Assembly: GCF_003721515.1 (NCBI RefSeq)
Contig: NZ_RJJD01000003.1
Coordinates: forward strand, 124,001 to 188,000
Source: Rufibacter latericius
GTDB lineage: Bacteria > Bacteroidota > Bacteroidia > Cytophagales > Hymenobacteraceae
Direction: 5' to 3'
DNA: 64,000 nucleotides
Below, in pieces: positions 1-64,000 of the stretch. How positions within the stretch are numbered: position 1 is the stretch's first letter; each line of letters opens with the position of its first letter. Made by a program: the position numbers and the translations under genes. Under the pieces are notes generated by a model. That model was not told the DNA's origin. It was given only the letters and a program-made list of their open reading frames with translations, and searched no databases.

Positions 1-1
1 C

Positions 2-901
2 ATGAAAATCACGCCCGATGAGGAGCCTGATCATGCCTTTATCCGGGAGAACCTGAGAAAACAGTTGGCCCAGTATCCAGACGCGCAGCTGTTCATCACC
101 CAGGGATATATCTGCCGTAACGCCAATAACGAGATTGATAACCTGAAACGCGGGGGCAGCGACTACACGGCTTCCATTGTCGGGGCGGCGGTGAAAGCCT
201 CCGAGATCCAGATCTGGACCGATATTGACGGGATGCACAACAACGACCCACGCATCGTGAAGAACACCTACCCTATCGCGGAGTTGTCGTTTGACGAGGC
301 GGCGGAGTTGGCGTACTTCGGGGCGAAGATTCTGCACCCCTCCAGTATTCTTCCGGCGCAGCAGCACAACATTCCCGTGCGGTTGTTGAACACCATGCAG
401 CCTCAGGCGCAGGGAACCACCATTTCTTCTAAGAAAACCGGGAACAAAATCAAAGCAGTTGCCGCAAAAGATGGCATCATTGCCATTAAGATAAAGTCTA
501 GCCGCATGTTGCTGGCATATGGTTTTCTGCGTAGCGTGTTTGAGGTTTTCGAGCGGTTCAAAACGCCAATTGACATGATTACCACGTCTGAGGTGGCTGT
601 ATCGCTGACCATTGACAACCAGACCTACCTGCCCGAGATCACCGAGGCACTACAGCGTTTCGGCACCGTAGAGATCGACACAGAATTAACCATTGTCTGC
701 GTGGTAGGCGACTTCATGGAAGACAAACCTGGCGCGGCGCTGCGGGTAGTGCAGTCTTTGGGCCATATTCCATTACGCATGATCTCTTACGGCGGAAGCA
801 AAAACAACATCAGCTTCCTGGTGAATACCGTGCATAAAGAAGACGCGCTTGTGTCCATTAACGAGGGTGTTTTTCAGGAAAGAGAGGAAAACCATGCTTA
901 A
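2..901 (+). CDS. lysC: Aspartate kinase, C-terminal part (5' end outside window)
   Basis: Phosphorylates aspartate in the first step of the lysine, methionine and threonine pathways. Only 299 residues are visible. Monofunctional aspartate kinases are usually over 400, so the ATG at position 2 is probably internal and the gene starts upstream. Visible are the kinase-domain signatures RGGSDYTA (about 51-58), WTDIDGMHNNDPR (about 72-84) and the FGAKILHP helix (about 107-114), followed by two ACT-like regulatory repeats (from about 160 to the end; VSLTIDN and ISFLVNT strands). The absence of any fused homoserine dehydrogenase marks it as monofunctional. It overlaps lysA by 8 nt, so the two are very probably translationally coupled. 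Confidence 0.95.
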   Translation: MKITPDEEPDHAFIRENLRKQLAQYPDAQLFITQGYICRNANNEIDNLKRGGSDYTASIVGAAVKASEIQIWTDIDGMHNNDPRIVKNTYPIAELSFDEAAELAYFGAKILHPSSILPAQQHNIPVRLLNTMQPQAQGTTISSKKTGNKIKAVAAKDGIIAIKIKSSRMLLAYGFLRSVFEVFERFKTPIDMITTSEVAVSLTIDNQTYLPEITEALQRFGTVEIDTELTIVCVVGDFMEDKPGAALRVVQSLGHIPLRMISYGGSKNNISFLVNTVHKEDALVSINEGVFQEREENHA

Positions 902-2039
902 AGAACAACTTCGGGCGTTCTCCCAGCAACAAACCCCTTTTTATGCCTATGACCTTTCCCTTCTTGGACAGACCCTAGACGCGGCTAAGGCCGAAGCTGG
1001 GAAATACGGTTACCATGTGCATTACGCCCTAAAAGCGAATGCCAATGCCCCTATTTTGGCCGAGATCCTGAAAAGAGGTTTCGGGGCCGATTGCGTGAGC
1101 GGAAACGAAGTACGCCGTGCTTTGGAAGCCGGCTTTGCGCCGGAGCAGGTGGTTTTTGCCGGGGTTGGGAAATCTGATGCCGAAATCAACTTCGCCTTAG
1201 ATTCTGATATCTTCTGCTTTAACTCAGAATCGGTGCAGGAACTGGAGGTAATCCAGGAGTTGGCGGCTGCTAAAGGGAAAGTGGCGCAGGTTGCCTTGCG
1301 CATCAACCCGAACGTAGATGCCTACACCCACAAGCACATTACCACCGGGCTGGAGGAAAACAAGTTCGGGATTAATGCCTGGGAACTGGAGGAACTGGTA
1401 CCGCGCTTTGCCGAGTGGCCTAATCTGAAACTCATTGGCCTGCACTTCCACATCGGGTCCCAAATCACCGATCTACGGGCTTTTGAGAACCTGTGCCTGC
1501 GTGTGAACGAACTGCAACAGTGGTTCGAGGAACGCGGACTCACCTTCCCCCACCTGAATGTAGGCGGCGGCTTAGGCGTGGATTACCGTACCCCCGAGGA
1601 AAACCCCATCGCAGACTTCGAGGCCTACTTTGCCATTTTCAACAAACTACTTATAAAACGCCCCGGCCAAGTGGTGCATTTTGAGTTGGGCCGAGCCTTG
1701 GTGGCCGCCAGCGGAAACCTGATCTCCAAAGTTCTGTACTTGAAACACGGCCAGAAAACGAACTTCGTGATTCTGGACGCCGGTATGACCGAACTCATGC
1801 GCCCCGCTTTGTACCAGGCGTACCACAAGATTGAGAACCTGTCCAGTGAATTGCCGACTAAGACTTACGATGTAGTAGGCCCTATCTGCGAGTCTACCGA
1901 CTGCTTCTCCAAAGACGTGGAGCTGCCAGAAACCAAACGCGGTGACTTGGTAGCCATCAGAACGGCAGGTGCGTACGGCGAAGTGATGGTCTCTGAATAT
2001 AACCTTCGCGACCGGGTTAAGGCGGTCTATCTTTCTTAA
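894..2039 (+). CDS. lysA: Diaminopimelate decarboxylase
   Basis: PLP enzyme that converts meso-diaminopimelate to lysine. The ATG at 894 is preferred over an earlier in-frame start at 849: it follows a purine-rich AGAGAGG and gives a normal 381-residue enzyme. The fold-type III PLP lysine lies in HYALKAN (about 46-52). HFHIGSQ, GGGLGVDY and the C-terminal GPICESTDCF motif (active-site Cys) are all present, as is the AGAYGEVMVSEYN tail. It follows lysC with an 8-nt overlap as a lysine-branch operon. Transcription probably ends at the palindromes around 2072-2123. Confidence 0.95.
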   Translation: MLKEQLRAFSQQQTPFYAYDLSLLGQTLDAAKAEAGKYGYHVHYALKANANAPILAEILKRGFGADCVSGNEVRRALEAGFAPEQVVFAGVGKSDAEINFALDSDIFCFNSESVQELEVIQELAAAKGKVAQVALRINPNVDAYTHKHITTGLEENKFGINAWELEELVPRFAEWPNLKLIGLHFHIGSQITDLRAFENLCLRVNELQQWFEERGLTFPHLNVGGGLGVDYRTPEENPIADFEAYFAIFNKLLIKRPGQVVHFELGRALVAASGNLISKVLYLKHGQKTNFVILDAGMTELMRPALYQAYHKIENLSSELPTKTYDVVGPICESTDCFSKDVELPETKRGDLVAIRTAGAYGEVMVSEYNLRDRVKAVYLS

Positions 2040-2071
2040 ATCGCCCTAGGCAGACTTAAATTTTATCAAGT

Positions 2072-2123
2072 GAGCCTCGGTTTCAGGGTTGTTTTACCAA
2101 AAACGGCTCTGAAACCGAGGCTC
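2072..2123. repeat. HC36 palindrome with gene-specific outer stem
   Basis: A 15-bp perfect stem (2072-2086 with 2109-2123) closes a core that resembles the HC36 family: a TGTTTTAC left block, AAAAACGGCT on the right. It is followed by CTTTCTTT. It lies just after lysA in a convergent space and probably also terminates transcription. Confidence 0.75.
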
Positions 2124-2178
2124 CTTTCTTTACTGCCAGAATCAAAAGCCTGCTTTTATGTGAGAAGCTTTAATTTTC

Positions 2179-2212
2179 GTTTAAAGACCATTTTCAAGAA
2201 AAAGGGCTAAAT
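2179..2212. repeat. HC36 palindrome (divergent copy)
   Basis: Shows GTTTAAAGACC, then ATTTTC, then AAAAAGGGCT and AAAT, matching the family layout with weaker ends. Lies between convergent lysA and hom. Confidence 0.45.
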
Positions 2213-2268
2213 ACATATCTGGTGTACTTCTGCTCTTCTTAAAATTCGAAGCCTCAAGTGGTGATTTT

Positions 2269-2304
2269 GTTTTGAGGCCCTTTTCCTATAAACAGGCCTA
2301 AAAC
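2269..2304. repeat. HC36 palindrome
   Basis: A 36-nt copy with GTTTTGAGGCC at the left, TTTTC in the centre and GGCCTAAAAC at the right. Its right end abuts the terminator at 2306-2334. Convergent lysA/hom space. Confidence 0.7.
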
Positions 2305-2305
2305 A

Positions 2306-2334
2306 AAAACACCCGGCCAGAAGCCAGGTGTTTT
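2306..2334 (-). terminator. Terminator of the metY-metX-hom unit
   Basis: AAAACACCCGGC (2306-2317) pairs with GCCAGGTGTTTT (2323-2334). On the minus strand it is followed by T-rich sequence supplied by the neighbouring HC36 copy. It sits about 95 bp beyond the hom stop. Confidence 0.65.
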
Positions 2335-2429
2335 GGGAAATTAAACGAACTAAATAAACAAGCTACTTTTGAGAAACGGTAGTCTCCGTTCCTATGCTTT
2401 ATATAATCTTTTCCTCGGGAGGAAAGACG

Positions 2430-3677
2430 TTAAGACACTTCTTCTTTTACCTTCGATCTCTTAACAGGAGCGCCCACGAAATCAGAGGACAACGCCATGA
2501 TGTAAGCACCGGCCTTTCTGATGTGCTCCTGCGATTTGATGAGGTTGCCCAGTGAAACTGTTCCGGTGACGCTGAAGGATTCGTTTTCACGCTGCACGTT
2601 CTGCAGGTTAGTCAAACCCAGTTCCACTACCAGTTCCGGTTCTGTGCTTCTCAGGTACACGTCAAACTCGAAATCCAGCGCCAAAGCCGGTGCATTGGTG
2701 GTTTTGTGGAGTTTCTTGTACCCGTAAGAATACCCGTTGCTGATGGATACAATGTCTGACAATACAGCTGCCCCCGTTGGGTGCCCTCCGGCGCCACGGC
2801 CTTTGAACAGCTGCGCACCCGAGTAAGTCCCTTGCACCACCACGCCGTTGAACTCCTGTTCTACCACAAACAAATCATCAGAATTGTCTACCAAGCTAGG
2901 CAACACTACCGGTACCAGCTCTCCATCCGCCGTGAGATGCACCGATGCGACCATCTTGATCACGGAATTATTTTGCTTGGCGTAGTCACAATCTTGGCCG
3001 TTGAGGTAATCAATCCCGAAGAAAGCCACTTCCTCGGGGGCAATGGTGCGGCCGAAAGCGTGCGCACTCAGGATGCATAGTTTATGGCGCGAATCAGCTC
3101 CGGCTACATCCAGCCAGGGATCCAGCTCGGCAAAGCCTTTGTCCTGGGCTTCCTTCAGGGCCTCGGCGTAGCCTTTCTGTAGTTTAAAGATCTGGCTCAG
3201 GATGTAATTGGAAGAACCGTTCAAAATGCCGTGTACTCGTTCCAGCGGTTCATTTGAAAAATATTCTTCTACCGTTCTAATGATAGGAATGCCTCCGGCC
3301 ACCGCTGCCTCGTAAAGCAAAGCTCCACCGAATTCCCGTTGCAAATTCAGCAGCTCAGGCAAATGATAGGCCACCAGCTTTTTGTTCGCCGTTACCACTT
3401 TCTTGCCTCGGCGCAACGCCTCAGCCACAATGGTGTAAGCCTCGTTTGCATCGCTGATAGCTTCTACCAGAATATCAAGGCTGTCGTCCTGAAGGACTTG
3501 ATGCCAGTCATAGGTGAAGCTTTCAGTGGGCAATGGCCGAAGCTTTTTTGGGTCTTTCACGCAGATGCGTTCCACTTTATAAGGAAGTGACTCTTCACGG
3601 GAAAGGATGTCGTATAAACCCTGCCCTACGCAGCCAAAACCAAACAGACCTATTTTTAGAAGACGGTGGGAATCCAT
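2430..3677 (-). CDS. hom: Homoserine dehydrogenase
   Basis: Reduces aspartate semialdehyde to homoserine with NAD(P)H, the branch point to methionine and threonine. 415 residues, monofunctional. The Rossmann motif GLFGFGCVGQG lies at about 10-20. VTANKKLVAYH holds the catalytic-region lysine. The family signature is seen in LNGSSNYIL and in the segment around AELDPWLDVAGADSRHKL. The C-terminal ~90 residues could be a degenerate regulatory domain, which I cannot decide by eye. The start overlaps the end of metX by 22 nt, so it is the last gene of a metY-metX-hom operon. Confidence 0.93.
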   Translation of the reverse strand: MDSHRLLKIGLFGFGCVGQGLYDILSREESLPYKVERICVKDPKKLRPLPTESFTYDWHQVLQDDSLDILVEAISDANEAYTIVAEALRRGKKVVTANKKLVAYHLPELLNLQREFGGALLYEAAVAGGIPIIRTVEEYFSNEPLERVHGILNGSSNYILSQIFKLQKGYAEALKEAQDKGFAELDPWLDVAGADSRHKLCILSAHAFGRTIAPEEVAFFGIDYLNGQDCDYAKQNNSVIKMVASVHLTADGELVPVVLPSLVDNSDDLFVVEQEFNGVVVQGTYSGAQLFKGRGAGGHPTGAAVLSDIVSISNGYSYGYKKLHKTTNAPALALDFEFDVYLRSTEPELVVELGLTNLQNVQRENESFSVTGTVSLGNLIKSQEHIRKAGAYIMALSSDFVGAPVKRSKVKEEVS

Positions 3678-4711
3678 GTTTTTCTTTGTTGTTTTTTCTG
3701 TAAAAAAGTATCCAGGTAATGAGTTAACTGATCGGTTTCCAAAAGGAAGCCATCGTGCCCGGCTTCAGAGCGGATGATCTGCAACGTGGCGTTTGGGATG
3801 TTTCTGGCAACAAAGCGTTGCTCATTCAGGGGAAATAGTTGGTCTGAATCTACGCCAATCACCAGCGTCTCTGCCTGCACCTGCCGCAATACCTCCTCTA
3901 CAGCACCTCTGTTCCTTCCCACATGGTGGCTGTCCATCATTTTGGTAAGGTGCCAGTAAGAAAAAGCATTGAAGCGCTTGGCCAGTTTCTCGCCTTGGTA
4001 CCGTTGGTAAGAAGCAGCCCTATAAGTACGTTTCAGGTCTGAAGAAGGCTCTTTCTGCGATTGATTATAGGAGTTATAGTTTCTATAAGAAAGCAGCGCA
4101 ATAGACCTGGCTGTTTTCATACCCTGCAAACCGGCATCATCGGTGGCTAGCTGCCAGGTGACATCCTGCTCAATGGCCATGCGCTGGCTTTCGTTCAGGG
4201 CAACTGCCCAGGGAGTTTGGCGGGCATTGCCGGCAATCTGCACCAACCGTTTGGTAACCTCGGGGCACTCCACTGCCCATTCTAAGGCTTGCTGTCCGCC
4301 AATAGAACCTCCAATCAAGACATTGATTTGCTCAATGCCTAGGTGCTCACGCAAGGCATCAAAGGCCCGCACCACATCTAGGTTGGTTAAGGTGGGGAAA
4401 GCATGATAATATGGCTTGCCCGTATCTGGGTTTACGCTCAAGGGTCCGGTAGAGCCGTAGCAGCTACCCAGTGAATTAGCGCAGACAATGAAGTGTTTAG
4501 CGGGATCAAAGGTTTTGCCTTCGCCAAACAGATCGCCCCACCAGTCTTTTACAAAGGCATTGCCTGAAAAAGCGTGACACACCCAAACTACGTTGCTGCG
4601 GTCTTCGTTCAGCGTGCCCCAGGTGGTATAGAAAAGTTGGAAGCCGGGCAAAGATCGCCCGGACTCCAAGGTAAATTCCTCATAGTATTCAAAAACGCGT
4701 CCTTTCAACAT
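3656..4711 (-). CDS. metX: Homoserine O-acetyltransferase
   Basis: Acetylates homoserine with acetyl-CoA to make O-acetylhomoserine, the substrate of the adjacent metY product. An alpha/beta-hydrolase fold protein of 351 residues, the usual size. The nucleophile serine lies in GGSIGGQQALEW (about 134-145). The acid is probably the Asp of GVDSDQLFP, and the base is the histidine of EAGHDGFLLE near the C-terminus. Whether it uses acetyl- or succinyl-CoA cannot be read directly. Pairing with an O-acetylhomoserine sulfhydrylase favours acetyl. Begins 4 nt after metY stops. Confidence 0.93.
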   Translation of the reverse strand: MLKGRVFEYYEEFTLESGRSLPGFQLFYTTWGTLNEDRSNVVWVCHAFSGNAFVKDWWGDLFGEGKTFDPAKHFIVCANSLGSCYGSTGPLSVNPDTGKPYYHAFPTLTNLDVVRAFDALREHLGIEQINVLIGGSIGGQQALEWAVECPEVTKRLVQIAGNARQTPWAVALNESQRMAIEQDVTWQLATDDAGLQGMKTARSIALLSYRNYNSYNQSQKEPSSDLKRTYRAASYQRYQGEKLAKRFNAFSYWHLTKMMDSHHVGRNRGAVEEVLRQVQAETLVIGVDSDQLFPLNEQRFVARNIPNATLQIIRSEAGHDGFLLETDQLTHYLDTFLQKKQQRKTWIPTVF

Positions 4712-4715
4712 GGCT

Positions 4716-6065
<1,350 letters not shown>

Positions 6066-6179
6066 TTACAATTGAAAAATTGAACAAATTCAAGAGCCAG
6101 TAAAACGAACAGGTAATAGGTTTCCTCCTGTCGCTGCTGTGCGTCAGGCCCCTGAGAAAAATTTATTTAACTGGAGGGA

Positions 6180-6323
6180 TTAGCGACAACAGCAACAAAT
6201 ATCCATAATGGAAATCGTGCGCATTCGCGTAATGGAAGAGATGTGATTAGAGGTGATACCTGTTGCCGCCATGGTCAGGCGCGGCGCTGCATTGTCAGAA
6301 GTGGCGTTGAATTGGTTTTCCAT
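6180..6323 (-). CDS. Poly-cysteine leader peptide upstream of metY
   Basis: A 47-codon ORF between the SAM riboswitch and metY. It opens with ATG 10 nt after the riboswitch P1 stem and ends MDICCCCR-stop (TGT TGC TGT TGT CGC TAA). It has no similarity to an enzyme that I recognise. Four successive Cys codons just before the stop, in front of a sulfur-assimilation operon, are what a cysteine-sensing attenuator looks like (inference by analogy to poly-Cys leader ORFs known in mycobacteria). After the stop, a CCTCC block (plus-strand 6173-6177) can pair with GGAGG (6124-6128). The second block lies inside a weak hairpin followed by TTTT. It could also be a chance ORF, but the codon run argues against that. 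Confidence 0.65.
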   Translation of the reverse strand: MENQFNATSDNAAPRLTMAATGITSNHISSITRMRTISIMDICCCCR

Positions 6324-6333
6324 CTTCGTATCA

Positions 6334-6446
6334 ATTTATATTCCCCAGGTGGCAATATGTCCCCTGGGATCAGGACTTAGCACCTTACACGGCTGGTAGG
6401 TTGCTAGAGCTTCATTGAGCCTGTCTCTCCGCTCTTCTTTATAAAT
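6334..6446 (-). promoter_or_regulatory. SAM-I (S-box) riboswitch aptamer
   Basis: Minus-strand RNA with S-box hallmarks in order: AAGAGCGGAGAGACAGGCTC, then AATGAAGCTCTAGCAACC, then AAGGTGCTAAGTCC, then a CCAGG/CCTGG stem. P1 is closed by ATTTATA (6446-6440) and TATAAAT (6340-6334). These match the conserved GAUGAA..GCAACC and GGUGCUAA..UCC elements of the family. It lies about 280 nt upstream of metY. No classic terminator follows directly. The P1 stem ends 10 nt before the ATG of the poly-Cys leader ORF, suggesting control of leader translation. Confidence 0.92.
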
Positions 6447-6475
6447 CAACTACCGGAATAATTGACTTGATGCTG

Positions 6476-6505
6476 CAAATCTATCAACGAAATCTTTAAA
6501 CACAA
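6476..6505 (-). promoter_or_regulatory. metY operon promoter
   Basis: TTG (6505-6503), 19-nt spacer, TAGATTTG (6483-6476): an exact match to the Bacteroidota primary sigma consensus. The expected transcript start near 6470 lies about 25 nt upstream of the riboswitch P1 stem. Confidence 0.8.
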
Positions 6506-6601
6506 ATAATTTTCAAAATAATTTGTGAAATACTTTCAAAAACCAACAAATGTTAGTAAATGTGATCCCCGGAAAACAGGCCTTCCTTAATAGAATTTTT
6601 C

Positions 6602-6631
6602 TTGCCCCGTCTATATCCTTTCCTAACTTTG
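6602..6631 (+). promoter_or_regulatory. purC promoter
   Basis: TTG at 6602-6604, 19-nt spacer, TAACTTTG at 6624-6631, exactly the Bacteroidota consensus, 19 nt before the purC ATG. Confidence 0.8.
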
Positions 6632-6650
6632 TCACCGTTAGTTATCCTCT

Positions 6651-7586
6651 ATGCAAGCCTTAAAAGAAACGAACTTCCACTTTCCAGAACAGACCGGCTT
6701 TTACCGGGGCAAGGTTCGGGATGTCTATTATTTCAAAGACAAGTTGGCTTTGGTGGCCACAGACCGCATCTCAGCGTTTGACGTGGTGCTGCCTCGCGCT
6801 ATTCCCTACAAAGGACAGGTATTGAACCAGATTGCGGCTTCCTTTCTGGAAGCAACGGCCAACGTAGTGCCCAATTGGGTTTTGAGCCATCCAGCTCCTA
6901 ACGTGACTATCGGTCGGCAGTGCGAAACGTTCAAAGTGGAAATGGTAATCAGAGGCTACCTGGCAGGCCACGCCTGGCGGGAGTACAGCGCCGGAAAACG
7001 TACGCTTTGCGGAGTTGCTTTACCTGAAGGTTTGCGCGAAAACGATCCATTCCCTGAGCCCATCATCACTCCTACTACCAAGGCTTCTGAAGGCCACGAT
7101 GAAGACATCTCCCGAGAGGAAATTCTGCGTCAGGGCATTGTAGCGGAACAAGATTATGTCCAATTAGAGGAATACACCAGAGCGCTTTTTAAAAAGGGTA
7201 CAGAATTGGCCGCTGAGCGAGGACTTATCTTAGTGGATACAAAATATGAGTTTGGCAAAGCAAATGGCATCATTTATGTGATTGATGAAATACACACGCC
7301 AGACTCTTCAAGATTCTTTTACTCAGAGGGTTACCAGGAGCGGCAGGAAAAGGGTGAACCACAGCGGCAACTTTCAAAGGAGTTTGTACGTCAATGGCTC
7401 ATTGAGAACGGCTTTCAGGGAAAAGAGGGGCAGCAGGTACCAGAAATGACAGATTCCAAAATTTCGGAAATCTCCCAACGTTACATAGAATTATACGAGC
7501 AGTTGTTAGGCAAAAAGTTTGCTCCCCAAGAGTATGCAAGCCAGCCACATACGTTGCAGGAGAGCATTGCCGCCAACATTTTTTAG
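6651..7586 (+). CDS. purC: SAICAR synthetase (purine biosynthesis)
   Basis: Joins aspartate to CAIR using ATP in de novo purine synthesis. 311 residues, the longer form of the family. GKVRDVY (about 20-26) starts the ATP-binding part. [47 protein letters not shown] and [10 protein letters not shown] are all family signatures. Divergent from the metY operon. Its own consensus promoter sits immediately upstream. No operon partner is obvious, but the STAS gene follows by 68 bp on the same strand. Confidence 0.96.
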
Positions 7587-7654
7587 CTTACATTGTTACA
7601 GATATTCCACCAAAAATTGGTAGATTCGCACTCTAAACCTTTTTGCTGTTACTT

Positions 7655-8032
7655 ATGAAGTACACAATTGATAAAAAAGAAAATTACACCATCATCACCA
7701 TAGATGAAAAAAAACTAGACACCACGATCGCGCCCGATTTGAAGTCTGAGTTTGTGAAGTTGAATGCAGAAGGTATCACTAACCTGATCTTGGATCTTAC
7801 CAACGTAAAATATACCGATTCTTCCGGACTTTCCTCTATCCTGATTGCTAACCGTCTTTGCAACTCTTCCGGAGGTGTTCTTATCTTAACTGGCTTGCAA
7901 GAGCACGTAACCAAACTGATCACTATCTCTAAATTAGAGTCTGTTCTGAACATTCTGCCAACCGTAGAAGAAGGCATTGACCGCGTTTTCCTGCACGAGA
8001 TTGAGAGCGATCTAACCAAAAAAGAAGAATAG
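7655..8032 (+). CDS. STAS-domain anti-sigma-factor-antagonist-like protein
   Basis: A 125-residue single STAS domain. The ATG at 7655 gives the sensible start MKYTIDKKENYTIITIDEKKLD; a TTG at 7643 is the alternative. The LILDLTNVKYTDSSGLSSIL segment (about 50-70) has the D-S-S-G phosphorylatable-serine loop typical of SpoIIAA-type antagonists. No partner anti-sigma kinase is nearby, so the role in partner switching is inferred. It is 19 bp upstream of the RNase Z gene, on the same strand. Confidence 0.85.
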   Translation: MKYTIDKKENYTIITIDEKKLDTTIAPDLKSEFVKLNAEGITNLILDLTNVKYTDSSGLSSILIANRLCNSSGGVLILTGLQEHVTKLITISKLESVLNILPTVEEGIDRVFLHEIESDLTKKEE

Positions 8033-8051
8033 ATATTAAGCGGGCTGCAGT

Positions 8052-8969
8052 TTGGACTTTGAGCTGAAAATACTTGGGAGCTCCTCTGCCACCCCGTCTT
8101 TTGAACGAAATCATACAGCCCAACTACTCACAGTTGGCAATCAGATTAACCTGATTGATTGCGGCGAAGGTACACAAATGCAGCTGATGCGATACAAAGT
8201 AAAGCATCAGCGCATTTGTAATATCTTCATAAGTCACCTCCACGGTGACCATTACTTTGGCTTAGCAGGCCTGCTTTCTACCATGCACCTGCAGCAGCGC
8301 ACCGGCCACTTGAACCTCTTCGGCCCTAAAGGCTTGGCCGAGATCATCACCCTTCAATTCAAATACGGCGGCACCCAACTCCCCTACCCCATCAATTTTG
8401 TGGAGGTAGATACCACTGTCTGCAAAAAAATCTTTGAAGACAAGTACATGACGGTGCACTCACTGCCTATGCAGCACCGGGTGCCATGCTGTGGCTTCCT
8501 TTTCAAGGAAAAAGCCAAACCCCGTCATCTACTCAAAGGGAAGTTACCCCAATTTCTGACTCCCCCTCAATTGGTCCGGCTTAAATGGGGAGAAGACATC
8601 CGCAATGAGCAAGGCGAGATTCTGGTGCGCAACCAGGAGGTGACCACCGAGCCCAAACGCAGCCGCAGCTACGCCTACTGTTCAGACACCAAGTACAAGG
8701 AAGACATTTTGCCCTTTGTGAAAGGCGTGGACTTACTCTATCATGAGTCTACCTTCCTGAGCGACATGGAGCACCGCGCCACGCATACCTTCCACAGCAC
8801 CGCCGCCCAGGCCGCTACCCTGGCCCAGAAAGCACAGGTCAGACGTCTGCTCATCGGGCACTTTTCCGCGCGCTACAAAGACCTTACTCCTCTGCTGGAG
8901 GAGGCCCAAGCCATTTTCCCGAATACCGCTTTGGCTACCGAGGGGAAGACGATTAGTGTTTTGGAGTAG
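8052..8969 (+). CDS. rnz: Ribonuclease Z (tRNA 3' processing)
   Basis: Metallo-beta-lactamase-fold endonuclease that removes tRNA 3' trailers. The start is a TTG at 8052, as no in-frame ATG lies upstream after the previous stop. 305 residues. The zinc motif SHLHGDHYFGL spans about 61-71. DCGEGTQ (about 36-42), the YCSDTKY metal-bridging Asp and the late LIGHFSARY histidine follow in the usual order, with an HESTF motif. Probably cotranscribed with the STAS gene. An HC36 copy follows it. Confidence 0.93.
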   Translation: MDFELKILGSSSATPSFERNHTAQLLTVGNQINLIDCGEGTQMQLMRYKVKHQRICNIFISHLHGDHYFGLAGLLSTMHLQQRTGHLNLFGPKGLAEIITLQFKYGGTQLPYPINFVEVDTTVCKKIFEDKYMTVHSLPMQHRVPCCGFLFKEKAKPRHLLKGKLPQFLTPPQLVRLKWGEDIRNEQGEILVRNQEVTTEPKRSRSYAYCSDTKYKEDILPFVKGVDLLYHESTFLSDMEHRATHTFHSTAAQAATLAQKAQVRRLLIGHFSARYKDLTPLLEEAQAIFPNTALATEGKTISVLE

Positions 8970-9306
8970 AAGTGCTTCTATAACATCTATTGTTTTTAGC
9001 CCGTTTTGGTGATTTTGCCCTTAAAACAACGAGTTTGTTTGTGACGCAATTTGCTTTAAGTGACAGATGATCCTTTTTTTCAGTATTAATGCATGTCGAT
9101 TAAAGCAAGAAGCAAACACCAGCTTTCCCGGTTGCTTCTTTCCATTTATTGAAGAAACAAAGCATACTTCTTTTAAGGGAGTTTCAACATTTTAAGGCTA
9201 TTCTAATCAAATCAAGCCGGAAACTCCCAGCTTTATCTTTATTGCTTATTAACCGGTTTCTTTCATCTTTACATCCCTTTTCATCAACTTTCTATTAACT
9301 CACACA
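8970..9306. other. Intergenic region upstream of the queuosine transporter
   Basis: 337 bp with no convincing ORF. It holds the HC36 copy at 8992-9027 and a 9-bp stem GGGAGTTTC (9177-9185) with GAAACTCCC (9220-9228) whose loop contains GGCTATT and AAGCC, like a distorted HC36. I looked for a preQ1 riboswitch because of the downstream gene and did not see one. Confidence 0.5.
8992..9027. repeat. HC36 palindrome
   Basis: A 36-nt copy: GTTTTTAGCCC, GTTTT, ATTTT, GCCC, TTAAAAC. It lies 22 bp after rnz between two plus-strand genes. The centre deviates from TTTTC. Confidence 0.55.
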
Positions 9307-10101
9307 ATGCAGCAACCTTCTTCTTTCAAATCAAGCATGGGCTTTAAGAAGCGGCAGCTTTTCATGGTTCTCTGCGGTATTTTCCTGACGAATGCGTTGC
9401 TGGCGGAGTTAATTGGGGTGAAGATTTTCTCAGGCGAGGGTGTCTTCGGGTTATCAGGTGCGCAAATCCCAGTGTTGGGAACCAAGCTGGATTTCAATTT
9501 AACAGCTGGGGTCATCATTTGGCCGGTGGTGTTTATTACCACCGATATCATCAATGAATACTTCGGGAAGGATGGCGTCAAACGAATCAGCTTTTTGACG
9601 GCTGGGCTGATTGCGTATGCTTTCCTGGTCATCATCGCTGCTACTGCTTTGCCTCCGGCACAGTTCTGGCAAGAGATCAACAGTCAGGGACCAAATGGCA
9701 CCGCCTTTGACATGGACTTTGCTTTCAGCAAAGTGTTCAGGCAGGGCCTGGGCATCATTGTGGGCTCTTTGGTGGCTTTCCTGCTGGGACAATTACTGGA
9801 TGCCCACGTTTTTCATTGGTTGAAACACTTGACTGGTAGTCGCAAGATATGGCTAAGGGCAACGGGTTCTACGCTGGTATCTCAGCTGGTAGATACAATA
9901 GTGGTGCTGTTCATCGCCTTTTATATCTTCGGGAACTGGGATTTGAAGACGGTGCTCTCTGTTTCGGTGATCAACTACCTGTACAAATTCACGGTGGCGG
10001 TAATCCTCACTCCTGTTCTGTACGTGGCGCACTCCATCATTGACCGATACTTGGCCGGTGACCGCGAAGTAGCCTTGGAAACGTTTATCGCCCAGGATTG
10101 A
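9307..10101 (+). CDS. Queuosine precursor transporter (YhhQ/VUT family)
   Basis: Inner-membrane importer of the queuosine precursor family (QPTR, formerly vitamin-uptake/YhhQ). 264 residues with about six hydrophobic segments (about 15-40, 65-85, 100-118, 150-175, 195-215, 220-240). The family-typical stretch FITTDIINEYFGKDGVKR (about 78-95) sits after the second segment, and STLVSQLVDTIVVL in the later half is also characteristic. The substrate is assigned from the family; no queuosine synthesis genes are in the window. The next gene begins 29 bp later. Confidence 0.85.
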   Translation: MQQPSSFKSSMGFKKRQLFMVLCGIFLTNALLAELIGVKIFSGEGVFGLSGAQIPVLGTKLDFNLTAGVIIWPVVFITTDIINEYFGKDGVKRISFLTAGLIAYAFLVIIAATALPPAQFWQEINSQGPNGTAFDMDFAFSKVFRQGLGIIVGSLVAFLLGQLLDAHVFHWLKHLTGSRKIWLRATGSTLVSQLVDTIVVLFIAFYIFGNWDLKTVLSVSVINYLYKFTVAVILTPVLYVAHSIIDRYLAGDREVALETFIAQD

Positions 10102-10130
10102 TCTGGGAAGCTTTACCCGTTCTGAGCTTC

Positions 10131-10784
10131 ATGAACCTACCTCCTCTGTACCTGCTGAGCGGTCTTTGCGCCGATGAACGGTTGTTCCAGTTCCTGCAAC
10201 TGAATCATCCTTCGCCTAAAGTCATCCAGTGGATTTCGCCTGATCCTGAAGACACCATGGCCACTTACGCCACCAAACTTATCTCACAGATGGAACCCGG
10301 TCAGGATCCGCCCGTGCTGATTGGCCTGAGTTTCGGGGGCATGATGGCGCAAGAAATAGCCAAACAGATCAAGGTGAAACGCGTGATTTTGTTGTCAAGC
10401 CTGGCAGATACCCGGAAACTCCCGCTCCATTATCGCGTGGCGGGGGCGTTGCAGATGCAACATTGGCTTCCCTTGAGTCTATTCAAACAAATGGTTTTGC
10501 CTGCGTATTGGCTTTTCGGGGCAAAAACCCAAGAAGAGAAAGGCATATTGAAAACCATCCTCCAGGAAACGGACATTCCTTTTCTGCGCTGGTCGTTGCA
10601 GCAGATTTTAGATTGGCGGCACCAGGCTTCTCAGGAGAATGTAATCGTTTTGCACGGTGACCGGGACAAGGTTTTACCTGTTCCGGCACACCCCTCTCTT
10701 CATCTCATCAAAGGCGGAGAACACCTCATGGTGATGAGTCGGGCAAAGGAAGTAAGTGCGATCCTCAACCGATATTTAGCATGA
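10131..10784 (+). CDS. Alpha/beta hydrolase
   Basis: 217 residues from the ATG at 10131; a TTG at 10098 would overlap the upstream gene and is less likely. LLSGLCADERLF (oxyanion-hole region, about 8-19) is followed by the nucleophile elbow GLSFGG with Ser67. VLHGDRDKVLP carries the probable acid and GGEHLMVM the base histidine near the C-terminus. The substrate is unknown. It follows the queuosine transporter closely, perhaps as one transcript, without an obvious functional link. Confidence 0.8.
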   Translation: MNLPPLYLLSGLCADERLFQFLQLNHPSPKVIQWISPDPEDTMATYATKLISQMEPGQDPPVLIGLSFGGMMAQEIAKQIKVKRVILLSSLADTRKLPLHYRVAGALQMQHWLPLSLFKQMVLPAYWLFGAKTQEEKGILKTILQETDIPFLRWSLQQILDWRHQASQENVIVLHGDRDKVLPVPAHPSLHLIKGGEHLMVMSRAKEVSAILNRYLA

Positions 10785-10787
10785 TAG

Positions 10788-10822
10788 GTTTTAGCCCTTT
10801 TTCTTAAAAACAGCGGTAAAAC
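10788..10822. repeat. HC36 palindrome
   Basis: GTTTTAGCCC, TTTTTC, AAAAAC, GCGG, TAAAAC in 35 nt. Starts 4 nt after the hydrolase stop, between two plus-strand genes. The stretch AGAAAGGC follows directly, as at several other copies. Confidence 0.65.
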
Positions 10823-10880
10823 AGAAAGGCTTTCCCGTTTGGCCTTCAATCGCTTTCTTTGCACAAATATTCTGTACAAC

Positions 10881-11855
10881 ATGGCACGAATTCTTACCGG
10901 TATCCAAAGCAGTGGTCGTCCGCACCTGGGCAACCTGCTGGGCGCCATTTTACCAGCAATAGAGCTTTCTAAAAAGTCAGAGAACGACTCGCTCTATTTC
11001 ATCGCAGACTTACATTCACTTACCTCCATCCGGGATGCGCAGGAGCGCCGGATGAATACCTACGCTGTGGCCGCAGCCTGGCTGGCCTTCGGTTTTGACA
11101 CAGACCGAAACATTTTCTACCGCCAGTCAGACGTGCCCGAAGTCACTGAACTGACCTGGTACCTGAGCTGTTTCGCGCCGTACCCTATGCTGGCCAATGC
11201 GCATTCTTTCAAAGATAAATCGGCGCGCCGCGGCTTAGCCGATGTGAACGCCGGTCTCTTTACTTACCCTATTCTCATGGCCGCCGACATCCTGCTCTAC
11301 GATGCCAACTTTGTACCCGTAGGCAAGGACCAGGTCCAGCACCTGGAAATCACCCGTGATGTGGCCAGTTCCTTCAACCACATCTACGGCGAGACCTTTG
11401 TCATTCCTGAGGTAAAGGTAGACGAAACCGTGATGACCGTGCCGGGTATTGACGGCGAGAAAATGAGCAAATCCTACGGCAACACCGTTGATATTTTCCT
11501 GCCAGACAAAGACCTGCGAAAACGCATCATGAGCATCGTGTCAGATAGTAAGGCATTAGAAGACCCTAAAGATCCGGCTACTGACAATACTTTTAAACTG
11601 TACTCACTGCTGGCTTCGCCTGAGCAGATTGAGACCATGCGCCAGAACTACCTTGCCGGCGGCTATGGTTATGGGCACGCCAAGCAAGCCCTTTATGACC
11701 TCATCATCACCAAATACGCTGAGCCCCGCGAGCGCTTCCACTACTACATGAACAACCTGGAAGAAATTGACGCCAAGTTGGCCGAAGGAGCCGCCAAGGC
11801 CCGCGCCATAGGCGGACCGGTGTTGCAACGCGTGCGCGAGAAGCTGGGATTTTGA
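10881..11855 (+). CDS. trpS: Tryptophan-tRNA ligase
   Basis: Class I aminoacyl-tRNA synthetase charging tRNA-Trp. Start ATG 10881 (MARILTGIQSSG), 324 residues, which is normal for bacterial TrpRS. The HIGH equivalent is GRPHLGN (about 12-18). The KMSKS loop is intact in DGEKMSKSYGNT (about 195-206). The LMAADILLYDA and GKDQVQHLE tryptophan-pocket segments are present. A long inverted repeat follows the gene and should stop transcription. Confidence 0.95.
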   Translation: MARILTGIQSSGRPHLGNLLGAILPAIELSKKSENDSLYFIADLHSLTSIRDAQERRMNTYAVAAAWLAFGFDTDRNIFYRQSDVPEVTELTWYLSCFAPYPMLANAHSFKDKSARRGLADVNAGLFTYPILMAADILLYDANFVPVGKDQVQHLEITRDVASSFNHIYGETFVIPEVKVDETVMTVPGIDGEKMSKSYGNTVDIFLPDKDLRKRIMSIVSDSKALEDPKDPATDNTFKLYSLLASPEQIETMRQNYLAGGYGYGHAKQALYDLIITKYAEPRERFHYYMNNLEEIDAKLAEGAAKARAIGGPVLQRVREKLGF

Positions 11856-11893
11856 TTTGTTTTCCCTAATGCTTATCTGATAGCATGACCTAT

Positions 11894-11935
11894 AAACAAG
11901 AAAGCCGAAGCATAACAGCTTCGGCTTTCTTGTTT
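11894..11935. terminator. Terminator after trpS
   Basis: An 18-bp perfect stem (11894-11911 with 11918-11935), loop ATAACA, ending TTTCTTGTTT. Symmetric enough to work in both directions. Confidence 0.85.
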
Positions 11936-12061
11936 ACGACCACTTTTGATAAAATAAGTTAAAAAGGTGTCAGCTGAAAACAGAGAATGAAAAAACTTCC
12001 TGCTTCATATTAGAAATATCAGGCCTTATTGCAAAAAGAGAAAGGCTTACAAATGGGTTTT

Positions 12062-12097
12062 GTTTTTGCTCTGTTTTCTTAAAAACTGCCTTAAAAC
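12062..12097. repeat. HC36 palindrome
   Basis: A 36-nt copy: GTTTTTG, TGTTTTC at positions 12-17, AAAAACTGCC, TTAAAAC. It joins the terminator at 12104-12124 through AGAAAA. Convergent trpS / minus-strand gene space. Confidence 0.7.
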
Positions 12098-12103
12098 AGA
12101 AAA

Positions 12104-12124
12104 GGCTCCTGCTTAGCAGGAGCC
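12104..12124 (-). terminator. Terminator of the minus-strand gene at 12169
   Basis: GGCTCCTGC (12104-12112) pairs with GCAGGAGCC (12116-12124), loop TTA. On the minus strand TTTTCTGTTTT follows, part of it from the adjacent HC36 copy. Confidence 0.75.
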
Positions 12125-12168
12125 GTATTTCTAACAAGTAAATTTGGCTAACAAGCTTTACGCAAAGA

Positions 12169-12564
12169 TTATACGTCTGCGGTCCAAACTTCTTCGCGCA
12201 CGTTTTTGCCTACGCTTAAGATCAGGCGGGTAGGGCTGGGCACCAACACCAGACGCGCCTCTTTGTTAGGGTAAGCATCGGCTTCCACCCAAACGCCTTG
12301 CTTGCCGTTCAGCTCCTCTGCGTTCAGGGTTTCTGCCAGGTAAGCAGTAGGGAGCAGGACATCTGTATCTGGGCAAACCTTCATGTGCACATCGCCGAGG
12401 ACGTCTTCCAGATACTCCCCGAAATTGTCGTTGAACTCATCTTCCAAATCATGCAACTCTTCTTCCACGTCGTCATAGCGGTCATCGTTGTAAGAGAGTT
12501 TGCTTAGCTCCTGCTTTTTCTGGATGATGGTTACCAGCGCAGTATTCAGTTCCTGGATATTCAT
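12169..12564 (-). CDS. Acidic hypothetical protein
   Basis: 131 residues from the ATG at 12564 (MNIQELNTALVTII); the upstream extension to 12624 reads like non-coding sequence. The N-terminal ~55 residues are charged and helix-forming, with a highly acidic run (YDDVEEELHDLEDEFND), possibly a short coiled coil. The C-terminal half is a small beta-rich segment with VLLPTAYLAETLN, KQGVWVEAD and ARLVLVPSPTRLIL. No catalytic motif or signal peptide. I do not recognise the family. Clean start, length and terminator indicate a real, probably cytosolic protein. Confidence 0.8.
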   Translation of the reverse strand: MNIQELNTALVTIIQKKQELSKLSYNDDRYDDVEEELHDLEDEFNDNFGEYLEDVLGDVHMKVCPDTDVLLPTAYLAETLNAEELNGKQGVWVEADAYPNKEARLVLVPSPTRLILSVGKNVREEVWTADV

Positions 12565-12722
12565 GCGTTCTAATTTTTTACAAATTTTATAACATCTGAG
12601 ACTATTTCCAAGTAGACGGGCCAAATCCCTGTGCTAAAAACCTATTTTCTTTCCTGCACAATTATTCTATTTTTACACAAAACAGTCATTCTAACCAGAG
12701 TTTTCATCCCAAAACCTCTTCT

Positions 12723-13823
12723 ATGGCCGAGCCCATTGATTTTCTTCCCCTCAACGGTACAGATTACATCGAGTTCTATGTAGGCAACGCCAAACAGAGC
12801 GCCTACTTCTACCAAAGTGCCTTCGGGTTTGAGTTAGTGGCCTACGCCGGCCCTGAAACCGGAGTACGTGACCGGGCTTCTTATGTTCTTCAGCAGGGCA
12901 AAGTGCGGTTTATGCTCACCACTTCCCTCCTGCCAGACTCACCTATCTCAGAGCACGTGCGCCTGCACGGCGATGGTGTGAAAGTCATGGCCCTGTGGGT
13001 AGACGATGCCTACAAATCCTACGAGGAGACAATCAAACGCGGGGCAAGATCAGCGGGCGAGCCGCAGACCCTCACCGATGAATTTGGCGAAGTACGCATC
13101 GCCTCTATCTACACGTACGGCGAGACCATCCACACCTTCGTGGAGCGCAAGAACTACACTGGTGCGTTTATGCCCGGGTTCAAGCCGCGCAAAAGCATGG
13201 TTCCCGTGGCACCGGTAGGGTTGAAGCACGTAGACCATTGCGTAGGTAACGTGGGCTGGGGCGAGATGAACACCTGGGTGGATTTCTATGCCAAGGTCAT
13301 GGGCTTCCAGTTGCTGCTCACCTTTGATGACGAGGATATCTCCACGGAGTACTCGGCCCTTATGAGCAAGGTGATGAGCAACGGCAACGGCTACGTGAAA
13401 TTCCCGATTAACGAACCCGCCGAGGGCAAGAAGAAATCGCAGATAGAAGAGTACCTTGATTTTTACCACAGCCCGGGCGTGCAGCACATCGCCATCGCGA
13501 CGGATGATATCGTGACCACTGTGGGCGAGTTGCGCCGCCGCGGGGTAGAGTTCCTGAGCGTGCCCAGTTCCTACTACGAAGACCTGCTGGACCGCGTAGG
13601 CTCCATTGACGAAGACCTAAAACCGCTGCAGGACCTGAACATTCTGGTGGACCGCGACAACGAAGGCTACTTGCTGCAGATCTTCACCAAACCCGTGGAG
13701 GACCGACCTACCGTTTTCTATGAGATCATCCAGCGGAAAGGGGCTAAATCCTTCGGGAAAGGGAATTTCAAAGCACTTTTTGAATCGATTGAACGTGAAC
13801 AAGCCCTGCGGGGTAACCTATAA
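12723..13823 (+). CDS. hppD: 4-Hydroxyphenylpyruvate dioxygenase
   Basis: Non-haem Fe(II) dioxygenase converting 4-hydroxyphenylpyruvate to homogentisate in tyrosine catabolism. 366 residues with two VOC-fold halves. The probable metal ligands are the His of VDHCVGNV (about 168-175), the His of GVQHIAIATDD, and the Glu of TVFYEIIQRKG near the C-terminus. GYLLQIFT is the other family signature. Rest of the homogentisate pathway is not adjacent. The FAH-family enzyme at 55.9 kb may or may not belong to it. Confidence 0.93.
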   Translation: MAEPIDFLPLNGTDYIEFYVGNAKQSAYFYQSAFGFELVAYAGPETGVRDRASYVLQQGKVRFMLTTSLLPDSPISEHVRLHGDGVKVMALWVDDAYKSYEETIKRGARSAGEPQTLTDEFGEVRIASIYTYGETIHTFVERKNYTGAFMPGFKPRKSMVPVAPVGLKHVDHCVGNVGWGEMNTWVDFYAKVMGFQLLLTFDDEDISTEYSALMSKVMSNGNGYVKFPINEPAEGKKKSQIEEYLDFYHSPGVQHIAIATDDIVTTVGELRRRGVEFLSVPSSYYEDLLDRVGSIDEDLKPLQDLNILVDRDNEGYLLQIFTKPVEDRPTVFYEIIQRKGAKSFGKGNFKALFESIEREQALRGNL

Positions 13824-13835
13824 ACAAATAAAGCC

Positions 13836-13871
13836 GTTCTGGAACTGTTTTCAGCAAAACAGGCCCTAAAC
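13836..13871. repeat. HC36 palindrome
   Basis: A 36-nt copy: GTTCTGG, TGTTTTC, AAAACAGGCCC, TAAAC. Between hppD and the phosphoglucomutase gene, both plus strand, ending 24 nt before the next ATG. Confidence 0.7.
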
Positions 13872-13895
13872 GCTTTCGTCTCTTTCTACTACACT

Positions 13896-15644
13896 ATGGA
13901 AAACAATCTATCGCTGGAGCCAGCCGTATTGACCAAGGTAAATACCTGGTTAGAAGGTGCCTATGACCAGGACACCAAAACCGAATTGCAACGTCTTATT
14001 GACAGCCAGGATGCCGATGCCCTCACGGATTCCTTCTACAAGGACCTGGAGTTTGGAACCGGCGGTTTGCGCGGCATCATGGGCGTAGGCAGCAACCGAA
14101 TGAACCGTTACACGGTGGGCATGGCTACCCAAGGCCTCAGCAATTATCTTTTGAAGTCTTTCCCCGGCCAGCAGATCAGCGTGGCTATTGCCCACGACAG
14201 CCGAAACAACAGCCCTTATTTCGCCAACGTGGTCGCCGATGTATTCAGCGCCAACGGCATCAAGGTGTACTTCTTCAGTGAACTGCGCCCCACGCCGGAA
14301 CTGTCCTTCGCCATTCGTCACTTGGGTTGCCAGAGCGGTGTGGTCCTGACTGCTTCGCACAACCCCAAAGAATACAACGGCTACAAAGCTTATTGGAACG
14401 ACGGAGGTCAGGTAACCGCCCCACACGATAAAAACATCATCGCCGAGGTAAACAAAATCACTTCGTTGGACCAGGTGAAGTTTGAGCGCAACGAGGCAAA
14501 CGTTGAATTCATTCTGGACGAAGTAGACCAAGCCTACTTAGACAAAGTTGCGACCTTGTCGGTGGATCCAGCCATGATCCAGCGCCAGAGAGACCTGAGC
14601 ATCGTCTTCACTCCTATCCACGGAACCGGTATCACCCTGGTGCCACGCGCGCTGGAGCGTTTCGGGTTCACGAACGTGCACGTGTTGGAGGCGCAGGCTA
14701 CCCCAGACGGAAACTTTCCGACGGTGGTGTACCCGAATCCCGAAGAGAAAGATGCCATGAATCTGGCCATGCAAAAAGCCGAGGAATTGAACGCCGAACT
14801 AGTTTTGGCCACTGATCCAGACGCTGACCGCGTGGGCATTGCCGTACGTGACCTGAACGGGAAGTTCGTGCTGCTTAACGGGAACCAGACTGCCGCACTC
14901 CTCACCTACTACATTCTGCAGGCTTGGAAGAAAGCGGGCAAACTCACCGGCAAAGAGTACGTGGTGAACACCATCGTAACTACTGATTTGATCAACCGCG
15001 TGGCAGAAGGCTTTGGGGTCGATTGCTATGAGACTCTAACAGGCTTTAAGTACATCGCCACCATCATGCGCGAGAAAGAAGGCCAGGCCCAGTACATTTG
15101 CGGCGGCGAGGAAAGCTACGGCTTCTTGGTGGGTGATTTCGTGCGTGACAAAGACGCGGTATCTTCCTGCGCCATGATTGCGGAGATGACGGCTGCAGCC
15201 AAAGACCAGGGCAAGAGCCTCTATGAGCTCATGATCCAGATGTACCAGGAGTTCGGCTACTACAAAGAAGACCTTATCTCCTTGATGAAGAAAGGCCATC
15301 GCGGAGCGCAAGAAATCCAGGAGATGATGCAGGAATTGCGCGAGAATCCTCCCCACACCATTGCCGGTTCACCTGTTGCCGAACTGATCGATTACAAAAC
15401 CGGCTTCCGCAGAAACCTGCGTACCGGCGAGGAAAGCGCCACCGGCCTGGAAAGCTCCAACGTGCTCCAGTTCCTCACCGAGGACGGCACCAAGGTATCG
15501 GCCAGGCCATCAGGCACCGAGCCGAAGATCAAGTTCTACTTCAGCGTACGCGAACCCCTGGCTTCCGCCAATGAATTTGAAAAAGTAGGCCAAAAACTGA
15601 ATGACAAAATTCAGGCGATTATCTCAGACCTTAAACTGAAATAA
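13896..15644 (+). CDS. Phosphoglucomutase / phosphomannomutase family enzyme
   Basis: Interconverts hexose 1- and 6-phosphates. 582 residues, the long form of the alpha-D-phosphohexomutase superfamily. Phosphoserine loop TASHNPKEYNGYK with Ser154. Mg-binding loop ATDPDADRVGIAV (about 305-317). Sugar-binding loop GGEESYGFLVGDFVRDKD (about 405-422). Phosphate-binding SARPSGTEPKIKFY near the C-terminus. All four family sites are intact, so it should be active. Substrate preference (glucose versus mannose phosphate) is not readable by eye. Ends at a strong terminator. Confidence 0.92.
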   Translation: MENNLSLEPAVLTKVNTWLEGAYDQDTKTELQRLIDSQDADALTDSFYKDLEFGTGGLRGIMGVGSNRMNRYTVGMATQGLSNYLLKSFPGQQISVAIAHDSRNNSPYFANVVADVFSANGIKVYFFSELRPTPELSFAIRHLGCQSGVVLTASHNPKEYNGYKAYWNDGGQVTAPHDKNIIAEVNKITSLDQVKFERNEANVEFILDEVDQAYLDKVATLSVDPAMIQRQRDLSIVFTPIHGTGITLVPRALERFGFTNVHVLEAQATPDGNFPTVVYPNPEEKDAMNLAMQKAEELNAELVLATDPDADRVGIAVRDLNGKFVLLNGNQTAALLTYYILQAWKKAGKLTGKEYVVNTIVTTDLINRVAEGFGVDCYETLTGFKYIATIMREKEGQAQYICGGEESYGFLVGDFVRDKDAVSSCAMIAEMTAAAKDQGKSLYELMIQMYQEFGYYKEDLISLMKKGHRGAQEIQEMMQELRENPPHTIAGSPVAELIDYKTGFRRNLRTGEESATGLESSNVLQFLTEDGTKVSARPSGTEPKIKFYFSVREPLASANEFEKVGQKLNDKIQAIISDLKLK

Positions 15645-15661
15645 ATTTACCTATTCAACTT

Positions 15662-15698
15662 AGAAGGGCCTTCCTGTAAGCTACAGGAAGGCCCTTCT
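15662..15698 (+). terminator. Terminator after phosphoglucomutase
   Basis: A 17-bp perfect stem (15662-15678 with 15682-15698), loop AGC, followed by GTTTTA that also forms the left end of an HC36 copy. Confidence 0.85.
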
Positions 15699-15733
15699 GT
15701 TTTAAAGCCATTTTACTCAAAACAAGCACAAAG
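15699..15733. repeat. HC36 palindrome
   Basis: GTTTTAAAGCC, ATTTTAC, AAAACAAGC in 35 nt, sharing its GTTTT with the T-run of the preceding terminator. Confidence 0.6.
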
Positions 15734-16440
15734 TTCCTCTCCCTAAACCAAAGCCTTGAATTACTTTGCATTATATAAACTATTGATTAACTTAAGCTTA
15801 TCATATAAGATCCCCCTGATCTTCGTTTTGGGTTTATCCAAAAACTCCCTTTCGCCTTACACACAATTGTACCTGTCCCATGGTGCAGTGTCTTCAGTTG
15901 AAGCTCATTATTTACTATCTGGGCCTAAACCAATGAAATACCTTTACTACTTTTTACACTTTTCTGCTTCAACCTTTTACTTATAAAGTACAAGGTAACA
16001 GGCTATCCTATGAACGCGGAATAAGGAGATGCATCAAATGGAAGTCCTGAGAAGATTGGAATGACGCAAGGTATTTTAAGACGGTACCATCCATTTGCCA
16101 GGCTATCACGGGCACCGGCCTTATGGATAAACTCTAAGGCTATTTTATCTTGTAAATCTTACAAAGTACAAACTAGATTATCGACCTCCGTTTTTCATGT
16201 TATTGGATAGGGTGTCTTGTGCAAGTATAAACGCAAGGCATGATACTTTCACTTTAAGATTCCATAACTATCGCCTAAACAACATTTTACAAATAGTACA
16301 AAGCATGGCTGCTTTTGATAAGTACCTATGTTTAAACGCAACCAGCTGCATTGTTGAAGTATATGGTTCCCACTTAACCCAAATGGAAGGTATGGCGCAT
16401 AAAATATCCTATAAAAGAGTAAACCCTTATTATTTATTTT
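15734..16440. other. Gene-poor AT-rich stretch
   Basis: About 700 bp without a supportable gene. Short frames at 15756-15986 and 16197-16511 have random-looking composition; the second runs out of frame into the next gene. I see no tRNA, repeat or consensus promoter. It must contain the 5' region of the lipoprotein gene at 16441. Confidence 0.5.
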
Positions 16441-17124
16441 ATGAAAAAGGTATTCCAGTACATAAAACGAGCCCTCCCCTTGTTCATCATCAGCCTTTTA
16501 ACTTCTTGTGAGGAAAGCGATGAAGGGCCAGAAAGAGTATTCTTTGAAATGACTAGTACCACCTGGTACCGCTTTTCACCTACTGCACCTGCCCCGGCCG
16601 TTGTAAACGGTACAAACTATACAAGTTTTGCTTACTTACCTGGCGGGGGCACCGGAACTGCTACAGACATGGGAAGCATCACCACCTTCTTCAATCAATT
16701 GGCTTATACTTCTGATGCCACTGTCCCTCAGCCGGTTCCCGTAGGCACACTCCCCGCCTCGGTGTCCTTAATTCCTACCCTTCCTGTTTTGGGCGGGCCA
16801 CTTCCTTTAATACAGGCTGGAGATTTCGCTGCCCTCACATCCGCAGATGCTTGGCTTCAAATGCCGGCTACAGATGCTTCAGGCAGAGTAATTAATTCGG
16901 TAATTTTCAATGGCAGCGGTGATGCCTTATTTACTACCCCCACAAGTCCTTCCATTATCACCCCTGTGTCAGCTACCAGGTTAAATCTAAGTGGCAAGTT
17001 AGCAGTGGTTGGCGGAAGAGGTAAATTTGCCAATGCAACCGGTGAGTTAGACTTAACTGTTTTCTTCAACCCCACGAATCCCAATGATGCCGGCTATAAC
17101 GTGGAAGGTTGGATTGAATACTAG
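16441..17124 (+). CDS. Hypothetical lipoprotein
   Basis: 227 residues. A basic N-terminus and hydrophobic segment run into the lipobox LLTSC (Cys at about 22), so it should be a lipid-anchored envelope protein. The body is rich in Pro, Thr and Gly. The last ~40 residues (GGRGKFANATGELDLTVFF...) resemble the end of small beta-barrel proteins of the dirigent/allene-oxide-cyclase type, in which a G-x-G-x-F-x-x-A-x-G motif precedes paired strands; this is a weak resemblance. Isolated on both sides by long gene-poor stretches. Function unknown. Confidence 0.75.
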   Translation: MKKVFQYIKRALPLFIISLLTSCEESDEGPERVFFEMTSTTWYRFSPTAPAPAVVNGTNYTSFAYLPGGGTGTATDMGSITTFFNQLAYTSDATVPQPVPVGTLPASVSLIPTLPVLGGPLPLIQAGDFAALTSADAWLQMPATDASGRVINSVIFNGSGDALFTTPTSPSIITPVSATRLNLSGKLAVVGGRGKFANATGELDLTVFFNPTNPNDAGYNVEGWIEY

Positions 17125-18025
17125 AATTTTGAGAACCTCAACTTTGCGCTAAAGCTGGTTGCCAAGGCTTCATAGTCTGAAGGATGGGATCCCTTCTCCT
17201 TTCCATTTGTGTATTTCAAATGACTTACCTGAACCTTCGCCGATGAAAGAACTGGATCTAGATTCAATTCCTTAAGCATTTGTGAGTCATTGGACCAGTT
17301 GATTTACTTGAATAATCACCTGAAAGCCAATACAAAAGCCCAACTTTTTCCCAAACCTACTGTAACATCCTCCAAAACAGAAAGCCCCTCCTACGCTATA
17401 AAGGAAGGGCTTTCCGTTTTGGAGGGTGTTTCAGGAAACTAAGCTAAAAACACTTCCCTCTAAAGTTGAAATGCGTCAATGTAAGGTTACCTCAATTGAA
17501 TTTAACCACGAACCCTCTTTCTTTAAGCCAAAAAGCTATATTAAAATCCTTTCTTCCTATATTCTTTTTTTAAGTTATAAATAAAACAAAAGCTTTATGT
17601 TAGAGTATTGTCTTTAGAGTAAAGGTAAATCTGGCATGAGATCCAATCTTGAAAGTAAGGCATAGTACATTAAAAGATTTCGCCTGTTCAGGATTGTGTA
17701 TCCAATATTATTTTTAATTTTAATCAAGGCTACCTTGCTAAGAAAGGACTAACGTTTACCTCGGCAAGTCTCTCCTTGGCTTTTCTTACAATTTGATGAC
17801 GTTTTCAAGATTGTGATATAATAAAGTTGCCTTTTTTTCGATAAATAGTAAGAGGTTCATACACTTAAGAAGAAAGACATTTGATATAACTATTACTACC
17901 CTCCTACATCTGGATCATCCCCTGTAACCCCGTTTCTGGATAGGCAGACGCAATAGTTCTGTGAAGTTTCCTTCTTCCTCCTGTTTACCTGTTTTTGATG
18001 TTGTTTACTTTTTCCAGAAAACCGA
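17125..18025. other. Long AT-rich intergenic region
   Basis: 900 bp with no ORF worth calling. The only structure seen is the terminator at 17369-17425. The right half (from about 17500) is strongly AT-rich with short A and T runs. It precedes the T9SS gene pair and presumably holds its promoter, but I found no clean consensus. Confidence 0.5.
17369..17425. terminator. Long inverted repeat, probable terminator
   Basis: 24-nt arms (17369-17392 with 17402-17425) with two mismatches, containing CCAAAACAGAAAGC and GCTTTCCGTTTTGG. It lies 245 bp after the lipoprotein stop. Confidence 0.7.
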
Positions 18026-20641
18026 ATGCATTCATTCAAAAGCTATTTGCTGATATTTGCTATTTATCTCTATAGCTCCTCTTTCCTTTTCGGACAGACT
18101 ACTCCGCCCCCTTCGTGCGGTGCGGCCATCACTCCACCAGCTCAAACCACCGTCTGCTCCGGAACTCCGTTGACAGCCACTCCCTCCGGGGCCGGATTTC
18201 TCTACCAGTGGCAGAAAGACGGGGTTAACATACCAAACGCCAATCAAAGTACTTTCCCGCTGGAGGAATCAGGGAGCTACACGGTGATTGTATTGGGACC
18301 TTCCTGCGCCGCCGATACCTCAGATGCGGTGGCTATGACCGTCAACAAAGAGGAAGCAAAGTTCAGTGTGGAGAAAAGGGAAGCGATGACCCCACAAAGT
18401 ACCGATCCAGACTCCTGCGGAATTCCAGTTAAAGTAACCCTAAAGAATGAGTCTACACCGGAAACTGGTTTAACCTACAAATGGGAAATTCTGAATGGAG
18501 AAGACCCGGTAGACCCAGCCACTGCCAAATACATTGAAGGTACTTCTGAGACTTCTGAGAATCCGATTATCCAATTCAATGCAAAAGGCCAATACACCAT
18601 AAAATTGAGAATCCAAGGGCCTTGCTTTGATCCAAATAACCCAGACGGCCCAGAAGACCCTGTTGATCCTGAAAACCCAGATGCTGAATCAGACGGCCGG
18701 TACGTACATGAAGAAACGGTAGTGATCGTTTATCCGCAGGTGACTCCACAGGGCTTAAATGAGTGTGAAGAACCTGGCGTACCCTTTACTACCAACGGAA
18801 AGGCCCTTGCTCCTTTTGACCCGAATACCCCTGAACCAATTAAACCCGAAACGATTGAGTGGAAGGTTGTGCAGGGTACCGGGGTTACCATCAGCAATCC
18901 TAACGAAGAGAACCCAACCATCACGTTTCCAGAAAAGAAAGGCACCTACGTTTTATCGGTGAAATTCGAAAATCAGTGCGAAAGCTCTGATGCTTTGGAA
19001 GGAACGCCTACGCTCATCACGGTTGAGTTTACTCCTCGGCCGGCCAAGCCCTTTTTACAGGTGACGCAAACCTCTATCTGCGTGGGCGGCACCTACCAGA
19101 TAGCCCCTAGTCCAAATGATCCCACCAAAGGATATAATTTCTACGCAACCCCAACCGGTACCCAACCTCTGAATACTGGTGGTCCGGTATCCAGTTATTT
19201 TGCCGGCCCGGTGAACAGCAGAACGGTGTTCTATATCACGGCAGTGGAAAATGGTTGCGAAAGCCTGGAGCGCAGCGAGTTCACCATCAATATCATACAA
19301 CAGGACATTCAGAACACCATTGGTACCGCTCAAACCATTTGCGCAGATACTAAACCTGCTGCTTTAACTGGGAACGATGCCACCGTAGGCACCAACCGCC
19401 CAATCTATCTTTGGGAAAGCCGTGCCGTAGGTGAAACTGAATTCTCCCCGGCCGATGGAAGAAACGACCAGCAGAGCTTTTCACCGGCTGCCTTGTCGCA
19501 AACTACTGCTTACCGCCGGACGGTGACTTTTGAAGGCTGTGATACCCCGAACCTCAGCAACGAGATCATCATCGAGGTCCTTCCGGTTATTCTTCCAAGT
19601 GAAAATACGATTCAGGCAGACAGGGTCTTGGTTTGTCGTGGCGATGCACCTACGTTCACCGGAAACCTTATTTCCGGCGATATTGAATATGTATGGCAAA
19701 GCAGCACCACCAGCGCCACCACCGGTTTTGTGGATGCCGCAGCCGCTCCCGGCACTGACAACAAGAACGGGGCTTCTTTTACCCCAGCTTTCGTGTCGCA
19801 GCCAACCTGGTTTAGAAGGATTGCCAAATACAAGGGCACAACCTGCGATTTTGTACCATCGGCGGAGGCCATTTTAATTAACATTGAAGAGTTGCCTCAA
19901 GCCCCGATTGTGAAGGCAGCCGATGTAAGCACCTGCCAGGGAAGCTCGGCCCAGTTGGAAGTGCTTCCAGCCACCGGCGGACCTTTTACTTATGTTTGGT
20001 ACACCGAGGCTACAGGCGGCTCCCCTATCGGTTCCGGTTCACCTTTCGCCACCCCACCCTTGACAGGCGACGCCACCTTCTATGTAGAAGCAGTTAGTGC
20101 CAATGATTGTGTGAGTCCTCTGCGTACCGCGGTAAGGGTAGCCGTAGCCCCAATTTCGGCCAATGCAGGTAGAGATACTACCATCATCCAGGGACAATCG
20201 CTGCAACTGAAAGCCACAGGAGGTAATACCTACAAATGGACGCCTACCACCGGGTTAAGCAACCCGAACGTGGCGGATCCAGTGGCTACTCCAAATGTCA
20301 CCACTACCTACACCGTGACTGTTTCCAGCGGAGCCGGTTGTGAGGCTGTGGATGATATAACCGTAACTGTGTTGCCAAGAATTGTGGTGGTGAACACGTT
20401 CAGCCCTAACGGTGACGGGATCAATGAACTCTGGGAGATCAAGAACATTGAGAATTACCCCGATGCCACGGTAGAGATCTTCAACCGCTATGGCGCCAAG
20501 GTATTCAGTTCAAACGGGTACAGCCAACCGTGGGATGGAATGCACAACGGCAGTCCGCTTCCGTTGGCCACCTATTATTACATCATCCGCCTGAAGAAAG
20601 ACGAGAAACCATTCACGGGCAGTATTACCATTATCAAATAA
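18026..20641 (+). CDS. T9SS type B sorting-domain surface protein with Ig/PKD-like repeats
   Basis: 871 residues. Signal peptide (about 1-24, ending FLFGQ). Several beta-sandwich repeats follow, each with paired cysteines and motifs such as FLYQWQKDG, YTVIV, YVWQSS and TYTVTVSSGAGC. The C-terminal ~80 residues are a gliding-motility/CHU_C type sorting domain: FSPNGDGINELWEI, VEIFNRYGAKVF, PWDG, YYYIIRLKK. That domain is known to route proteins through the type IX secretion system. Likely an adhesin-like or structural surface protein; no enzymatic motif was seen. The PorP/SprF gene starts 4 nt downstream. Confidence 0.9.
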   Translation: MHSFKSYLLIFAIYLYSSSFLFGQTTPPPSCGAAITPPAQTTVCSGTPLTATPSGAGFLYQWQKDGVNIPNANQSTFPLEESGSYTVIVLGPSCAADTSDAVAMTVNKEEAKFSVEKREAMTPQSTDPDSCGIPVKVTLKNESTPETGLTYKWEILNGEDPVDPATAKYIEGTSETSENPIIQFNAKGQYTIKLRIQGPCFDPNNPDGPEDPVDPENPDAESDGRYVHEETVVIVYPQVTPQGLNECEEPGVPFTTNGKALAPFDPNTPEPIKPETIEWKVVQGTGVTISNPNEENPTITFPEKKGTYVLSVKFENQCESSDALEGTPTLITVEFTPRPAKPFLQVTQTSICVGGTYQIAPSPNDPTKGYNFYATPTGTQPLNTGGPVSSYFAGPVNSRTVFYITAVENGCESLERSEFTINIIQQDIQNTIGTAQTICADTKPAALTGNDATVGTNRPIYLWESRAVGETEFSPADGRNDQQSFSPAALSQTTAYRRTVTFEGCDTPNLSNEIIIEVLPVILPSENTIQADRVLVCRGDAPTFTGNLISGDIEYVWQSSTTSATTGFVDAAAAPGTDNKNGASFTPAFVSQPTWFRRIAKYKGTTCDFVPSAEAILINIEELPQAPIVKAADVSTCQGSSAQLEVLPATGGPFTYVWYTEATGGSPIGSGSPFATPPLTGDATFYVEAVSANDCVSPLRTAVRVAVAPISANAGRDTTIIQGQSLQLKATGGNTYKWTPTTGLSNPNVADPVATPNVTTTYTVTVSSGAGCEAVDDITVTVLPRIVVVNTFSPNGDGINELWEIKNIENYPDATVEIFNRYGAKVFSSNGYSQPWDGMHNGSPLPLATYYYIIRLKKDEKPFTGSITIIK

Positions 20642-20645
20642 TCAG

Positions 20646-21656
20646 ATGAAGAAATATTTAGGCACTTTTCTGGTTTTACTGCTTCTTACCGCCCCGGTTT
20701 GGGGACAACAACGGCCGCAGTACAGCCAATACATGATAAATGGATATTTGCTGAATCCCGCCATCACGGGGATTGAAGACTATACCGAGGTAAAAATTGG
20801 AACCCGTCAGCAGTGGATGGGACTGGAAGGCGCTCCTAAAACCTTCCATGTTAGTGCGCACACACCACTTAACAAACAGGTAGCCAGTGTGCGTACGGGG
20901 GGCAAGGGCATCACCAGCACCCGCAAGGTGAACCAGAACCGATTTGTTCGGGCATATCCGCACCATGGCGTGGGAATCCAGGCGATCAAGGATGTGACGG
21001 GCCCTCTAAGCCGGACGAATGTGAACCTTACTTACGCCTACCACCTACCCATTACCAAAACCATCACGGTGTCTATGGGGGCAAGTGCGGGTATCCTGCG
21101 CAACGGGTTCAATCCAAGCAAGGCTACGTTCACCAATCCGTCTGACCCGGCCATTTCCAGCGACTACGTGAACCGGAACTACTTTGACCTGGGAATAGGA
21201 ACCTGGATTTACTCGAATTCCTTTTTCGTTGGCCTATCTGGCGCGCAGCTCCTGAAAAGCAACCGAGACTTGAACCCCGCCGAGGAAGAGGAAACCTCGA
21301 ACAATGTGCTACAGAAGCATTTTATTGGAACAGCAGGCTATAAACTTCCCGTAGGGCGCGAAGTGGTTTTGATACCATCTGTCTTGGTGAAACTCACCGA
21401 GCCTAGCCCCACCACCCTAGATTTCAACTTAAGGGCCCTATACGCCGACAGGGTTTGGGCAGGTGTCTCTTTCCGAAACCAGGATGCGTTTGCCTTCATG
21501 GCGGGCGTGAACATCAGCCATATCATGGATGCCAGCTACTCTTATGACTACAACACCTCAGAGTTGAACATCGCCAACTCGGGCACCCACGAAGTAGTTC
21601 TGGGATTGAAACTCTTCAACAAAGGGAAAGTAATCTGTCCGCGCTGGATGCATTGA
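20646..21656 (+). CDS. PorP/SprF family type IX secretion membrane protein
   Basis: 336 residues. Signal peptide about 1-20 (ends VWGQ). The mature start RPQYSQYMINGYLLNPAITG is the signature of the PorP/SprF family, an outer-membrane beta-barrel component that partners T9SS machinery or individual type B cargoes. Repeated amphipathic strands follow (VSMGASAGIL, FFVGLSGAQLL, VWAGVSFR, YSYDYNTSEL). Directly downstream of a type B cargo gene by 4 nt, as is common for cargo-specific PorP-like proteins, so the pair is probably cotranscribed and co-functional. Confidence 0.92.
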   Translation: MKKYLGTFLVLLLLTAPVWGQQRPQYSQYMINGYLLNPAITGIEDYTEVKIGTRQQWMGLEGAPKTFHVSAHTPLNKQVASVRTGGKGITSTRKVNQNRFVRAYPHHGVGIQAIKDVTGPLSRTNVNLTYAYHLPITKTITVSMGASAGILRNGFNPSKATFTNPSDPAISSDYVNRNYFDLGIGTWIYSNSFFVGLSGAQLLKSNRDLNPAEEEETSNNVLQKHFIGTAGYKLPVGREVVLIPSVLVKLTEPSPTTLDFNLRALYADRVWAGVSFRNQDAFAFMAGVNISHIMDASYSYDYNTSELNIANSGTHEVVLGLKLFNKGKVICPRWMH

Positions 21657-21680
21657 TTCAGGTTCTTTAGATACTAAAAG

Positions 21681-21714
21681 AGAGAGGCCAATTTCCTAGG
21701 AGATTGGCCTCTCT
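21681..21714 (+). terminator. Terminator after the porP-like gene
   Basis: AGAGAGGCCAAT (21681-21692) pairs with ATTGGCCTCTCT (21703-21714), followed by TGATTTT that starts an HC36 copy. Confidence 0.8.
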
Positions 21715-21715
21715 T

Positions 21716-21751
21716 GATTTTGAGCTATTTTCAGGAAAACTGCCCCAATTC
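21716..21751. repeat. HC36 palindrome
   Basis: GATTTTGAGC, ATTTTCAGGAAAAC, TGCCCC, CAATTC in 36 nt, immediately right of a terminator. Convergent space. Confidence 0.65.
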
Positions 21752-21843
21752 ACCTGAAGTCAACTATGCCTTGTATTTAAACGTTTTTGGTTGCTTGTAG
21801 AGACCAAGCTCTGCCTTGTCTCCAAGATGGCAAAGAAAAGTAT

Positions 21844-21979
21844 GGGCAATCCCTGGTGGTTGCCCTTCACGGTAAATCACTGATTAAAACACCTTGGCTT
21901 TTTAAACAAGGGTTGCTTTTAGGACATGTTTTATTGAAAACGCCGCCAAAGCAGAAAGGGTTACCACCAGAGATTGCCC
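21844..21979. repeat. Long inverted repeat enclosing an HC36 copy
   Basis: 24-nt arms (21844-21867 and 21956-21979) match at 21 positions and enclose the HC36 copy at 21916-21951. A 73-codon frame across it (21787-22008) looks non-coding. Lies in the convergent space before the GH43 gene. Confidence 0.6.
21916..21951. repeat. HC36 palindrome
   Basis: CTTTTAGGAC, ATGTTTTATTGAAAAC, GCCGCC, AAAG; a divergent 36-nt copy nested in the longer inverted repeat. Confidence 0.5.
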
Positions 21980-21988
21980 CTACACAAA

Positions 21989-22021
21989 AAAGCCCGACCT
22001 CTAAATAAAAGGCCGGGCTTT
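21989..22021 (-). terminator. Terminator of the GH43 gene
   Basis: AAAGCCCGACCT (21989-22000) pairs with AGGCCGGGCTTT (22010-22021) with one wobble. T-runs lie on both sides, 22 bp past the minus-strand stop. Confidence 0.8.
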
Positions 22022-22042
22022 AAATTTGAAATCGAATAAAAC

Positions 22043-23167
22043 TTAGGACTTCAACGGGTTGATGGTCTGGATGGTGCCATCTGGGTTGTGGGTTAGCTCG
22101 GTTACTTTGACGTTACGTAGATGGGTTTTGCCCGATAGCTGCGTGTCATGGTAGAACAGGTACCACTTGCCTTTGAACTCCACTACCGAATGGTGGTTGG
22201 TCCAGCCTTGCACCGGTTTCAGGAGCACGCCTTTGTAGGTGAACGGTCCGGTGGGTGAATCCCCGATGGCGTACACAATGTTGTGGGTATCGCCGGTGGA
22301 GTATGAGAAGTAATATTTGCCGTTGTACTTGTGCACCCAGGCGGCTTCAAAGAAACGTCTGTCATGGTCAGTGGCAGGGAAAGGCTTTCCGTTTTCGTCC
22401 AGAATCTGCACGTCTTTTACCGGTCCATCAAACCCTAGCATGTCTTTGCGCATCTTAGCCATTTTGGGCAGGAGCGCGTTTCCGGTGGTTGGCTCCGGAG
22501 CCGCGGTAGAATCATACTTGCCGGTAGCCCAACGCTGCAGCTGACCGCCCCAGATTCCGCCGAAGTACATGTAAGAAGTTCCGTCTTCATCCGTGAAAAC
22601 GGCGGGATCCATGCTGAAGCTGCCCTCAATAGGTTTAGGCTCGGCTTTGAACGGGCCCGATGGCGAGGTAGAAGTAGCCACGCCGATTCTGAACACATCC
22701 TGCTTGTCTTTCACCGGGAAGTAAAGGTAATACTTGCCGTTTTTGAACGCCGCGTCTGGAGCCCACAACTGACGACCGGCCCACGGAATATCCTTCACGC
22801 GCAAGGCCACCCCATGATCGGTTACCTTGCCGTTAATATCATCCATTGAGAAGACATGGTAATCGCGCATGTCAAAGTGATCGCCGTTGTCATTCTCCGG
22901 GGTACCCGCGGCGGTATCATGCGAAGGGTAAATGTAGATTTTGCCGTTGAATACGTGCGCCGACGGATCTGCGGTGAACAGGTCTTTTACCAGTGGCTGA
23001 GACAGGTACTTAGAAGTATCGGTCTGGGAAGTGGTAGCGGCAGGGGTGCTGCTCTCATCGGCCGAAGTTTTCGTGTCTGCTCCGTCCTGTTTTTGGCAGG
23101 CGCTGTTCAAGGCAGAAGCAGCTACCAATACCAAAGGCAGATACTTGGCGGTTCTAAACTTTGTCAT
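22043..23167 (-). CDS. Glycoside hydrolase family 43 lipoprotein
   Basis: 374 residues. Lipoprotein signal with Cys at about 24 (ALNSAC), then a Ser/Thr-rich linker to about 60, then a five-bladed beta-propeller. The GH43 catalytic triad is visible: general base Asp in FTADPSAHVFNGKIY, pKa-modulating Asp in SFSMDPAVF, general acid Glu in RRFFEAAWVHKYNGKYY. The WTNHHSVVEFKGKWYLFYHD end is typical. Probably an exported xylosidase or arabinosidase; the exact glycan cannot be told. No SusC/SusD pair is nearby, so this is not a classical polysaccharide utilization locus. Confidence 0.9.
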   Translation of the reverse strand: MTKFRTAKYLPLVLVAASALNSACQKQDGADTKTSADESSTPAATTSQTDTSKYLSQPLVKDLFTADPSAHVFNGKIYIYPSHDTAAGTPENDNGDHFDMRDYHVFSMDDINGKVTDHGVALRVKDIPWAGRQLWAPDAAFKNGKYYLYFPVKDKQDVFRIGVATSTSPSGPFKAEPKPIEGSFSMDPAVFTDEDGTSYMYFGGIWGGQLQRWATGKYDSTAAPEPTTGNALLPKMAKMRKDMLGFDGPVKDVQILDENGKPFPATDHDRRFFEAAWVHKYNGKYYFSYSTGDTHNIVYAIGDSPTGPFTYKGVLLKPVQGWTNHHSVVEFKGKWYLFYHDTQLSGKTHLRNVKVTELTHNPDGTIQTINPLKS

Positions 23168-23403
23168 CTTTTGTTTGTGGGTTAGGATTTATCAGGTGAA
23201 TATACTCAAATCCCCTTGGCTTCCGCAACCGATTGCAATTAAAAATGTCAAGTCCCCAATAATCAGGGGAAAGCCACTCCTCTCTACTTTGACTGGTTCC
23301 TAAACCAATCTCCTCCCCACTTCTTTTTCTTAATTACTCCAGAGTTCTCGTCACTAGTAGGGCCTCTATAAGCAAGATAAGTTTATTCTCTTGCTGAATA
23401 CCA

Positions 23404-23439
23404 GTTTACAGGCCATTTTCAGAAAATCAAGGCCTAACA
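23404..23439. repeat. HC36 palindrome
   Basis: GTTTACAGGCC, ATTTTCAG, AAAATCAAGGCC, then TAACAAAC (3 nt longer than standard if carried to the last AAAC). Upstream of genes on both sides. Confidence 0.65.
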
Positions 23440-23515
23440 AACGTTTAGTCTAAATTCAACGTCTGCTTGAATTACAATCCGTCTCAAGCTTAATTCAAAC
23501 CATTTATACCCAAAC

Positions 23516-23551
23516 ATTTTACTCCTGCTTTCTTAAAACAAGGCCCAAAAT
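23516..23551. repeat. HC36 palindrome (divergent)
   Basis: ATTTTACTCC, GCTTTC, AAAACAAGGCCC, AAAAT in 36 nt, in the same divergent region. Confidence 0.5.
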
Positions 23552-23669
23552 AAGGAAAAAGAAAAATAGCATTTATCTAAACTGATTTCCATAAGAGACA
23601 ACCTTAGCGGAAATAAACCTCGTTTAAGAAAAGAAAGAGAAAAATCACCCTTACCAATTATCTACAACC

Positions 23670-25613
23670 ATGACTTCTAAACACCCTAACCTCAGCGTGA
23701 CCGAGAGTTCTGAAGAATCTATTGTTTCCAAGAATATTGAGGAGTCTAAAGAGGCTGATTTTGAAGATAGCTCCCATGTTTTTATAAGCGCCGATAACCC
23801 CCTCCCCCGGGTAGTGCTTCGGCCTAATACGTACTCGTTGCTGGACGGTGAGTGGAAATTTTCCCTGGACCAGGATGACCGCGGCTTACAGGAGGCTTGG
23901 TACCTGGGGTATAAATACAAGCACACCGCCAACTGGCCAGGTTCTGTAGAGGAACACATGGCCCAGAACAAAGAAACGCTGCAAACCCCCGCCTGGCAAG
24001 ACAAAGTGATTGCCTGGTATGAGCGTGAGTTCACCCGACCCGAGAAACTGGAAAGCGGCGGGAAAAGCATTTACCAGATCACCTTTGGGGCGTGTGGGTA
24101 TGAAACCCGGGTTTGGCTTAACGGCCGCCTGCTCACCGACATTGAGGGCGGCGAGGTGCATTACGGCGAATACAACTCCTTTTCCTTTGAGATCAACGAA
24201 GACCACCTGCTGCCGGTGAACTGGCTTACCGTGCGCATCTCGCACAGCATGGATGCCGAGGTGCCCCGGGGCAAGCAGGAATCTCACGTGTACAAACGCG
24301 GGGGAATCTGGTACCAGACCTACGCCGGAGCCGTGCGCAGCGTTTGGATTGAAACCGTTGAGCGCAACCGCCTCCGCTCGCGCGTAGGCGTGCAGGGAAT
24401 CATTGAAGACTCCATGGTGCGCTTCAATTTTACCACCAGAATTCATGATCCCGGCCAGTACACCCTGAAGCTGAACATCTATGACCGGGAAGCAGGTCCT
24501 CACGCAGAACCTATTTCCACCTCCGACTTCAACCTAAGGCTGGAAGCTGGCCAGAAAGCCCAGTATGTAGCCATTGAAGTGCCCAATGCCCGATTATGGA
24601 GCCCCGAGGACCCTCACCTGTACCGGTTCGAGGCGCAGTTGATTGACAGCTCGGGGTATTCCGCTGAAATAGAAGGGCACTTCGGGTTGCGCAAGATTGA
24701 GGCCCGCGGAAGGCACATTTACCTCAACAACCAGGAAATCTACATAGACGGAATCCTGTACCAGCCCGGTACCGCTACGTACGAGGAAATGCGACGCCAC
24801 ATGTACGCCATGAAAGAACTAGGTTGTAACCTGGTACGCGTACACATAGCCGGTATCGATCCAAGGATCTATAACCTGGCTGATGAAATTGGGTTGCTGC
24901 TGTGGGTGGAGGTGCCAAGTCCGCACTCTTCTACCAAGCGGAGCCGCGAGAACCACCGCATTGAGCTTATGCGCATGCTGGCCCTCATCGAAACCAACCC
25001 CTCAGTGGTGATCTGGAGTTTGTACAACGAAGACTGGGGCGCCCAGGACATTGCGACCAACCCCGAGACCCGCCAGTACATCATGGATATCTTCCACTTC
25101 ATGAAAATCAGGTATCCGCAGTTCCTGGTAGTGGATAACGACGGATGGCAGCACATTTCTTTTGAAGGAAAGCTGAAGTCTGACCTGCTCACCGCTCACC
25201 TGTACACACCTAAACTGAACAAGTGGAAGAAGCTGCTTGATAAACTGACCGCCGGCGAAATGGAAGGCGTAGCCGTGCTGCCGTTGGTGATTGGTGACCA
25301 GTACTTCTACCGCGGACAAACACCGTTGATTGTAAGCGAATGGGGAGGTTTCGGGTTCTCAGATTACGGCGGACCCCAAAGCTCTGACGAACGCACCGAG
25401 TCCATCAGAGCTTTTAAGCAGGAACTCCGGAAACGCCGCATTGCGGGAGATGTCTATACCCAGGCCACCAACATTGAAGAGGAGAAAAACGGGCTCCTTG
25501 ACTTCCATACGGGAGAACTGACGGTTCCGGCGGGCTTGCTCAGTACCCAGGACTGTGGTATAGAGCCACAAGCCAGCAAACGGGTGGGGCGTAAGAAGAA
25601 GAAAAAGGAATAA
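23670..25613 (+). CDS. Glycoside hydrolase family 2 enzyme
   Basis: 647 residues, no signal peptide, so probably cytosolic unless another start is used. The first ~33 residues are an unusual Ser/Glu-rich stretch. A jelly-roll sugar-binding domain (about 50-230), an Ig-like domain (about 235-345) and a TIM barrel (from about 350) follow. The acid/base is Glu454 in SLYNEDWG and the nucleophile Glu557 in VSEWGGFG, both as in GH2. Beta-galactosidase, -glucuronidase or -mannosidase activity cannot be separated by eye. Ends in a lysine-rich tail (GRKKKKKE). Divergent from the GH43 lipoprotein gene. Confidence 0.9.
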   Translation: MTSKHPNLSVTESSEESIVSKNIEESKEADFEDSSHVFISADNPLPRVVLRPNTYSLLDGEWKFSLDQDDRGLQEAWYLGYKYKHTANWPGSVEEHMAQNKETLQTPAWQDKVIAWYEREFTRPEKLESGGKSIYQITFGACGYETRVWLNGRLLTDIEGGEVHYGEYNSFSFEINEDHLLPVNWLTVRISHSMDAEVPRGKQESHVYKRGGIWYQTYAGAVRSVWIETVERNRLRSRVGVQGIIEDSMVRFNFTTRIHDPGQYTLKLNIYDREAGPHAEPISTSDFNLRLEAGQKAQYVAIEVPNARLWSPEDPHLYRFEAQLIDSSGYSAEIEGHFGLRKIEARGRHIYLNNQEIYIDGILYQPGTATYEEMRRHMYAMKELGCNLVRVHIAGIDPRIYNLADEIGLLLWVEVPSPHSSTKRSRENHRIELMRMLALIETNPSVVIWSLYNEDWGAQDIATNPETRQYIMDIFHFMKIRYPQFLVVDNDGWQHISFEGKLKSDLLTAHLYTPKLNKWKKLLDKLTAGEMEGVAVLPLVIGDQYFYRGQTPLIVSEWGGFGFSDYGGPQSSDERTESIRAFKQELRKRRIAGDVYTQATNIEEEKNGLLDFHTGELTVPAGLLSTQDCGIEPQASKRVGRKKKKKE

Positions 25614-25636
25614 CCCGCTTAGTTAAAAAAAAAAGG

Positions 25637-25688
25637 AAGAACTTGTTTCAGGGCCGTTTTCAAAGAACCGCCTCTGAAACAGGTTCTT
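25637..25688. repeat. HC36 palindrome with gene-specific outer stem
   Basis: Core 25645-25680 (GTTTCAGGGCC, GTTTTC, GCC, CTGAAAC). The outer arms AAGAACTTGTTTCAG and CTGAAACAGGTTCTT extend the stem to 15 bp with one G-T wobble, followed by TTATC. Between GH2 and MBL genes, both plus. Confidence 0.8.
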
Positions 25689-25782
25689 TTATCTTTAGGC
25701 CTCCTGGCTGCGTAAAACTACAGGAAACAAATTTTAGGTTAAATTGTCCTATATTCAGTATATCCATCTAATGAATACACCT

Positions 25783-26541
25783 ATGAAAAAACTCTTGCTC
25801 CTGCTTTTCAGCATCGGCACTTTTCAAGTTGGGGCGCAAAACCTGCCTCAGCCCGACCGCATCAAAACCGAAAAAGGGGACTTGGTGGTTCAGCCCGTCA
25901 CCCATGGTTCGGTGGTCTTGCAGTGGAACGGGAAAACTATATGGGTAGACCCGTACGGTGGAGCTGCCCTGTTCACCAACCTGGCCAAGCCAGACCTGAT
26001 TCTGATCACCGACATCCACCCTGACCACCTGGATACCAAAACCTTGCAGGCCCTACCCACCACTACTGCCATGGTAGTTGCCCCACAGGCAGTGGTAGAC
26101 CAGTTACCCGAAGCCATGAAAGCCAAAGCGGTGGTGCTGAAGAACGGCGCCAAAACCCAACAGCTAGGAGTTGACATTGAGGCCATCCCCATGTACAACC
26201 TGCCAGAATCTGCCGATGCCATGCACACCAAAGGCCGCGGGAACGGATATGTTTTGAGAATGGGGAACAAAAACGTGTACCTGTCTGGTGACACTGAGGA
26301 TATCCCCGAGATGCGGGCCCTCAAAAACATTGACGTGGCGTTCGTGTGCATGAACCTGCCTTACACCATGGATGTAAACCAGGCCGCCTCCGCTGTGCTG
26401 GAATTCAAACCGAAAGTCGTGTACCCGTACCATTACCGGGGCAAGGAGGGACTGAGTGATGTAAACGCGTTCAAAGCCCAGGTGGAGGCCGGTAAAAAGC
26501 AGATTGAGGTCCGCCTGCGGGAATGGTATCCTAAGAGCTAG
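25783..26541 (+). CDS. Exported MBL-fold metallo-hydrolase
   Basis: 252 residues from ATG 25783; another in-frame ATG lies at 25771. The signal peptide (MKKLLLLLFSIGTFQVGAQ) predicts export to the periplasm. Beta-lactamase-like metal motif DIHPDHLD, later YLSGDTEDIPEM with a metal-bridging Asp and YPYHYRG with the last histidine, resembling the UlaG/lactonase-like branch of the superfamily. Substrate unknown. Followed by an HC36 copy fused to a 24-bp terminator. Confidence 0.85.
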   Translation: MKKLLLLLFSIGTFQVGAQNLPQPDRIKTEKGDLVVQPVTHGSVVLQWNGKTIWVDPYGGAALFTNLAKPDLILITDIHPDHLDTKTLQALPTTTAMVVAPQAVVDQLPEAMKAKAVVLKNGAKTQQLGVDIEAIPMYNLPESADAMHTKGRGNGYVLRMGNKNVYLSGDTEDIPEMRALKNIDVAFVCMNLPYTMDVNQAASAVLEFKPKVVYPYHYRGKEGLSDVNAFKAQVEAGKKQIEVRLREWYPKS

Positions 26542-26553
26542 CTCACAACGCTT

Positions 26554-26589
26554 TCCTTTAGGGCCATTTCCCTGAAAAGGGCCTTAAAC
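26554..26589. repeat. HC36 palindrome
   Basis: TTTAGGGCC, ATTTC, GAAAAGGGCC, TTAAAC. Its right-hand AAAC is also the start of the following terminator arm, so the two hairpins are mutually exclusive. Convergent space. Confidence 0.7.
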
Positions 26590-26638
26590 GAAAATCGGGG
26601 TTCCCACTTTCTGCAAGTGGGAACCCCGATTTTCGTTT
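26586..26638. terminator. 24-bp perfect terminator hairpin
   Basis: Arms 26586-26609 and 26615-26638 are perfectly complementary with loop TCTGC and GTTTTA after it. Serves the convergent MBL gene and the minus-strand gene at 26651. Confidence 0.88.
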
Positions 26639-26650
26639 TAGAACGCATTC

Positions 26651-27028
26651 TTAGAGCCGGTTGTAATCGGCTTCTTCAGAATTGGTTTCTTTGCTGTCCA
26701 GCGGCTGGTCGTTCATGCGCAGACCGTTGGCACTACCGTCCATGGCGTCATAACTTCCTTCCATTTCAAAGCCAGGGCCCTGGGTGTCAGACTCCTTGCT
26801 GGCAGGGTCGTTAGCCCCGTAACCGGTGATCTCGTTCCCCCCGATGTGCAGGTTCTCCAGTTTGTCTTTCTGGTCATTGCGTTCGGTATCGCCGCCCAAA
26901 CCTATGTTCCGCTTGGCCGATGGGTCTGGTTGGTTTCCGGGCGCGTTTCGCTGATGGTATTCATCGTTCAGGTTGTTCGCCTTTTTGGAGTCTTTATTAT
27001 CGTCGTCAAAAATATCTAGAATAGCCAT
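26651..27028 (-). CDS. Hydrophilic, probably disordered hypothetical protein
   Basis: 125 residues, MAILDIFDDDNKDSKK at the N-terminus, dominated by Asp, Asn, Gly, Lys and Glu with no hydrophobic core, signal or membrane segment. Repeated G-G/G-N patterns (IGLGGDTERND, HIGGNEITGYG). The composition recalls small stress- or desiccation-type proteins, but no hydrophilin motif is firmly seen. I do not recognise it. Downstream terminator and clear start support a real gene. Confidence 0.7.
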   Translation of the reverse strand: MAILDIFDDDNKDSKKANNLNDEYHQRNAPGNQPDPSAKRNIGLGGDTERNDQKDKLENLHIGGNEITGYGANDPASKESDTQGPGFEMEGSYDAMDGSANGLRMNDQPLDSKETNSEEADYNRL

Positions 27029-27124
27029 AGTCTTTAAAGTAAGGTGTATACCCGTTTACGAGGACGAAGGCGGGTTGTTTAGAACCACCCCTGCTATACT
27101 GTTAGAAATGGTGGTTTAATCAAA

Positions 27125-27157
27125 AAAGGAGGGCCTGCCTTTGGCAAGCCCTCCTTT
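27125..27157 (-). terminator. Terminator of the small lipoprotein gene
   Basis: AAAGGAGGGC (27125-27134) pairs with GCCCTCCTTT (27148-27157), inner GCC/GGC pairs and loop TTT. On the minus strand TTTTTTG follows. 26 bp beyond the stop at 27183. Confidence 0.8.
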
Positions 27158-27182
27158 ATATAAATCCCTTTTATAACGGGTT

Positions 27183-27518
27183 CTAATGCTTTTTACCTTT
27201 TTTCTTTTTCCCACCGTAGTGACCATTGCCATTGCCGTGGCCTTTTCCGTGTTTCTTCTGCTGGCCTGGGGCATAGGCACGGGCAGATTGGTCACCGTTC
27301 ACCTTTTTGGCTTGTCCCGGAGGAAGGCCTCTGGTGGAGGAGTTGGTTCTACCGTCTGGGAAATGGATACCGGGGAATGAATCTGAGGTTCTTTGGCTTT
27401 TGGAAGTACGGGTACCGGTTGGGTAACGCGAACTGCTGGTGTTTTTGGAACTGGAGCAGGCAGCCGCACTAATCAGGAAAAGCACCAAAACCACTAATTG
27501 TACAATCTGTCTTTTCAT
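27183..27518 (-). CDS. Small basic lipoprotein
   Basis: 111 residues. Lipoprotein signal with lipobox ISAAAC (Cys at about 21), then a Ser/Thr/Arg-rich stretch and two related motifs, GLPPGQAKK and AYAPGQQKK, and a Gly-His-Lys tail ending KKKKGKKH. Short proteins with PPGQAKK/PGQxKK pairs are common in Bacteroidota and often misnamed; their function is unknown. The basic tail could bind anionic polymers or nucleic acid at the envelope (inference). Confidence 0.75.
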   Translation of the reverse strand: MKRQIVQLVVLVLFLISAAACSSSKNTSSSRYPTGTRTSKSQRTSDSFPGIHFPDGRTNSSTRGLPPGQAKKVNGDQSARAYAPGQQKKHGKGHGNGNGHYGGKKKKGKKH

Positions 27519-27695
27519 AATCTTTATCTGAGTTGCGAAATATTTTAAAAGGCAACTACAAGTATAAAGCCAAATAAATTATAAAAAGGGGTTCTCCGGC
27601 AATCATATAAAACAAACCCGGAAACGTTATCTCATCTGGCGGTGTTATTTCGTTACAAAAACAAGGATTTCCTTTCTTTCTCAGGGACTTACACC

Positions 27696-28868
27696 ATGTC
27701 TAAGCTGGTTGCCATTTTTTTTCTTTTTGTACTTTCTTTTCAGGTTTCGGGGCAGAATTACGCTGAACCACATGAGGTGTCTACCTCCGCCCCGGTGATT
27801 CCGGCTGCCCAGGCCAGAAGCATTGATGGTATTGCCCGGTTCATCAACACCCACTACAAATCACCCCAGGATAAAGTGAAAGCCATTTACCAGTGGCTTA
27901 CCTCCAACATTGCCTATGATGTGCAGGCGCTGTCGCGTATGCCGCTGTACTATGAAAAGCAGTCGCTCATTGCGCAGACGCTTATTACCAGAAAAGCCGT
28001 GTGCCAGGGCTATGCCGAGGTTTTCCATGAACTATGCGCCAAGACTGGTATTCCTTCTTACCTGATCACTGGGTTTGTAGTGCCCCGAGGAACTTCTGCG
28101 CCCATGTCGCATGCCTGGTGTGCCGCTAATCTGGGAGGCCAATGGTACCTCTTTGATCCTACCTGGGGAGCCGGAATGGTGGAGAGAGGGAAGTTTGTTC
28201 CGCGCATCAATCCGAAGTATTATATGGTGTCGCCCGCCAAAATGGTGCAGACGCACCTTCCGTTTGATCCCCTTTGGCAGTTTCTGGCCCAGCCTCTTAC
28301 CTACCAGGAATTCCTTACTTCCAGAGGTGCCGCGCCTCAACCCAGACCGGTTTTCCATTTCAAGGATTCCCTTGCCACCTATGAAGCGTCCTCTGAAAAA
28401 GCGCAACTTACAGGTGCCATCAGAAGAATAGAAATCCAGCCTACGATTCCCGCGGTGGCTCTTGACCAGTTGAACCACCTGAAAAAGAACCTTTCGGTTG
28501 TGCGCGAAAACGAGACCATTGACTTGTACAACGAAGCCGTGGTTTCCTTCAACACCGGCATAGAACAACTAAACCAATTTATTCAGTACCGGAACAACCG
28601 GTTTCAACCGATCAAGCCTGACCAGGAACTTCGGCAGATGACAAACGACCTTAACTCTCAGTTCAGCCAGACCAAACGCCTTCTCCAGAAGATCAAACCC
28701 GCCGATAATACAAATCTCTTTTTGTCTTTACAGAACATGAAGGCCATGGTAGAGAAGGCTTTTGTCCAGGTAGCGAAACAGGAAATATTTTTAAAAAGGT
28801 ACCTGAAAACTCCCGCAAGCCAGCGCCACACCTTGTTTTACCGACAAGCCTTAGCCGATAAGAACTGA
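27696..28868 (+). CDS. Exported transglutaminase-like protein
   Basis: 390 residues from ATG 27696 (an earlier ATG at 27642 lacks a signal peptide). Signal peptide MSKLVAIFFLFVLSFQVSGQ. The transglutaminase/cysteine-protease-like core has its triad: Cys in RKAVCQGYAEVF, His in MSHAWCAANL, Asp in YLFDPTWGAG. The C-terminal ~200 residues are helical, charged and without recognised domain. Related proteins are periplasmic peptidases or accessory envelope proteins; the substrate is unknown. Confidence 0.85.
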   Translation: MSKLVAIFFLFVLSFQVSGQNYAEPHEVSTSAPVIPAAQARSIDGIARFINTHYKSPQDKVKAIYQWLTSNIAYDVQALSRMPLYYEKQSLIAQTLITRKAVCQGYAEVFHELCAKTGIPSYLITGFVVPRGTSAPMSHAWCAANLGGQWYLFDPTWGAGMVERGKFVPRINPKYYMVSPAKMVQTHLPFDPLWQFLAQPLTYQEFLTSRGAAPQPRPVFHFKDSLATYEASSEKAQLTGAIRRIEIQPTIPAVALDQLNHLKKNLSVVRENETIDLYNEAVVSFNTGIEQLNQFIQYRNNRFQPIKPDQELRQMTNDLNSQFSQTKRLLQKIKPADNTNLFLSLQNMKAMVEKAFVQVAKQEIFLKRYLKTPASQRHTLFYRQALADKN

Positions 28869-29307
28869 ACCATCGGAAAAATCGATTTGAAGTGCGTTCT
28901 GTTTAGGGCCTGTTTTTTGGAATACGGCCCCTAAACGTATCTGAGCTCCATTAAGGCCTCCATTTACTTCTAGCAATCCCCCAAAATACTGCTCTATGGC
29001 TATTCACACGGCTCTTAGCAATAGGTGTACTTGCTGCAAACTCGTCACTACATCTTCGCGGCTAATGATCTATTATGCAAATACATTGGAAAATTAAACA
29101 GCCGTTGGGAAAATACAGGAAAGACAAGCCTTAGCCGCAAACCAGGTAGTAAGGCCAAAATAGTTTGTAAAAAGTGGCTTGTGAGGGAAGGATTGGGTTA
29201 CTTTGATCCGTTTTTATACGTAGGAAGAAAGTAGGTACCTACAGTGAATTCACGTTGAAAGCAAAAGAATAGTACCTTTGTGTCATCCATGGACATTACT
29301 CACTCCA
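28869..29307. other. Intergenic region with HC36 copy
   Basis: 439 bp. Contains the HC36 copy at 28901-28936 and, at 29273-29280, a TACCTTTG that is a plausible -7 element for the gene at 29308. A 69-codon frame at 29025-29234 has no recognisable features and is not called. Confidence 0.5.
28901..28936. repeat. HC36 palindrome
   Basis: GTTTAGGGCC, TGTTTT, GGCCCC, TAAAC in 36 nt, 32 bp after the transglutaminase-like gene, between plus-strand genes. Confidence 0.7.
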
Positions 29308-29748
29308 ATGACGAAAGTTGAACTGAAGAAACCGAATGGAGATGTCTTCCTCATTGCTGAGCGGACCCAAAATAACGAATACATTCATGCCCAATGGGTT
29401 GGCATCCAGACCTTAGATACTGTGATGCAGGGTGGCACCCATTATATCAAGATGCTGCAGGAGCAGCCGTGCCCCCGTTTGCTGAACAACCACAAAGAAT
29501 TGATTGGACCCTGGAACGTAGCCAACGACTGGATTGTGCAGTTCTGGACTCCTAAAGTCATGGAACTTGGTTTACAGTACATGAGCCAGGTGCTGGCCCC
29601 CGGAATTTACGGCCAGATGTCGTTTCACCAGCTACACCAGCACATTGGTGATAAATTCCAGATCAAAATGTTTGAAGAAGTGGCACCCGCTCTTGACTGG
29701 CTGATGCAGGTAGGAAATGAAAACACCATCTTTTCTTCAGGCAGGTAA
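29308..29748 (+). CDS. STAS-like hypothetical protein
   Basis: 146 residues from ATG 29308 (MTKVELKKPNGDVF), about 27 nt after a TACCTTTG -7 element. Alternating strands and helices (LIAERTQNNEYIHAQWVGI, LLNNHKELIGPWNVANDW, VLAPGIYGQMSFHQLHQHI, MFEEVAPALDWLM) resemble small SpoIIAA/STAS-like proteins found in Hymenobacteraceae. No DSSG phospho-loop, so not a classical anti-sigma antagonist. Function unknown. Terminated by the hairpin at 29769-29803. Confidence 0.75.
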   Translation: MTKVELKKPNGDVFLIAERTQNNEYIHAQWVGIQTLDTVMQGGTHYIKMLQEQPCPRLLNNHKELIGPWNVANDWIVQFWTPKVMELGLQYMSQVLAPGIYGQMSFHQLHQHIGDKFQIKMFEEVAPALDWLMQVGNENTIFSSGR

Positions 29749-29768
29749 CAGCAGAAATCAAGGCACCA

Positions 29769-29803
29769 AAAAAGGCATCTCTTTAGAATGGAGATGCCTT
29801 TTT
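29769..29803 (+). terminator. Terminator after the STAS-like gene
   Basis: 13-bp stem (29769-29781 with 29791-29803) ending in a TTTTT run. Confidence 0.85.
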
Positions 29804-29804
29804 A

Positions 29805-29840
29805 GTTTTCAGGTTAGTTATCTTAAAATGGGCCCTAAGC
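29805..29840. repeat. HC36 palindrome
   Basis: GTTTTCAGG, GTTATC, AAAATGGGCCC, TAAGC in 36 nt, 2 nt right of a terminator and 2 nt from the minus-strand stop. Confidence 0.6.
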
Positions 29841-29841
29841 G

Positions 29842-30888
29842 CTACGGTACCTCCAGCACCACATCTCCCCCTACCGCATAGCCAACACAGGTGAGGACAA
29901 GCCCTCGGTTAACTTCCCTCTCGGTGAGCACTTCATTATATGACATCCAGACTTTGCCTTGCCGGCAGGTAGCAGCGCAGTTCCCGCATCGGCCGGCTTC
30001 ACAGCTGTAGGGCAAGGCTATCCCCGCTTTTTTCGCCGATTGTAAAATGGTATCGGGGTACTGGGTTTGCAGGCGATGTACCTGGTCTTGGTATATGATT
30101 TCAAGAGTATGCAGATAGGTATCCGGTGGAGTAACTTTCACCTGGATTTTAGTGGTACTGAAAGTCTCCTGGCGGATGTTGGCCGCTGGCACTCCTATTT
30201 CCCTTAGGCCATAGAGACACAGGCGCCGGTAATTTTCAGGCCCACATACATAACATAATACTTCAGCCGAAGACACTTTGCTGTATTGCCGCACCAGTTG
30301 CTTTAAAAGTTCTTTGTGCAAGCGGGCCTGGTTTAACCTGGGCGAATTACTGAACAGGAAATGAAGCACAAACCGATTTGGATGTTCTTTTCCCAGTTGC
30401 GTTAACTCCTGCCGGTAAATAGTCACTTCAGGGCTTTGGTTGCTGTACACCAGCACCACCGAAATGTCGGGATGCCCGTGGAGCAGCGTTTTCAATAAGG
30501 AGTATATAGGAGTGATGCCACTCCCGGCGGCCCAGAAGAACACCTGTCCGTAGGTAGAAAGATCCTCGGGCAAAGTGAAGAAACCGGCCGCGCCAATGGT
30601 CTGGATTTGGTCGCCCACCTTGGCCTGGTCAATCAACTTACGGGAAAGAAAACCGTTCTCCACGCGTTTTACCCCAATCGCCAGGGATTCACCCAGCACC
30701 GGGGCCGAGGTGATGGAATACGACCTCCTGATTTCCTCCTTTTTTCCCTGGGTCACTAAAGTGAGGTACTGACCAGCCACGTAGGAAATAGCCTTGGCAT
30801 CTTCTCCCCCGAAAACAAAGGTTTTCACCCCGGGCAATTCTTCTCTGATCTGGGTAATGGTAAGCGAGTGATACGTAGAATCCATCAA
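29842..30888 (-). CDS. Flavin/2Fe-2S oxidoreductase (ferredoxin-NADP reductase type)
   Basis: 348 residues. The FAD domain has RRSYSITSAP (about 54-63) and the NAD(P) domain WAAGSGITPIYSLL (about 119-132) plus CYVCGPENY. The C-terminal plant-type 2Fe-2S ferredoxin domain has CEAGRCGNCAATC with a later Cys in LTCVGYA, all four ligands. This order (reductase then ferredoxin) is seen in PaaK-type and similar electron-transfer proteins. No oxygenase partner is adjacent, so its electron acceptor is unknown. Start may be the second Met. Confidence 0.88.
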   Translation of the reverse strand: MMDSTYHSLTITQIREELPGVKTFVFGGEDAKAISYVAGQYLTLVTQGKKEEIRRSYSITSAPVLGESLAIGVKRVENGFLSRKLIDQAKVGDQIQTIGAAGFFTLPEDLSTYGQVFFWAAGSGITPIYSLLKTLLHGHPDISVVLVYSNQSPEVTIYRQELTQLGKEHPNRFVLHFLFSNSPRLNQARLHKELLKQLVRQYSKVSSAEVLCYVCGPENYRRLCLYGLREIGVPAANIRQETFSTTKIQVKVTPPDTYLHTLEIIYQDQVHRLQTQYPDTILQSAKKAGIALPYSCEAGRCGNCAATCRQGKVWMSYNEVLTEREVNRGLVLTCVGYAVGGDVVLEVP

Positions 30889-31020
30889 AAGAATACTTTC
30901 AAGCCAAATAATCTCTAAACGGATTTAAGGTTGGCAGAGACAATTTAGATTTTGAAAGATTCACTTCCTGCTTGAGGACAAGGCCTTCCCAAAGTTTTTG
31001 AAAGCCCCACTTCTACCCTA

Positions 31021-31066
31021 CTTCCGTTTAAGGGCTTTATTATCAAAAATAGCCTCAAAACGGAAG
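31021..31066. repeat. HC36 palindrome with outer stem
   Basis: Core 31026-31061 (GTTTAAGGGC, TTATTATC, AAAAATAGCC, TCAAAAC) with outer CTTCC/GGAAG arms. It lies between two minus-strand genes but keeps the plus-strand polarity. Confidence 0.65.
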
Positions 31067-31136
31067 CAAGCTAAACTTCTCCTTCCCCGGGTGGAATCCA
31101 TCAGGTCACCAGGAGGAGGAGAAGGTTCAACCCAAT

Positions 31137-33623
31137 CTAGTTGTTTGAATCGCCGTCAGACTTGGCGTCATCGTTGTTGATTTTCTTTTTACGCTTGGGC
31201 TGGGTTTTCGCGGTGATTTTCCCAAACTTATAGCTGGCCCCTACTTTCACCTGTCGGTTATAGATATACATGGTATTGACCTGTTCGGCCGATGGTGTTT
31301 TGAAGATATTCCGCTGCCGCAGTGAGGCAGAGAATGGGTTGTCCACTCCTACCGTGATGCTTCCGTTTTTATTTAAGATGTCTTTTTTCAAAGCGAGGTT
31401 AAAAACAGCGAAAGAAGAAGTTCTGCCCTGAAGGGTTACCCGGCGTCCATTGAACTGCCCAAAAACCTGCGCACTGATTCCCTTCCCGAAAACATACGAG
31501 GTATTCAGGTTGGCATTGTACATTACGCTGGCGTTAGAGGCATTCAGGAGCGAAGTTTCGCTTTGCAGGTCCAGGTAGAACACGTTCAAATTCGCACTGA
31601 CGTTACCCTTCTTAAGGAACTTCATGCTGCTGAACAAACTAAGTCCGTAGCTGGCATTCCGCCCGATGTTTGCGAACCGGGTGTAGTTCACGCCTTCATC
31701 GGTGGGCAGAGTATAGGCCTCAATAGAATTGTTGGTTTGCCGCCAGAAAGCGGTGGCATTAACGGAGAACCCGCTTTTGAAAAACGTGCTGTAGCCCACT
31801 TCATAGGCATTGGTGATCTCGGCGTTCAGGTTAGGATTTCCCACCTGGATGTTAAAGGTGTCGGCGCGGTTTTCATAGGGATTAAGCAGACCCAACTGCG
31901 GGCGCTGGATGCGTTTGGTGTAGTTGAACTTCAGCGTCTGGTTGTTTTTCAGGGCTTTAGAGACGGCAAAGCTGGGAATAAAGTTATCGTAGCTCTGCGC
32001 CACAGAGGTCTGGGTTGAGGTAAAGTCGCCGTCTACCTTGGTGTGTTCATAGCGGGTTCCCAACTTGAAGTTGTATTTCTTGTTCACACTGAATTCATAG
32101 GAAGCATAGGCCGCCCCCACATTCTGGTGATAGGCAAAAACATCGGTCCGGGAGGGTTCTGTCACAAAGGGAGCTGCCGCAGGATTGGCCACCAGAAACT
32201 GGTAATCACTCTCTACATAGCGCAGAATGGCTTTTCCGCCCACTTCCAGCAGGTGCTTGTTTTTGAACGGATGCGTGTAATCTACCTGAAACGTTTTCTC
32301 CTCATTGTAGGCATCGTTCAGGTTCTGCTCTTTCAAGGCCAACTGCTGATCCAGGTTGTAGACATCGGCGAGATTGGAATTCTCTCTGTCGTTGCGGCTC
32401 AACAAACCCAGAACGCTCAGTTCACGTCCTGGTTGGGCAAATTGCTGGGTGAAATCAAGGTTGATGTCGTAGTTCATGTTATCGAACTGGTTTCGGTTCA
32501 CCCGGGTATTGCTCCCGATGACGCCTCCGTTCAGGTATTGGGTGGAGGTTTGGGTTGTCAGATAAACAAACTCGCCGCTCTGCATCCTAACTCCAGCCGA
32601 CAGGCTGCTTCTTTTGGTAAGTTCATAGTCGGCCCCGAACTGCAGCATCTGGAACTCGCCCTCGCGTTTGCCTTTCATAGACTGGCTCAGGCGATCAATA
32701 CCGGGAATGCCGCGGTACACGGTTTCGCGGATGTTTTCGGCGGGATTATTGCGCCAGTTGTACCCCAGGCTGGTATTCACCCCTAATTTACCCTTGCGGT
32801 AATTCACCGTTCCGTTCACAACACTAATGCGGTTTCCGTAGGAAGCGTTCACCATGCCGTTTACCCCCTGCAGGTTGTTTTTCTTGGTAATGATGTTGAC
32901 GATTCCGGCCGTACCCTCGGCATCATACTTCGCCGAGGGACTGGTGATGATTTCCACGCTTTTGATCATATCTGACGGAATCTGCTGCAGAGCATCGGCC
33001 ACGCTGCTTGCCATTACCGCCGATGGTTTGTTGTTGATCAACACCCTGATGTTGGAGCTACCGCGCAGGGCCACGTTCCCTTCCAGATCAACGGTCAACC
33101 CGGGCACTTTCTTCAGGACATCGGTGGCGGTACCCCCGGCGTTGGTGATGTCTTTTTCGGCGTTGTACACCATGCGGTCCACCTTTTCCTCCACCAGAAG
33201 TTTATCGCCTACCACTGAAACCTCGTCTAACGTCCTAGCTCCTCCCTTCAGGGCCACTACCCCAATGTTCACCTCTTCTTTGTTGCCCACCGTGATGTTG
33301 TCAAACACCTTGGTTTCAAAGCCCAGAAAACTCACCGACAACTTATATTGTCCTTCCGCAACCTTCCCCAGAGAGAACCTTCCTTTATCATCAGACACGG
33401 TGCCGTCTACCGTTTTCCCTGATGCTTTCTCTACCAGGGAAATGGTGGCAAATTCAATGGGTTTCTGGCCCGTTTCCTCCAAAATCACCCCGGCAATTTT
33501 CCCGTTTCCTTTAGGGGTTGGTTGTGCGGCAACGGCCATTGATTTGGGAGGAGTGGGTGCCTGGGCAAAAGTTTGGTGCGCGCACAGAATTCCGGCTACC
33601 GCCATGAGTAGTACTTTTTTCAT
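31137..33623 (-). CDS. TonB-dependent-receptor-like outer-membrane beta-barrel protein
   Basis: 828 residues. Signal peptide (about 1-20, ends QTFAQ). Carboxypeptidase-regulatory-like Ig domain (about 40-115: GKIAGVILEETGQKPIEFATI...). Plug-like domain (about 125-230: NAEKDITNAGGTATDVLKKVPG, VEIITSPSAKYDAEGTAGIVNI). Then a large barrel of the outer-membrane beta-barrel family (KRIQRPQLGLLNPYENR is typical). The C-terminal end is a basic/acidic tail (KTQPKRKKKINNDD...) rather than a closing strand aromatic. No TonB box or SusD partner was seen, so the ligand is unknown. Confidence 0.9.
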   Translation of the reverse strand: MKKVLLMAVAGILCAHQTFAQAPTPPKSMAVAAQPTPKGNGKIAGVILEETGQKPIEFATISLVEKASGKTVDGTVSDDKGRFSLGKVAEGQYKLSVSFLGFETKVFDNITVGNKEEVNIGVVALKGGARTLDEVSVVGDKLLVEEKVDRMVYNAEKDITNAGGTATDVLKKVPGLTVDLEGNVALRGSSNIRVLINNKPSAVMASSVADALQQIPSDMIKSVEIITSPSAKYDAEGTAGIVNIITKKNNLQGVNGMVNASYGNRISVVNGTVNYRKGKLGVNTSLGYNWRNNPAENIRETVYRGIPGIDRLSQSMKGKREGEFQMLQFGADYELTKRSSLSAGVRMQSGEFVYLTTQTSTQYLNGGVIGSNTRVNRNQFDNMNYDINLDFTQQFAQPGRELSVLGLLSRNDRENSNLADVYNLDQQLALKEQNLNDAYNEEKTFQVDYTHPFKNKHLLEVGGKAILRYVESDYQFLVANPAAAPFVTEPSRTDVFAYHQNVGAAYASYEFSVNKKYNFKLGTRYEHTKVDGDFTSTQTSVAQSYDNFIPSFAVSKALKNNQTLKFNYTKRIQRPQLGLLNPYENRADTFNIQVGNPNLNAEITNAYEVGYSTFFKSGFSVNATAFWRQTNNSIEAYTLPTDEGVNYTRFANIGRNASYGLSLFSSMKFLKKGNVSANLNVFYLDLQSETSLLNASNASVMYNANLNTSYVFGKGISAQVFGQFNGRRVTLQGRTSSFAVFNLALKKDILNKNGSITVGVDNPFSASLRQRNIFKTPSAEQVNTMYIYNRQVKVGASYKFGKITAKTQPKRKKKINNDDAKSDGDSNN

Positions 33624-34012
33624 ACGTTTGTTGATTAAGAATAGTAAAGAATCACCTATCAGATTAAACTCCGGCCTACTTCTAAAGGTCCTGTTCCAGG
33701 AGTAGGTTAAGACCGAGAGTGAAAGTATTCATGGTTCAAGATTAGCTACCCCCGAGCGCTTTGGAAATAAAATGTGATGAAATCCCTAAAAAATGTGACA
33801 AACCAGAACTTTGCCTTTTAGTGAATCTATCTGTTTAAAGTCAATTTTCTTGTTTAAAAAGAACTGTCCTTAAAGCAAAGGGCAAGCACGTTCCATTGCC
33901 CTGTGAAAACAGGTCGTAAATGTTACCGTTATAAAAGAACCGAAGCAGCTTACCTATTAAAAGCTATCACCTGATTTAAGCCTAATTTGGAGAAAATACC
34001 ATTAAAACAGCA
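33624..34012. other. Divergent intergenic region
   Basis: 389 bp between the barrel gene and the MsrA-like gene. No ORF. Sequence at about 33833-33876 (GTTTAAAG, ATTTTC, AAAAAG, TGTCC, TTAAAGC) may be a longer decayed HC36 relative. I saw no consensus promoter in either direction. Confidence 0.4.
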
Positions 34013-34690
34013 ATGAGACCTCCAGAACAAACCACCTCCGTCCAAAATCCAGTAAAAGGGGAATCATCCTTAGTGACCTTCAGCATGGGTTGCTTCTGGA
34101 AACCAGAGGCATTGTTTGGAGGGGTGGAAGGCGTACAGAAAACCTGGGTAGGTTATGTCGGCGGAGATTCAGATAATCCTACTTACTGGAATCTTGGACA
34201 ACATATTGAGACAGTTCAACTGGAGATAAATACTTCACTGGTAAGTTACAGACAGCTTCTGGACCTATTCTTCACCAACCACTCCCCTACTAAAGCACCC
34301 TGGAAAAGACAATATACCTCCGCTATCTTCTTCCGCTCGCCGGGGCAGGAAGAAATAATACGGCAACGCATCGCCCAGGAAGAAAAAAAGATACAGCAGA
34401 AGCTATTCACCTTGGTTCTTCCCTTTCAAAAGTTCTATTTGGCAGAAGAACGTCATCAGAAATGGTACCTGCAGCGCAACCCTGCTTTAAGAAGCGAGTT
34501 ACTCAAAAGCTTTCCTAATTTCCCTGAGTTTCTGAACTCCACCGCTGCCTCTCAGCTGAACGCTTACCTGGCGGGGTTCTGGCCAAAACCCAAAGCAGAG
34601 TTCTTGTTACAAAAAATGCCGTTGAGCGAAGCCAGAAAACAAATCATCTTAGCTCAACCCCTCCTACGAAACGTAGCCCATTGTTCCTGA
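34013..34690 (+). CDS. MsrA-like peptide-methionine (S)-S-oxide reductase, divergent
   Basis: 225 residues. The catalytic-Cys motif appears as SMGCFWKPEALFGGVEGV (Cys about 28), then WVGYVGGDSDNPTY. The usual GHAE becomes GQHIE and the DxGxQYRSAIF loop is shortened to KRQYTSAIF. The C-terminal half is longer and diverged. A single late Cys in the final HCS could act as resolving residue. Family membership is clear; activity is likely but less certain than for a canonical MsrA. Not adjacent to the msrB genes at 38 kb but in the same neighbourhood. Confidence 0.8.
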   Translation: MRPPEQTTSVQNPVKGESSLVTFSMGCFWKPEALFGGVEGVQKTWVGYVGGDSDNPTYWNLGQHIETVQLEINTSLVSYRQLLDLFFTNHSPTKAPWKRQYTSAIFFRSPGQEEIIRQRIAQEEKKIQQKLFTLVLPFQKFYLAEERHQKWYLQRNPALRSELLKSFPNFPEFLNSTAASQLNAYLAGFWPKPKAEFLLQKMPLSEARKQIILAQPLLRNVAHCS

Positions 34691-34715
34691 AACGCATTTC
34701 TAAACTATGAAAAGC

Positions 34716-34762
34716 CTCCTTCGTTTTGAGTTGATTTTGCCAAAACAAGCGGTAAACGGAGG
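34716..34762. repeat. HC36 palindrome with outer stem
   Basis: Core 34723-34757 (GTTTTGAG, GATTTTGCC, AAAACAAGCGG, TAAAC) with outer CCTCC and GGAGG arms. Convergent space between the MsrA-like gene and the minus-strand operon end. Confidence 0.65.
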
Positions 34763-34785
34763 TGTCTTGCTTAGGGAACCTTATT

Positions 34786-35523
34786 CTACTTCTTGTTAAG
34801 ATAAGCCAAAGCAGCACCGGTGAAATCTGCTCGGGCACTATCTGAGAATTGGTAAGCCACTGACGGAATCACCACATCATTCATGTGTAAGAAGCTTTTG
34901 TTTCTAATATCCAAAGCGGCTGAATTGATTTGGTTTCCTTTGCCAAGGAAAAGCTTTGAACCGCTTCCTTGGGTAGCGCCCACAATCGCGTGAAGATTAT
35001 TGAGTTTCGTTTTGACCAATTTCACTGCCGTGCCATGGTCCTGTTGAAGGCTGAGGCTGTCTTGTTTAAAACCTTCTATTGATACAATTTTAGAACCGTA
35101 AGGGTTGTCATCAAACAAGTCCACCTGTGGTTTTCCTTTTAAGGTGTAGCGCGCCGAAGTAGTCAGGTTAGTTAGTTCAGGGCAGGAAATGTACACCACA
35201 TAGCGCCCGTTCGACCAGATTGCCTCGTCCTTTTGGTTCACATCCACCACCAGTTTATTGCCTTGTTGCTTTACCTGTACACTTTCCTGAACTCGGTTGT
35301 GCAAAAAGACTTTGTAGGGGCCTTGCTCAATTTTCACACTTATCTTACTGCCGCCGTTCACCTCTACCACCTGAAAGTTGGTATAATTCTGAGAAACAAA
35401 ACCAGCCAGCGGATCTTTGTAATTCCCTGTTTCAAACTCCGCCTTCATGACGAAATTGAATGCCGTTAAGGAGCCAAGGAATAAAACCAAAGCTGCCACT
35501 ATTAAAATAGTACTTCTTTTCAT
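34786..35523 (-). CDS. Exported DUF2807-like (head GIN-type) protein
   Basis: 245 residues with an N-terminal signal or anchor (about 5-23). The remainder has the repetitive short-strand pattern of putative auto-transporter adhesin head proteins (GIN domain): FQVVEVNGGSKISVKIEQGPYKV, VKQQGNKLVVDV, TLKGKPQVDLFDDN, SLSLQQDHGTAVKLVKTKLNNL. Last gene of a four-gene minus-strand operon (ABC ATPase, membrane protein, GntR regulator, this protein), 10 bp after the regulator stops. Role is probably envelope-associated; no enzyme motif. Confidence 0.75.
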   Translation of the reverse strand: MKRSTILIVAALVLFLGSLTAFNFVMKAEFETGNYKDPLAGFVSQNYTNFQVVEVNGGSKISVKIEQGPYKVFLHNRVQESVQVKQQGNKLVVDVNQKDEAIWSNGRYVVYISCPELTNLTTSARYTLKGKPQVDLFDDNPYGSKIVSIEGFKQDSLSLQQDHGTAVKLVKTKLNNLHAIVGATQGSGSKLFLGKGNQINSAALDIRNKSFLHMNDVVIPSVAYQFSDSARADFTGAALAYLNKK

Positions 35524-35533
35524 GACTTTCCAC

Positions 35534-35914
35534 TTAAGGGTTAAGGGTGAAATGTTCTGATTTGAATTGTTCGTAGCGTTCCTGAAGTTCTTCCAGGGGA
35601 ATGTCTAACAGGAAGACATTGCGGAAAAACTCGGGCAAATCTTGTTGCAGGAAGCGCTCTTTCCGGTGTTTCTTCACCTTGCTTACGCCGTCTGCGTCTA
35701 CAAAAAAGCCTATTCCTCTCTTGTTGTAAATAACCTCCTGGTTTTGGAGGTATTCAAAGGTGCGCATGACCGTGTTGGGGTTTACCTGCAGTTCCACCGC
35801 TAATTCACGTACAGACGGTATTTTATCATCGGGTTGCCATTTGCCCAGCAATATGTTCTCACTCACGTACGCGGCTATCTGCAGGTAAATGGCTTCGTTG
35901 TTTCTAAATTCCAT
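35534..35914 (-). CDS. GntR-family (YtrA-type) transcriptional regulator
   Basis: 126 residues, the short YtrA type: a winged-helix domain (IYLQIAAYVSENILLGKW, IPSVRELAVELQVNPNTVMRTFEYLQ) and only a ~40-residue tail instead of a large effector domain. YtrA-type regulators are usually encoded with the ABC transporter they repress. Here it lies third in the ABC operon, and a matching palindrome (37560-37579) lies at the operon promoter, so autorepression is likely. Confidence 0.9.
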   Translation of the reverse strand: MEFRNNEAIYLQIAAYVSENILLGKWQPDDKIPSVRELAVELQVNPNTVMRTFEYLQNQEVIYNKRGIGFFVDADGVSKVKKHRKERFLQQDLPEFFRNVFLLDIPLEELQERYEQFKSEHFTLNP

Positions 35915-35929
35915 AGTCTTTGGTTTACC

Positions 35930-36706
35930 CTACACTTCTTTCTCTTTCAGCTTAAAGTAGGCACCTGCCCATAAAAACAGGGTGGTTCCCACTAAAGCCA
36001 TTGTCATCAGGAAGTCATTGCCATGCGGAAACTGAACAAAGAAGTATTCTCCTGCTTCCTGGAAAGTTATCGTTGAAAAAGGGAAAGCATCTTCCAGTTC
36101 TCGGCCCGTAATAGCCTGCAAGATGGGTTTATTAAGTATAACCAGTGCCAAGCCTAAGGTGAAAAAGATGAACGCAGTTTTGATGAAATGCCACTTCTCA
36201 AAAAAGATGGAACCCAGAAAGGTCATGGCGTGCAGGAGAAAATACCCGTTCAAGGCAAATAGTTGGCCATCTTCCTTAGAAAACAAGCGCATCATTTCCA
36301 GTTCTTGGCCTTTCCAGTTATCCAGGGGTAATAAGATGGAGGCAACCAGGTAAAAGCTGCCGATGTATACCACCTGAAAAAGCAAATAGGAATAAAGCCA
36401 GGCTACCAGGTACTTTTCAAAATGAGAAGCCGGCAAGGTAAGCGTGGCGATGGCTTTTTTCTTATCTCCTAAGTGGGAGAAAATGGTACTGGTGAAGATA
36501 GGACCCGTCAGCAACAGCAGAATGACAAAAACAAAGGTCTGCTTTTGGGCGTTCATGGGCTCAGATTCTGAAATAATCAGGAAACCCAGGAACAAGGTCA
36601 TAATCCCCATCAAAACGGCCGCCGACATCAGGTAATATCTGAAATGCTCTGCCGTGTGTTTCTTGAACAACCACCAGAAGCGGGTAAAGCTAAATTGCGT
36701 TTTCAT
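35930..36706 (-). CDS. ABC-2-like membrane protein of the GntR/ABC operon
   Basis: 258 residues from ATG 36706 (MKTQFSFTRFWWLFKKH), which overlaps the ATPase gene by 17 nt; an upstream ATG at 36748 lies deeper in that gene. About six membrane segments (about 27-45, 57-78, 102-122, 145-165, 172-190, 230-248). It would be the permease partner of the ATPase. Family not named with certainty. Operon order fits a YtrA-regulated exporter responding to membrane or cell-wall stress. Confidence 0.85.
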   Translation of the reverse strand: MKTQFSFTRFWWLFKKHTAEHFRYYLMSAAVLMGIMTLFLGFLIISESEPMNAQKQTFVFVILLLLTGPIFTSTIFSHLGDKKKAIATLTLPASHFEKYLVAWLYSYLLFQVVYIGSFYLVASILLPLDNWKGQELEMMRLFSKEDGQLFALNGYFLLHAMTFLGSIFFEKWHFIKTAFIFFTLGLALVILNKPILQAITGRELEDAFPFSTITFQEAGEYFFVQFPHGNDFLMTMALVGTTLFLWAGAYFKLKEKEV

Positions 36707-37544
36707 ACTGTTCGGTTTGTAAGAGGTGAAGCAGCGGTTGGTTTCCAACTACAATAGCGTTGAATAACAGTTCCATGTCTACCCGGCTATACACGCCCTC
36801 ATGGTTTGGAAGAATGGCATTTTTCCCCTGGAAAGACTCCTCGGCATACAAGACCTCGTACCCCTCCGTAGAAGGCAGGGTAGCGAACACCAATTTCTCC
36901 GCGATCTTGTCTAACTCATGATTCACCACAACCTCGTGGTCATGCACGATCAGCAAGGTGTCAATCAGGCTTTCCAGATCGCGTACCTGGTGCGAGGAAA
37001 TGATCACGCACCGTTCTTCGGTCAAGGCCGAGGCAATGATTTTCCTGAACTGCACTTTGGAGGGAATATCCAGCCCATTGGTAGGTTCATCCATGATCAG
37101 GAGGTTGGTGTTGGTGGCTAACCCAAACGCGATCATGGCTTTTTTCTGCTGCCCAAACGAAAGCTGGTCCATCACAGAATCGCGGGGCACGTCAAACTCT
37201 TCCAGGTACTGGTAAAACTCCTCTTTGTTGAATTTGGGGTAGAAGCAGGCGGTATTGGAAATAAACTTGGCCGTGGTGATTGAAGGCACATAAATCTCCT
37301 CCGGAATAAAGTACAGGTTCTCCAATACTTTGGGGGAGCGTTTAGAAGTGTCAACGCCGTCTATGGTGCAGATTCCGGCGGTAGGATACGCCAACCCGAT
37401 CATGTTCTTCAGCAGCGTGGACTTACCGGCTCCGTTCTTCCCGAGCAACCCATAAATATGGCCACGGAAGAGCGACAAGTGCAGGTTCTGGAACATCAAA
37501 GCTCCCCTGCGGTACCCGAAACTCATGTTGTTGATGTGTATCAT
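36690..37544 (-). CDS. ABC transporter ATP-binding protein
   Basis: 284 residues from ATG 37544; an ATG two codons earlier at 37550 is possible. Walker A GLLGKNGAGKSTLL (about 33-46), signature MDQLSFGQQKK, Walker B LLIMDEPTNGLD, and an SSHQ H-loop. The C-terminal ~70 residues match the extension often seen in ABC-2 type ATPases. First gene of the operon, with a consensus promoter and GntR operator directly upstream. Substrate unknown. Confidence 0.92.
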   Translation of the reverse strand: MIHINNMSFGYRRGALMFQNLHLSLFRGHIYGLLGKNGAGKSTLLKNMIGLAYPTAGICTIDGVDTSKRSPKVLENLYFIPEEIYVPSITTAKFISNTACFYPKFNKEEFYQYLEEFDVPRDSVMDQLSFGQQKKAMIAFGLATNTNLLIMDEPTNGLDIPSKVQFRKIIASALTEERCVIISSHQVRDLESLIDTLLIVHDHEVVVNHELDKIAEKLVFATLPSTEGYEVLYAEESFQGKNAILPNHEGVYSRVDMELLFNAIVVGNQPLLHLLQTEQYENAI

Positions 37545-37559
37545 AGTCACCTTGTTTAC

Positions 37560-37579
37560 TGTATTAGTTACTTAGTACA
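37560..37579 (-). promoter_or_regulatory. Palindromic GntR/YtrA-type operator
   Basis: Palindrome of form TGTAnTAnnTAnnTAnTACA between the -7 element and the ABC ATPase start. Fourteen of its 20 positions obey dyad symmetry. The position would let the operon-encoded GntR protein block transcription. Confidence 0.7.
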
Positions 37580-37582
37580 CTA

Positions 37583-37612
37583 CAAATGTAGAAGTAGTTT
37601 TTAGATTTGCAA
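37583..37612 (-). promoter_or_regulatory. Promoter of the ABC/GntR operon
   Basis: TTG (37612-37610), 19-nt spacer, TACATTTG (37590-37583): a full Bacteroidota consensus immediately upstream of the operator. Confidence 0.82.
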
Positions 37613-37737
37613 CTTTCCCCTAGATTATTTTGAATTTTTTATTTTAATCCTCATTTCATCAAAGTGAAGAAAAAGCCTTGGTAAGCCTGGAAACCTTACT
37701 CCCATGTTGAAGCAACAAGCCTCTGGCAAAATAAAGG

Positions 37738-37786
37738 CATGCTGCTTCGGAGCCATTTTACCTAAAATAGCCCCAAAGCAGCATGG
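37738..37786. repeat. HC36 palindrome with outer stem
   Basis: Core 37744-37779 (GCTTCGGAGCC, ATTTTACC, AAAATAGCCCC, AAAGC). The outer arms CATGCTGCTT and AAGCAGCATG are perfectly complementary. Between two minus-strand genes, same plus-strand polarity. Confidence 0.78.
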
Positions 37787-37819
37787 TTGAAGAAAGGAAA
37801 GAAGGGGTTTGAAAGAAAG

Positions 37820-38134
37820 TTACCTTTCCTTTTGGAAGGCAATAGCCTCTGAATTGATGCAGTAGCGCACCTGCGAAGGGGTTCTTTTATCCTGGAACAA
37901 ATGGCCCAGGTGTAGGCCGCATTGGCGGCAAAGAAGCTGAATACGATCCCGGCCGTAGGTTTCCAGCAGATGTTGTTGGACATTTTCCTCCAGATGGCCC
38001 CAGAAACTTGGGAAGCCGGTCCTGGAATTAAACTTTTGGGCAGATGAAAACAAAGGATTACCGCAGCGGCTACAGACGTACAACCCGTTTTCTGAGGGTT
38101 TGGCCTCCCAGTTGATGTGCCGGTTCTCAAACAT
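37820..38134 (-). CDS. Second MsrB-like peptide-methionine (R)-S-oxide reductase
   Basis: 104 residues, shorter than usual MsrB (about 130-150). Both zinc CxxC pairs are present (YVCSRCGNPLF; LCRQCGLHLGH), as are the GFPSFW substrate segment and the catalytic Cys in VRYCINSEAIAF. It is therefore likely functional, lacking only the N-terminal extension. Its start overlaps the end of the P-loop gene by 8 nt, so it belongs to the msrB / P-loop / msrB-like operon. A frame at 37762-38130 is a shadow of it. Confidence 0.85.
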   Translation of the reverse strand: MFENRHINWEAKPSENGLYVCSRCGNPLFSSAQKFNSRTGFPSFWGHLEENVQQHLLETYGRDRIQLLCRQCGLHLGHLFQDKRTPSQVRYCINSEAIAFQKER

Positions 38135-38585
38135 GCCCTTCTTCGGTTTTAGCCCACTCCTCCACTAAAAAATCATCGCCGTGGATGCGTACGCTGAAAA
38201 TCTGGTCGAACCCCTCGTCAAAAGATGGGGGCTCCAGTTTTTTGCGCACATCATACAAGGCGATGTCTTTTACCTGATCCCGGCCTCCTCGAGCCTGGTT
38301 TCGGGCAAGCGCCTCGGGCAGGGAGGTCTGGAAGAAATATCCTATCACGCGGTAGCGGCGTTCCTTCAGAAGCGGGAGGTACGCCTGGCGGTCTTCTTTT
38401 CGGGGGTTGGTGTTGTCAATCACCAGCTTTGCGCTTGTTTTCAGGCAAAGAAGCAAAAACAGGCGCTCGCGGTGCCGGGTCCGGAGCAGGTCCATGCTGA
38501 TGCGCACATGGGAATTGAAGAAGTACTTTTTGTAATACGTTGACTTCCCAGATGCCTGCATGCCCATGAAAAGAATCGCCTCCAC
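38127..38585 (-). CDS. Small P-loop kinase/ATPase (AAA_33-like)
   Basis: 152 residues. Walker A at the N-terminus (MGMQASGKSTYYKKY, about 7-21) and NTNPRKEDRQAYL, the second motif of the polynucleotide-kinase/zeta-toxin-like P-loop group. LPEALARNQARGGRDQV is the lid. No second domain. Substrate could be a nucleic acid end, a nucleotide or a small metabolite. Sandwiched between two methionine sulfoxide reductase genes with short gaps or overlap, hinting at an oxidative-damage context, but that is inference. Confidence 0.8.
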   Translation of the reverse strand: MEAILFMGMQASGKSTYYKKYFFNSHVRISMDLLRTRHRERLFLLLCLKTSAKLVIDNTNPRKEDRQAYLPLLKERRYRVIGYFFQTSLPEALARNQARGGRDQVKDIALYDVRKKLEPPSFDEGFDQIFSVRIHGDDFLVEEWAKTEEGHV

Positions 38586-38597
38586 CCGCGCTGGTCT

Positions 38598-38984
38598 TTA
38601 GGCGTTTTCCTTGGCCGGCACAAACGCCATGGAAATGGAGTTCACGCAGTGGCGGGTGTTTTTGGAGGTAAACCGTTCTCCCAGGAACACGTGCCCCAAG
38701 TGGCCTCCGCAATTGGAGCAGACAATCTCGGTACGCCGTCCGTCAGCGTCTGGTACGCGCGTGACGGCACCCGGTATCTCATCGTCAAAGCTGGGCCAGC
38801 CGCAGTGCGACTCAAACTTATCCTCTGAGCGGTATAACGGCGCGTTGCATCGGCGGCAAACGTAGGTGCCAGGCTCCTTGACGGTGTAGAGTTTGCCCGT
38901 GAAAGGACGCTCCGTGCCTTTGTGCAGGATCACGTATTCTTCCTCTGGGGTAAGCTGGTTATATTTTTTCTCTTCGTTTTCCAT
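38598..38984 (-). CDS. msrB: Peptide-methionine (R)-S-oxide reductase
   Basis: 128 residues from ATG 38984 ([20 protein letters not shown]); a frame extending to 39059 has no matching family residues. Reduces methionine-R-sulfoxide in proteins. Zinc-binding CRRCNAPLY and [12 protein letters not shown], substrate pocket HCGWPSFD, and the catalytic Cys in [13 protein letters not shown] are all present. First gene of the three-gene cluster that ends with a second msrB-like gene. Confidence 0.93.
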
Positions 38985-39083
38985 GGTTAAGTCTCTATTT
39001 ACTTCTGCTAGTAGTACTGACTTTAGCGCAGTCTCGTTGCTGTAAAGATAACGCGGCAAAGGTACGCAGAATTACCCAAGCGT

Positions 39084-39119
39084 GTTTAGGAGCCGTTTTC
39101 GCCAAATCAAGGCCAAAAC
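39084..39119. repeat. HC36 palindrome
   Basis: GTTTAGGAGCC, GTTTTC, AAATCAAGGCC, AAAAC in 36 nt, between two minus-strand genes. Confidence 0.75.
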
Positions 39120-39164
39120 GGAAACAACCTGAGGCAGGAAACAACGCGCTGGTTTAGTCCGGGT

Positions 39165-39545
39165 TTATCTTAAAACATGAAGCGCCAATACTTTCTGCAC
39201 CTCGTAGACATTTACTGCCTTGTTGAATTTCTTCCTGATGCTTGGCTCCACCTCGCCGGAAACCCAGATCTTAAGCTCCGCGTCCAGCTCAAAAGTCCCG
39301 GCGGTTTCCACGCTGAACCTGGAAATGCTTTTGTAGGAGACAGACAAGTACTCCACCTTATTGCCGGTTAGGCCCTGCACTTCAATGAGGATGAGTCTTT
39401 TAGAAGTAAAGATGAAGGTATCCCTGATAAGCTTGAAACCCAATTCAATCAACTCGCCCTCGGCCAGCAACTTTCCGAAGTCTTTCATGAGCGTTTCCTG
39501 GTTTACCGCGCCGGCGTTTCCGAGCAATGCTGAAAATAATCCCAT
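39165..39545 (-). CDS. Bacterial PH-domain protein (intact copy)
   Basis: 126 residues. After a helical N-terminus (MGLFSALLGNAGAVNQETLMKDFGKLL) it has a bacterial Pleckstrin-homology-type fold: IELGFKLIRDTFIFTSKRLILIEVQGLTGNKVEYLSVSYKSISRFSVETA, ending with a helix (FNKAVNVYEVQKVL). Cytosolic, function unknown; related proteins are often stress- or membrane-associated. A truncated, frameshifted paralogue lies at 41672-41834, so this gene took part in a tandem duplication. Confidence 0.85.
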   Translation of the reverse strand: MGLFSALLGNAGAVNQETLMKDFGKLLAEGELIELGFKLIRDTFIFTSKRLILIEVQGLTGNKVEYLSVSYKSISRFSVETAGTFELDAELKIWVSGEVEPSIRKKFNKAVNVYEVQKVLALHVLR

Positions 39546-39725
39546 GTTTTACAGTTTTAGGTGGACGGATAAGAAAGCATTGGGTAAAGACGGATGCTCT
39601 CTCCTACCCAGATAAATTAAATTTACCAGGTACTAGCCTATATGCAAGAAAAGCCTATATTTTATTGCGTTTAAACTATTTATAAGCAATTTCTTCACGG
39701 CCAATAGAACACTGTTAGTCAAATA

Positions 39726-39995
39726 CAAATCGGTTCTTATTTCTGGGTTGTTTAAGAAACATTTGGGTTCAGTAGGAGTCCTTCATCTCCTTTGAGAAAG
39801 TCATGCAATATGAAACAAGTGGGCTCTCCCGAAATGGTGCCGCTCCCCTGCCCCTCACCCCCATGGCCAAAGGAAGCAGCACCTCGGCGGGCATTAACCC
39901 AGATGGCAAGTTCTTGAGGTTCCTGCCCGACGGGAGAGAAAAACCAGTTGTACATTATCCCGGGGACGGGCGGTGAAGCCTTGGTAGTCCCTAAA
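39726..39995 (+). pseudogene. Decayed 5' fragment of an S9 peptidase gene
   Basis: Matches the 5' part of the intact S9 peptidase gene at 41977-42360. Shared blocks are TTTGAGAAAGT, GTGGGCTCTCCC, AAAGG..AGCAGCACCTCGGC, and GAGAAAAACCAGTTGTACAT. About 95 bp are missing after GTGGGCTCTCCC, and the signal-peptide region is badly eroded. There is no start or open frame on the plus strand. The match ends near 39995, so the other ~85% of the gene is gone. The antisense frame 39752-40078 is a by-product. Confidence 0.8.
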
Positions 39996-40133
39996 GCATA
40001 CACCCAAGCGCAAAAACTTACGGGAGCCAAGCTTGCGGCCGCTTGAAAAAGCTTGCGGATCGGGCGGGTACCGCCCAAAAGTTGGAAGCAGCTACATCCC
40101 CCGGCCCTTTAAAGAGATCTGTCGGTCAAACAT

Positions 40134-40178
40134 AATGATCCAGGGCTGCCCGGGAATTCAAACCAGCCCTGGATCATT
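40134..40178 (-). terminator. Terminator of the CBM6/nucleoside hydrolase gene
   Basis: 15-bp stem (40134-40148 with 40164-40178), 24 bp past the minus-strand stop, followed on that strand by ATGTTT; weak U-run. Confidence 0.65.
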
Positions 40179-40201
40179 TTCAAGAACGGTAGTTCTCCAC
40201 C

Positions 40202-41668
40202 TTACGGATCAATCATCATCATATTCTCTACGATGGTCCTCATCTCGGGCGTGCTCGTGTTAAGCTTAATCCAGTGGTGATTTTTGTCTGGGTAGGTAGA
40301 GGAAGGGTATTTCCAAGAGACATTGCCGCCCGGGTCTGATCTCAGCTGTCCACTGGTCACGGAAGTCAGCTTCCCGCCCCAGAGGCCACGCACCGCAATC
40401 AGCACGCCCATTTGGTCCCAGCTCGGCCGGAAATCAGGGCCGTTGTATCGGTTCTTCGCGATTTCATAAGCCCTGCGCACAGGATTGGAGTTGGATTTGG
40501 CCGCCAAGAGACGATTTCCTGTGGCAATCTTGTCACCCACTTGGTTGGGCACAAACCAAGCCTCCACCGGCCAATTGTTGATGACCCGTTGGGTGCTGGC
40601 TGCCGACATTTTGAAGTTAAAGGAAGTTCCGGAAGAGCCGTCTTCCTTGATCCGCCCGCCCGCGGTGACCAGCCTCTTCACTTTTCGCCGGATCAAGTCC
40701 ATTCCGCCGGGGGAGGCCATCAGGTTATCGATGTTCCGGAGCGGCCCTATGGTCGCGATCACGACACTCTTATCCGGCTGCCGGGACAAAATTTGCTTAT
40801 AGAGAGTCGTCGCATTAGGTGCATTAACAAGATCGTGGGGGTAGTTGGCGGAGATGTGATTGTACCAGCCGCCCGTAGATAGAAGTGTATTATCCCTAAG
40901 GGTCCCGATCGGGATATTGGGAAGACCGTAGTAGGTATTGATCGCATCGGTGGCCCGGGCGCTATATGGATAAGACACCGTGATCATCATCGCAAGGACA
41001 TTGACCTCGCCGGACCGGATCAGGCTATGCACGACGGCCAGGGCCCCGGCATCGTCTGAGTCGCTGATGATGTCTAAATCCAAAATCAGGTTCACTTTGC
41101 CGGTAGACCGCGGAGGATTGATGCTTGCTTTTTTAAATTCAAAGTAATCGACATCAAAAGTTTCAGACTTACTCTGGAACCGCAGAAGATGCTGGCCTGC
41201 GCTCAGTCTCACGCGCTTGACGGGGGTGAGGGAGTAGCTTTGATAGCTGCCCCGGTTGGGGACCTCGATATTCCCCATTAGGTTAACGCCGTCAATGAGG
41301 ATTTGGAAGCTCTTGCCGGAAGTGGTGGTTGCTACGGATGCCGTGAAATCATAATCGCCCCCTGCCGCGACCTTAATCGTGTATTCCAGCCACTCGCCGT
41401 TTTGGATGGAGCTGATGTGGTAGCCTGTGTTGTGGACGTTACGGGCAATATCCACGTCCTCGCTCGTGCGATAAGCCTGGTCGCGGTTTCCGACGGTCTT
41501 ATCGTAGTAAGCGACATTCATGCCGCCGCGGTCAAAGTTCTCACCTTCCACCCGGGCCGGAAGTTCACGTGGTGCACCTAAATGGGGCTTTTGCTGCGCC
41601 TCAGATCTGAACGGATGAGGCCCCAGAGCCAGGATGCTCAATAAAAGAAGTGTCTTTAGTTTTATCAT
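40202..41668 (-). CDS. Exported CBM6-type protein with nucleoside-hydrolase-like domain
   Basis: 488 residues. Signal peptide about 1-25 (ends RSEAQQ). A family 6-like carbohydrate-binding jelly roll (about 38-180) shows ARVEGENFDRGG, GEWLEYTIKVAAGGDYDFTA and LSAGQHLLRFQSKSETFDVDYFEF. The catalytic half (about 190-488) resembles inosine/uridine nucleoside hydrolases: LILDLDIISDSDDAGALAVV with the Asp cluster that binds calcium, then VIATIGPLRNI. Likely an exported glycan- or nucleoside-processing enzyme. It sits at the junction of a broken tandem duplication, with its ATG only a few bases from the PH-fragment breakpoint, suggesting later insertion. Confidence 0.85.
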   Translation of the reverse strand: MIKLKTLLLLSILALGPHPFRSEAQQKPHLGAPRELPARVEGENFDRGGMNVAYYDKTVGNRDQAYRTSEDVDIARNVHNTGYHISSIQNGEWLEYTIKVAAGGDYDFTASVATTTSGKSFQILIDGVNLMGNIEVPNRGSYQSYSLTPVKRVRLSAGQHLLRFQSKSETFDVDYFEFKKASINPPRSTGKVNLILDLDIISDSDDAGALAVVHSLIRSGEVNVLAMMITVSYPYSARATDAINTYYGLPNIPIGTLRDNTLLSTGGWYNHISANYPHDLVNAPNATTLYKQILSRQPDKSVVIATIGPLRNIDNLMASPGGMDLIRRKVKRLVTAGGRIKEDGSSGTSFNFKMSAASTQRVINNWPVEAWFVPNQVGDKIATGNRLLAAKSNSNPVRRAYEIAKNRYNGPDFRPSWDQMGVLIAVRGLWGGKLTSVTSGQLRSDPGGNVSWKYPSSTYPDKNHHWIKLNTSTPEMRTIVENMMMIDP

Positions 41669-41671
41669 AGT

Positions 41672-41834
41672 TCCTATTAGGATGAGCCGTTTGGTGGTAA
41701 AAAAACGTGTCCCGGAACAGTCTGAAACCTAATTCTATTTCTGCCCCGTGGGTGAGGAGCTTTCCGTATTCTCTAAGTAATTCTTCCTGGTTAACGACAC
41801 CCGCGCTCCCAAAAATGGCTGAAAACAAGCCCAT
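41672..41834 (-). pseudogene. Truncated, frameshifted copy of the PH-domain gene
   Basis: Starts MGLFSAIFGSAGVVNQEELLREYGKLL-like, clearly paralogous to the intact PH gene at 39165-39545. After RDTFF a run of seven T shifts the frame; removing one T restores TTKRLILIG, matching TSKRLILIE. Similarity ends a few codons later, about 10 nt before the start of the CBM6/nucleoside-hydrolase gene. The last two-thirds are missing. Confidence 0.82.
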
Positions 41835-41976
41835 GTTCTTAGAGATTTAGATGGAAGAATAAAAAAGTAACTAGTACTAGTATATTAATAGTACGAGATA
41901 TTGGACTATTTGGCACAAAAGTGTTTAATTTATTAAGATTAAACAATTTAGAAGCATCTTATATTGGGTAAACAAA

Positions 41977-44070
41977 ATGGCCACCTTTAAAAAAATCGGG
42001 TTCGTTTTCCTTTTGATTCTCGGGCTTACAGGGAACGTAATGGCCCAGCAGGGCTCCTCCATCACTTTTGAGAAAGTGATCAGCCTCAAACAGGTGGGCT
42101 CTCCCTTGGTCTCTCCAGACGGGAAAACGGTGGTGTATAGTGTCACCAGCACCGATTGGACCAACAACAGTTATGACACGGAAATCTGGCTCTCACGTGA
42201 AGGCGGCGCTCCCATGCCCCTCACCAGAACAGCCAAAGGTAGCAGCACCTCGGCCAGAATTACCCCAGACAGCAAATTCGTGAGTTTTCTGGCCGACCGA
42301 GGCGAGAAAAACCAGTTGTACATCATTCCGGTGACAGGCGGAGAAGCGCTGCAAGTGTCAAAAGACGAAGACGGAGTAGGCAGTTATGAATGGAGCCCAG
42401 ACGGTAAGCGGCTGGCCTATACCAAAGCCGAGGCTGAAAGCAAAAAAGAGAAAACCACGAAGGAAAGGTTTGGGGCATTCACAATAGAAGGCGAAGATTT
42501 TAAGCAAAGCCACCTTTGGTTATTGAACTTCCACTATGACTCCATTGCCCTGGCGGGACAAGTGCCGTGTTACCCGGTTAAGAAGGATTCCCTGCAAACA
42601 GGAGCTACTCCGCCGGCCAAACCCCACGACTGCTTTAAACTGCCGGTAGCCCGAAAAGTCACGTCTGGAGATTTCCACGTGACCAGTTTCGCCTGGCACC
42701 CAGATGGCAGAACCATCGCGTTTAACCGGCAACCCAACCCTTTAATCAATAGCAGTCTGCGGTCAGACATTGCCATCCTCAACGTAGTCACCAAAGAAGT
42801 AAAAACCTTGGTTTCAAACCCCACCGGTGATTTCTTCAGCAAATGGAGCCCAGATGGCAAATCCTTTGTGTATAGCAGTTCCCTGGATGATTCCACCACC
42901 TATTTCTTCAAAAACAATCGCTTATTTATCTATGATACCCCAACCGCCAAAAGCCGGGAAATAGCCCAAACCATAGATGAAAACAAAAATGTACTGGACT
43001 GGAATGAAAAAGGCATCTACCTTGGTGCTTTAGAGAAGACCAAACAGAAGGTGTTTGAAGTAGACCCCAAAAGCGGTAAGGCCAAACCTCTGAATATCAA
43101 GTTAGATTTAGTAAACACCCTTGCCTTCAGCAAAAACACCGATGTGGTAGCGATAAGCGGCCGTAACCACGCCGACCTTGGTGAAATCTATACTGGAAAG
43201 CTCAATAAGCCCCTAAAAAAAATCACCGCCAACACTGAACAGATCAAAGGCTGGAACACGCCCATAAACGAGGTAATCACCTGGCAGAGTACGGATGGAG
43301 CTTCCATAGACGGAGTTTTGCTCAAACCCCGTAATTACGATGCTTCCAAAAAATACCCGCTGCTGATAGTCATCCACGGCGGTCCTACCGGAATAGATCT
43401 TCCTGACCCTACTCCCTCTTACGTCTATCCCATGCTGCAATGGGTAGAAAAAGGGGCCTTGGTCTTGCGGGTAAATTACCGGGGAAGCGCCGGCTACGGC
43501 GAAAAATTCCGGTCGCTCAACGTGCGAAATCTGGGGGTTGGGGATATGTGGGATGTCATGAGCGGTGTAGACTTTCTGGCTAAAAAAGGAATGATAGATA
43601 CTACCCGCATGGGGTCTATGGGCTGGAGCCAGGGCGGCTATATCTCCGCATTCCTCACCACCAATACCAACCGCTTCAAAGCCATCTCAGTTGGTGCCGG
43701 TATTTCCAACTGGGTCACTTACTACGTCAACACCGATATTACTCCTTTCACCCGGCAATACCTGCAAGCCACCCCTTGGGCCGATATGGACATCTATCTA
43801 AAAACCTCCCCTATGACCAACATCAACAAGGCCAGTACGCCTACCTTGATCCAGCACGGGGAGTTTGACAGACGGGTTCCAATTCCTAACGCGTACGAGC
43901 TTTACCGAGGCCTCCAGGATCGGGGCATTCCTTCCCGCTTAATTGTTTACAAAGGTTTCGGACACGGTATCAATAAACCCAAAGAACGGCTGGCTGCCAC
44001 CTGGCACAACTGGCAATGGTTTAACCACTATCTCTTTGGGGAAGCGGAACCAGCCTTGCCGGTGGAGTAA
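41977..44070 (+). CDS. S9 family prolyl-oligopeptidase-type peptidase
   Basis: 697 residues. Signal peptide about 1-23 (ends GNVMAQ). WD/PD40-type beta-propeller in the N-terminal ~420 residues (VSPDGKTVVYSV, RITPDSKFVSFL, WSPDGKRLAYT, WSPDGKSFVYSS). The alpha/beta hydrolase domain follows with Ser551 in GWSQGGY, Asp631 in GEFDRRVP and His663 in GFGHGIN, a complete triad. Probably a periplasmic dipeptidyl/acylaminoacyl peptidase. Intact member of the duplicated PH-S9 pair, starting 142 bp from the PH fragment and divergent from it. Confidence 0.93.
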   Translation: MATFKKIGFVFLLILGLTGNVMAQQGSSITFEKVISLKQVGSPLVSPDGKTVVYSVTSTDWTNNSYDTEIWLSREGGAPMPLTRTAKGSSTSARITPDSKFVSFLADRGEKNQLYIIPVTGGEALQVSKDEDGVGSYEWSPDGKRLAYTKAEAESKKEKTTKERFGAFTIEGEDFKQSHLWLLNFHYDSIALAGQVPCYPVKKDSLQTGATPPAKPHDCFKLPVARKVTSGDFHVTSFAWHPDGRTIAFNRQPNPLINSSLRSDIAILNVVTKEVKTLVSNPTGDFFSKWSPDGKSFVYSSSLDDSTTYFFKNNRLFIYDTPTAKSREIAQTIDENKNVLDWNEKGIYLGALEKTKQKVFEVDPKSGKAKPLNIKLDLVNTLAFSKNTDVVAISGRNHADLGEIYTGKLNKPLKKITANTEQIKGWNTPINEVITWQSTDGASIDGVLLKPRNYDASKKYPLLIVIHGGPTGIDLPDPTPSYVYPMLQWVEKGALVLRVNYRGSAGYGEKFRSLNVRNLGVGDMWDVMSGVDFLAKKGMIDTTRMGSMGWSQGGYISAFLTTNTNRFKAISVGAGISNWVTYYVNTDITPFTRQYLQATPWADMDIYLKTSPMTNINKASTPTLIQHGEFDRRVPIPNAYELYRGLQDRGIPSRLIVYKGFGHGINKPKERLAATWHNWQWFNHYLFGEAEPALPVE

Positions 44071-44085
44071 ACAGAAGCCGTCATA

Positions 44086-45600
44086 TTAGTCGCGGGCAAA
44101 CTCAATGGGCTTTACCTCATCCTCGAACTGAATGGAAAGGGAGACTACCTCACCCTCTGGGTTATTTTTAAAATGAATGGGTGGCATCGCTGTCCTATAG
44201 GGCGGAACGGTGGTGATGGCTTGGAAAACATCCTTTCCCGCCGGGGAAGGGATGATCGTAAGTTTTCTTTTCCTGAAGTAAGTGTGCAGCTCGCCGTTTT
44301 CGTAAAATAGCTTGATTCTCCCATATCCGGGATTTGTATAACTACCTGCCACGCCCTTGGGGAACAGGAAAGTGGCTGATTGGGCAGTTGGGTGGTTAAC
44401 CGGTGATACAGCAGGAGGTTGGCTTGGTTCCTGGTTCTTCAGATAGAGCGCCATCCAATCCGTCGTTTTTACCTCCAGCAATTTGTCCGCGAGAGTATTC
44501 CTGATCATCATGGCTGCCTGATAGCTGACTTGGTTCGTTAAAACAACGATTCCCAGGTTCTTGTCAGGGAAAAATGCGGCGGATGCCCTGAACCCGTCTA
44601 TACTGCCCCCATGCTCAACCCGATAATGCCCCTTGTAGTCAGAGAGAATCCATCCGTAGCCGTAATTTGCCAGATTTGCCAGATAAGTTCCTGAGAATTC
44701 CTCATCCGGCAAATAGCCTGCTGGCAAAATTGCATGTGGCCTTATGGCTTCCGCTACATATTGTTCCGGTAGTACCTGCTGTCCCTCTAATTTTCCCTTA
44801 TTGATCCAGGCCAGCAGCCAGTTGGCCATGTCATGGGCAGTGCTGTTGATTCCTCCAGCCGGGGCCATGGCCGTAAGGTCCAGGTACTCTACCTCTTCTA
44901 TTTTGCCGTTAATGGAACTATACCCCAAGGACACATTCCTGGTCTCCCTTAATCCTTTTAAACCAATGCTTGAGCTGTTCATCCTCAAGGGTTTAAGGAG
45001 CGAAGATTCTACGTTTTCCTCCCAGGTTCTTCCCGTAAGCTTCTCACCTATCATACCTAAGGTAAAATAGGAGAAGTTGCTGTAATTCCATTTTACCCTA
45101 AGTTTATGCGCCGGCTCTAGGTATTGGATTCTTCTTATCAGACTATCCCTGTCATTCACCGGGATTCCTGACCAAGCCTTGTCATGAAGGGCAAGGCCGG
45201 TTCGCATGGTTAATAGGTCTTGGACGATCAAGTCATTGTTTAGCTCCTCATTGTAGAACTTTAGAGCGGGAACATATCTTAAAGGGTTTTCTTCAAACGA
45301 AATCTTTCCTTTATCCCTAAGCTGCCCCAGGAGCGCGGCAGTGAATGCTTTGGTAACAGAACCAATTGGGAATACGGTGTGGGCATCAGCCTCTATTTTC
45401 CGCTGATAATCACGGTAGCCGAAACCCTGGGCATAGAGTACCTTGTGGCCCTCCACCACCGCTACTGCGCAGCCTGGCGTATGGGTGACTTCCAGTATCT
45501 TCTCTATCTGAATTTTTAAACCCCTAAGACGTGGGTCAATCTGGGCGTGAACGGTGGTAATAAAAAGGAGTATCAGGGAGGTAGTGACCGCTTTCTTCAT
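44086..45600 (-). CDS. Exported serine hydrolase (class C beta-lactamase/penicillin-binding type)
   Basis: 504 residues from ATG 45600, which gives a signal peptide (MKKAVTTSLILLFITTVHAQ); a longer frame to 45756 is not credible. Ser81-Val-Thr-Lys84 in PIGSVTKAFTAALLGQL is the SxxK motif and YSNFSYFTLG the YxN motif; VEHGGSIDGF is the third (HxG-like) box. A C-terminal ~100-residue beta domain (YTNPGYGRIKLFYENGELHTYF) is typical of this esterase/D-peptidase group. True beta-lactamase activity is not implied. Convergent with the S9 peptidase, 15 bp apart. Confidence 0.9.
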   Translation of the reverse strand: MKKAVTTSLILLFITTVHAQIDPRLRGLKIQIEKILEVTHTPGCAVAVVEGHKVLYAQGFGYRDYQRKIEADAHTVFPIGSVTKAFTAALLGQLRDKGKISFEENPLRYVPALKFYNEELNNDLIVQDLLTMRTGLALHDKAWSGIPVNDRDSLIRRIQYLEPAHKLRVKWNYSNFSYFTLGMIGEKLTGRTWEENVESSLLKPLRMNSSSIGLKGLRETRNVSLGYSSINGKIEEVEYLDLTAMAPAGGINSTAHDMANWLLAWINKGKLEGQQVLPEQYVAEAIRPHAILPAGYLPDEEFSGTYLANLANYGYGWILSDYKGHYRVEHGGSIDGFRASAAFFPDKNLGIVVLTNQVSYQAAMMIRNTLADKLLEVKTTDWMALYLKNQEPSQPPAVSPVNHPTAQSATFLFPKGVAGSYTNPGYGRIKLFYENGELHTYFRKRKLTIIPSPAGKDVFQAITTVPPYRTAMPPIHFKNNPEGEVVSLSIQFEDEVKPIEFARD

Positions 45601-45621
45601 GCTAATTGTTTTCTTTCGAGG

Positions 45622-45629
45622 CAAAGCTA
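45622..45629 (-). promoter_or_regulatory. -7 element for the serine hydrolase gene
   Basis: Minus-strand TAGCTTTG 21 nt before the ATG at 45600. No TTG at the ideal 19-nt spacing was found, so it is only a half-match. Confidence 0.5.
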
Positions 45630-45694
45630 CCACTGAAGAAAAGCAGACGGAAGGACAAAAAAGGCTTCTATCCGGACAAAACAAGAATGCCGCT

Positions 45695-46633
45695 CTATTG
45701 ACCTTTTTCTTTAGGGAAAGTTCTGAGAAGCTTCCTGAGCTGGCTATCCCCCTCAAAGCCGCACAGCGCTGCCACGTAGTCCAGCTTATGGCCCTCTCTC
45801 AGCAGATGGCCGGCTTTCTCTGCCCGTACCTTGTTGAGGTACTCAATAATCGTCATCCCGGTCGCCTTCTTAAAGAGCCGGGTGAGGTTCCGTGGGCTCA
45901 TGTTGACATGGTCTGCGATGGTTGAAGTCAACAGTTTCTCTCCCAGGTGTTCAAAGATGTACTGCTGGGCGGCGTGCACCCTGTCTTCCAGATGGTTCCC
46001 GTGGCGCAGGAAAACACTCAATTGCGGGTCATCAGTCCCTCTACGGGAATACACCACGGTGATCTTGGCAACCTCATAGGCAAGTCTCTGTCCATACAGC
46101 CTCTCCAGAATAAATAAGGAGAGGTCAATGCCAGAGCTTACGCCCGCGCTGGTGAAGATTCCCCTGTCCTCCACAAAAAGACGGTTGCGCTTCAGTACCG
46201 CCTCCGGGAACCGGGCCGCGAACCTGGAGAAATACCCCCAGTGGGTGGTGCAGGACCTCTGGTTCAGCAGACCAGCCTCGGCCACAAGAAATGCCCCCGT
46301 GCAGACGGAGCAGATGTTCGCCCCTGAGGCATGCTGCTCCCTCAACCACCCGAAGAAATCTTGCGCAGAGTCCAGGAAAGCGGGATCTGAAAGGAGGGTA
46401 GATTCTATCCCAGGTATGAAGACATAGTCCCCCTTGCTTAGCGAGAAGGAGCTGTGCGTAGTCAATCTGGAGAAAAATAGTCCAGCGGAGCTTTCTATCT
46501 CAGCGGGGGGGTCAATGGAGGCGAAGCACAGCTCAAGCTCAGGTTGGAACACTTTGGCCTCATAGAAGATATGTGCTGGTCCGGTGATGTCAAGCAAGTG
46601 AACCAAGGGTGGAACTATGAAGACGATTTTCAT
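45695..46633 (-). CDS. GlxA-type AraC-family transcriptional regulator
   Basis: 312 residues. The N-terminal ~190 residues are a DJ-1/PfpI-like amidotransferase fold (MKIVFIVPPLVHLLDITGPAHIF; elbow Cys in SVCTGAFLVAEAG; THWGYFSRFAARFP). The C-terminal ~95 residues are an AraC double helix-turn-helix (LLTSTIADHVNMSPRNLTRLFKKATGMTIIEYLNKVRAEKAGHLL). Its likely target is uncertain; the serine hydrolase gene begins 95 bp downstream on the same strand with its own -7 element. Confidence 0.9.
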   Translation of the reverse strand: MKIVFIVPPLVHLLDITGPAHIFYEAKVFQPELELCFASIDPPAEIESSAGLFFSRLTTHSSFSLSKGDYVFIPGIESTLLSDPAFLDSAQDFFGWLREQHASGANICSVCTGAFLVAEAGLLNQRSCTTHWGYFSRFAARFPEAVLKRNRLFVEDRGIFTSAGVSSGIDLSLFILERLYGQRLAYEVAKITVVYSRRGTDDPQLSVFLRHGNHLEDRVHAAQQYIFEHLGEKLLTSTIADHVNMSPRNLTRLFKKATGMTIIEYLNKVRAEKAGHLLREGHKLDYVAALCGFEGDSQLRKLLRTFPKEKGQ

Positions 46634-46826
46634 GCGAAGGTAAGGGCAGGAACTTGCCGTCTGATTTTTTCTCTAAAGCGACAGGCGAATCTAAGTTCCT
46701 TTGCTTTAAGTGTACAGTTGGGCAGGCTCAAGGTGATGGCTTGTTGTAATTGCCTGTAAATATACAAATTCAAATAGCCGAAATGGTTTTGCCTTTGGCA
46801 TTCCAGGCACTCTATGGGCATATCTA

Positions 46827-46871
46827 AAAACGCAGCGGCCTAATCTGATCATGATTAGGCCGCTGCGTTTT
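46827..46871. terminator. 19-bp bidirectional hairpin
   Basis: Arms 46827-46845 and 46853-46871 are perfectly complementary, with A-run before and T-run after. It lies upstream of the GlxA-type gene and 43 bp past the S41 peptidase stop, so it should terminate the latter. Confidence 0.85.
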
Positions 46872-46913
46872 AAAGATATGCTTTACGTCAAGAAAAAGTC
46901 TACCTTTTAGAGG

Positions 46914-48875
46914 CTAGGTTTTCTTCGTTTCAGCCTTTTTGGTCTCTGCCTTTTTGGGTTCTGATTTTTTAGATTCGGGTTTCTTTGCCTCAGTCTTCTT
47001 GGTGACAGAAGGTTCATCGTCCTTTTTCTCTTCCACGCCAATGAGTTCAATGGCTCTAGCTAGCAATTCATCTTTTCTGGAGAGAACGCCTTTGAGGGTG
47101 GGGTGAACTTCTTCATCCAGCCGAACGCCCAGCCGTTGGGTAACAGCATTGTTAGGATAGTAGATGCCGTTGCCCGAGAGCGCCACCACGTACTTACCAG
47201 GAAGCACCATTCTTTTCACATCGCCATCGGCTCCCGCGGAGGGTTGTCCCAGGGTAATGCTCCCGGGAAACAGCCGCTGAAGGCTCATAGTGTGCCACTC
47301 GCCAATACTTTGCGTGGTGCCGTTTACCAGAATTACCACTTTCCCGGCATAGGCAGTTTCCTCAGGCTTGATTTCGGTAGGGTAATACACCTCAGGTTGG
47401 GTAAGCAACCGATAGGAGCCCACCTGGTACGGATTCAACTGGTAATACCGCGCAAAGTAATGGTCTGGTTTCCCAAACTTCTTGAATGCATAATGGAACA
47501 CGAAATCGCTGTTATCAGGCTCGCCGCGCATGTCAAAGATGATGCCTCGGGCTTTGGTTGCCCGACTGAAGAGGGAATCCATGAGTCGGTAATCTTCCTC
47601 AGAGGTTTCGTCTTTGATCATCCGGAAGGTATCGTCAATCTTGAAGTGGACAATGCCTTTGGCGGCATAAACCAAGCCTTTGCTTTTCTTGGGGGGCACC
47701 GCTTGCTTCTTTTTGAAATAGGTATCAATGAGCTTTGCTTTGGCGGCCTGCGAAGGATCCATGAGCCGGAGGGTGGTGTTGAGTTTCTCTTCGCCCCGGG
47801 TGAGCTGGACCTGCATCACAGGGTCTTCTGAGCGGAACAGCAGGTTATCGCCCCACTCTCCTACCCTTGACCACAAAGAGGATTGATTAGAGACGGCCAG
47901 CACCGCACCCAGGGCGTTTACCCACTCAGTTACCGAAACACTGTCCAACCCTTCTATAATATCGCCCCGCCGGATGTTGGATCGTTTGCAGAGAGCCTCG
48001 TCAATGACGGCGGTGACCAGGATCTTCTTTTCGGCTACCTGGTAATCAAAGGGGGGATAATAATGGTTTTTGAACAGCTTCTCGCGATAATTCAATTGCC
48101 GGAAAAAAGAATAGGCCTGGGTATCATCCAGCCGCGCATTTACGCCTAGCAACAAACGCTCATATTCCTCACGGGTAGCGCATTGGGCAAACTGCGGAAT
48201 GTTCTGGCTAATGACTACATCCCAGTTCTCGTCCATGAGATGCTTGTAGGGATAGAGATAATCTACAAAGGCCTTAAACTTAGCCAGGGCCAGCATGCGC
48301 AATGGATAAGGCAAGTTCTCCTTGGGGTCCGTGGTATAGTCTGGTTCGTGGGGCATGGTGCCGCCGTACGGGTTGTTGCGCACATAGGTGTAATAGTGTT
48401 TGTCACCCGTGTAGCGCCGCTCAAAGATTTGGTTGAGCATTTTGCGGTTATCAGAAGACAGGAACTTTGATTTGGTGCGCCAGGTATCATCCAGGTTCTT
48501 GAGCAGGAAAGCTCCTTTGGGATTGTCTTTCTGCGCGCCCGATTTGTCTCCAGCAGGTACGCCTACTTCCTTCAGAAGCTGCTTGAACACAGCATTTACT
48601 TGTTTCTGGTTTTTTGCCGAGTCTACTTTGGAAAGGTTTGCCAGAAACAGGGAATCGGCGTGGAGCATCCCCATTGCCGAGGAAGGATGGTAGTATTTCA
48701 GGTGTCCCCAGATCCGGAAGAAGTTCAGCTGCTTTTCGGTCTCGAAGTCATTCTGCGCGAAAGCGGGTCCCAGACCTAACAGAAAAGCCATCACCAGCAG
48801 GAACATCGCCCGAGGGAAAGTCACCTGCAAGATGACGGGTGCGGCAAGAGATTGTGGGGGGTAGTGGTTCTTCAT
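46914..48875 (-). CDS. S41 family (C-terminal-processing type) peptidase
   Basis: 653 residues. An N-terminal hydrophobic segment (about 22-41, ending GPAFAQ) acts as signal; the true start may be the Met at residue 24. A PDZ-like part (ILVTAVIDEALCKRSNIRRGDIIEGLDSVSVTEWVNALG) precedes the catalytic domain with VVILVNGTTQSIGEW (probable nucleophile Ser of QSIGEW) and GQPSAGADGD. The last ~30 residues are an imperfect lysine-rich repeat built on (K/E)AETKK and (K/P)ESKK units, unusual for the family. Substrate unknown. Confidence 0.88.
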   Translation of the reverse strand: MKNHYPPQSLAAPVILQVTFPRAMFLLVMAFLLGLGPAFAQNDFETEKQLNFFRIWGHLKYYHPSSAMGMLHADSLFLANLSKVDSAKNQKQVNAVFKQLLKEVGVPAGDKSGAQKDNPKGAFLLKNLDDTWRTKSKFLSSDNRKMLNQIFERRYTGDKHYYTYVRNNPYGGTMPHEPDYTTDPKENLPYPLRMLALAKFKAFVDYLYPYKHLMDENWDVVISQNIPQFAQCATREEYERLLLGVNARLDDTQAYSFFRQLNYREKLFKNHYYPPFDYQVAEKKILVTAVIDEALCKRSNIRRGDIIEGLDSVSVTEWVNALGAVLAVSNQSSLWSRVGEWGDNLLFRSEDPVMQVQLTRGEEKLNTTLRLMDPSQAAKAKLIDTYFKKKQAVPPKKSKGLVYAAKGIVHFKIDDTFRMIKDETSEEDYRLMDSLFSRATKARGIIFDMRGEPDNSDFVFHYAFKKFGKPDHYFARYYQLNPYQVGSYRLLTQPEVYYPTEIKPEETAYAGKVVILVNGTTQSIGEWHTMSLQRLFPGSITLGQPSAGADGDVKRMVLPGKYVVALSGNGIYYPNNAVTQRLGVRLDEEVHPTLKGVLSRKDELLARAIELIGVEEKKDDEPSVTKKTEAKKPESKKSEPKKAETKKAETKKT

Positions 48876-48974
48876 AAGTAAAATTCTCTGGGCCGTTCAA
48901 AACTGAAACCGAAAGGCACGTTCATTTCCTTTGTATCTGCACCTACACAAAGGCATCTTCTCCTGTTTAAAAAG

Positions 48975-49010
48975 GTTTTGGGCCTGTTTTTTGGGAAGCG
49001 GCTCCAAAGC
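48975..49010. repeat. HC36 palindrome
   Basis: GTTTTGGGCC, TGTTTT, GAAGCGGCTCC, AAAGC in 36 nt with AGG/CCT extending it. Between two minus-strand genes. Confidence 0.7.
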
Positions 49011-49050
49011 CTATTTTGTTTAAAACGGCAGACTTCGCCAGCTTATTTTG

Positions 49051-49500
49051 CTATTCCACAATGAGTACCCCGCGTCCTGCTAAGGAATCAGCGAAATGGA
49101 GGTCATCCAGGTTGTTGAACTCCAGGGTACGGCGGCGGTTATCGTCCAGGAAAAGGGTGATCATGGGCACTTCATCTGAAGCGCGCGTTTTTTTCTGGGC
49201 CTTCACGATCTGCTTTACATCAAACTCGTCTCGGCCCGAATCCAGGATGCCCCGGGTGTAGCCCACGTACAGCCAGAATAACACAATGCCCGCCGTGATT
49301 CCGGTAAAAAGCAGGTGGTGGGTTTGTTGGGTAAGCTGATAAGTTTTAAAGTGCTTCTGCGCCTGTATGGAGAAAAAGACACTCCAGCAGATGGATGCCA
49401 CCAAATGCAGCACTTTCACATACCTGGCTTGGTGACCGCTAATGAAAATCCGGTCCCCTTCCATCCGGAGGATGCCTCTTTTTAACTGAAACGTATTCAT
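49051..49500 (-). CDS. Hypothetical two-TM membrane protein
   Basis: 149 residues. N-terminal ~28 residues are amphipathic, then two membrane segments (about 30-46 and 64-83), then a cytosolic ~65-residue beta-type tail with MITLFLDDNRRRTLEFNNLDDLHFADSLAGRGVLIVE. The layout resembles small PH-like or DUF-type membrane proteins, but I do not recognise it. No neighbour suggests a function. Confidence 0.75.
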   Translation of the reverse strand: MNTFQLKRGILRMEGDRIFISGHQARYVKVLHLVASICWSVFFSIQAQKHFKTYQLTQQTHHLLFTGITAGIVLFWLYVGYTRGILDSGRDEFDVKQIVKAQKKTRASDEVPMITLFLDDNRRRTLEFNNLDDLHFADSLAGRGVLIVE

Positions 49501-49619
49501 TGGATGAATCTAAGCAACACTACCACGAACTTACCACAACCTAAGCAGAAACGGAAATCTCCCCAAAGCTGGCCCGTTCTAATACGGTTTTACTCAGGAA
49601 ACGCTTTCTGGCTCGGGTT

Positions 49620-49655
49620 GTTTTAAGGCTATTTTTTAAAAATAAGCTTAAAAGC
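49620..49655. repeat. HC36 palindrome
   Basis: GTTTTAAGGC, ATTTTTT, AAAAATAAGC, TTAAAAGC in 36 nt, weaker GC blocks. Between two minus-strand genes. Confidence 0.6.
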
Positions 49656-49688
49656 AAAAAGATTGGAAACACCTGCGCCCCTCCCCTT

Positions 49689-50264
49689 TCAAAGCACCCT
49701 ATCCTGTTGACCTTTAGAAACCTCTTGGCTCTGCAAAACCGAAATGATTCTTGTGTACCGGGGCCGGGTATAACGCTGCAATAGAACGGGATAAATATTC
49801 AGGAGGATATTTAACAAAAGCAGCCATCTAGCCTCTGCCCATGAATCGCTCACAAGGAATGCAGTACTAAAAACGATAATGCCGATAATCAAATGGCCGA
49901 ACTCCGAGTTGCGGGTATTTCGCTCCTGGTCCCTGAGCGCCGAAATATCTTTTTTGATGGGGTTGCCTTTCTTGTTTAGTTTCTCCCAACCTATCACTTT
50001 CAGCAGTTTTCGGTAGAGTGGCACTCCCAGGTAAATATAAACCCTCCCGCTGCGTTCCCAATTTTGCGCATTGAAGTATCCTGCATGCAGCCTGAGTGGA
50101 AACAAGGTCACCAAAACAGTATACCATGCCATCAGCATAAAGTTGAGCACCCAACTGAACACAAAACTTTGGGTTCCAAAACTATCGGCAATGAAATAGC
50201 ACAATAAGATTGTGGCCAGAGTGGCGCCCACTGCCATTGCCCACTTAGAGAAAGTTTTCTTCAT
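49689..50264 (-). CDS. Membrane protein, CrtO-like glycosyl-diaponeurosporenoate acyltransferase type
   Basis: 191 residues with about four membrane segments (about 12-28, 33-54, 125-140, 144-162). The segment NWERSGRVYIYLGVPLYRKLLKVIGWEK (around 68-95) resembles the conserved core of small CrtO-like acyltransferases and related Bacteroidota membrane proteins. No other carotenoid gene is nearby, so the name describes only a resemblance. It follows dnaB on the same strand, separated by a hairpin. Confidence 0.65.
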   Translation of the reverse strand: MKKTFSKWAMAVGATLATILLCYFIADSFGTQSFVFSWVLNFMLMAWYTVLVTLFPLRLHAGYFNAQNWERSGRVYIYLGVPLYRKLLKVIGWEKLNKKGNPIKKDISALRDQERNTRNSEFGHLIIGIIVFSTAFLVSDSWAEARWLLLLNILLNIYPVLLQRYTRPRYTRIISVLQSQEVSKGQQDRVL

Positions 50265-50326
50265 TCAAGACTAAATAAGCAACAAGATAGGAATTGGTCT
50301 TAGAAGAGAGGGCTTTTAGGGATAGG

Positions 50327-50362
50327 TCTTTGGGGGTACTTTTCTGAAAACTGCCATAAAAC
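50327..50362. repeat. HC36 palindrome
   Basis: TCTTTGGGGG, ACTTTTC, GAAAACTGCC, ATAAAAC in 36 nt. Its final AAAAC is the start of the terminator arm at 50358, so both hairpins cannot form together. Between two minus-strand genes. Confidence 0.6.
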
Positions 50363-50401
50363 ACATCGGCCATTCCTTTGCAGAAATGGCCGATGTGTTT
50401 T
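50358..50401 (-). terminator. dnaB terminator
   Basis: 17-bp stem (50358-50374 with 50385-50401), T-run on both sides, 22 bp beyond the dnaB stop. Confidence 0.85.
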
Positions 50402-50423
50402 TTTGGCAAGTAAATGGTTTGGT

Positions 50424-51992
50424 TTAGAACGGAGGAGCATCGTCAAACGAGGAAGCCGGGAAACCGCCGCCATCATTCATCTTGCTGCCTAACCTGATGG
50501 TATTTGGTCCTCCCGCTGATGGTGGTCCGTCAAAGTCTGAGGTCGGGAATCCGCCACCGCCGTCCATGCCGCCGCCGAAGCCGTCTTCCAGGTTCCCGAA
50601 TTTGGTGTACTTACCAATGAATTTCAGGTGCACGCTGCCTACCTCACCGTTCCGGTGTTTGGCAATGATGACTTCACCCACGCCCAACGTCGGGTTACCC
50701 ATCTCATCTTCGGTGATACCGTAGTATTCCGGACGATACAGGAACACTACCATGTCGGCATCCTGCTCAATGGACCCAGATTCACGTAAGTCGGAGAGCA
50801 TTGGTTTCTTGTCGCCGCCACGGGTTTCCACGGCCCGGCTAAGCTGCGAGAGCGCAATTACCGGCACGTTCAATTCCTTGGCCAGCTGTTTCAAGGCCCG
50901 GGAAATAGACGCGATTTCCTGCTCACGGTTACCGCCACCTTTGCCCTCGGTGTTACCGCTCATGAGCTGCAGGTAGTCAATGATAACCATCTGGATATCA
51001 TGCTGCGCCTTCAAACGACGGCACTTGGTCCGGAGCTCCCGGATGGAAAGGCCCGGAGTATCGTCAATGAAAATAGGCGCCTGGCTCAGGCGGGAGATCT
51101 TGTGGTTCAGCTGCGCCCACTCGTAGTCTGCCAGGTTTCCTTTCTTGATCTTCTCCCCTTCCAACTCAGCCTCAGCGGAGATTAGACGGTTTACGAGCTG
51201 AATGGAGGACATCTCCAAGGAGAAGATAGCCACCCCTTTGTTGAAGTCCACGGCGGCGTTCCGCATGGCCGACACCACGAACGCCGTCTTTCCCATCGCC
51301 GGACGCGCGGCCAGGATCACTAAGTCGGAAGGTTGCCAACCGGAGGTCACGCGGTCCAGGGCAGTAAAACCACTCGGTACCCCAGTCAACCCCTCTTTCT
51401 GGCTCTTTTTGGCCTCCAGTTCCTTGATGGCTTTGTGCATCAAGGACTGCATGTCATCAAAGTTCTTCCGGATGTTGCTTTCAGACACCTCAAACAACTT
51501 GGCCTCGGTGGAGTCCAGCAGGTCGAACACGTCGGTGGTGTCTTCGTAGGCGCGGCCCAGTACCTCAGAGGAAATACTGATGAGGTCGCGCTTGATGGCA
51601 GCCTCGGTGATGATACGGGCGTGGAACTCAATGTTCGCTGCCGAGTTGATGCGGGTGGTGAGCTGCGTCACGTAAAAGGCCCCGCCCACAAACTCCAGTT
51701 CGCCCTGCTCACGCAGTTCCTGGGTAACCGTTAAAATATCAATCGGCTCTGATTTGTCAAAAAGGGCCAGAATCGCCCTGAAAATGCGCTGATGCGCGTC
51801 TTTGTAGAAACTTTGGGGTTTTAATAAGTCAATTACGGCCGTAAGGGCGTCTTTCTCCAACATGAGCGCACCCAACACCGCCTCTTCCAGCTCCAACGCC
51901 TGCGGCGGAAGCTTTCCCATTCCTGGAGATACGGTTTGCTTGGGGTTCCAGGCAGCCTTACCTCGCGTCGCTTTTAATTTCATCTCCTCCAT
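50424..51992 (-). CDS. dnaB: Replicative DNA helicase
   Basis: 522 residues. N-terminal DnaB domain (about 30-130: PPQALELEEAVLGALMLEKDAL) and RecA-like core with Walker A ARPAMGKTAFV (about 228-238), Walker B region QMVIIDYLQLM, and SQLSRAVETR (arginine-finger loop). The C-terminal ~60 residues are a Gly/Phe/Asp-rich disordered tail (DGFGGGMDGGGGFP, ASSFDDAPPF), similar in style to SSB-type acidic tips. A -7 element at 51998-52005 places the transcript start near 51990, so the Met at 51983 (MKLKATRG) may be the real start. Monocistronic. Confidence 0.95.
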   Translation of the reverse strand: MEEMKLKATRGKAAWNPKQTVSPGMGKLPPQALELEEAVLGALMLEKDALTAVIDLLKPQSFYKDAHQRIFRAILALFDKSEPIDILTVTQELREQGELEFVGGAFYVTQLTTRINSAANIEFHARIITEAAIKRDLISISSEVLGRAYEDTTDVFDLLDSTEAKLFEVSESNIRKNFDDMQSLMHKAIKELEAKKSQKEGLTGVPSGFTALDRVTSGWQPSDLVILAARPAMGKTAFVVSAMRNAAVDFNKGVAIFSLEMSSIQLVNRLISAEAELEGEKIKKGNLADYEWAQLNHKISRLSQAPIFIDDTPGLSIRELRTKCRRLKAQHDIQMVIIDYLQLMSGNTEGKGGGNREQEIASISRALKQLAKELNVPVIALSQLSRAVETRGGDKKPMLSDLRESGSIEQDADMVVFLYRPEYYGITEDEMGNPTLGVGEVIIAKHRNGEVGSVHLKFIGKYTKFGNLEDGFGGGMDGGGGFPTSDFDGPPSAGGPNTIRLGSKMNDGGGFPASSFDDAPPF

Positions 51993-51997
51993 AAAAG

Positions 51998-52005
51998 CAA
52001 ATGTA
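51998..52005 (-). promoter_or_regulatory. dnaB -7 promoter element
   Basis: Minus-strand TACATTTG just upstream of dnaB; no TTG at the 19-nt distance. Its closeness to the first ATG bears on the start choice. Confidence 0.5.
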
Positions 52006-52418
52006 ATGATGTTACCGCCTCAGGTAATCCACAAAAAAGACCTACATATCCACACTCTGGCCGTTCCTTTTTTGACTAGCCCCTATTTCCTTGACTCTCA
52101 GATTGAATTCAGGCGTTAACCCAAACAAAGTATTTTCAAGAATTTCCGGCTGAATAGCCGAGAAAGCAATATAGGCATTGCTGCTTAGGGTGTAACATCT
52201 TTTTTGATTAGGCTACAACACGGGCAAGAAACAAAATATCGGAGTGTTGTTTTAGGCTTCTTTTCGGAAAAACGGCTTCAAAACGGGCCAAAATACATAG
52301 AGACTCGGGCTTAAAACAGGCATTTTCAGGACCAGGCTTCAAGAGTAATCCACAAATTTCAGGTGAGATATCCACAAATCCGTTGGTGCTCTCGTAGAAG
52401 GGCATATTCTAAAATCAC
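52006..52418. other. Divergent region between dnaB and mpl
   Basis: 413 bp without a gene. Holds an HC36 copy at 52249-52284, though no gene ends here. No repeats resembling DnaA boxes or other origin signals were noted. Confidence 0.5.
52249..52284. repeat. HC36 palindrome
   Basis: GTTTTAGGC, CTTTTCGG, AAAAACGGC, TTCAAAAC in 36 nt, in a divergent region upstream of both flanking genes. Confidence 0.75.
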
Positions 52419-52426
52419 TACATTTG
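52419..52426 (+). promoter_or_regulatory. mpl -7 promoter element
   Basis: TACATTTG 20 nt before the mpl ATG; no well-spaced TTG. Confidence 0.5.
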
Positions 52427-52446
52427 CTCTCTTTGATTGAGACTAC

Positions 52447-53829
52447 ATGAGTACAGAGGCGTATAAACACATTCACATGATTGCCATTGGGGGTAGCATT
52501 ATGCATAACCTCGCCCTGGCATTGCACCGGAAAGGCCTGAAAGTTACAGGCTCAGACGATGAGATTTTTGAACCGGCCAAAGGCCGATTAGCCGCCGAAG
52601 GGTTGCTCCCCGAAGCCGAAGGCTGGTTCCCCGAAAAGCTTCATTCCACCCCCGATGCCGTGATTGTGGGTATGCACGCCCGCCCGGACAATCCCGAGCT
52701 GCTCTACGCGCAGGAACACAACATTCCTATTTTCTCTTTCCCTGAGTTCATCTACGAGCAGTCCAAAAACAAGCAGCGCATTGTCATTGCGGGCAGCCAC
52801 GGCAAGACGTCTATCACGTCTGTCATTCTGCACGTGCTCAAATACCACAACCGCAAGTTTGATTACGCGGTAGGTGCCCAGCTGGAAGGTTTTGACCTGA
52901 TGGTGAAACTCACGGAGGAGGCTCCCATCATCGTGATTGAAGGTGATGAGTACCTGTCCTCGCCTATCCAGCGCGTGCCGAAGATTCATAAGTACCACCA
53001 CCACATCGGGGTGATCAGCGGCATCAGCTGGGACCACATCAACGTGTTCCCCACGGAGGAAAACTACCGCGAGCAGTTCCGAATTTTCGTGGACATGACG
53101 CCCAAGGCCGGTACCCTCATTTACAACCAGGACGATGAGCAGGTGCAGGAAGTGTGCGTGCCCAATAACTCGGATGTGAACTACATTGGCTACACCATCC
53201 ACGAGCACAAAATAAAGAAAAGTGGCAAAACCGTGCTTAAAACCAAGAAGGACGATGTAGAAATCCAGCTTTTCGGGGAGCACAACCTGCGGAACATCAG
53301 CGCCGCAAAGGAAGTTTGCAAGCAAATCGGCATCAAAGGACAAGCCTTCTATGAGGCTCTGGCTACCTTCAAAGGAGCCGCCCGCCGTTTAGAGAAAATA
53401 GGCGAAAACGAGCACACGCTGGTTTACAAAGATTTCGCGCACGCACCGTCTAAACTGAAAGCCACGTCTGAGGCTCTGAAGAAACAATTCCCGGACAGAA
53501 AACTTATTGCCTGCTTGGAACTGCACACTTTCAGCAGCCTGAACAAAGACTTCCTGCCTCAATACAAAGGCACCTTCCTGTCGCCGGATGTGAAGATTGT
53601 CTACTTCAACCCGAAAACGCTGGAGCACAAACGCATGCCTCCACTTGACCCGCAGGATTTGAAGGCAGCTTTCGGCGATGAAGGAATCGAGGTGTACACC
53701 GATAACCAGGCCCTGCAGGAGTATCTGCTCAACAACAACTGGAAAGACAAAAACCTGCTTATGATGACGTCCGGCAACTTCGGGAACCTGGACTTGCAGC
53801 AGTTGGCAGATACCATTACCGCTTCCTAA
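52447..53829 (+). CDS. mpl: UDP-MurNAc:L-Ala-gamma-D-Glu-mDAP ligase (murein recycling)
   Basis: Reattaches recycled murein tripeptide to UDP-MurNAc, saving peptidoglycan precursors. 460 residues, Mur-ligase fold. N-terminal Rossmann HMIAIGGSIMHNLALAL, ATP loop IAGSHGKTSIT (about 114-124), VIEGDEYLSSPIQRVPK metal-binding segment, HHIGVISGISWDHINVFPTEE, and YKDFAHAPSKLKATSEALK of the third domain. The SSPIQRVPK stretch favours Mpl over MurC. The exonuclease gene starts 10 bp downstream, so the two are probably cotranscribed. Confidence 0.93.
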   Translation: MSTEAYKHIHMIAIGGSIMHNLALALHRKGLKVTGSDDEIFEPAKGRLAAEGLLPEAEGWFPEKLHSTPDAVIVGMHARPDNPELLYAQEHNIPIFSFPEFIYEQSKNKQRIVIAGSHGKTSITSVILHVLKYHNRKFDYAVGAQLEGFDLMVKLTEEAPIIVIEGDEYLSSPIQRVPKIHKYHHHIGVISGISWDHINVFPTEENYREQFRIFVDMTPKAGTLIYNQDDEQVQEVCVPNNSDVNYIGYTIHEHKIKKSGKTVLKTKKDDVEIQLFGEHNLRNISAAKEVCKQIGIKGQAFYEALATFKGAARRLEKIGENEHTLVYKDFAHAPSKLKATSEALKKQFPDRKLIACLELHTFSSLNKDFLPQYKGTFLSPDVKIVYFNPKTLEHKRMPPLDPQDLKAAFGDEGIEVYTDNQALQEYLLNNNWKDKNLLMMTSGNFGNLDLQQLADTITAS

Positions 53830-53839
53830 AACCTCGTCA

Positions 53840-54661
53840 ATGAAATTACATCTGCGCAAACCCATCGTCTTCTTTGACCTGGAAACCACGGGAGTGGACA
53901 TTTGCCGCGACCGAATCGTGGAAATCAGTATGTTGAAGGTGATGCCCAATGGCGAGGAAATCCTCAAGACCACCCGCGTCAACCCCACCATTCCTATTCC
54001 CATTGAGTCCAGCATGATCCACAAGATCTACGACGATGACGTGGCCGACTGCCCTACTTTCGCCAAGCTGGCGCGGTGGCTGGATGATTTCTTGCGCGGC
54101 TGTGACCTGGGTGGCTTCAACCTCATCAAGTTTGATATTCCCCTGCTCGCCGAGGAGTTCTTGCGCGTAGACATAGACTTTGACATTGAGAACCGCTCTA
54201 TTGTGGACGTGTGCCGCATCTTCCATATGATGGAACAGCGCACGCTCTCGGCGGCCTACAAGTTCTACTGCAACAAGCCCTTAGAAAACGCCCACAGCGC
54301 AGAAGCAGATAACATTGCCACTTACGAGATTCTGAAAGCTCAAGTAGAAAAGTACGAGCAAGTGCCTCTTCCGGGCGCCGAAGACCAAGCAATTTTCCCC
54401 GTACAGAACGATATGCAGGCCCTGCATAAATTCACCTTCCAGAAAACCGCAGATTTGGCTGGCCGAATTGTGTTTAACAATAACGGCGTGGAAGTCTTCA
54501 ATTTTGGAAAACACAAAAACGTGTCGGTGGTAGATGTGCTCAAGAAAGAACCCAGCTACTATGACTGGATGATGAAAGGCGATTTCCCGTTGTATACCAA
54601 GAAGGTGCTGACTCGCATCAAGCTTAGAGGCGCTTTGCAGCAAACAGCTTTGAAGCTGTGA
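53840..54661 (+). CDS. DEDDh 3'-5' exonuclease (DnaQ/ExoX type)
   Basis: 273 residues. ExoI motif FFDLETTGVD with catalytic Asp13 and Glu15; ExoII GGFNLIKFDIPLLAEEF; ExoIII LENAHSAEADNIATYEIL with the DEDDh histidine and Asp. A C-terminal ~60-residue piece (NGVEVFNFGKHKNVSVVDVLKKEPSYYDWMMKGDFP) resembles the small domain found at the end of ExoX-like proteins. A stand-alone proofreading- or repair-type nuclease rather than the polymerase III epsilon subunit is likely. Second gene after mpl. Confidence 0.9.
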   Translation: MKLHLRKPIVFFDLETTGVDICRDRIVEISMLKVMPNGEEILKTTRVNPTIPIPIESSMIHKIYDDDVADCPTFAKLARWLDDFLRGCDLGGFNLIKFDIPLLAEEFLRVDIDFDIENRSIVDVCRIFHMMEQRTLSAAYKFYCNKPLENAHSAEADNIATYEILKAQVEKYEQVPLPGAEDQAIFPVQNDMQALHKFTFQKTADLAGRIVFNNNGVEVFNFGKHKNVSVVDVLKKEPSYYDWMMKGDFPLYTKKVLTRIKLRGALQQTALKL

Positions 54662-54690
54662 TCAGAATCAGCTTATGAGGCTTTAAAAAT

Positions 54691-54726
54691 CCTTTAAAAG
54701 CCATTTTCTAAAAACTGCCAATAAAC
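54691..54726. repeat. HC36 palindrome
   Basis: CCTTTAAAAGCC, ATTTTC, AAAAACTGCC, AATAAAC in 36 nt, overlapping the left end of the next terminator. Convergent space. Confidence 0.65.
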
Positions 54727-54763
54727 AGAAAGGCCTCTTTCATATGAAAGAGGCCTTTCTGTT
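54724..54763. terminator. 40-nt perfect palindromic terminator
   Basis: Arms 54724-54743 and 54744-54763 are perfectly complementary, so the hairpin has a minimal loop. Serves the exonuclease gene and the minus-strand M48 unit. Confidence 0.88.
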
Positions 54764-54782
54764 AAGGAGTATCAAAGGGATC

Positions 54783-54860
54783 CTACCTTGCTTTGTCAGA
54801 CTTCAACAAGAGCGCTATCAGGACAGCGCTGAAGATAAACCATTTGGTTCTGGCTTTCAT
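54783..54860 (-). CDS. Possible 25-residue membrane microprotein after the M48 gene
   Basis: Frame MKARTKWFIFSAVLIALLLKSDKAR-stop (broken here as MKARTKW, FIFSAVLIALLL, KSDKAR) begins 3 nt after the M48 peptidase stop and ends just before the shared terminator. It has a basic start, a 12-residue hydrophobic run and a charged end, like a short transmembrane or signal-anchor peptide. Could be a chance frame; position and composition make it worth listing. Confidence 0.35.
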   Translation of the reverse strand: MKARTKWFIFSAVLIALLLKSDKAR

Positions 54861-54863
54861 GGC

Positions 54864-55664
54864 TTAGCGTGCTTTGTAGTATTTTTTGGCCTCAGGCATG
54901 TTCTTCTGGATATCCGCGATACGGGTTTCGTTGGAAGGGTGCGTACTCAGGAACTCTGGTGTTGACTGACCGTTGCTGGCGGCGGCCATACGCTCCCAGA
55001 AAGAAACAGCAGACTCAGGGTTGTAACCGGCCATGGACATAAAGATCAAGCCTAAGCGGTCGGCCTCTGATTCCTGGGTACGCCCGAACTTCATCAGACC
55101 TACGCCGGCACCGATACCATAAGCAGTATTAATCACCTGGGATGAAGCGCCTCCGCCTAAAGATCCTAAAGTTGCTCCCCCGAACTCAGCGGCCAACTGC
55201 TGGCTGATGCGCTCATTGGAGTGCTTGGCAATGGCGTGAGCAATCTCATGGCCCATAACCACGGCTAAACCGGTTTCGTTTTGCGTGATCGGAAGCAGCC
55301 CAGTGTAAACTGCGGTTTTACCACCTGCCATGGCGAAGGCGTTTTGTTGTTTGTCGTCCTGGATCAGGTTGAACTCCCACTGGTAGCCCTCCAGCTGCGC
55401 AGAGGCACCTTGCTGCCGCATAAAGCTTTCCACGGCCTGTTGGATTCGCTGACCTACCCGTTTCACCATAGCGGTCTGGGTGGCGTTGGTGGAGAGTTTG
55501 CTTTGCTTCATCAGGTCACTATAGGCCTGGAAAGACATCTGGATCACCTCTTGGTCACCCACCAACGATAATTGCCGACGGCCGGTGATGGGAACGGTGG
55601 TACACCCTACCATCAGCAGAACCGCCAATGTGAGGAGTGCATTTCTAAACATGCTCATTTTCAT
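54864..55664 (-). CDS. M48 family metallopeptidase lipoprotein
   Basis: 266 residues from ATG 55664. Lipoprotein signal LLMVGC (Cys at about 20), then TTVPITGRRQLSLV, a start shared with BepA/LoiP-like proteins. Zinc motif MGHEIAHAIAKHS and the third ligand in ESEADRLGLIFM are intact. STHPSNETRIADI is typical of the C-terminus. Probably an outer-membrane or periplasmic quality-control protease. A TAGATTTG -7 element lies on the minus strand at 55786-55779, giving a ~110-nt leader. Confidence 0.92.
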   Translation of the reverse strand: MKMSMFRNALLTLAVLLMVGCTTVPITGRRQLSLVGDQEVIQMSFQAYSDLMKQSKLSTNATQTAMVKRVGQRIQQAVESFMRQQGASAQLEGYQWEFNLIQDDKQQNAFAMAGGKTAVYTGLLPITQNETGLAVVMGHEIAHAIAKHSNERISQQLAAEFGGATLGSLGGGASSQVINTAYGIGAGVGLMKFGRTQESEADRLGLIFMSMAGYNPESAVSFWERMAAASNGQSTPEFLSTHPSNETRIADIQKNMPEAKKYYKAR

Positions 55665-55847
55665 AGATAGGTTAAGAGTAATACAATTTAGATCCTGCCG
55701 CGGCACTGCCTCTGTCTAGGAACGATGACCTATACGGAGATTCGAAGACAAAGTGTTGAGCTCTCCAGAATCCGGGCGCAAATCTATTAAGTATCCTCTA
55801 TACAATTCCATGCCAATTTTATTTTTGCCTATCTCTTTTTGCCAAGC

Positions 55848-55878
55848 TTGAGGCGAGCACGAGAAAGTCCTATCTTTG
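55848..55878 (+). promoter_or_regulatory. Promoter of the FAH-family gene
   Basis: TTG at 55848-55850, 20-nt spacer, TATCTTTG at 55871-55878; close to consensus and 17 nt before the ATG. Confidence 0.7.
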
Positions 55879-55895
55879 AAAACAAAAATTTAGCC

Positions 55896-56507
55896 ATGAA
55901 AATACTTGCCATAGGTCGTAACTACGCTGAACATATTGCTGAGCTGAAAAACGAGGTACCCGATGAACCCGTGATCTTTTTCAAACCCGACACCGCCGTT
56001 CTGCGCAACAACGAACCCTTCTACTTCCCTGACTACAGCACTGATATCCATTACGAGGTAGAACTGGTGCTGCGCATCAGCAAAGAAGGCAAGAACATCC
56101 AGCCAAAGTTCGCCAGTAAGTATTTCGATGGCATTGGCATAGGCATTGATTTTACCGCCCGGGATTTGCAAACTAAGGCTAAAACTAAGGGTTTGCCATG
56201 GACGCTGGCAAAAGGCTTCAACGGCTCTGCCCCCATCTCAGACTTTTTACCGGTTGAAGAATTCGCCGCCTTTGATAACATTAATTTCGGGTTGAAACTG
56301 AACGGCGAGCTGAAGCAACAGGGAAATTCTGGCATGATGATCCATGACTTTGGCGCGATTCTGGCGTATATGTCCCGATTTATCACGCTAAAGAAAGGCG
56401 ACCTTATCTTCACCGGTACTCCGGCAGGCGTTGGCCCCGTTAAAATAGGAGACCGACTTGAGGCGTTTATCGAAGACAAAAACCTATTGAATTTTGAAGT
56501 TAAATAG
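55896..56507 (+). CDS. Fumarylacetoacetate hydrolase family protein
   Basis: 203 residues from ATG 55896 (an earlier frame at 55839 overlaps the promoter). Short FAH type: MKILAIGRNYAEHIAELKNE, metal ligands around STDIHYEVELVLRI and GIGIDFTARDLQ, and the C-terminal RFITLKKGDLIFTGTPAGVGPV signature. Members act on acylpyruvates or oxaloacetate as well as fumarylacetoacetate. The substrate is unassigned. Its length and its distance from hppD argue against it being the tyrosine-pathway FAH. The M23 gene overlaps its end by 14 nt. Confidence 0.88.
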   Translation: MKILAIGRNYAEHIAELKNEVPDEPVIFFKPDTAVLRNNEPFYFPDYSTDIHYEVELVLRISKEGKNIQPKFASKYFDGIGIGIDFTARDLQTKAKTKGLPWTLAKGFNGSAPISDFLPVEEFAAFDNINFGLKLNGELKQQGNSGMMIHDFGAILAYMSRFITLKKGDLIFTGTPAGVGPVKIGDRLEAFIEDKNLLNFEVK

Positions 56508-58419
56508 ATTCCGCTCACTTGTAGTAGCTTTTCTGGTGGGAAGTAGCGGGGCTGCCCTAGGGCAGGCCCCGGCGCCGGCTTCGGCTCCTGTAGCTCCTTT
56601 CGCTGCCAACCCGTTTACCTTTCCCATTAAACCCGGCACCCAGAACTTCCTTTCGGGGAGCATGGGCGAGATCAGGCCCAACCACTTCCACGGGGGAATT
56701 GACATTAAGACCGAGGGCAAAATTGGCTTGCCCGTGTACGCTGCCGGCGATGGCTATATCTCGCGCGTGAAGGTTTCCAGCTACGGGTACGGGTACCTGA
56801 TCTATGTGACCCACCCGAACGGACTGGTGACCACGTACGCACACTTGCACCACTTTGCCCCGGCGCTGGCCGACTACATGCTGGGTATGCAATACCAGAA
56901 AAAAGCGTTTGATGTGGATGCGTTCTTCAATGAGGCCCAGTTTCCGGTGAAGAAAGGCGACATCATTGCTTACTCAGGGAACACCGGGGGCTCGGGCGGA
57001 CCGCACCTGCACTTTGAGGTACGAGATGCCAAGGACAACCTGCTTAACCCATTGCGCTACGGCTTCACCGAGATCATAGACCATATCCCGCCTACCGTTT
57101 ACAACTTCGCCCTGAATCCTCAAAGCCTGGATGCCCGGGTGAACGGCGAATTCCTGCGCCGCGAGTTTACCCCTGTTAAGGAAGGCAACATCTACTCCAT
57201 TCGGGATACCATCTCGGCTGCGGGCTTGCTGGGGCTGGAGATTCAAGCCATTGACCAGTACAACGGGGCAGCGAATACCAACGGCGTGCAAGCCATGGAA
57301 CTCAAGATCAACGGCGAACCGGTGTACCGGCATACCATTGACGGTGTTCCCTTTGACAAGCAGCGGCAGGTGTCGGCGCACATCAACTATCCGGTTATTA
57401 AACTTAAGAACCGTGCGTTCCAGCGGCTGTACGTAGTGGATGGCAATACTTTGCCCATTTATGAGGTAGACCAAACCCGCGGCCGCTTCCGGATTGAGGA
57501 AGGCAAAGTCTACGAAGTCTTAGTTGATCTCTCGGATTCCTACAAAAACGTATCCCAGCTGCGTTTCCATATCAAAGGGGAAAGTAGTGCCTACAAAGCC
57601 CTAGGTACCCCGGTGGTTTCTACTCCTAAAATTGGGCATGAGGTAGTAGAGAGTATCCTGAAAGTCACGGTCGCAGATACGGCCAAAGCACCCCGTAACC
57701 TGGACTTGTACATGGGGAACTACAAATATGCAGTCATCCCCTCGTACACCACCAAAGCAGGATCGGTGTACCTATATAATATGATCGGTGGCTTGCCAGA
57801 CTCCGCTGAGGTAGCGGGTACGCGCGTTCGGTTCCCCTTCAGCCACCTGGTACCGCCGGGCACCGAGTACCTGTACTCTAACCGGTTTATGGACATTACC
57901 TTCGGAAAGAACTCGCTGTATGACACCTTGATCCTTCAAGCCAGCCGTGATGCGCAGGATGTCTTCAGCATCAACAATCCGTTGACCACACTCTTTCAAC
58001 CGGCTAAAGTAACCCTTCGTCCTTCGAAACTTCCAGTAGACAAAACCAAGGCGGCTGTGTACGCATTGGGCTGGGGCAAAGGAGCCGGCTTCCTGGGCGG
58101 AACCTGGAACGGAGACGCCATCACCTTCAGCGCAAAAGACCTGGGCAAGTTCAAAGTCTTAACGGATACTGTCGCGCCCACCATCAAATTAACGAGCAAA
58201 TCGGCTAACCAAATCAGCTTCAGGATCTGGGATAATTTGTCGGGGATTGCGTCCTGGTCCTGTGAAGTGAACGGCCAATGGCTTCTCCTGAAATGGGAGC
58301 ACAAAAACTCCACGCTCACCTCAGAGAAATTAGATAAAACTGTACCTTTGGCCGGAGAGGTGGTTTTGCGCGTGAAAGATGCCATGGGCAACGAAGCCGT
58401 TTACACTACCAAGATTTAA
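56494..58419 (+). CDS. M23 (LytM) family metallopeptidase with long C-terminal region
   Basis: 641 residues from a TTG at 56494 (no better ATG), overlapping the preceding stop, so translational coupling is likely. Signal peptide about 1-24 (SSGAALGQ), Ala/Pro linker, then the LytM domain with zinc motifs NHFHGGIDIK (about 67-76) and GGPHLHFEV (about 168-176). The remaining ~440 residues are beta-rich Ig-like modules without a recognised signature. Probably a periplasmic murein hydrolase or a non-catalytic activator, though the visible ligands suggest it is active. Confidence 0.88.
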   Translation: MKLNRFRSLVVAFLVGSSGAALGQAPAPASAPVAPFAANPFTFPIKPGTQNFLSGSMGEIRPNHFHGGIDIKTEGKIGLPVYAAGDGYISRVKVSSYGYGYLIYVTHPNGLVTTYAHLHHFAPALADYMLGMQYQKKAFDVDAFFNEAQFPVKKGDIIAYSGNTGGSGGPHLHFEVRDAKDNLLNPLRYGFTEIIDHIPPTVYNFALNPQSLDARVNGEFLRREFTPVKEGNIYSIRDTISAAGLLGLEIQAIDQYNGAANTNGVQAMELKINGEPVYRHTIDGVPFDKQRQVSAHINYPVIKLKNRAFQRLYVVDGNTLPIYEVDQTRGRFRIEEGKVYEVLVDLSDSYKNVSQLRFHIKGESSAYKALGTPVVSTPKIGHEVVESILKVTVADTAKAPRNLDLYMGNYKYAVIPSYTTKAGSVYLYNMIGGLPDSAEVAGTRVRFPFSHLVPPGTEYLYSNRFMDITFGKNSLYDTLILQASRDAQDVFSINNPLTTLFQPAKVTLRPSKLPVDKTKAAVYALGWGKGAGFLGGTWNGDAITFSAKDLGKFKVLTDTVAPTIKLTSKSANQISFRIWDNLSGIASWSCEVNGQWLLLKWEHKNSTLTSEKLDKTVPLAGEVVLRVKDAMGNEAVYTTKI

Positions 58420-58420
58420 T

Positions 58421-58554
58421 ATTGTTGATTGTTTATTTAGTCTGGGAGGGTAATTCAACCATCTCATAGATTTGTAAACTGTTTCAAGGCAGTTTTCCTA
58501 AAATCAGGCCTAAAACGGGTATAATAGATAGCTCCAGCAATTAACAATCAACAA
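58421..58554. repeat. Inverted AT-rich arms around an HC36 copy
   Basis: TTGTTGATTGTT at 58422-58433 is the inverse complement of AACAATCAACAA at 58543-58554. The space between holds the HC36 copy at 58481-58516. Short direct copies of TAACAA(T/C) also fill 58541-58570. Confidence 0.5.
58481..58516. repeat. HC36 palindrome
   Basis: GTTTCAAGGC, AGTTTTCC, AAAATCAGGCC, TAAAAC in 36 nt, between two plus-strand genes; among the copies closest to consensus. Confidence 0.8.
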
Positions 58555-58577
58555 CTAACAATTAACAATTAAAAAGC

Positions 58578-59024
58578 ATGCTACAGATAGGTGATGCGGC
58601 CCCAGATTTCGAGGTGAAAGACCAGAACGGATTGCCGGTGAAAATGGGTGACTTCAGGGGAAAGAAAGTGGTGCTCTACTTCTACCCCAAAGACGATACT
58701 CCCGGCTGTACGGCCCAGGCTTGTAACTTGCGCGACAACTATGATGCGTTGCTGGCCAAAGGCTTCGTGGTGTTGGGGGTGAGCGTAGACGATGAGAAAT
58801 CGCACCAGAAATTCATCCAGAAGTTTGATCTGCCTTTTCCTCTGTTAGCCGATACCGAGCACGAGATCGTGGAGAAGTACGGGGTATGGCAAGAGAAAAA
58901 CATGTACGGCCGCAAGTACATGGGCACCATGCGCTACACCTTCGTGATAGATGAAGAAGGCACCATCGAAGACATCATCACCAAAGTAGATACCAAGAAC
59001 CATACGGCGCAACTCCTGAAATAA
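58578..59024 (+). CDS. bcp: Thioredoxin-dependent thiol peroxidase (peroxiredoxin Q/Bcp)
   Basis: 148 residues, typical of PrxQ. Reduces hydrogen and organic peroxides. Peroxidatic Cys44 in PKDDTPGCTAQAC and probable resolving Cys49 five residues later, the atypical two-Cys arrangement of the family. FDLPFPLLADTEHEIVEKYGVW and MRYTFVIDEEGTI complete the fold. Cytosolic, no signal. Followed by a terminator and an HC36 copy. Confidence 0.95.
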   Translation: MLQIGDAAPDFEVKDQNGLPVKMGDFRGKKVVLYFYPKDDTPGCTAQACNLRDNYDALLAKGFVVLGVSVDDEKSHQKFIQKFDLPFPLLADTEHEIVEKYGVWQEKNMYGRKYMGTMRYTFVIDEEGTIEDIITKVDTKNHTAQLLK

Positions 59025-59028
59025 AAGC

Positions 59029-59067
59029 AAGGGGCCGCTTTTTCCGTAAAGGGGAAGGCGGCCCCTT
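59029..59067 (+). terminator. Terminator after bcp
   Basis: AAGGGGCCGC from 59029 pairs with GCGGCCCCTT ending at 59067, with an internal bulge. TTTGTGTTTC follows and enters an HC36 copy. Confidence 0.75.
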
Positions 59068-59070
59068 TGT

Positions 59071-59106
59071 GTTTCTGGCCTTCTTTCAGGAAAACGAGCC
59101 AGAAGC
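59071..59106. repeat. HC36 palindrome
   Basis: GTTTCTGGCC, TCTTTCAGG, AAAACGAGCCAG, AAGC in 36 nt, immediately right of a terminator, between plus-strand genes. Confidence 0.7.
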
Positions 59107-59164
59107 AGAGTTGACGCAAATTTCCTTTCAGAATTTCAACCCATTACCTCACCTTAGGAATCAT

Positions 59165-60022
59165 ATGAACCCATTCAACTACGACGCGGATCAACTGCTG
59201 AACGTGGCGCACCAGGTACGCCGCGACATTGTGCGCATGGTACATGCCGTGAACTCGGGGCACCCGGGCGGCTCCCTTGGCTGCACCGAATTCCTGGTTT
59301 CGCTGTACTTCCGGCAGATGACCCACAAGCCCGAGTTTGACATGAACGGCATCGGCGAGGACCTGTTCTTTTTGTCAAACGGCCACATCTCTCCGGTTTG
59401 GTACAGCACCCTGGCTCGCGCCGGGTATTTTGACCCCGAAGAATTGGCTACGTTCCGTAAGTTGAATTCTCGTTTGCAAGGCCACCCCGCCACCGAGGAG
59501 CATTTACCGGGCATCCGGATTGCATCTGGTTCTTTAGGCCAGGGTCCGTCGGTTGCCATTGGCGCGGCGCAGGTGAAAAAACTGAACGGCGATGATAAAT
59601 TGGTGTACGTGCTCACCGGCGACGGCGAACTGGAGGAAGGCCAAATCTGGGAAGCCGCCATGTACGCCGCCCACCACAAAGTAGACAACTTCATCTGGAC
59701 CGTAGACTACAACGGTCAGCAGATTGATGGTCCGGTGGATGCCGTGATGAGTTTGGGCAACTTGCGCGCCAAGTTTGAGGCTTTCGGCTGGAAAGTGCTG
59801 CACTGCGAGAATGGCAACGACTTTGCGCAACTGCTACCCGTTCTGGACGAAGCCAAAGCCTTAACTGGCCAAGGTGTTCCCATCTGTATCCTTATGAATA
59901 CCCAGATGGGCTACGGTGTGGACTTCATGATGGGCTCCCACAAATGGCATGGCGTAGCGCCCAATGATGCGCAGTTGGAGCAGGCCCTGGTTCAACTCAA
60001 GGAAACCCTCAACGATTATTAA
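59165..60022 (+). CDS. Transketolase, N-terminal (TPP-binding) subunit
   Basis: 285 residues from ATG 59165. One half of a two-gene transketolase, which moves two-carbon units in the pentose phosphate pathway. RDIVRMVHAVNSGHPGGSLG, YLSNGH-type FFLSNGHISP, ASGSLGQGPSVAIGAA, and the TPP-Mg motif GDGELEEGQIWEA...VDYNGQQ. The partner subunit lies 1.45 kb downstream at 61469. A VWA-domain gene separates them. All three genes are in the same direction with little or no spacing. Confidence 0.92.
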   Translation: MNPFNYDADQLLNVAHQVRRDIVRMVHAVNSGHPGGSLGCTEFLVSLYFRQMTHKPEFDMNGIGEDLFFLSNGHISPVWYSTLARAGYFDPEELATFRKLNSRLQGHPATEEHLPGIRIASGSLGQGPSVAIGAAQVKKLNGDDKLVYVLTGDGELEEGQIWEAAMYAAHHKVDNFIWTVDYNGQQIDGPVDAVMSLGNLRAKFEAFGWKVLHCENGNDFAQLLPVLDEAKALTGQGVPICILMNTQMGYGVDFMMGSHKWHGVAPNDAQLEQALVQLKETLNDY

Positions 60023-60069
60023 TAAAGAGCAGGCAGGTGCCTTCGGGTGCCTGCCGTTTTTTCTGCGGA

Positions 60070-61467
60070 ATGAAACTGATGCGGTCTGTTTGTTTGTGGC
60101 TGATCTGCCTTCTGTTAGGAGGTTTGCTGGCTTTGCCTGCCACCGCGCAAAACAGGCCCGCGCCGCCGCCCAAAAAAACCCGCCTTTTGTTTCTGCTGGA
60201 TGCCTCGGGATCTATGCAAGCCAAATGGGAAACCAGCCAGCGCTGGGCAGTGGCTAAAACCATGCTCACCCGCATGGTAGACTCCTTGGATTCCTATGCC
60301 AACTTAGAGATCGCCTTGCGGGTGTACGGGCACCAGACGCCGGTCAACCTCAAGAACTGCAAAGACACCAAGCTGGAGGTTCCGTTTGCCGCCCACAATG
60401 CGGGCAACATCAAAAAAAAGCTGCAGCAGATCACGCCCAAAGGAAATACGCCTATCACCTATTCTTTGGAACAATCGGCGAATGATTTTCCGCAGGACCC
60501 CAACTCCCGAAACGTTATCGTTATCATCACCGATGGGTTGGAAAGCTGCGGCGGTGACCCTTGTGCCACTTCCCTGGCCTTGCAGAAAAAGCGGGTTTTC
60601 CTTAAGCCCTTCATCATTGGTTTGGGTGACGACCCGGGGTATGCGCAGCAGTTTGGGTGCATGGGGCAGTATTACAACGCCTCAGACATCAAGACCTTCC
60701 AAAAGGTGTTGGAAAACGTCATCAACATCACCCTGAAGAAAACCACGGTTTCCGTGGAATTGACCGATGAAGGAGGTCGCTCTGTGGAAACCAACGTGAA
60801 CCTGACGTTCCTGAACAGCGTCACAGACCAACCCGAGTACAATTATGTCCATTACCTGGATAATGCGGGCAAACCCGATGAACTGGAGATTGACGCCTTG
60901 CTTTCTTATGACTTGGTGGTGAACACCATTCCGGCGGTGAAGGTACGCAACCTGGATATAAAGCCGGGAAGGCACAATGTTTTTAAAGTGAAGGCTCCCC
61001 AAGGCTACCTGTACCTGCGGCAAGATGCCCCAACCTCCTATGGCTATGTGACGGCCCTGGTGCGGGCAAAAGGCGACCAAAACCTGCTACAGACCCAGCG
61101 ATTCCCCAGCCAACAGAAATACCTTACCGGTTCGTATGAAGTGGAGCTTCTGACGCTGCCCCGCATTAAAAAGACAGTGACCATTCGGCAGGGCCAGGCC
61201 ACGGAAGTTACTTTTGCGCCCCCCGGCTCGCTTAACATCACCCAGGACCTGCAGGGCTACGGAAGCCTGTACCTGTTGAACAATGACGGAACCCAGGACT
61301 GGATCTGGAACCTGCCCGAAGGCAGCAGTAAAATAAGCGTACCTTTGCAACCCGGCAACTACCGTTTGGTGTACCGGATTAAGTCTGCGAAGGGCAGCAA
61401 ATTCACCGATGTGAAGAATTTCAGCATTAAATCGAATTTAACGACTACGATAAAACTTTTCAACTAA
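60070..61467 (+). CDS. Exported VWA-domain protein
   Basis: 465 residues from ATG 60070 (60079 also possible). Signal peptide to about residue 27 (ALPATAQ), proline-rich linker, then a von Willebrand A domain (about 38-210) with MIDAS motif LLDASGSMQAKWE, T in PKGNTPITYSLEQ and D in VIITDGLESCGGD. The C-terminal half has repeated beta modules (VSVELTDEGG, YLYLRQDAP, LNITQDLQGYGSLYLLNNDG). Likely a periplasmic or surface protein-interaction factor. It sits between the two transketolase genes, one nucleotide before the second, although an exported VWA protein has no evident part in transketolase. Confidence 0.88.
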   Translation: MKLMRSVCLWLICLLLGGLLALPATAQNRPAPPPKKTRLLFLLDASGSMQAKWETSQRWAVAKTMLTRMVDSLDSYANLEIALRVYGHQTPVNLKNCKDTKLEVPFAAHNAGNIKKKLQQITPKGNTPITYSLEQSANDFPQDPNSRNVIVIITDGLESCGGDPCATSLALQKKRVFLKPFIIGLGDDPGYAQQFGCMGQYYNASDIKTFQKVLENVINITLKKTTVSVELTDEGGRSVETNVNLTFLNSVTDQPEYNYVHYLDNAGKPDELEIDALLSYDLVVNTIPAVKVRNLDIKPGRHNVFKVKAPQGYLYLRQDAPTSYGYVTALVRAKGDQNLLQTQRFPSQQKYLTGSYEVELLTLPRIKKTVTIRQGQATEVTFAPPGSLNITQDLQGYGSLYLLNNDGTQDWIWNLPEGSSKISVPLQPGNYRLVYRIKSAKGSKFTDVKNFSIKSNLTTTIKLFN

Positions 61468-61468
61468 G

Positions 61469-62422
61469 ATGAAGGACTTCCCTTACTCAGAATCTAAAGA
61501 TACACGCTCCGGTTTTGGGGCCGGTTTGCTGGAACTAGGTCGTACCAACCCTAACGTGGTGGCCCTTTGTGCCGACCTGGTGGGCTCCCTTAAAATGGGT
61601 GATTTCATTAAGGAATTCCCCGAGCGCTTTTTCCAGGTAGGCATTGCCGAGGCCAACATGATTGGCTTGGCGGCGGGTATGACCATTGGGGGCAAAATTC
61701 CGTTCACCGGCACGTTCGCCAACTTCTCTACCGGCCGGGTGTATGACCAGATCCGGCAAAGTGTGGCATACTCGGGTAAGAACGTAAAGATCTGCGCTTC
61801 GCACGCGGGCTTGACCCTGGGTGAGGACGGGGCTACCCACCAGATTCTGGAGGACATCGGCATGATGAAAATGTTGCCGCACATGACCGTCATCAACCCC
61901 TGTGACTTCAACCAGACCAAAGCCGCTACCATTGCCATTGCCGCCTACGAAGGCCCGGTGTACCTGCGTTTCGGCCGTCCGGTGGTGCCTAACTTCACCC
62001 CTGCTGATCAGAAATTCGAAATCGGGAAAGCGGTGATGTTGAACGAAGGCACTGACGTAACCATTATTGCCACGGGTCACTTGGTTTGGAAAGCTATACT
62101 TGCAGGTAAACTGCTGGCCCAACAGGGCATCGATGCCGAGATCATCAACATCCACACCATCAAACCATTAGACACGGAGTCTATTCTGGCATCGGTGAGC
62201 AAAACCCGCTGCGTGGTGACCGCCGAGGAGCACCAGTTCAACGGCGGCCTGGGCGAATCGGTGGCTCGTTTGCTGGCCCAGAACCTGCCCCTTCCGCTGG
62301 AACTGGTGGGCGTGGATGACTCTTTCGGGGAGAGTGGAACCCCAGAGGAACTCATGGAGAAGTACGGCCTCAACGAACAGAGCATTGTGGCCGCCGTGCA
62401 GCGCGTAATCGCCCGTAAATAG
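61469..62422 (+). CDS. Transketolase, C-terminal subunit
   Basis: 317 residues. Pyrimidine-binding and C-terminal transketolase domains. GIAEANMIGLAAGMTIGGKIPFTGTFANFSTGRVYDQIRQS carries the catalytic Glu. ICASHAGLTLGEDGATHQ and VYLRFGRPVVP follow, then the C-domain (GTDVTIIATGHLVWKA, VVTAEEHQFNGGLGESVARLL). Forms the enzyme with the product of 59165-60022. Start codon lies one nucleotide after the VWA stop, implying coupled translation. Followed by an HC36 copy with T-rich flank. Confidence 0.93.
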   Translation: MKDFPYSESKDTRSGFGAGLLELGRTNPNVVALCADLVGSLKMGDFIKEFPERFFQVGIAEANMIGLAAGMTIGGKIPFTGTFANFSTGRVYDQIRQSVAYSGKNVKICASHAGLTLGEDGATHQILEDIGMMKMLPHMTVINPCDFNQTKAATIAIAAYEGPVYLRFGRPVVPNFTPADQKFEIGKAVMLNEGTDVTIIATGHLVWKAILAGKLLAQQGIDAEIINIHTIKPLDTESILASVSKTRCVVTAEEHQFNGGLGESVARLLAQNLPLPLELVGVDDSFGESGTPEELMEKYGLNEQSIVAAVQRVIARK

Positions 62423-62461
62423 GGACATTGTTCGTTTTCTAATCTTTAGCTATTTAATATG

Positions 62462-62507
62462 CTTCCGTTTTGAGCCCGATTTACGTAAAACGGGCTCAAA
62501 ACGGAAG
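62462..62507. repeat. HC36 palindrome with outer stem (probable terminator)
   Basis: Core 62467-62502 (GTTTTGAGCCC, GATTTAC, AAAACGGGCTC, AAAAC) with outer CTTCCG/CGGAAG. TTCTTTTTCTTTC follows. The most symmetric copy, 40 bp after the transketolase C-subunit gene. Confidence 0.8.
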
Positions 62508-62596
62508 TTCTTTTTCTTTCCATAACCGACCCAGAATTTGACGACACCTCTACTCCTATCTAAAGACTAGTACCCAACACGAACAATCCACTTCCC

Positions 62597-63136
62597 TTGG
62601 AAGACAAAGAGATTCTTGAGAAATTCCAGCACCCCGATTCCCGGAACCTGGCCTTCAACCAACTGGTGCGCAAGTACCAGCAGAAGGTCTATTGGCATGT
62701 GCGCAAAATGGTGATTGACCATGACGATGCCGATGACCTGACCCAGGAGGTTTTTGTGAAGGTCTGGACCCATTTGGAAAATTTTCGGAAAGATTCTCAG
62801 CTCTATACCTGGATCTACCGCATTGCCACCAACGAGTGCCTCAACTTCCTGAGCGCTAAAAAGAAACGTTTTTTTCTGCCCATCCACGACGTGGCTGCGG
62901 AGCTCTCTGAGAAGCTTGATTCTACAGACGCGCTCTCCGGCGACGAGATCCAGTTGAAACTCCAGAAGGCACTTCTGCGTCTGCCCGACAAGCAACGGCT
63001 GGTCTTCAACATGAAATACTTTGATGAGATGAAGTACGAGGAAATCTCTGAGATTCTGGGTACTTCGGTGGGCGCCCTCAAGGCCTCCTATCACATCGCT
63101 GTGAAAAAAATTGAAGAATATTTAAAGAAAGATTAA
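62597..63136 (+). CDS. ECF-type RNA polymerase sigma factor
   Basis: 179 residues from a TTG at 62597 (no ATG in frame upstream). Region 2 (AFNQLVRKYQQKVYWHVRKMVIDHDDADDLTQEVFVKVWTHL, about 16-57) and region 4 (ALLRLPDKQRLVFNMKYFDEMKYEEISEILGTSVGALKASYHIAVKKIEEYL) with a short linker, typical of an extracytoplasmic-function sigma factor. The next two genes encode a one-TM protein and a periplasmic protein and are probably its sensor/anti-sigma partners. Confidence 0.93.
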   Translation: MEDKEILEKFQHPDSRNLAFNQLVRKYQQKVYWHVRKMVIDHDDADDLTQEVFVKVWTHLENFRKDSQLYTWIYRIATNECLNFLSAKKKRFFLPIHDVAAELSEKLDSTDALSGDEIQLKLQKALLRLPDKQRLVFNMKYFDEMKYEEISEILGTSVGALKASYHIAVKKIEEYLKKD

Positions 63137-63168
63137 ACCACTCGGCACTAAACACATCTAAGAATCAG

Positions 63169-63612
63169 ATGGAAAGGAAAAAGGAGTTTGATATGGCAGA
63201 TTTACCCAAAGACCCGGGCTTTACCGTACCGGAGCATTATTTCGATGCCCTGCCCACGCGCATCATGCAGCGGACGGCCTTTGCCCAGGCACGATCTGCT
63301 TCGCCGGTGTCCTGGTTCTGGCAGTTCAGGACGGCCTTGGCAGGCGCTTCTTTGGGCGTAGTATTTGCTTTGTCTTTCCTAGCCACCCAGTACTTTTCCC
63401 CTGATTTTTCGGCGAACATGGAAATGGCCCAGATCTCGCAAAGAGATATTTACCAGTACCTGGTGACCCATGAAGAACTGGAAACCGCGGACCTGGCCGA
63501 AGTGCCCGCCGTGAAGCCGAATCCGTCGCTGGAATTCTTGGATGTGCGCCGCACCGACTTAAGTGAGGAACAGGCAAAGGAGCTGTTGGAAGAAGAGTAT
63601 GACTACCGTTAA
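63169..63612 (+). CDS. One-TM protein, probable anti-sigma partner
   Basis: 147 residues. A cytosolic N-terminal ~45 residues (FTVPEHYFDALPTRIMQRT), one membrane segment (about 51-70, ALAGASLGVVFALSFLAT) and an acidic C-terminal periplasmic part (ELETADLAEVPAVKP...LLEEEYDYR). No zinc HxxxCxxC motif. The N-in single-pass layout directly after an ECF sigma gene suggests an anti-sigma factor, as is common in Bacteroidota. The role is inferred from context only. Confidence 0.75.
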   Translation: MERKKEFDMADLPKDPGFTVPEHYFDALPTRIMQRTAFAQARSASPVSWFWQFRTALAGASLGVVFALSFLATQYFSPDFSANMEMAQISQRDIYQYLVTHEELETADLAEVPAVKPNPSLEFLDVRRTDLSEEQAKELLEEEYDYR

Positions 63613-63622
63613 TTGTATAAGA

Positions 63623-64000
63623 ATGAAGTTTTCAAACGTATTGTTTCTGTTTCTGATGCTTTGGGGTTCCGTTGCCCTGGCCCAGGGTCAGAAAAAGGAA
63701 ACCCCTGAGGAACGCAAAGCCAGAATTGAGAAGATTGAAACCGCCAAGATTGCGTTCATCACCGACAAAGTAAACCTTTCCGGAGATCAGGCCCAGCGTT
63801 TCTGGCCTTTGTACCAGGAGCATGACCGCCGGAGAAGCGAACTTCGCCAAAAAAGCCGTTCCCTGCGGGAAGAGAACCTGAACAACTACACCGATGCCCA
63901 GATCCAGGCCGGTTTAGAAGCCCGCCTGAACTTCCGCCAGCGCGAACTGGATTTGGATAAAGAATATATGGACAAGTACCTGCGCATTGTAAGCCCGCGC
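63623..64000 (+). CDS. Exported helical protein, Spy/CpxP-like (3' end outside window)
   Basis: 126 residues visible, open at the window end. Signal peptide MKFSNVLFLFLMLWGSVALAQ, then a charged helical protein (EERKARIEKIETAKIAFITDKVNLSGDQAQRFWPLYQEHD...) in which the LxxxQAxxFWPLY segment is typical of periplasmic sensor proteins encoded with ECF sigma factors. Begins 10 bp after the one-TM gene, so it is the third gene of the sigma operon. Likely senses envelope stress (inference). Confidence 0.8.
   Translation, partial: MKFSNVLFLFLMLWGSVALAQGQKKETPEERKARIEKIETAKIAFITDKVNLSGDQAQRFWPLYQEHDRRRSELRQKSRSLREENLNNYTDAQIQAGLEARLNFRQRELDLDKEYMDKYLRIVSPR

Follow-up and report, generated by a model that had tools for sequence, protein, structure and literature searches.

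HC36, a dispersed 36-nt palindrome that changes in place in Rufibacter, as a candidate duplex-DNA recognition site

Introduction

The sites of nucleoid- and chromosome-organising proteins, such as MatP/matS, ParB/parS and the IHF sites, are dispersed elements of the chromosomal duplex and several of them are symmetric. Intrinsic terminators are inverted repeats near gene ends, while REP and BIME elements are dispersed intergenic palindromes that are biased away from gene starts. The DNA uptake sequences of the Neisseriaceae (DUS) and their counterparts in the Pasteurellaceae (USS) have directional cores of about 9–12 nt. DUS dialects have been described as congruent with phylogeny (PMC3630211), and DUS as enriched in the core genome, absent from recently acquired genes and spaced about 1.1–1.5 kb apart (PMC2397512). 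The foot of the REP hairpin is given as a GT[AG]G tetranucleotide (PMC6006769).

Here we report on HC36, a 36-nt palindrome in a 64-kb stretch of the Rufibacter latericius genome (the window). The nearest analogues are DUS and USS, which HC36 resembles in copy number, in change in place, in dialects that share a core and track phylogeny, in being rare on the two large extra contigs sampled, in its mostly non-coding location and in spacing; unlike them, it is a symmetric, mostly intergenic site of 36 bp in a genus without a pilus ATPase match over the cut-off. To our knowledge, thousands of sites respelled in place within kept gaps are otherwise known only from DNA uptake sequences. HC36 is also similar in length to REP and BIME elements, and it exceeds the organiser sites named above by far, either in copy number or in the information that each site carries.

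Copy Number and Occurrence of HC36

The preliminary description listed 27 copies in the window, plus weaker ones. A scan with a weight matrix, which was trained on 800 kb of R. latericius, recovered 33 copies of at least 18 bits, so the count is nearer 33, whereas the family itself stands as described, far above chance. We confirm that the observation is real and that the copies belong to one family: 436 sites reached at least 18 bits in the 800 kb on which the matrix was both trained and scanned, as compared with none in a single first-order Markov sequence of equal length. In the R. latericius genome, exact matches number 197 and two-mismatch matches 1761, while a reversed control gave 0 and 19, respectively. 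With three mismatches allowed, the strict layout first proposed matched four places in the window, and 100 shuffles produced no match. Across the taxonomic family, HC36 was found in each of the 16 Rufibacter genomes searched, at roughly 1000–3000 copies per genome, and was absent from 188 other genomes. Each matrix was applied to the sequence it had been trained on, thresholds differ between analyses (12, 13, 14, 16 or 18 bits), and genes were called with a simple caller of our own rather than taken from the official annotation. A weight matrix was used in place of the covariance model initially suggested because the inner pairs of HC36 do not exceed shuffles.

At the left end of the window, sites of 37 bits (2080..2115) and 30 bits (2179..2214) are found, the first in the convergent gap between lysA and a homoserine dehydrogenase gene, and a weak site of 19 bits lies at 11931..11966. 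Further along are two sites of 29 bits (17416..17451 and 21716..21751), two of 24 bits (21917..21952 and 23404..23439) and others of 28 bits (23516..23551), 31 bits (25645..25680), 25 bits (29805..29840) and 33 bits (31026..31061), as well as a site of 36 bits at 28901..28936 that also matches the strict layout. The right-hand half contains sites of 30 bits (33973..34008 and 37744..37779), 23 bits (34722..34757), 32 bits (39084..39119) and 35 bits (49620..49655), a site of 29 bits located 3' of dnaB (50327..50362) and, at 62467..62502, a site of 38 bits in which the palindrome continues outward (CTTCC ... GGAAG).

Geometry and Pairing

As a signal at the level of DNA, HC36 is rigid in its geometry. 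It is two-fold symmetric, with TT at positions 3–4 and TTT at 14–16 mirrored by AAA at 21–23 and AA at 33–34, and each half carries GTTTT-like modules 11 bp apart, which is about one helical turn. The length is held at 36 nt, as was originally observed: GTTT and AAAC separated by 28 nt occur 112 times in 464 kb, as compared with 42 times at 27 nt and 11–32 times at the other spacings from 18 to 44 nt. Half-sites are paired at the 36-nt spacing 162 times in genome G012 (2 at one nucleotide less and 1 at one more) and 122 times in G005 (1 and 2), and the preference is less sharp in R. latericius (342, against 88 and 98) and R. hautae (192, against 56 and 60). In 105 pairs of copies from R. latericius and R. 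hautae, identity was 0.87–0.98 at the core positions and 0.40–0.60 in the ungapped flanks, a difference that is favoured by the selection of both copies with a core-weighting matrix. The information per site ranges from 28.6 bits in R. latericius to 49.3 bits in G012, which by our own arithmetic far exceeds the roughly 12 bits needed for about 3000 sites, and selection for binding alone fits this excess poorly.

Bases on opposite sides had been said to change together often, which applies weakly and mainly to the outer part of the palindrome. Pairs 5–7 and the flanks covary slightly, at a level reached by 0/500 shuffles in R. latericius, G003 and G005, and by 0/500 for pairs 5–7 and 8/500 for the flanks in G012; pair 17 also covaries in G005 (1/500). 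The inner pairs 8–13, on the other hand, pair no better than shuffles in four of four genomes, yet compensatory double changes relative to R. hautae surpass a simple expectation without transition bias in all three groups (32 against 10 in the flanks, 23 against 7.8 in pairs 5–7 and 17 against 6.3 in pairs 8–13). The median copy forms 10 of 16 pairs in R. latericius and 13 of 16 in G005 and G012, where many copies are perfect or near-perfect palindromes, and self-complementary centre dinucleotides are avoided in R. latericius (0.15 observed versus 0.28 expected).

Compensatory changes in all three pair groups would be expected of a hairpin or of templated mutation, and they count against a site that is read by a protein. 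A cruciform, a single-strand hairpin or a product of templated (quasi-palindrome) mutation would also be in line with the covarying outer pairs, the avoided centres and the near-perfect copies in G005 and G012. Such a structure is nevertheless very improbable in our judgment, given that pairs 8–13 stay at shuffle level, that the loop length is rigid where hairpins tolerate loop changes, and that the T/A core is base-specific.

An RNA hairpin acting in transcripts as a terminator, 3' stabiliser or attenuator could be suspected from the palindromic form, the position near stop codons and the terminators nearby in some gaps. However, in copies oriented by tandem genes, G-U and A-C combinations are balanced in R. 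latericius (299 versus 284; in G005 they number 59 and 92), only 10 of 16 pairs are typically formed in R. latericius with the inner ones at shuffle level, and the left side is T-rich and the right side A-rich, the reverse of a terminator. The orientation of the centre dinucleotide relative to the gene strand gave no signal in R. latericius (p 0.35) or R. hautae (p 1.0) and a weak one in G005 (p 0.048) and G012 (p 0.075). Of 328 tandem gaps that contain one site, 38 had a separate terminator-like hairpin, which lay before HC36 in 28 and after it in 10. By eye, such hairpins adjoin the sites at 2269..2304 (38 bits), 12062..12097 (37 bits), 26555..26590 (26 bits) and 54691..54726 (21 bits); the site at 15699..15734 (29 bits) lies just past one, and another is upstream of the site at 59071..59106 (32 bits). 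No Rfam family reached the gathering threshold at the HC36 places. The initial view that these are not ordinary terminators is thus upheld, since HC36 stands beside separate hairpins, has no U-tract and has reversed T/A polarity, as well as a fixed interior and, in R. latericius, no strand asymmetry. We consider a role as an RNA hairpin very improbable.

Conservation in Place

HC36 changes in place, in the same gaps, with dialects that differ between species. In orthologous gaps across the genus, the element is kept in 132 of 145 cases where it is present and its absence is kept in 93 of 100. Within the window, the gap with the site at 52249..52284 (40 bits), which separates dnaB from a divergent mpl-like gene, is occupied in 15/15 relatives, in some of them at other offsets, and the gap with the site at 10787..10822 (35 bits) is likewise occupied in 15/15. 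Occupancy is 13/15 for the gap shared by the sites at 8992..9027 (26 bits) and 9189..9224 (25 bits), 12/15 for that of 13836..13871 (32 bits) and, among the comparable relatives, 7/7 for 48975..49010 (35 bits), 11/12 for 58481..58516 (40 bits) and 11/11 for the site at 59071 mentioned above.

For the comparison of orthologs R. hautae was used, as the 800 kb of R. latericius gave 3 and 6 reciprocal hits with the G005 and G012 stretches. A site was kept in 117 of 121 HC36-bearing gaps. Of 10 discordant gaps, the 9 inspected did not include a clean one-unit insertion; between species, the comparison of syntenic gaps that had been proposed did not reveal clean presence and absence of single units. 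Copies in coding sequence gave the same picture when aligned with orthologs, with 0/67 insertion-like cases and 0/11 in a separate set, and 56 of 64 were common to both species. The consensus starts with GTTT in 16/16 genomes profiled. Dialect distance tracks protein distance (Mantel r 0.51, reached in 9/2000 permutations), a partial correlation, as the nearest dialect to that of G012 does not belong to its nearest relative and 10 of the dialects are built from 14–25 sites each. The dialects of G012, G004 and G006/G013 are the most distinctive.

These patterns bear on the kinship with RAYT-mobilised REP elements that the preliminary description had brought up. A REP-like element, spread at least originally by a RAYT (TnpA_REP) transposase, would be palindromic, mostly intergenic and high in copy number like HC36; RAYT-like Y1 matches were identified in 15/16 Rufibacter genomes, near-identical HC36 copies occur in G012, and the coding copies common to both species leave room for older insertion. 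At the two RAYT loci that were read, HC36 is found on one side, about 0.5–0.8 kb and 0.4–1.2 kb away, which is unsurprising at HC36 density, and the palindromes directly next to these genes are of other kinds, a mixed picture with regard to a flanking palindrome shared with the transposase gene. HC36 further departs from REP elements in its genus-wide shared gaps, in the absence of an insertion signature, in a consensus that lacks the GT[AG]G foot and in its apparent independence of RAYT presence: in G006, where no RAYT match reached E<=0.001, HC36 has 1304 copies, although the gene may have been lost. The kinship therefore receives little credence from us and we rate it as very improbable.

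Placement on the Chromosome

HC36 was first thought to be regularly spaced, with a mean of about 2.3 kb. Over the 800 kb the median is 1.4 kb and the mean 1.8 kb, and the spacing is irregular overall: its coefficient of variation is 1.06 here, 0.88 in G003, 1.11 in G005 and 0.86 in G012, and medians are 1.4–2.1 kb across the genomes compared. Most gaps of at least 200 nt in R. latericius contain HC36, usually a single copy away from gene starts, with a bias to positions near stop codons, and 58% of divergent gaps of at least 60 nt hold one. The number per gap is under-dispersed in R. latericius (mean 0.77 and variance 0.39 in gaps of 200–300 nt), and not so in the longer gaps of G005.

The claim that no copy is inside a gene is borne out in the window if weak copies are set aside, such as that of 19 bits within a TonB-receptor gene (31371..31406), but fails genome-wide, where 55 of the 436 sites are well within confident genes. 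Coding copies occur in all three frames and are enriched in coding sequence of R. latericius; in 29 conserved gene families they are scarce, with 359 kb containing 11 at >=12 bits, and thus the enrichment does not reach the most conserved genes. They lie farther from non-coding sites than do random coding positions, both in R. latericius (median 1039 versus 812, p 0.0125) and in R. hautae (1135 versus 734, p 0.0074). One 21-kb cluster is free of HC36 sites. Density is 0.45/kb on contig G012:C1 versus 0.07 on G012:C2, and 0.28/kb on G008:C1 (40 kb) versus 0.03 on G008:C2; the 7.5-kb contig G008:C3 has 3 sites (0.40/kb). A comparison of core and accessory gaps in the R. latericius stretch included only 2 accessory gaps.

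A DUS- or USS-like signal, by which cells favour site-bearing DNA and alleles with a better match are then spread in place by recombination (molecular drive), would account for the excess information and the dialects. High-copy over-representation and phylogeny-congruent dialects, by which DUS and USS are recognised, are both found in HC36, with at least a thousand copies and a correlation that is partial. The median spacing, the sparsity on two large extra contigs (G012:C2 and G008:C2) and the coding copies in three frames and away from other sites also point in this direction, as does ComEC (PF03772), which was identified in 16/16 Rufibacter genomes. ComEC is, however, widespread and does not discriminate, as 10 of 14 control genomes have it too, and PF00437, the pilus/pseudopilus ATPase, was over the cut-off in 0/16 Rufibacter genomes, with weak matches below it in 8/16, so machinery of the Neisseria/Haemophilus type seems absent. 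The two-fold symmetry over 36 bp is moreover at odds with short directional cores, and the coding share is low. We regard an uptake-like signal as rather unlikely, if clearly less so than the hairpin and transposase explanations.

A Putative Reader and Possible Functions

We lean towards the interpretation that HC36 is a duplex-DNA recognition site read by a putative protein, rather than an RNA or an element that is mobile at present. The conserved TT, TTT, AAA and AA blocks, the rigid spacing, the largely independent half-sites and the dialects suggest a symmetric duplex site with such a reader. Arguing against it, besides the excess information and the compensatory changes, are the irregular spacing, the longer G005 gaps without under-dispersion, the sites in divergent gaps and those on G008:C3. 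The reader would be a Rufibacter protein that binds DNA sequence-specifically as a dimer or tetramer, and the dialect of HC36 would follow this protein. With less assurance, the sites may act chromosome-wide, for example in nucleoid organisation or in insulating adjacent transcription units from each other, since in R. latericius the majority of gaps of at least 200 nt have one, usually a single copy off the gene starts, and copies in coding sequence tend to be those with no other site nearby. This role in chromosome architecture is a tentative proposal.

It is also conceivable, though we would not count on it, that HC36 is an address code specific to the genus, in which one to three thousand fixed places carry a two-fold symmetric word of 36 bp, its dialect co-evolving with that of one putative reader protein's specificity. 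This would be the first class of symmetric sites that are high in information and evolve in place, serving as a mark of self-DNA or as a chromosome organiser without a pilus. Since a DUS-like signature is seen here in a symmetric duplex site without an uptake-pilus ATPase over the cut-off, HC36 could point either to a new way by which Bacteroidota recognise self-DNA or to a chromosome-organising protein whose specificity co-evolves genome-wide with its sites. Both can be tested directly, as Rufibacter has named, cultured strains.

Other identities were also considered. Type II CRISPR repeats have a similar 36-nt appearance (GTTTT...AAAAC), but HC36 copies are dispersed singly and not arrayed. 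Integron attC sites have GTT...AAC ends, whereas HC36 is dispersed and has T as its fourth base. A palindrome search in pooled loci from Pontibacter, Adhaeribacter/Botryobacter, cyclobacterial and sphingobacterial genomes was confounded by homologous coding sequence and gave nothing usable. In IMG/VR, one exact copy of one HC36 dialect form was observed.

Abundance, taxonomic range and dialects

A scan of the 5.67-Mb R. latericius genome (23 contigs) for the pattern GTTT N8 TTTT N4 AAAA N8 AAAC gave 197 exact matches and 1761 with two mismatches, against 0 and 19 for the reversed pattern, which confirms the preliminary description of HC36 as an element with a copy number above chance. A conserved protein encoded in the window shares 91-99% identity with its counterparts in ten named Rufibacter or Sabulibacter records, which places the genome close to R. 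hautae. With a symmetric weight matrix, trained and scanned on the same 800 kb, we identified 436 sites of at least 18 bits, compared with zero in a single first-order Markov sequence; extrapolated from this density, the genome holds about 3000 copies, and 33 sites fall in the window. No Rfam family was matched at the gathering threshold at the HC36 places in the window, the sole match there being a SAM riboswitch (RF00162, 72.5 bits) at 6333-6447 on the minus strand. No description of HC36 was found in open-access full text, which does not take in bioRxiv preprints or the majority of subscription papers.

Scanning related Hymenobacteraceae placed the element in all 16 genomes of the genus set, one of which is Sabulibacter ruber: counts were 956-2424 with two mismatches allowed (12-29 for the control) and 37-1714 with one, whereas 188 other genomes of the family had 0-5 one-mismatch matches, the same as their own controls (0-5). 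The initial search of relatives had given 10-1103 exact matches in 16/16 genus genomes and 0 or 1 in 43 others.

The half-site consensus comes in dialects: GTTTTngGgCtgTTTT in R. latericius; GTTTAGgGGCTgTTTT in R. immobilis, G004; GTTTTTGGCCTGTTTTC in the relatives G006, G013; and GTTTTcGGGCTCATTTC in the relative G012. Information per dialect ranges from 23.4 to 49.3 bits, with the profiles of 10 genomes resting on 14-25 sites each and several near-identical in consensus. Dialect distance is correlated with protein distance over 18 genes (Mantel r 0.51, 9/2000 permutations), although imperfectly, the dialect of G012 being nearest to that of G006 and its proteins to those of G001. Many 36-mers are identical in G012, with up to 9 copies per 400 kb.

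Density also differs between contigs, with 0.45 per kb on the first contig of G012 (400 kb) versus 0.07 on the second (100 kb read of 155 kb), and 0.28 versus 0.03 on the first (40 kb) and second (80 kb read) contigs of the relative G008, where the third contig (7.5 kb) is an exception with three sites. The ORFs of the 155-kb second contig of G012 (read in stretches L225-L229) were read as conjugative plasmid-like with a metal-efflux cluster, and none of the 6/7 HC36 copies displayed from it is in the G012 dialect.

Internal geometry

The proposed preference for a length of 36 nt is upheld by two kinds of count. GTTT N28 AAAC occurs 112 times per 464 kb, compared with 42 for N27 and 11-32 for the remaining spacings from N18 to N44, peaks at N16-17 being the internal repeat of the motif. 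When only two good half-sites were required, the 36-nt spacing dominated over the spacings one shorter and one longer in G012 (162 versus 2 and 1) and in the relative G005 (122 versus 1 and 2), as it did over neighboring spacings in R. latericius (342 versus 88 and 98) and R. hautae (192 versus 56 and 60), where we ascribe the larger neighboring counts to T-runs that shift the register. Solo half-sites at the 12-bit threshold were at or slightly above the second-order Markov control (e.g., 221 versus 148 in R. latericius, 69 versus 80 in R. hautae).

In most dialects, each half carries two GTTTT-like modules 11 bp apart. At 20 places on contig C10 of R. latericius (e.g., 617251 and 283235) a third such module lies 11 bp outside the unit, for a total of 47 nt, and there is a small peak at +11; some of these copies may be due to chance, since the modules overlap an ordinary site. 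At the center (positions 18-19), self-complementary dinucleotides are avoided in R. latericius (0.15 versus 0.28 expected, z -5.5); their share in G005 is 0.25. Frequent centers, with strands pooled, are CAGG, CTGA and CCAG.

Gene context and conservation of gaps

The share of R. latericius gaps of at least 60 nt with HC36 is highest for convergent gaps (80%), ahead of tandem (60%) and divergent (58%) ones. In R. latericius, G005 and G012 pooled, HC36 is enriched close to stop codons, within about 70 nt, and depleted around starts. The number of sites per gap is under-dispersed in R. latericius and, to a lesser degree, in the longer gaps of the other two genomes. Across four genomes, the coefficient of variation of the overall spacing is 0.86-1.11, and the spacing is therefore not regular as such, contrary to what had been proposed. 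A 21-kb stretch of R. latericius without HC36 (G000:C10:572334-593678, read as L171 and L172) contains genes for an AraC-type regulator, hydrolases, an aldo/keto reductase and a TonB-receptor/SusD/GH97 cluster.

The presence of a site is conserved even where its letters are not. Comparison of the 37 window gaps that are 50 nt or longer with as many as 15 relatives gave 245 comparable cases, with none for some gaps; the relative also had a site in 132 of 145 cases for HC36-bearing gaps and was also empty in 93 of 100 for empty gaps. In the gaps printed, HC36 often stands at a near-identical offset with differing letters, although in the dnaB/mpl gap it lies near offset 330 in some species, near 180 in others and at two places in a few. 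Likewise, across 186 gaps orthologous to R. hautae, the site was kept in 117/121 and emptiness in 59/65, and of 84 one-to-one pairs of sites 63 aligned in register and 7 were unalignable. In 105 in-register pairs, identity was 0.87-0.98 at the core positions (3-4, 14-16, 21-23 and 33-34), 0.47-0.84 at the remaining positions and 0.40-0.60 in ungapped flanks, peaking beside the site, a contrast admittedly favored by the search, as both copies were found with core-weighting matrices.

Origin of copies

We considered the possibility that HC36 is a REP palindrome mobilized by RAYT transposases, using REP traits taken from PMC6006769. Y1 transposase matches were found in 15/16 genus genomes (1-6 apiece), but G006 had none at E ≤ 0.001 and still has 1304 HC36 copies. 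HC36 lies about 0.5-0.8 kb from the RAYT-like gene of R. latericius and 0.4-1.2 kb from the RAYT pair of G012 (two loci read), which is unremarkable at one site per 2 kb but may still reflect flanking of these genes by HC36; immediately adjoining these genes are other palindromes, and in R. latericius HC36 stands amid them. The palindromes beside the RAYT-like genes are of the TTGCCAGTTTGCAACTGGCGCCAGTTGCAAACTGGCAA type (L244:4458-4772) and the CGGGGATTTATCAATCCCCG type (L245:2417-2556) and are candidates for the true REPs of Rufibacter.

Syntenic gaps were also expected to differ by exactly one unit, and this was not observed: 9 of the 10 gaps with HC36 in one genome only were displayed, and they contained no clean insertion of one unit, showing instead eroded copies, substitutions in place, or changes that were larger or could not be aligned. 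None of the 67 coding sites of at least 14 bits in orthologous coding sequence (277,857 nt; sites of both genomes counted) lies opposite a gap, and the orthologous stretch also reaches 10 bits in 56/64; for such shared sites, insertion may have predated the species split. A further 11 coding matches in conserved families showed no gap in 5-15 relatives.

The earlier statement that no copy lies inside a gene does not hold genome-wide, as coding positions of at least 18 bits number 59 in R. latericius versus 3.3 ± 1.1 in synonymous shuffles. In absolute numbers this excess is small in G005 (7 versus 0.1) and G012 (6 versus 0.8), and it is not evident in 29 conserved gene families (11 sites of at least 12 bits in 359 kb). 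Coding sites use all three frames, and their distance to non-coding sites is greater than that of coding positions picked at random.

A site in DNA or in RNA

Mismatch counts, made in R. latericius and G005, gave equal numbers of G-U (299) and A-C (284) in 222 R. latericius copies oriented by tandem genes, and 59 and 92 in G005. Of 328 tandem gaps with a single site, 38 had an intrinsic-terminator-like hairpin beside HC36 in a strict scan, which placed it upstream of the site in 28 and downstream in 10.

The suggestion that bases on opposite sides change together stands weakly, and chiefly for the outer part of the element. Pairing exceeded all 500 shuffles at pairs 5-7 in four of four genomes and in the flanks of R. 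latericius, G003 and G005 (in G012, 8/500 shuffles came up to the observed level), pair 17 was outstanding in G005 only (1/500), and at pairs 8-13 pairing was no commoner than in shuffles in any of the four. Compensatory double changes relative to R. hautae, however, were about threefold in excess in all three groups, with 32 versus 10.1 in the flanks, 23 versus 7.8 at pairs 5-7 and 17 versus 6.3 at pairs 8-13 under a simple expectation without transition bias. The two tests thus disagree on pairs 8-13.

We favor the hypothesis that HC36 is a duplex site read by a putative protein, because of its base-specific core, rigid spacing and largely independent halves, the lack of strand asymmetry, the conservation of gaps and the dialects; the observed traits are as expected of such a site. 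The outer pairing signal is not accounted for by a plain protein site. The information per site is beyond need, which suggests either that strong binding brings a graded benefit or that the sites are under a drive like that of uptake sequences. For the latter, DUS traits were taken from PMC3630211 and PMC2397512. ComEC (PF03772) was found in 16/16 genus genomes, but in 10/14 control genomes too, and what speaks most against an uptake sequence of the classical kind is that the pilus ATPase (PF00437) was over the cut-off in 0/16 genus genomes, with weak sub-cut-off matches in 8. Since this ATPase seems to be missing, we modestly favor, over an uptake signal, a putative chromosome-wide binding protein that would serve architecture or insulation.

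Other repeats

A second dispersed repeat of about 200 nt was seen at L028:9371-9592 (G000:C10:249371-249592), with a companion piece near 9642-9711 and at least 26 R. hautae places among the matches listed, at 68-86% identity. In the window, 39822-39996 and 42188-42364 are two diverged repeats, 2.4 kb apart and 76-80% identical, which are perhaps paralogous genes.
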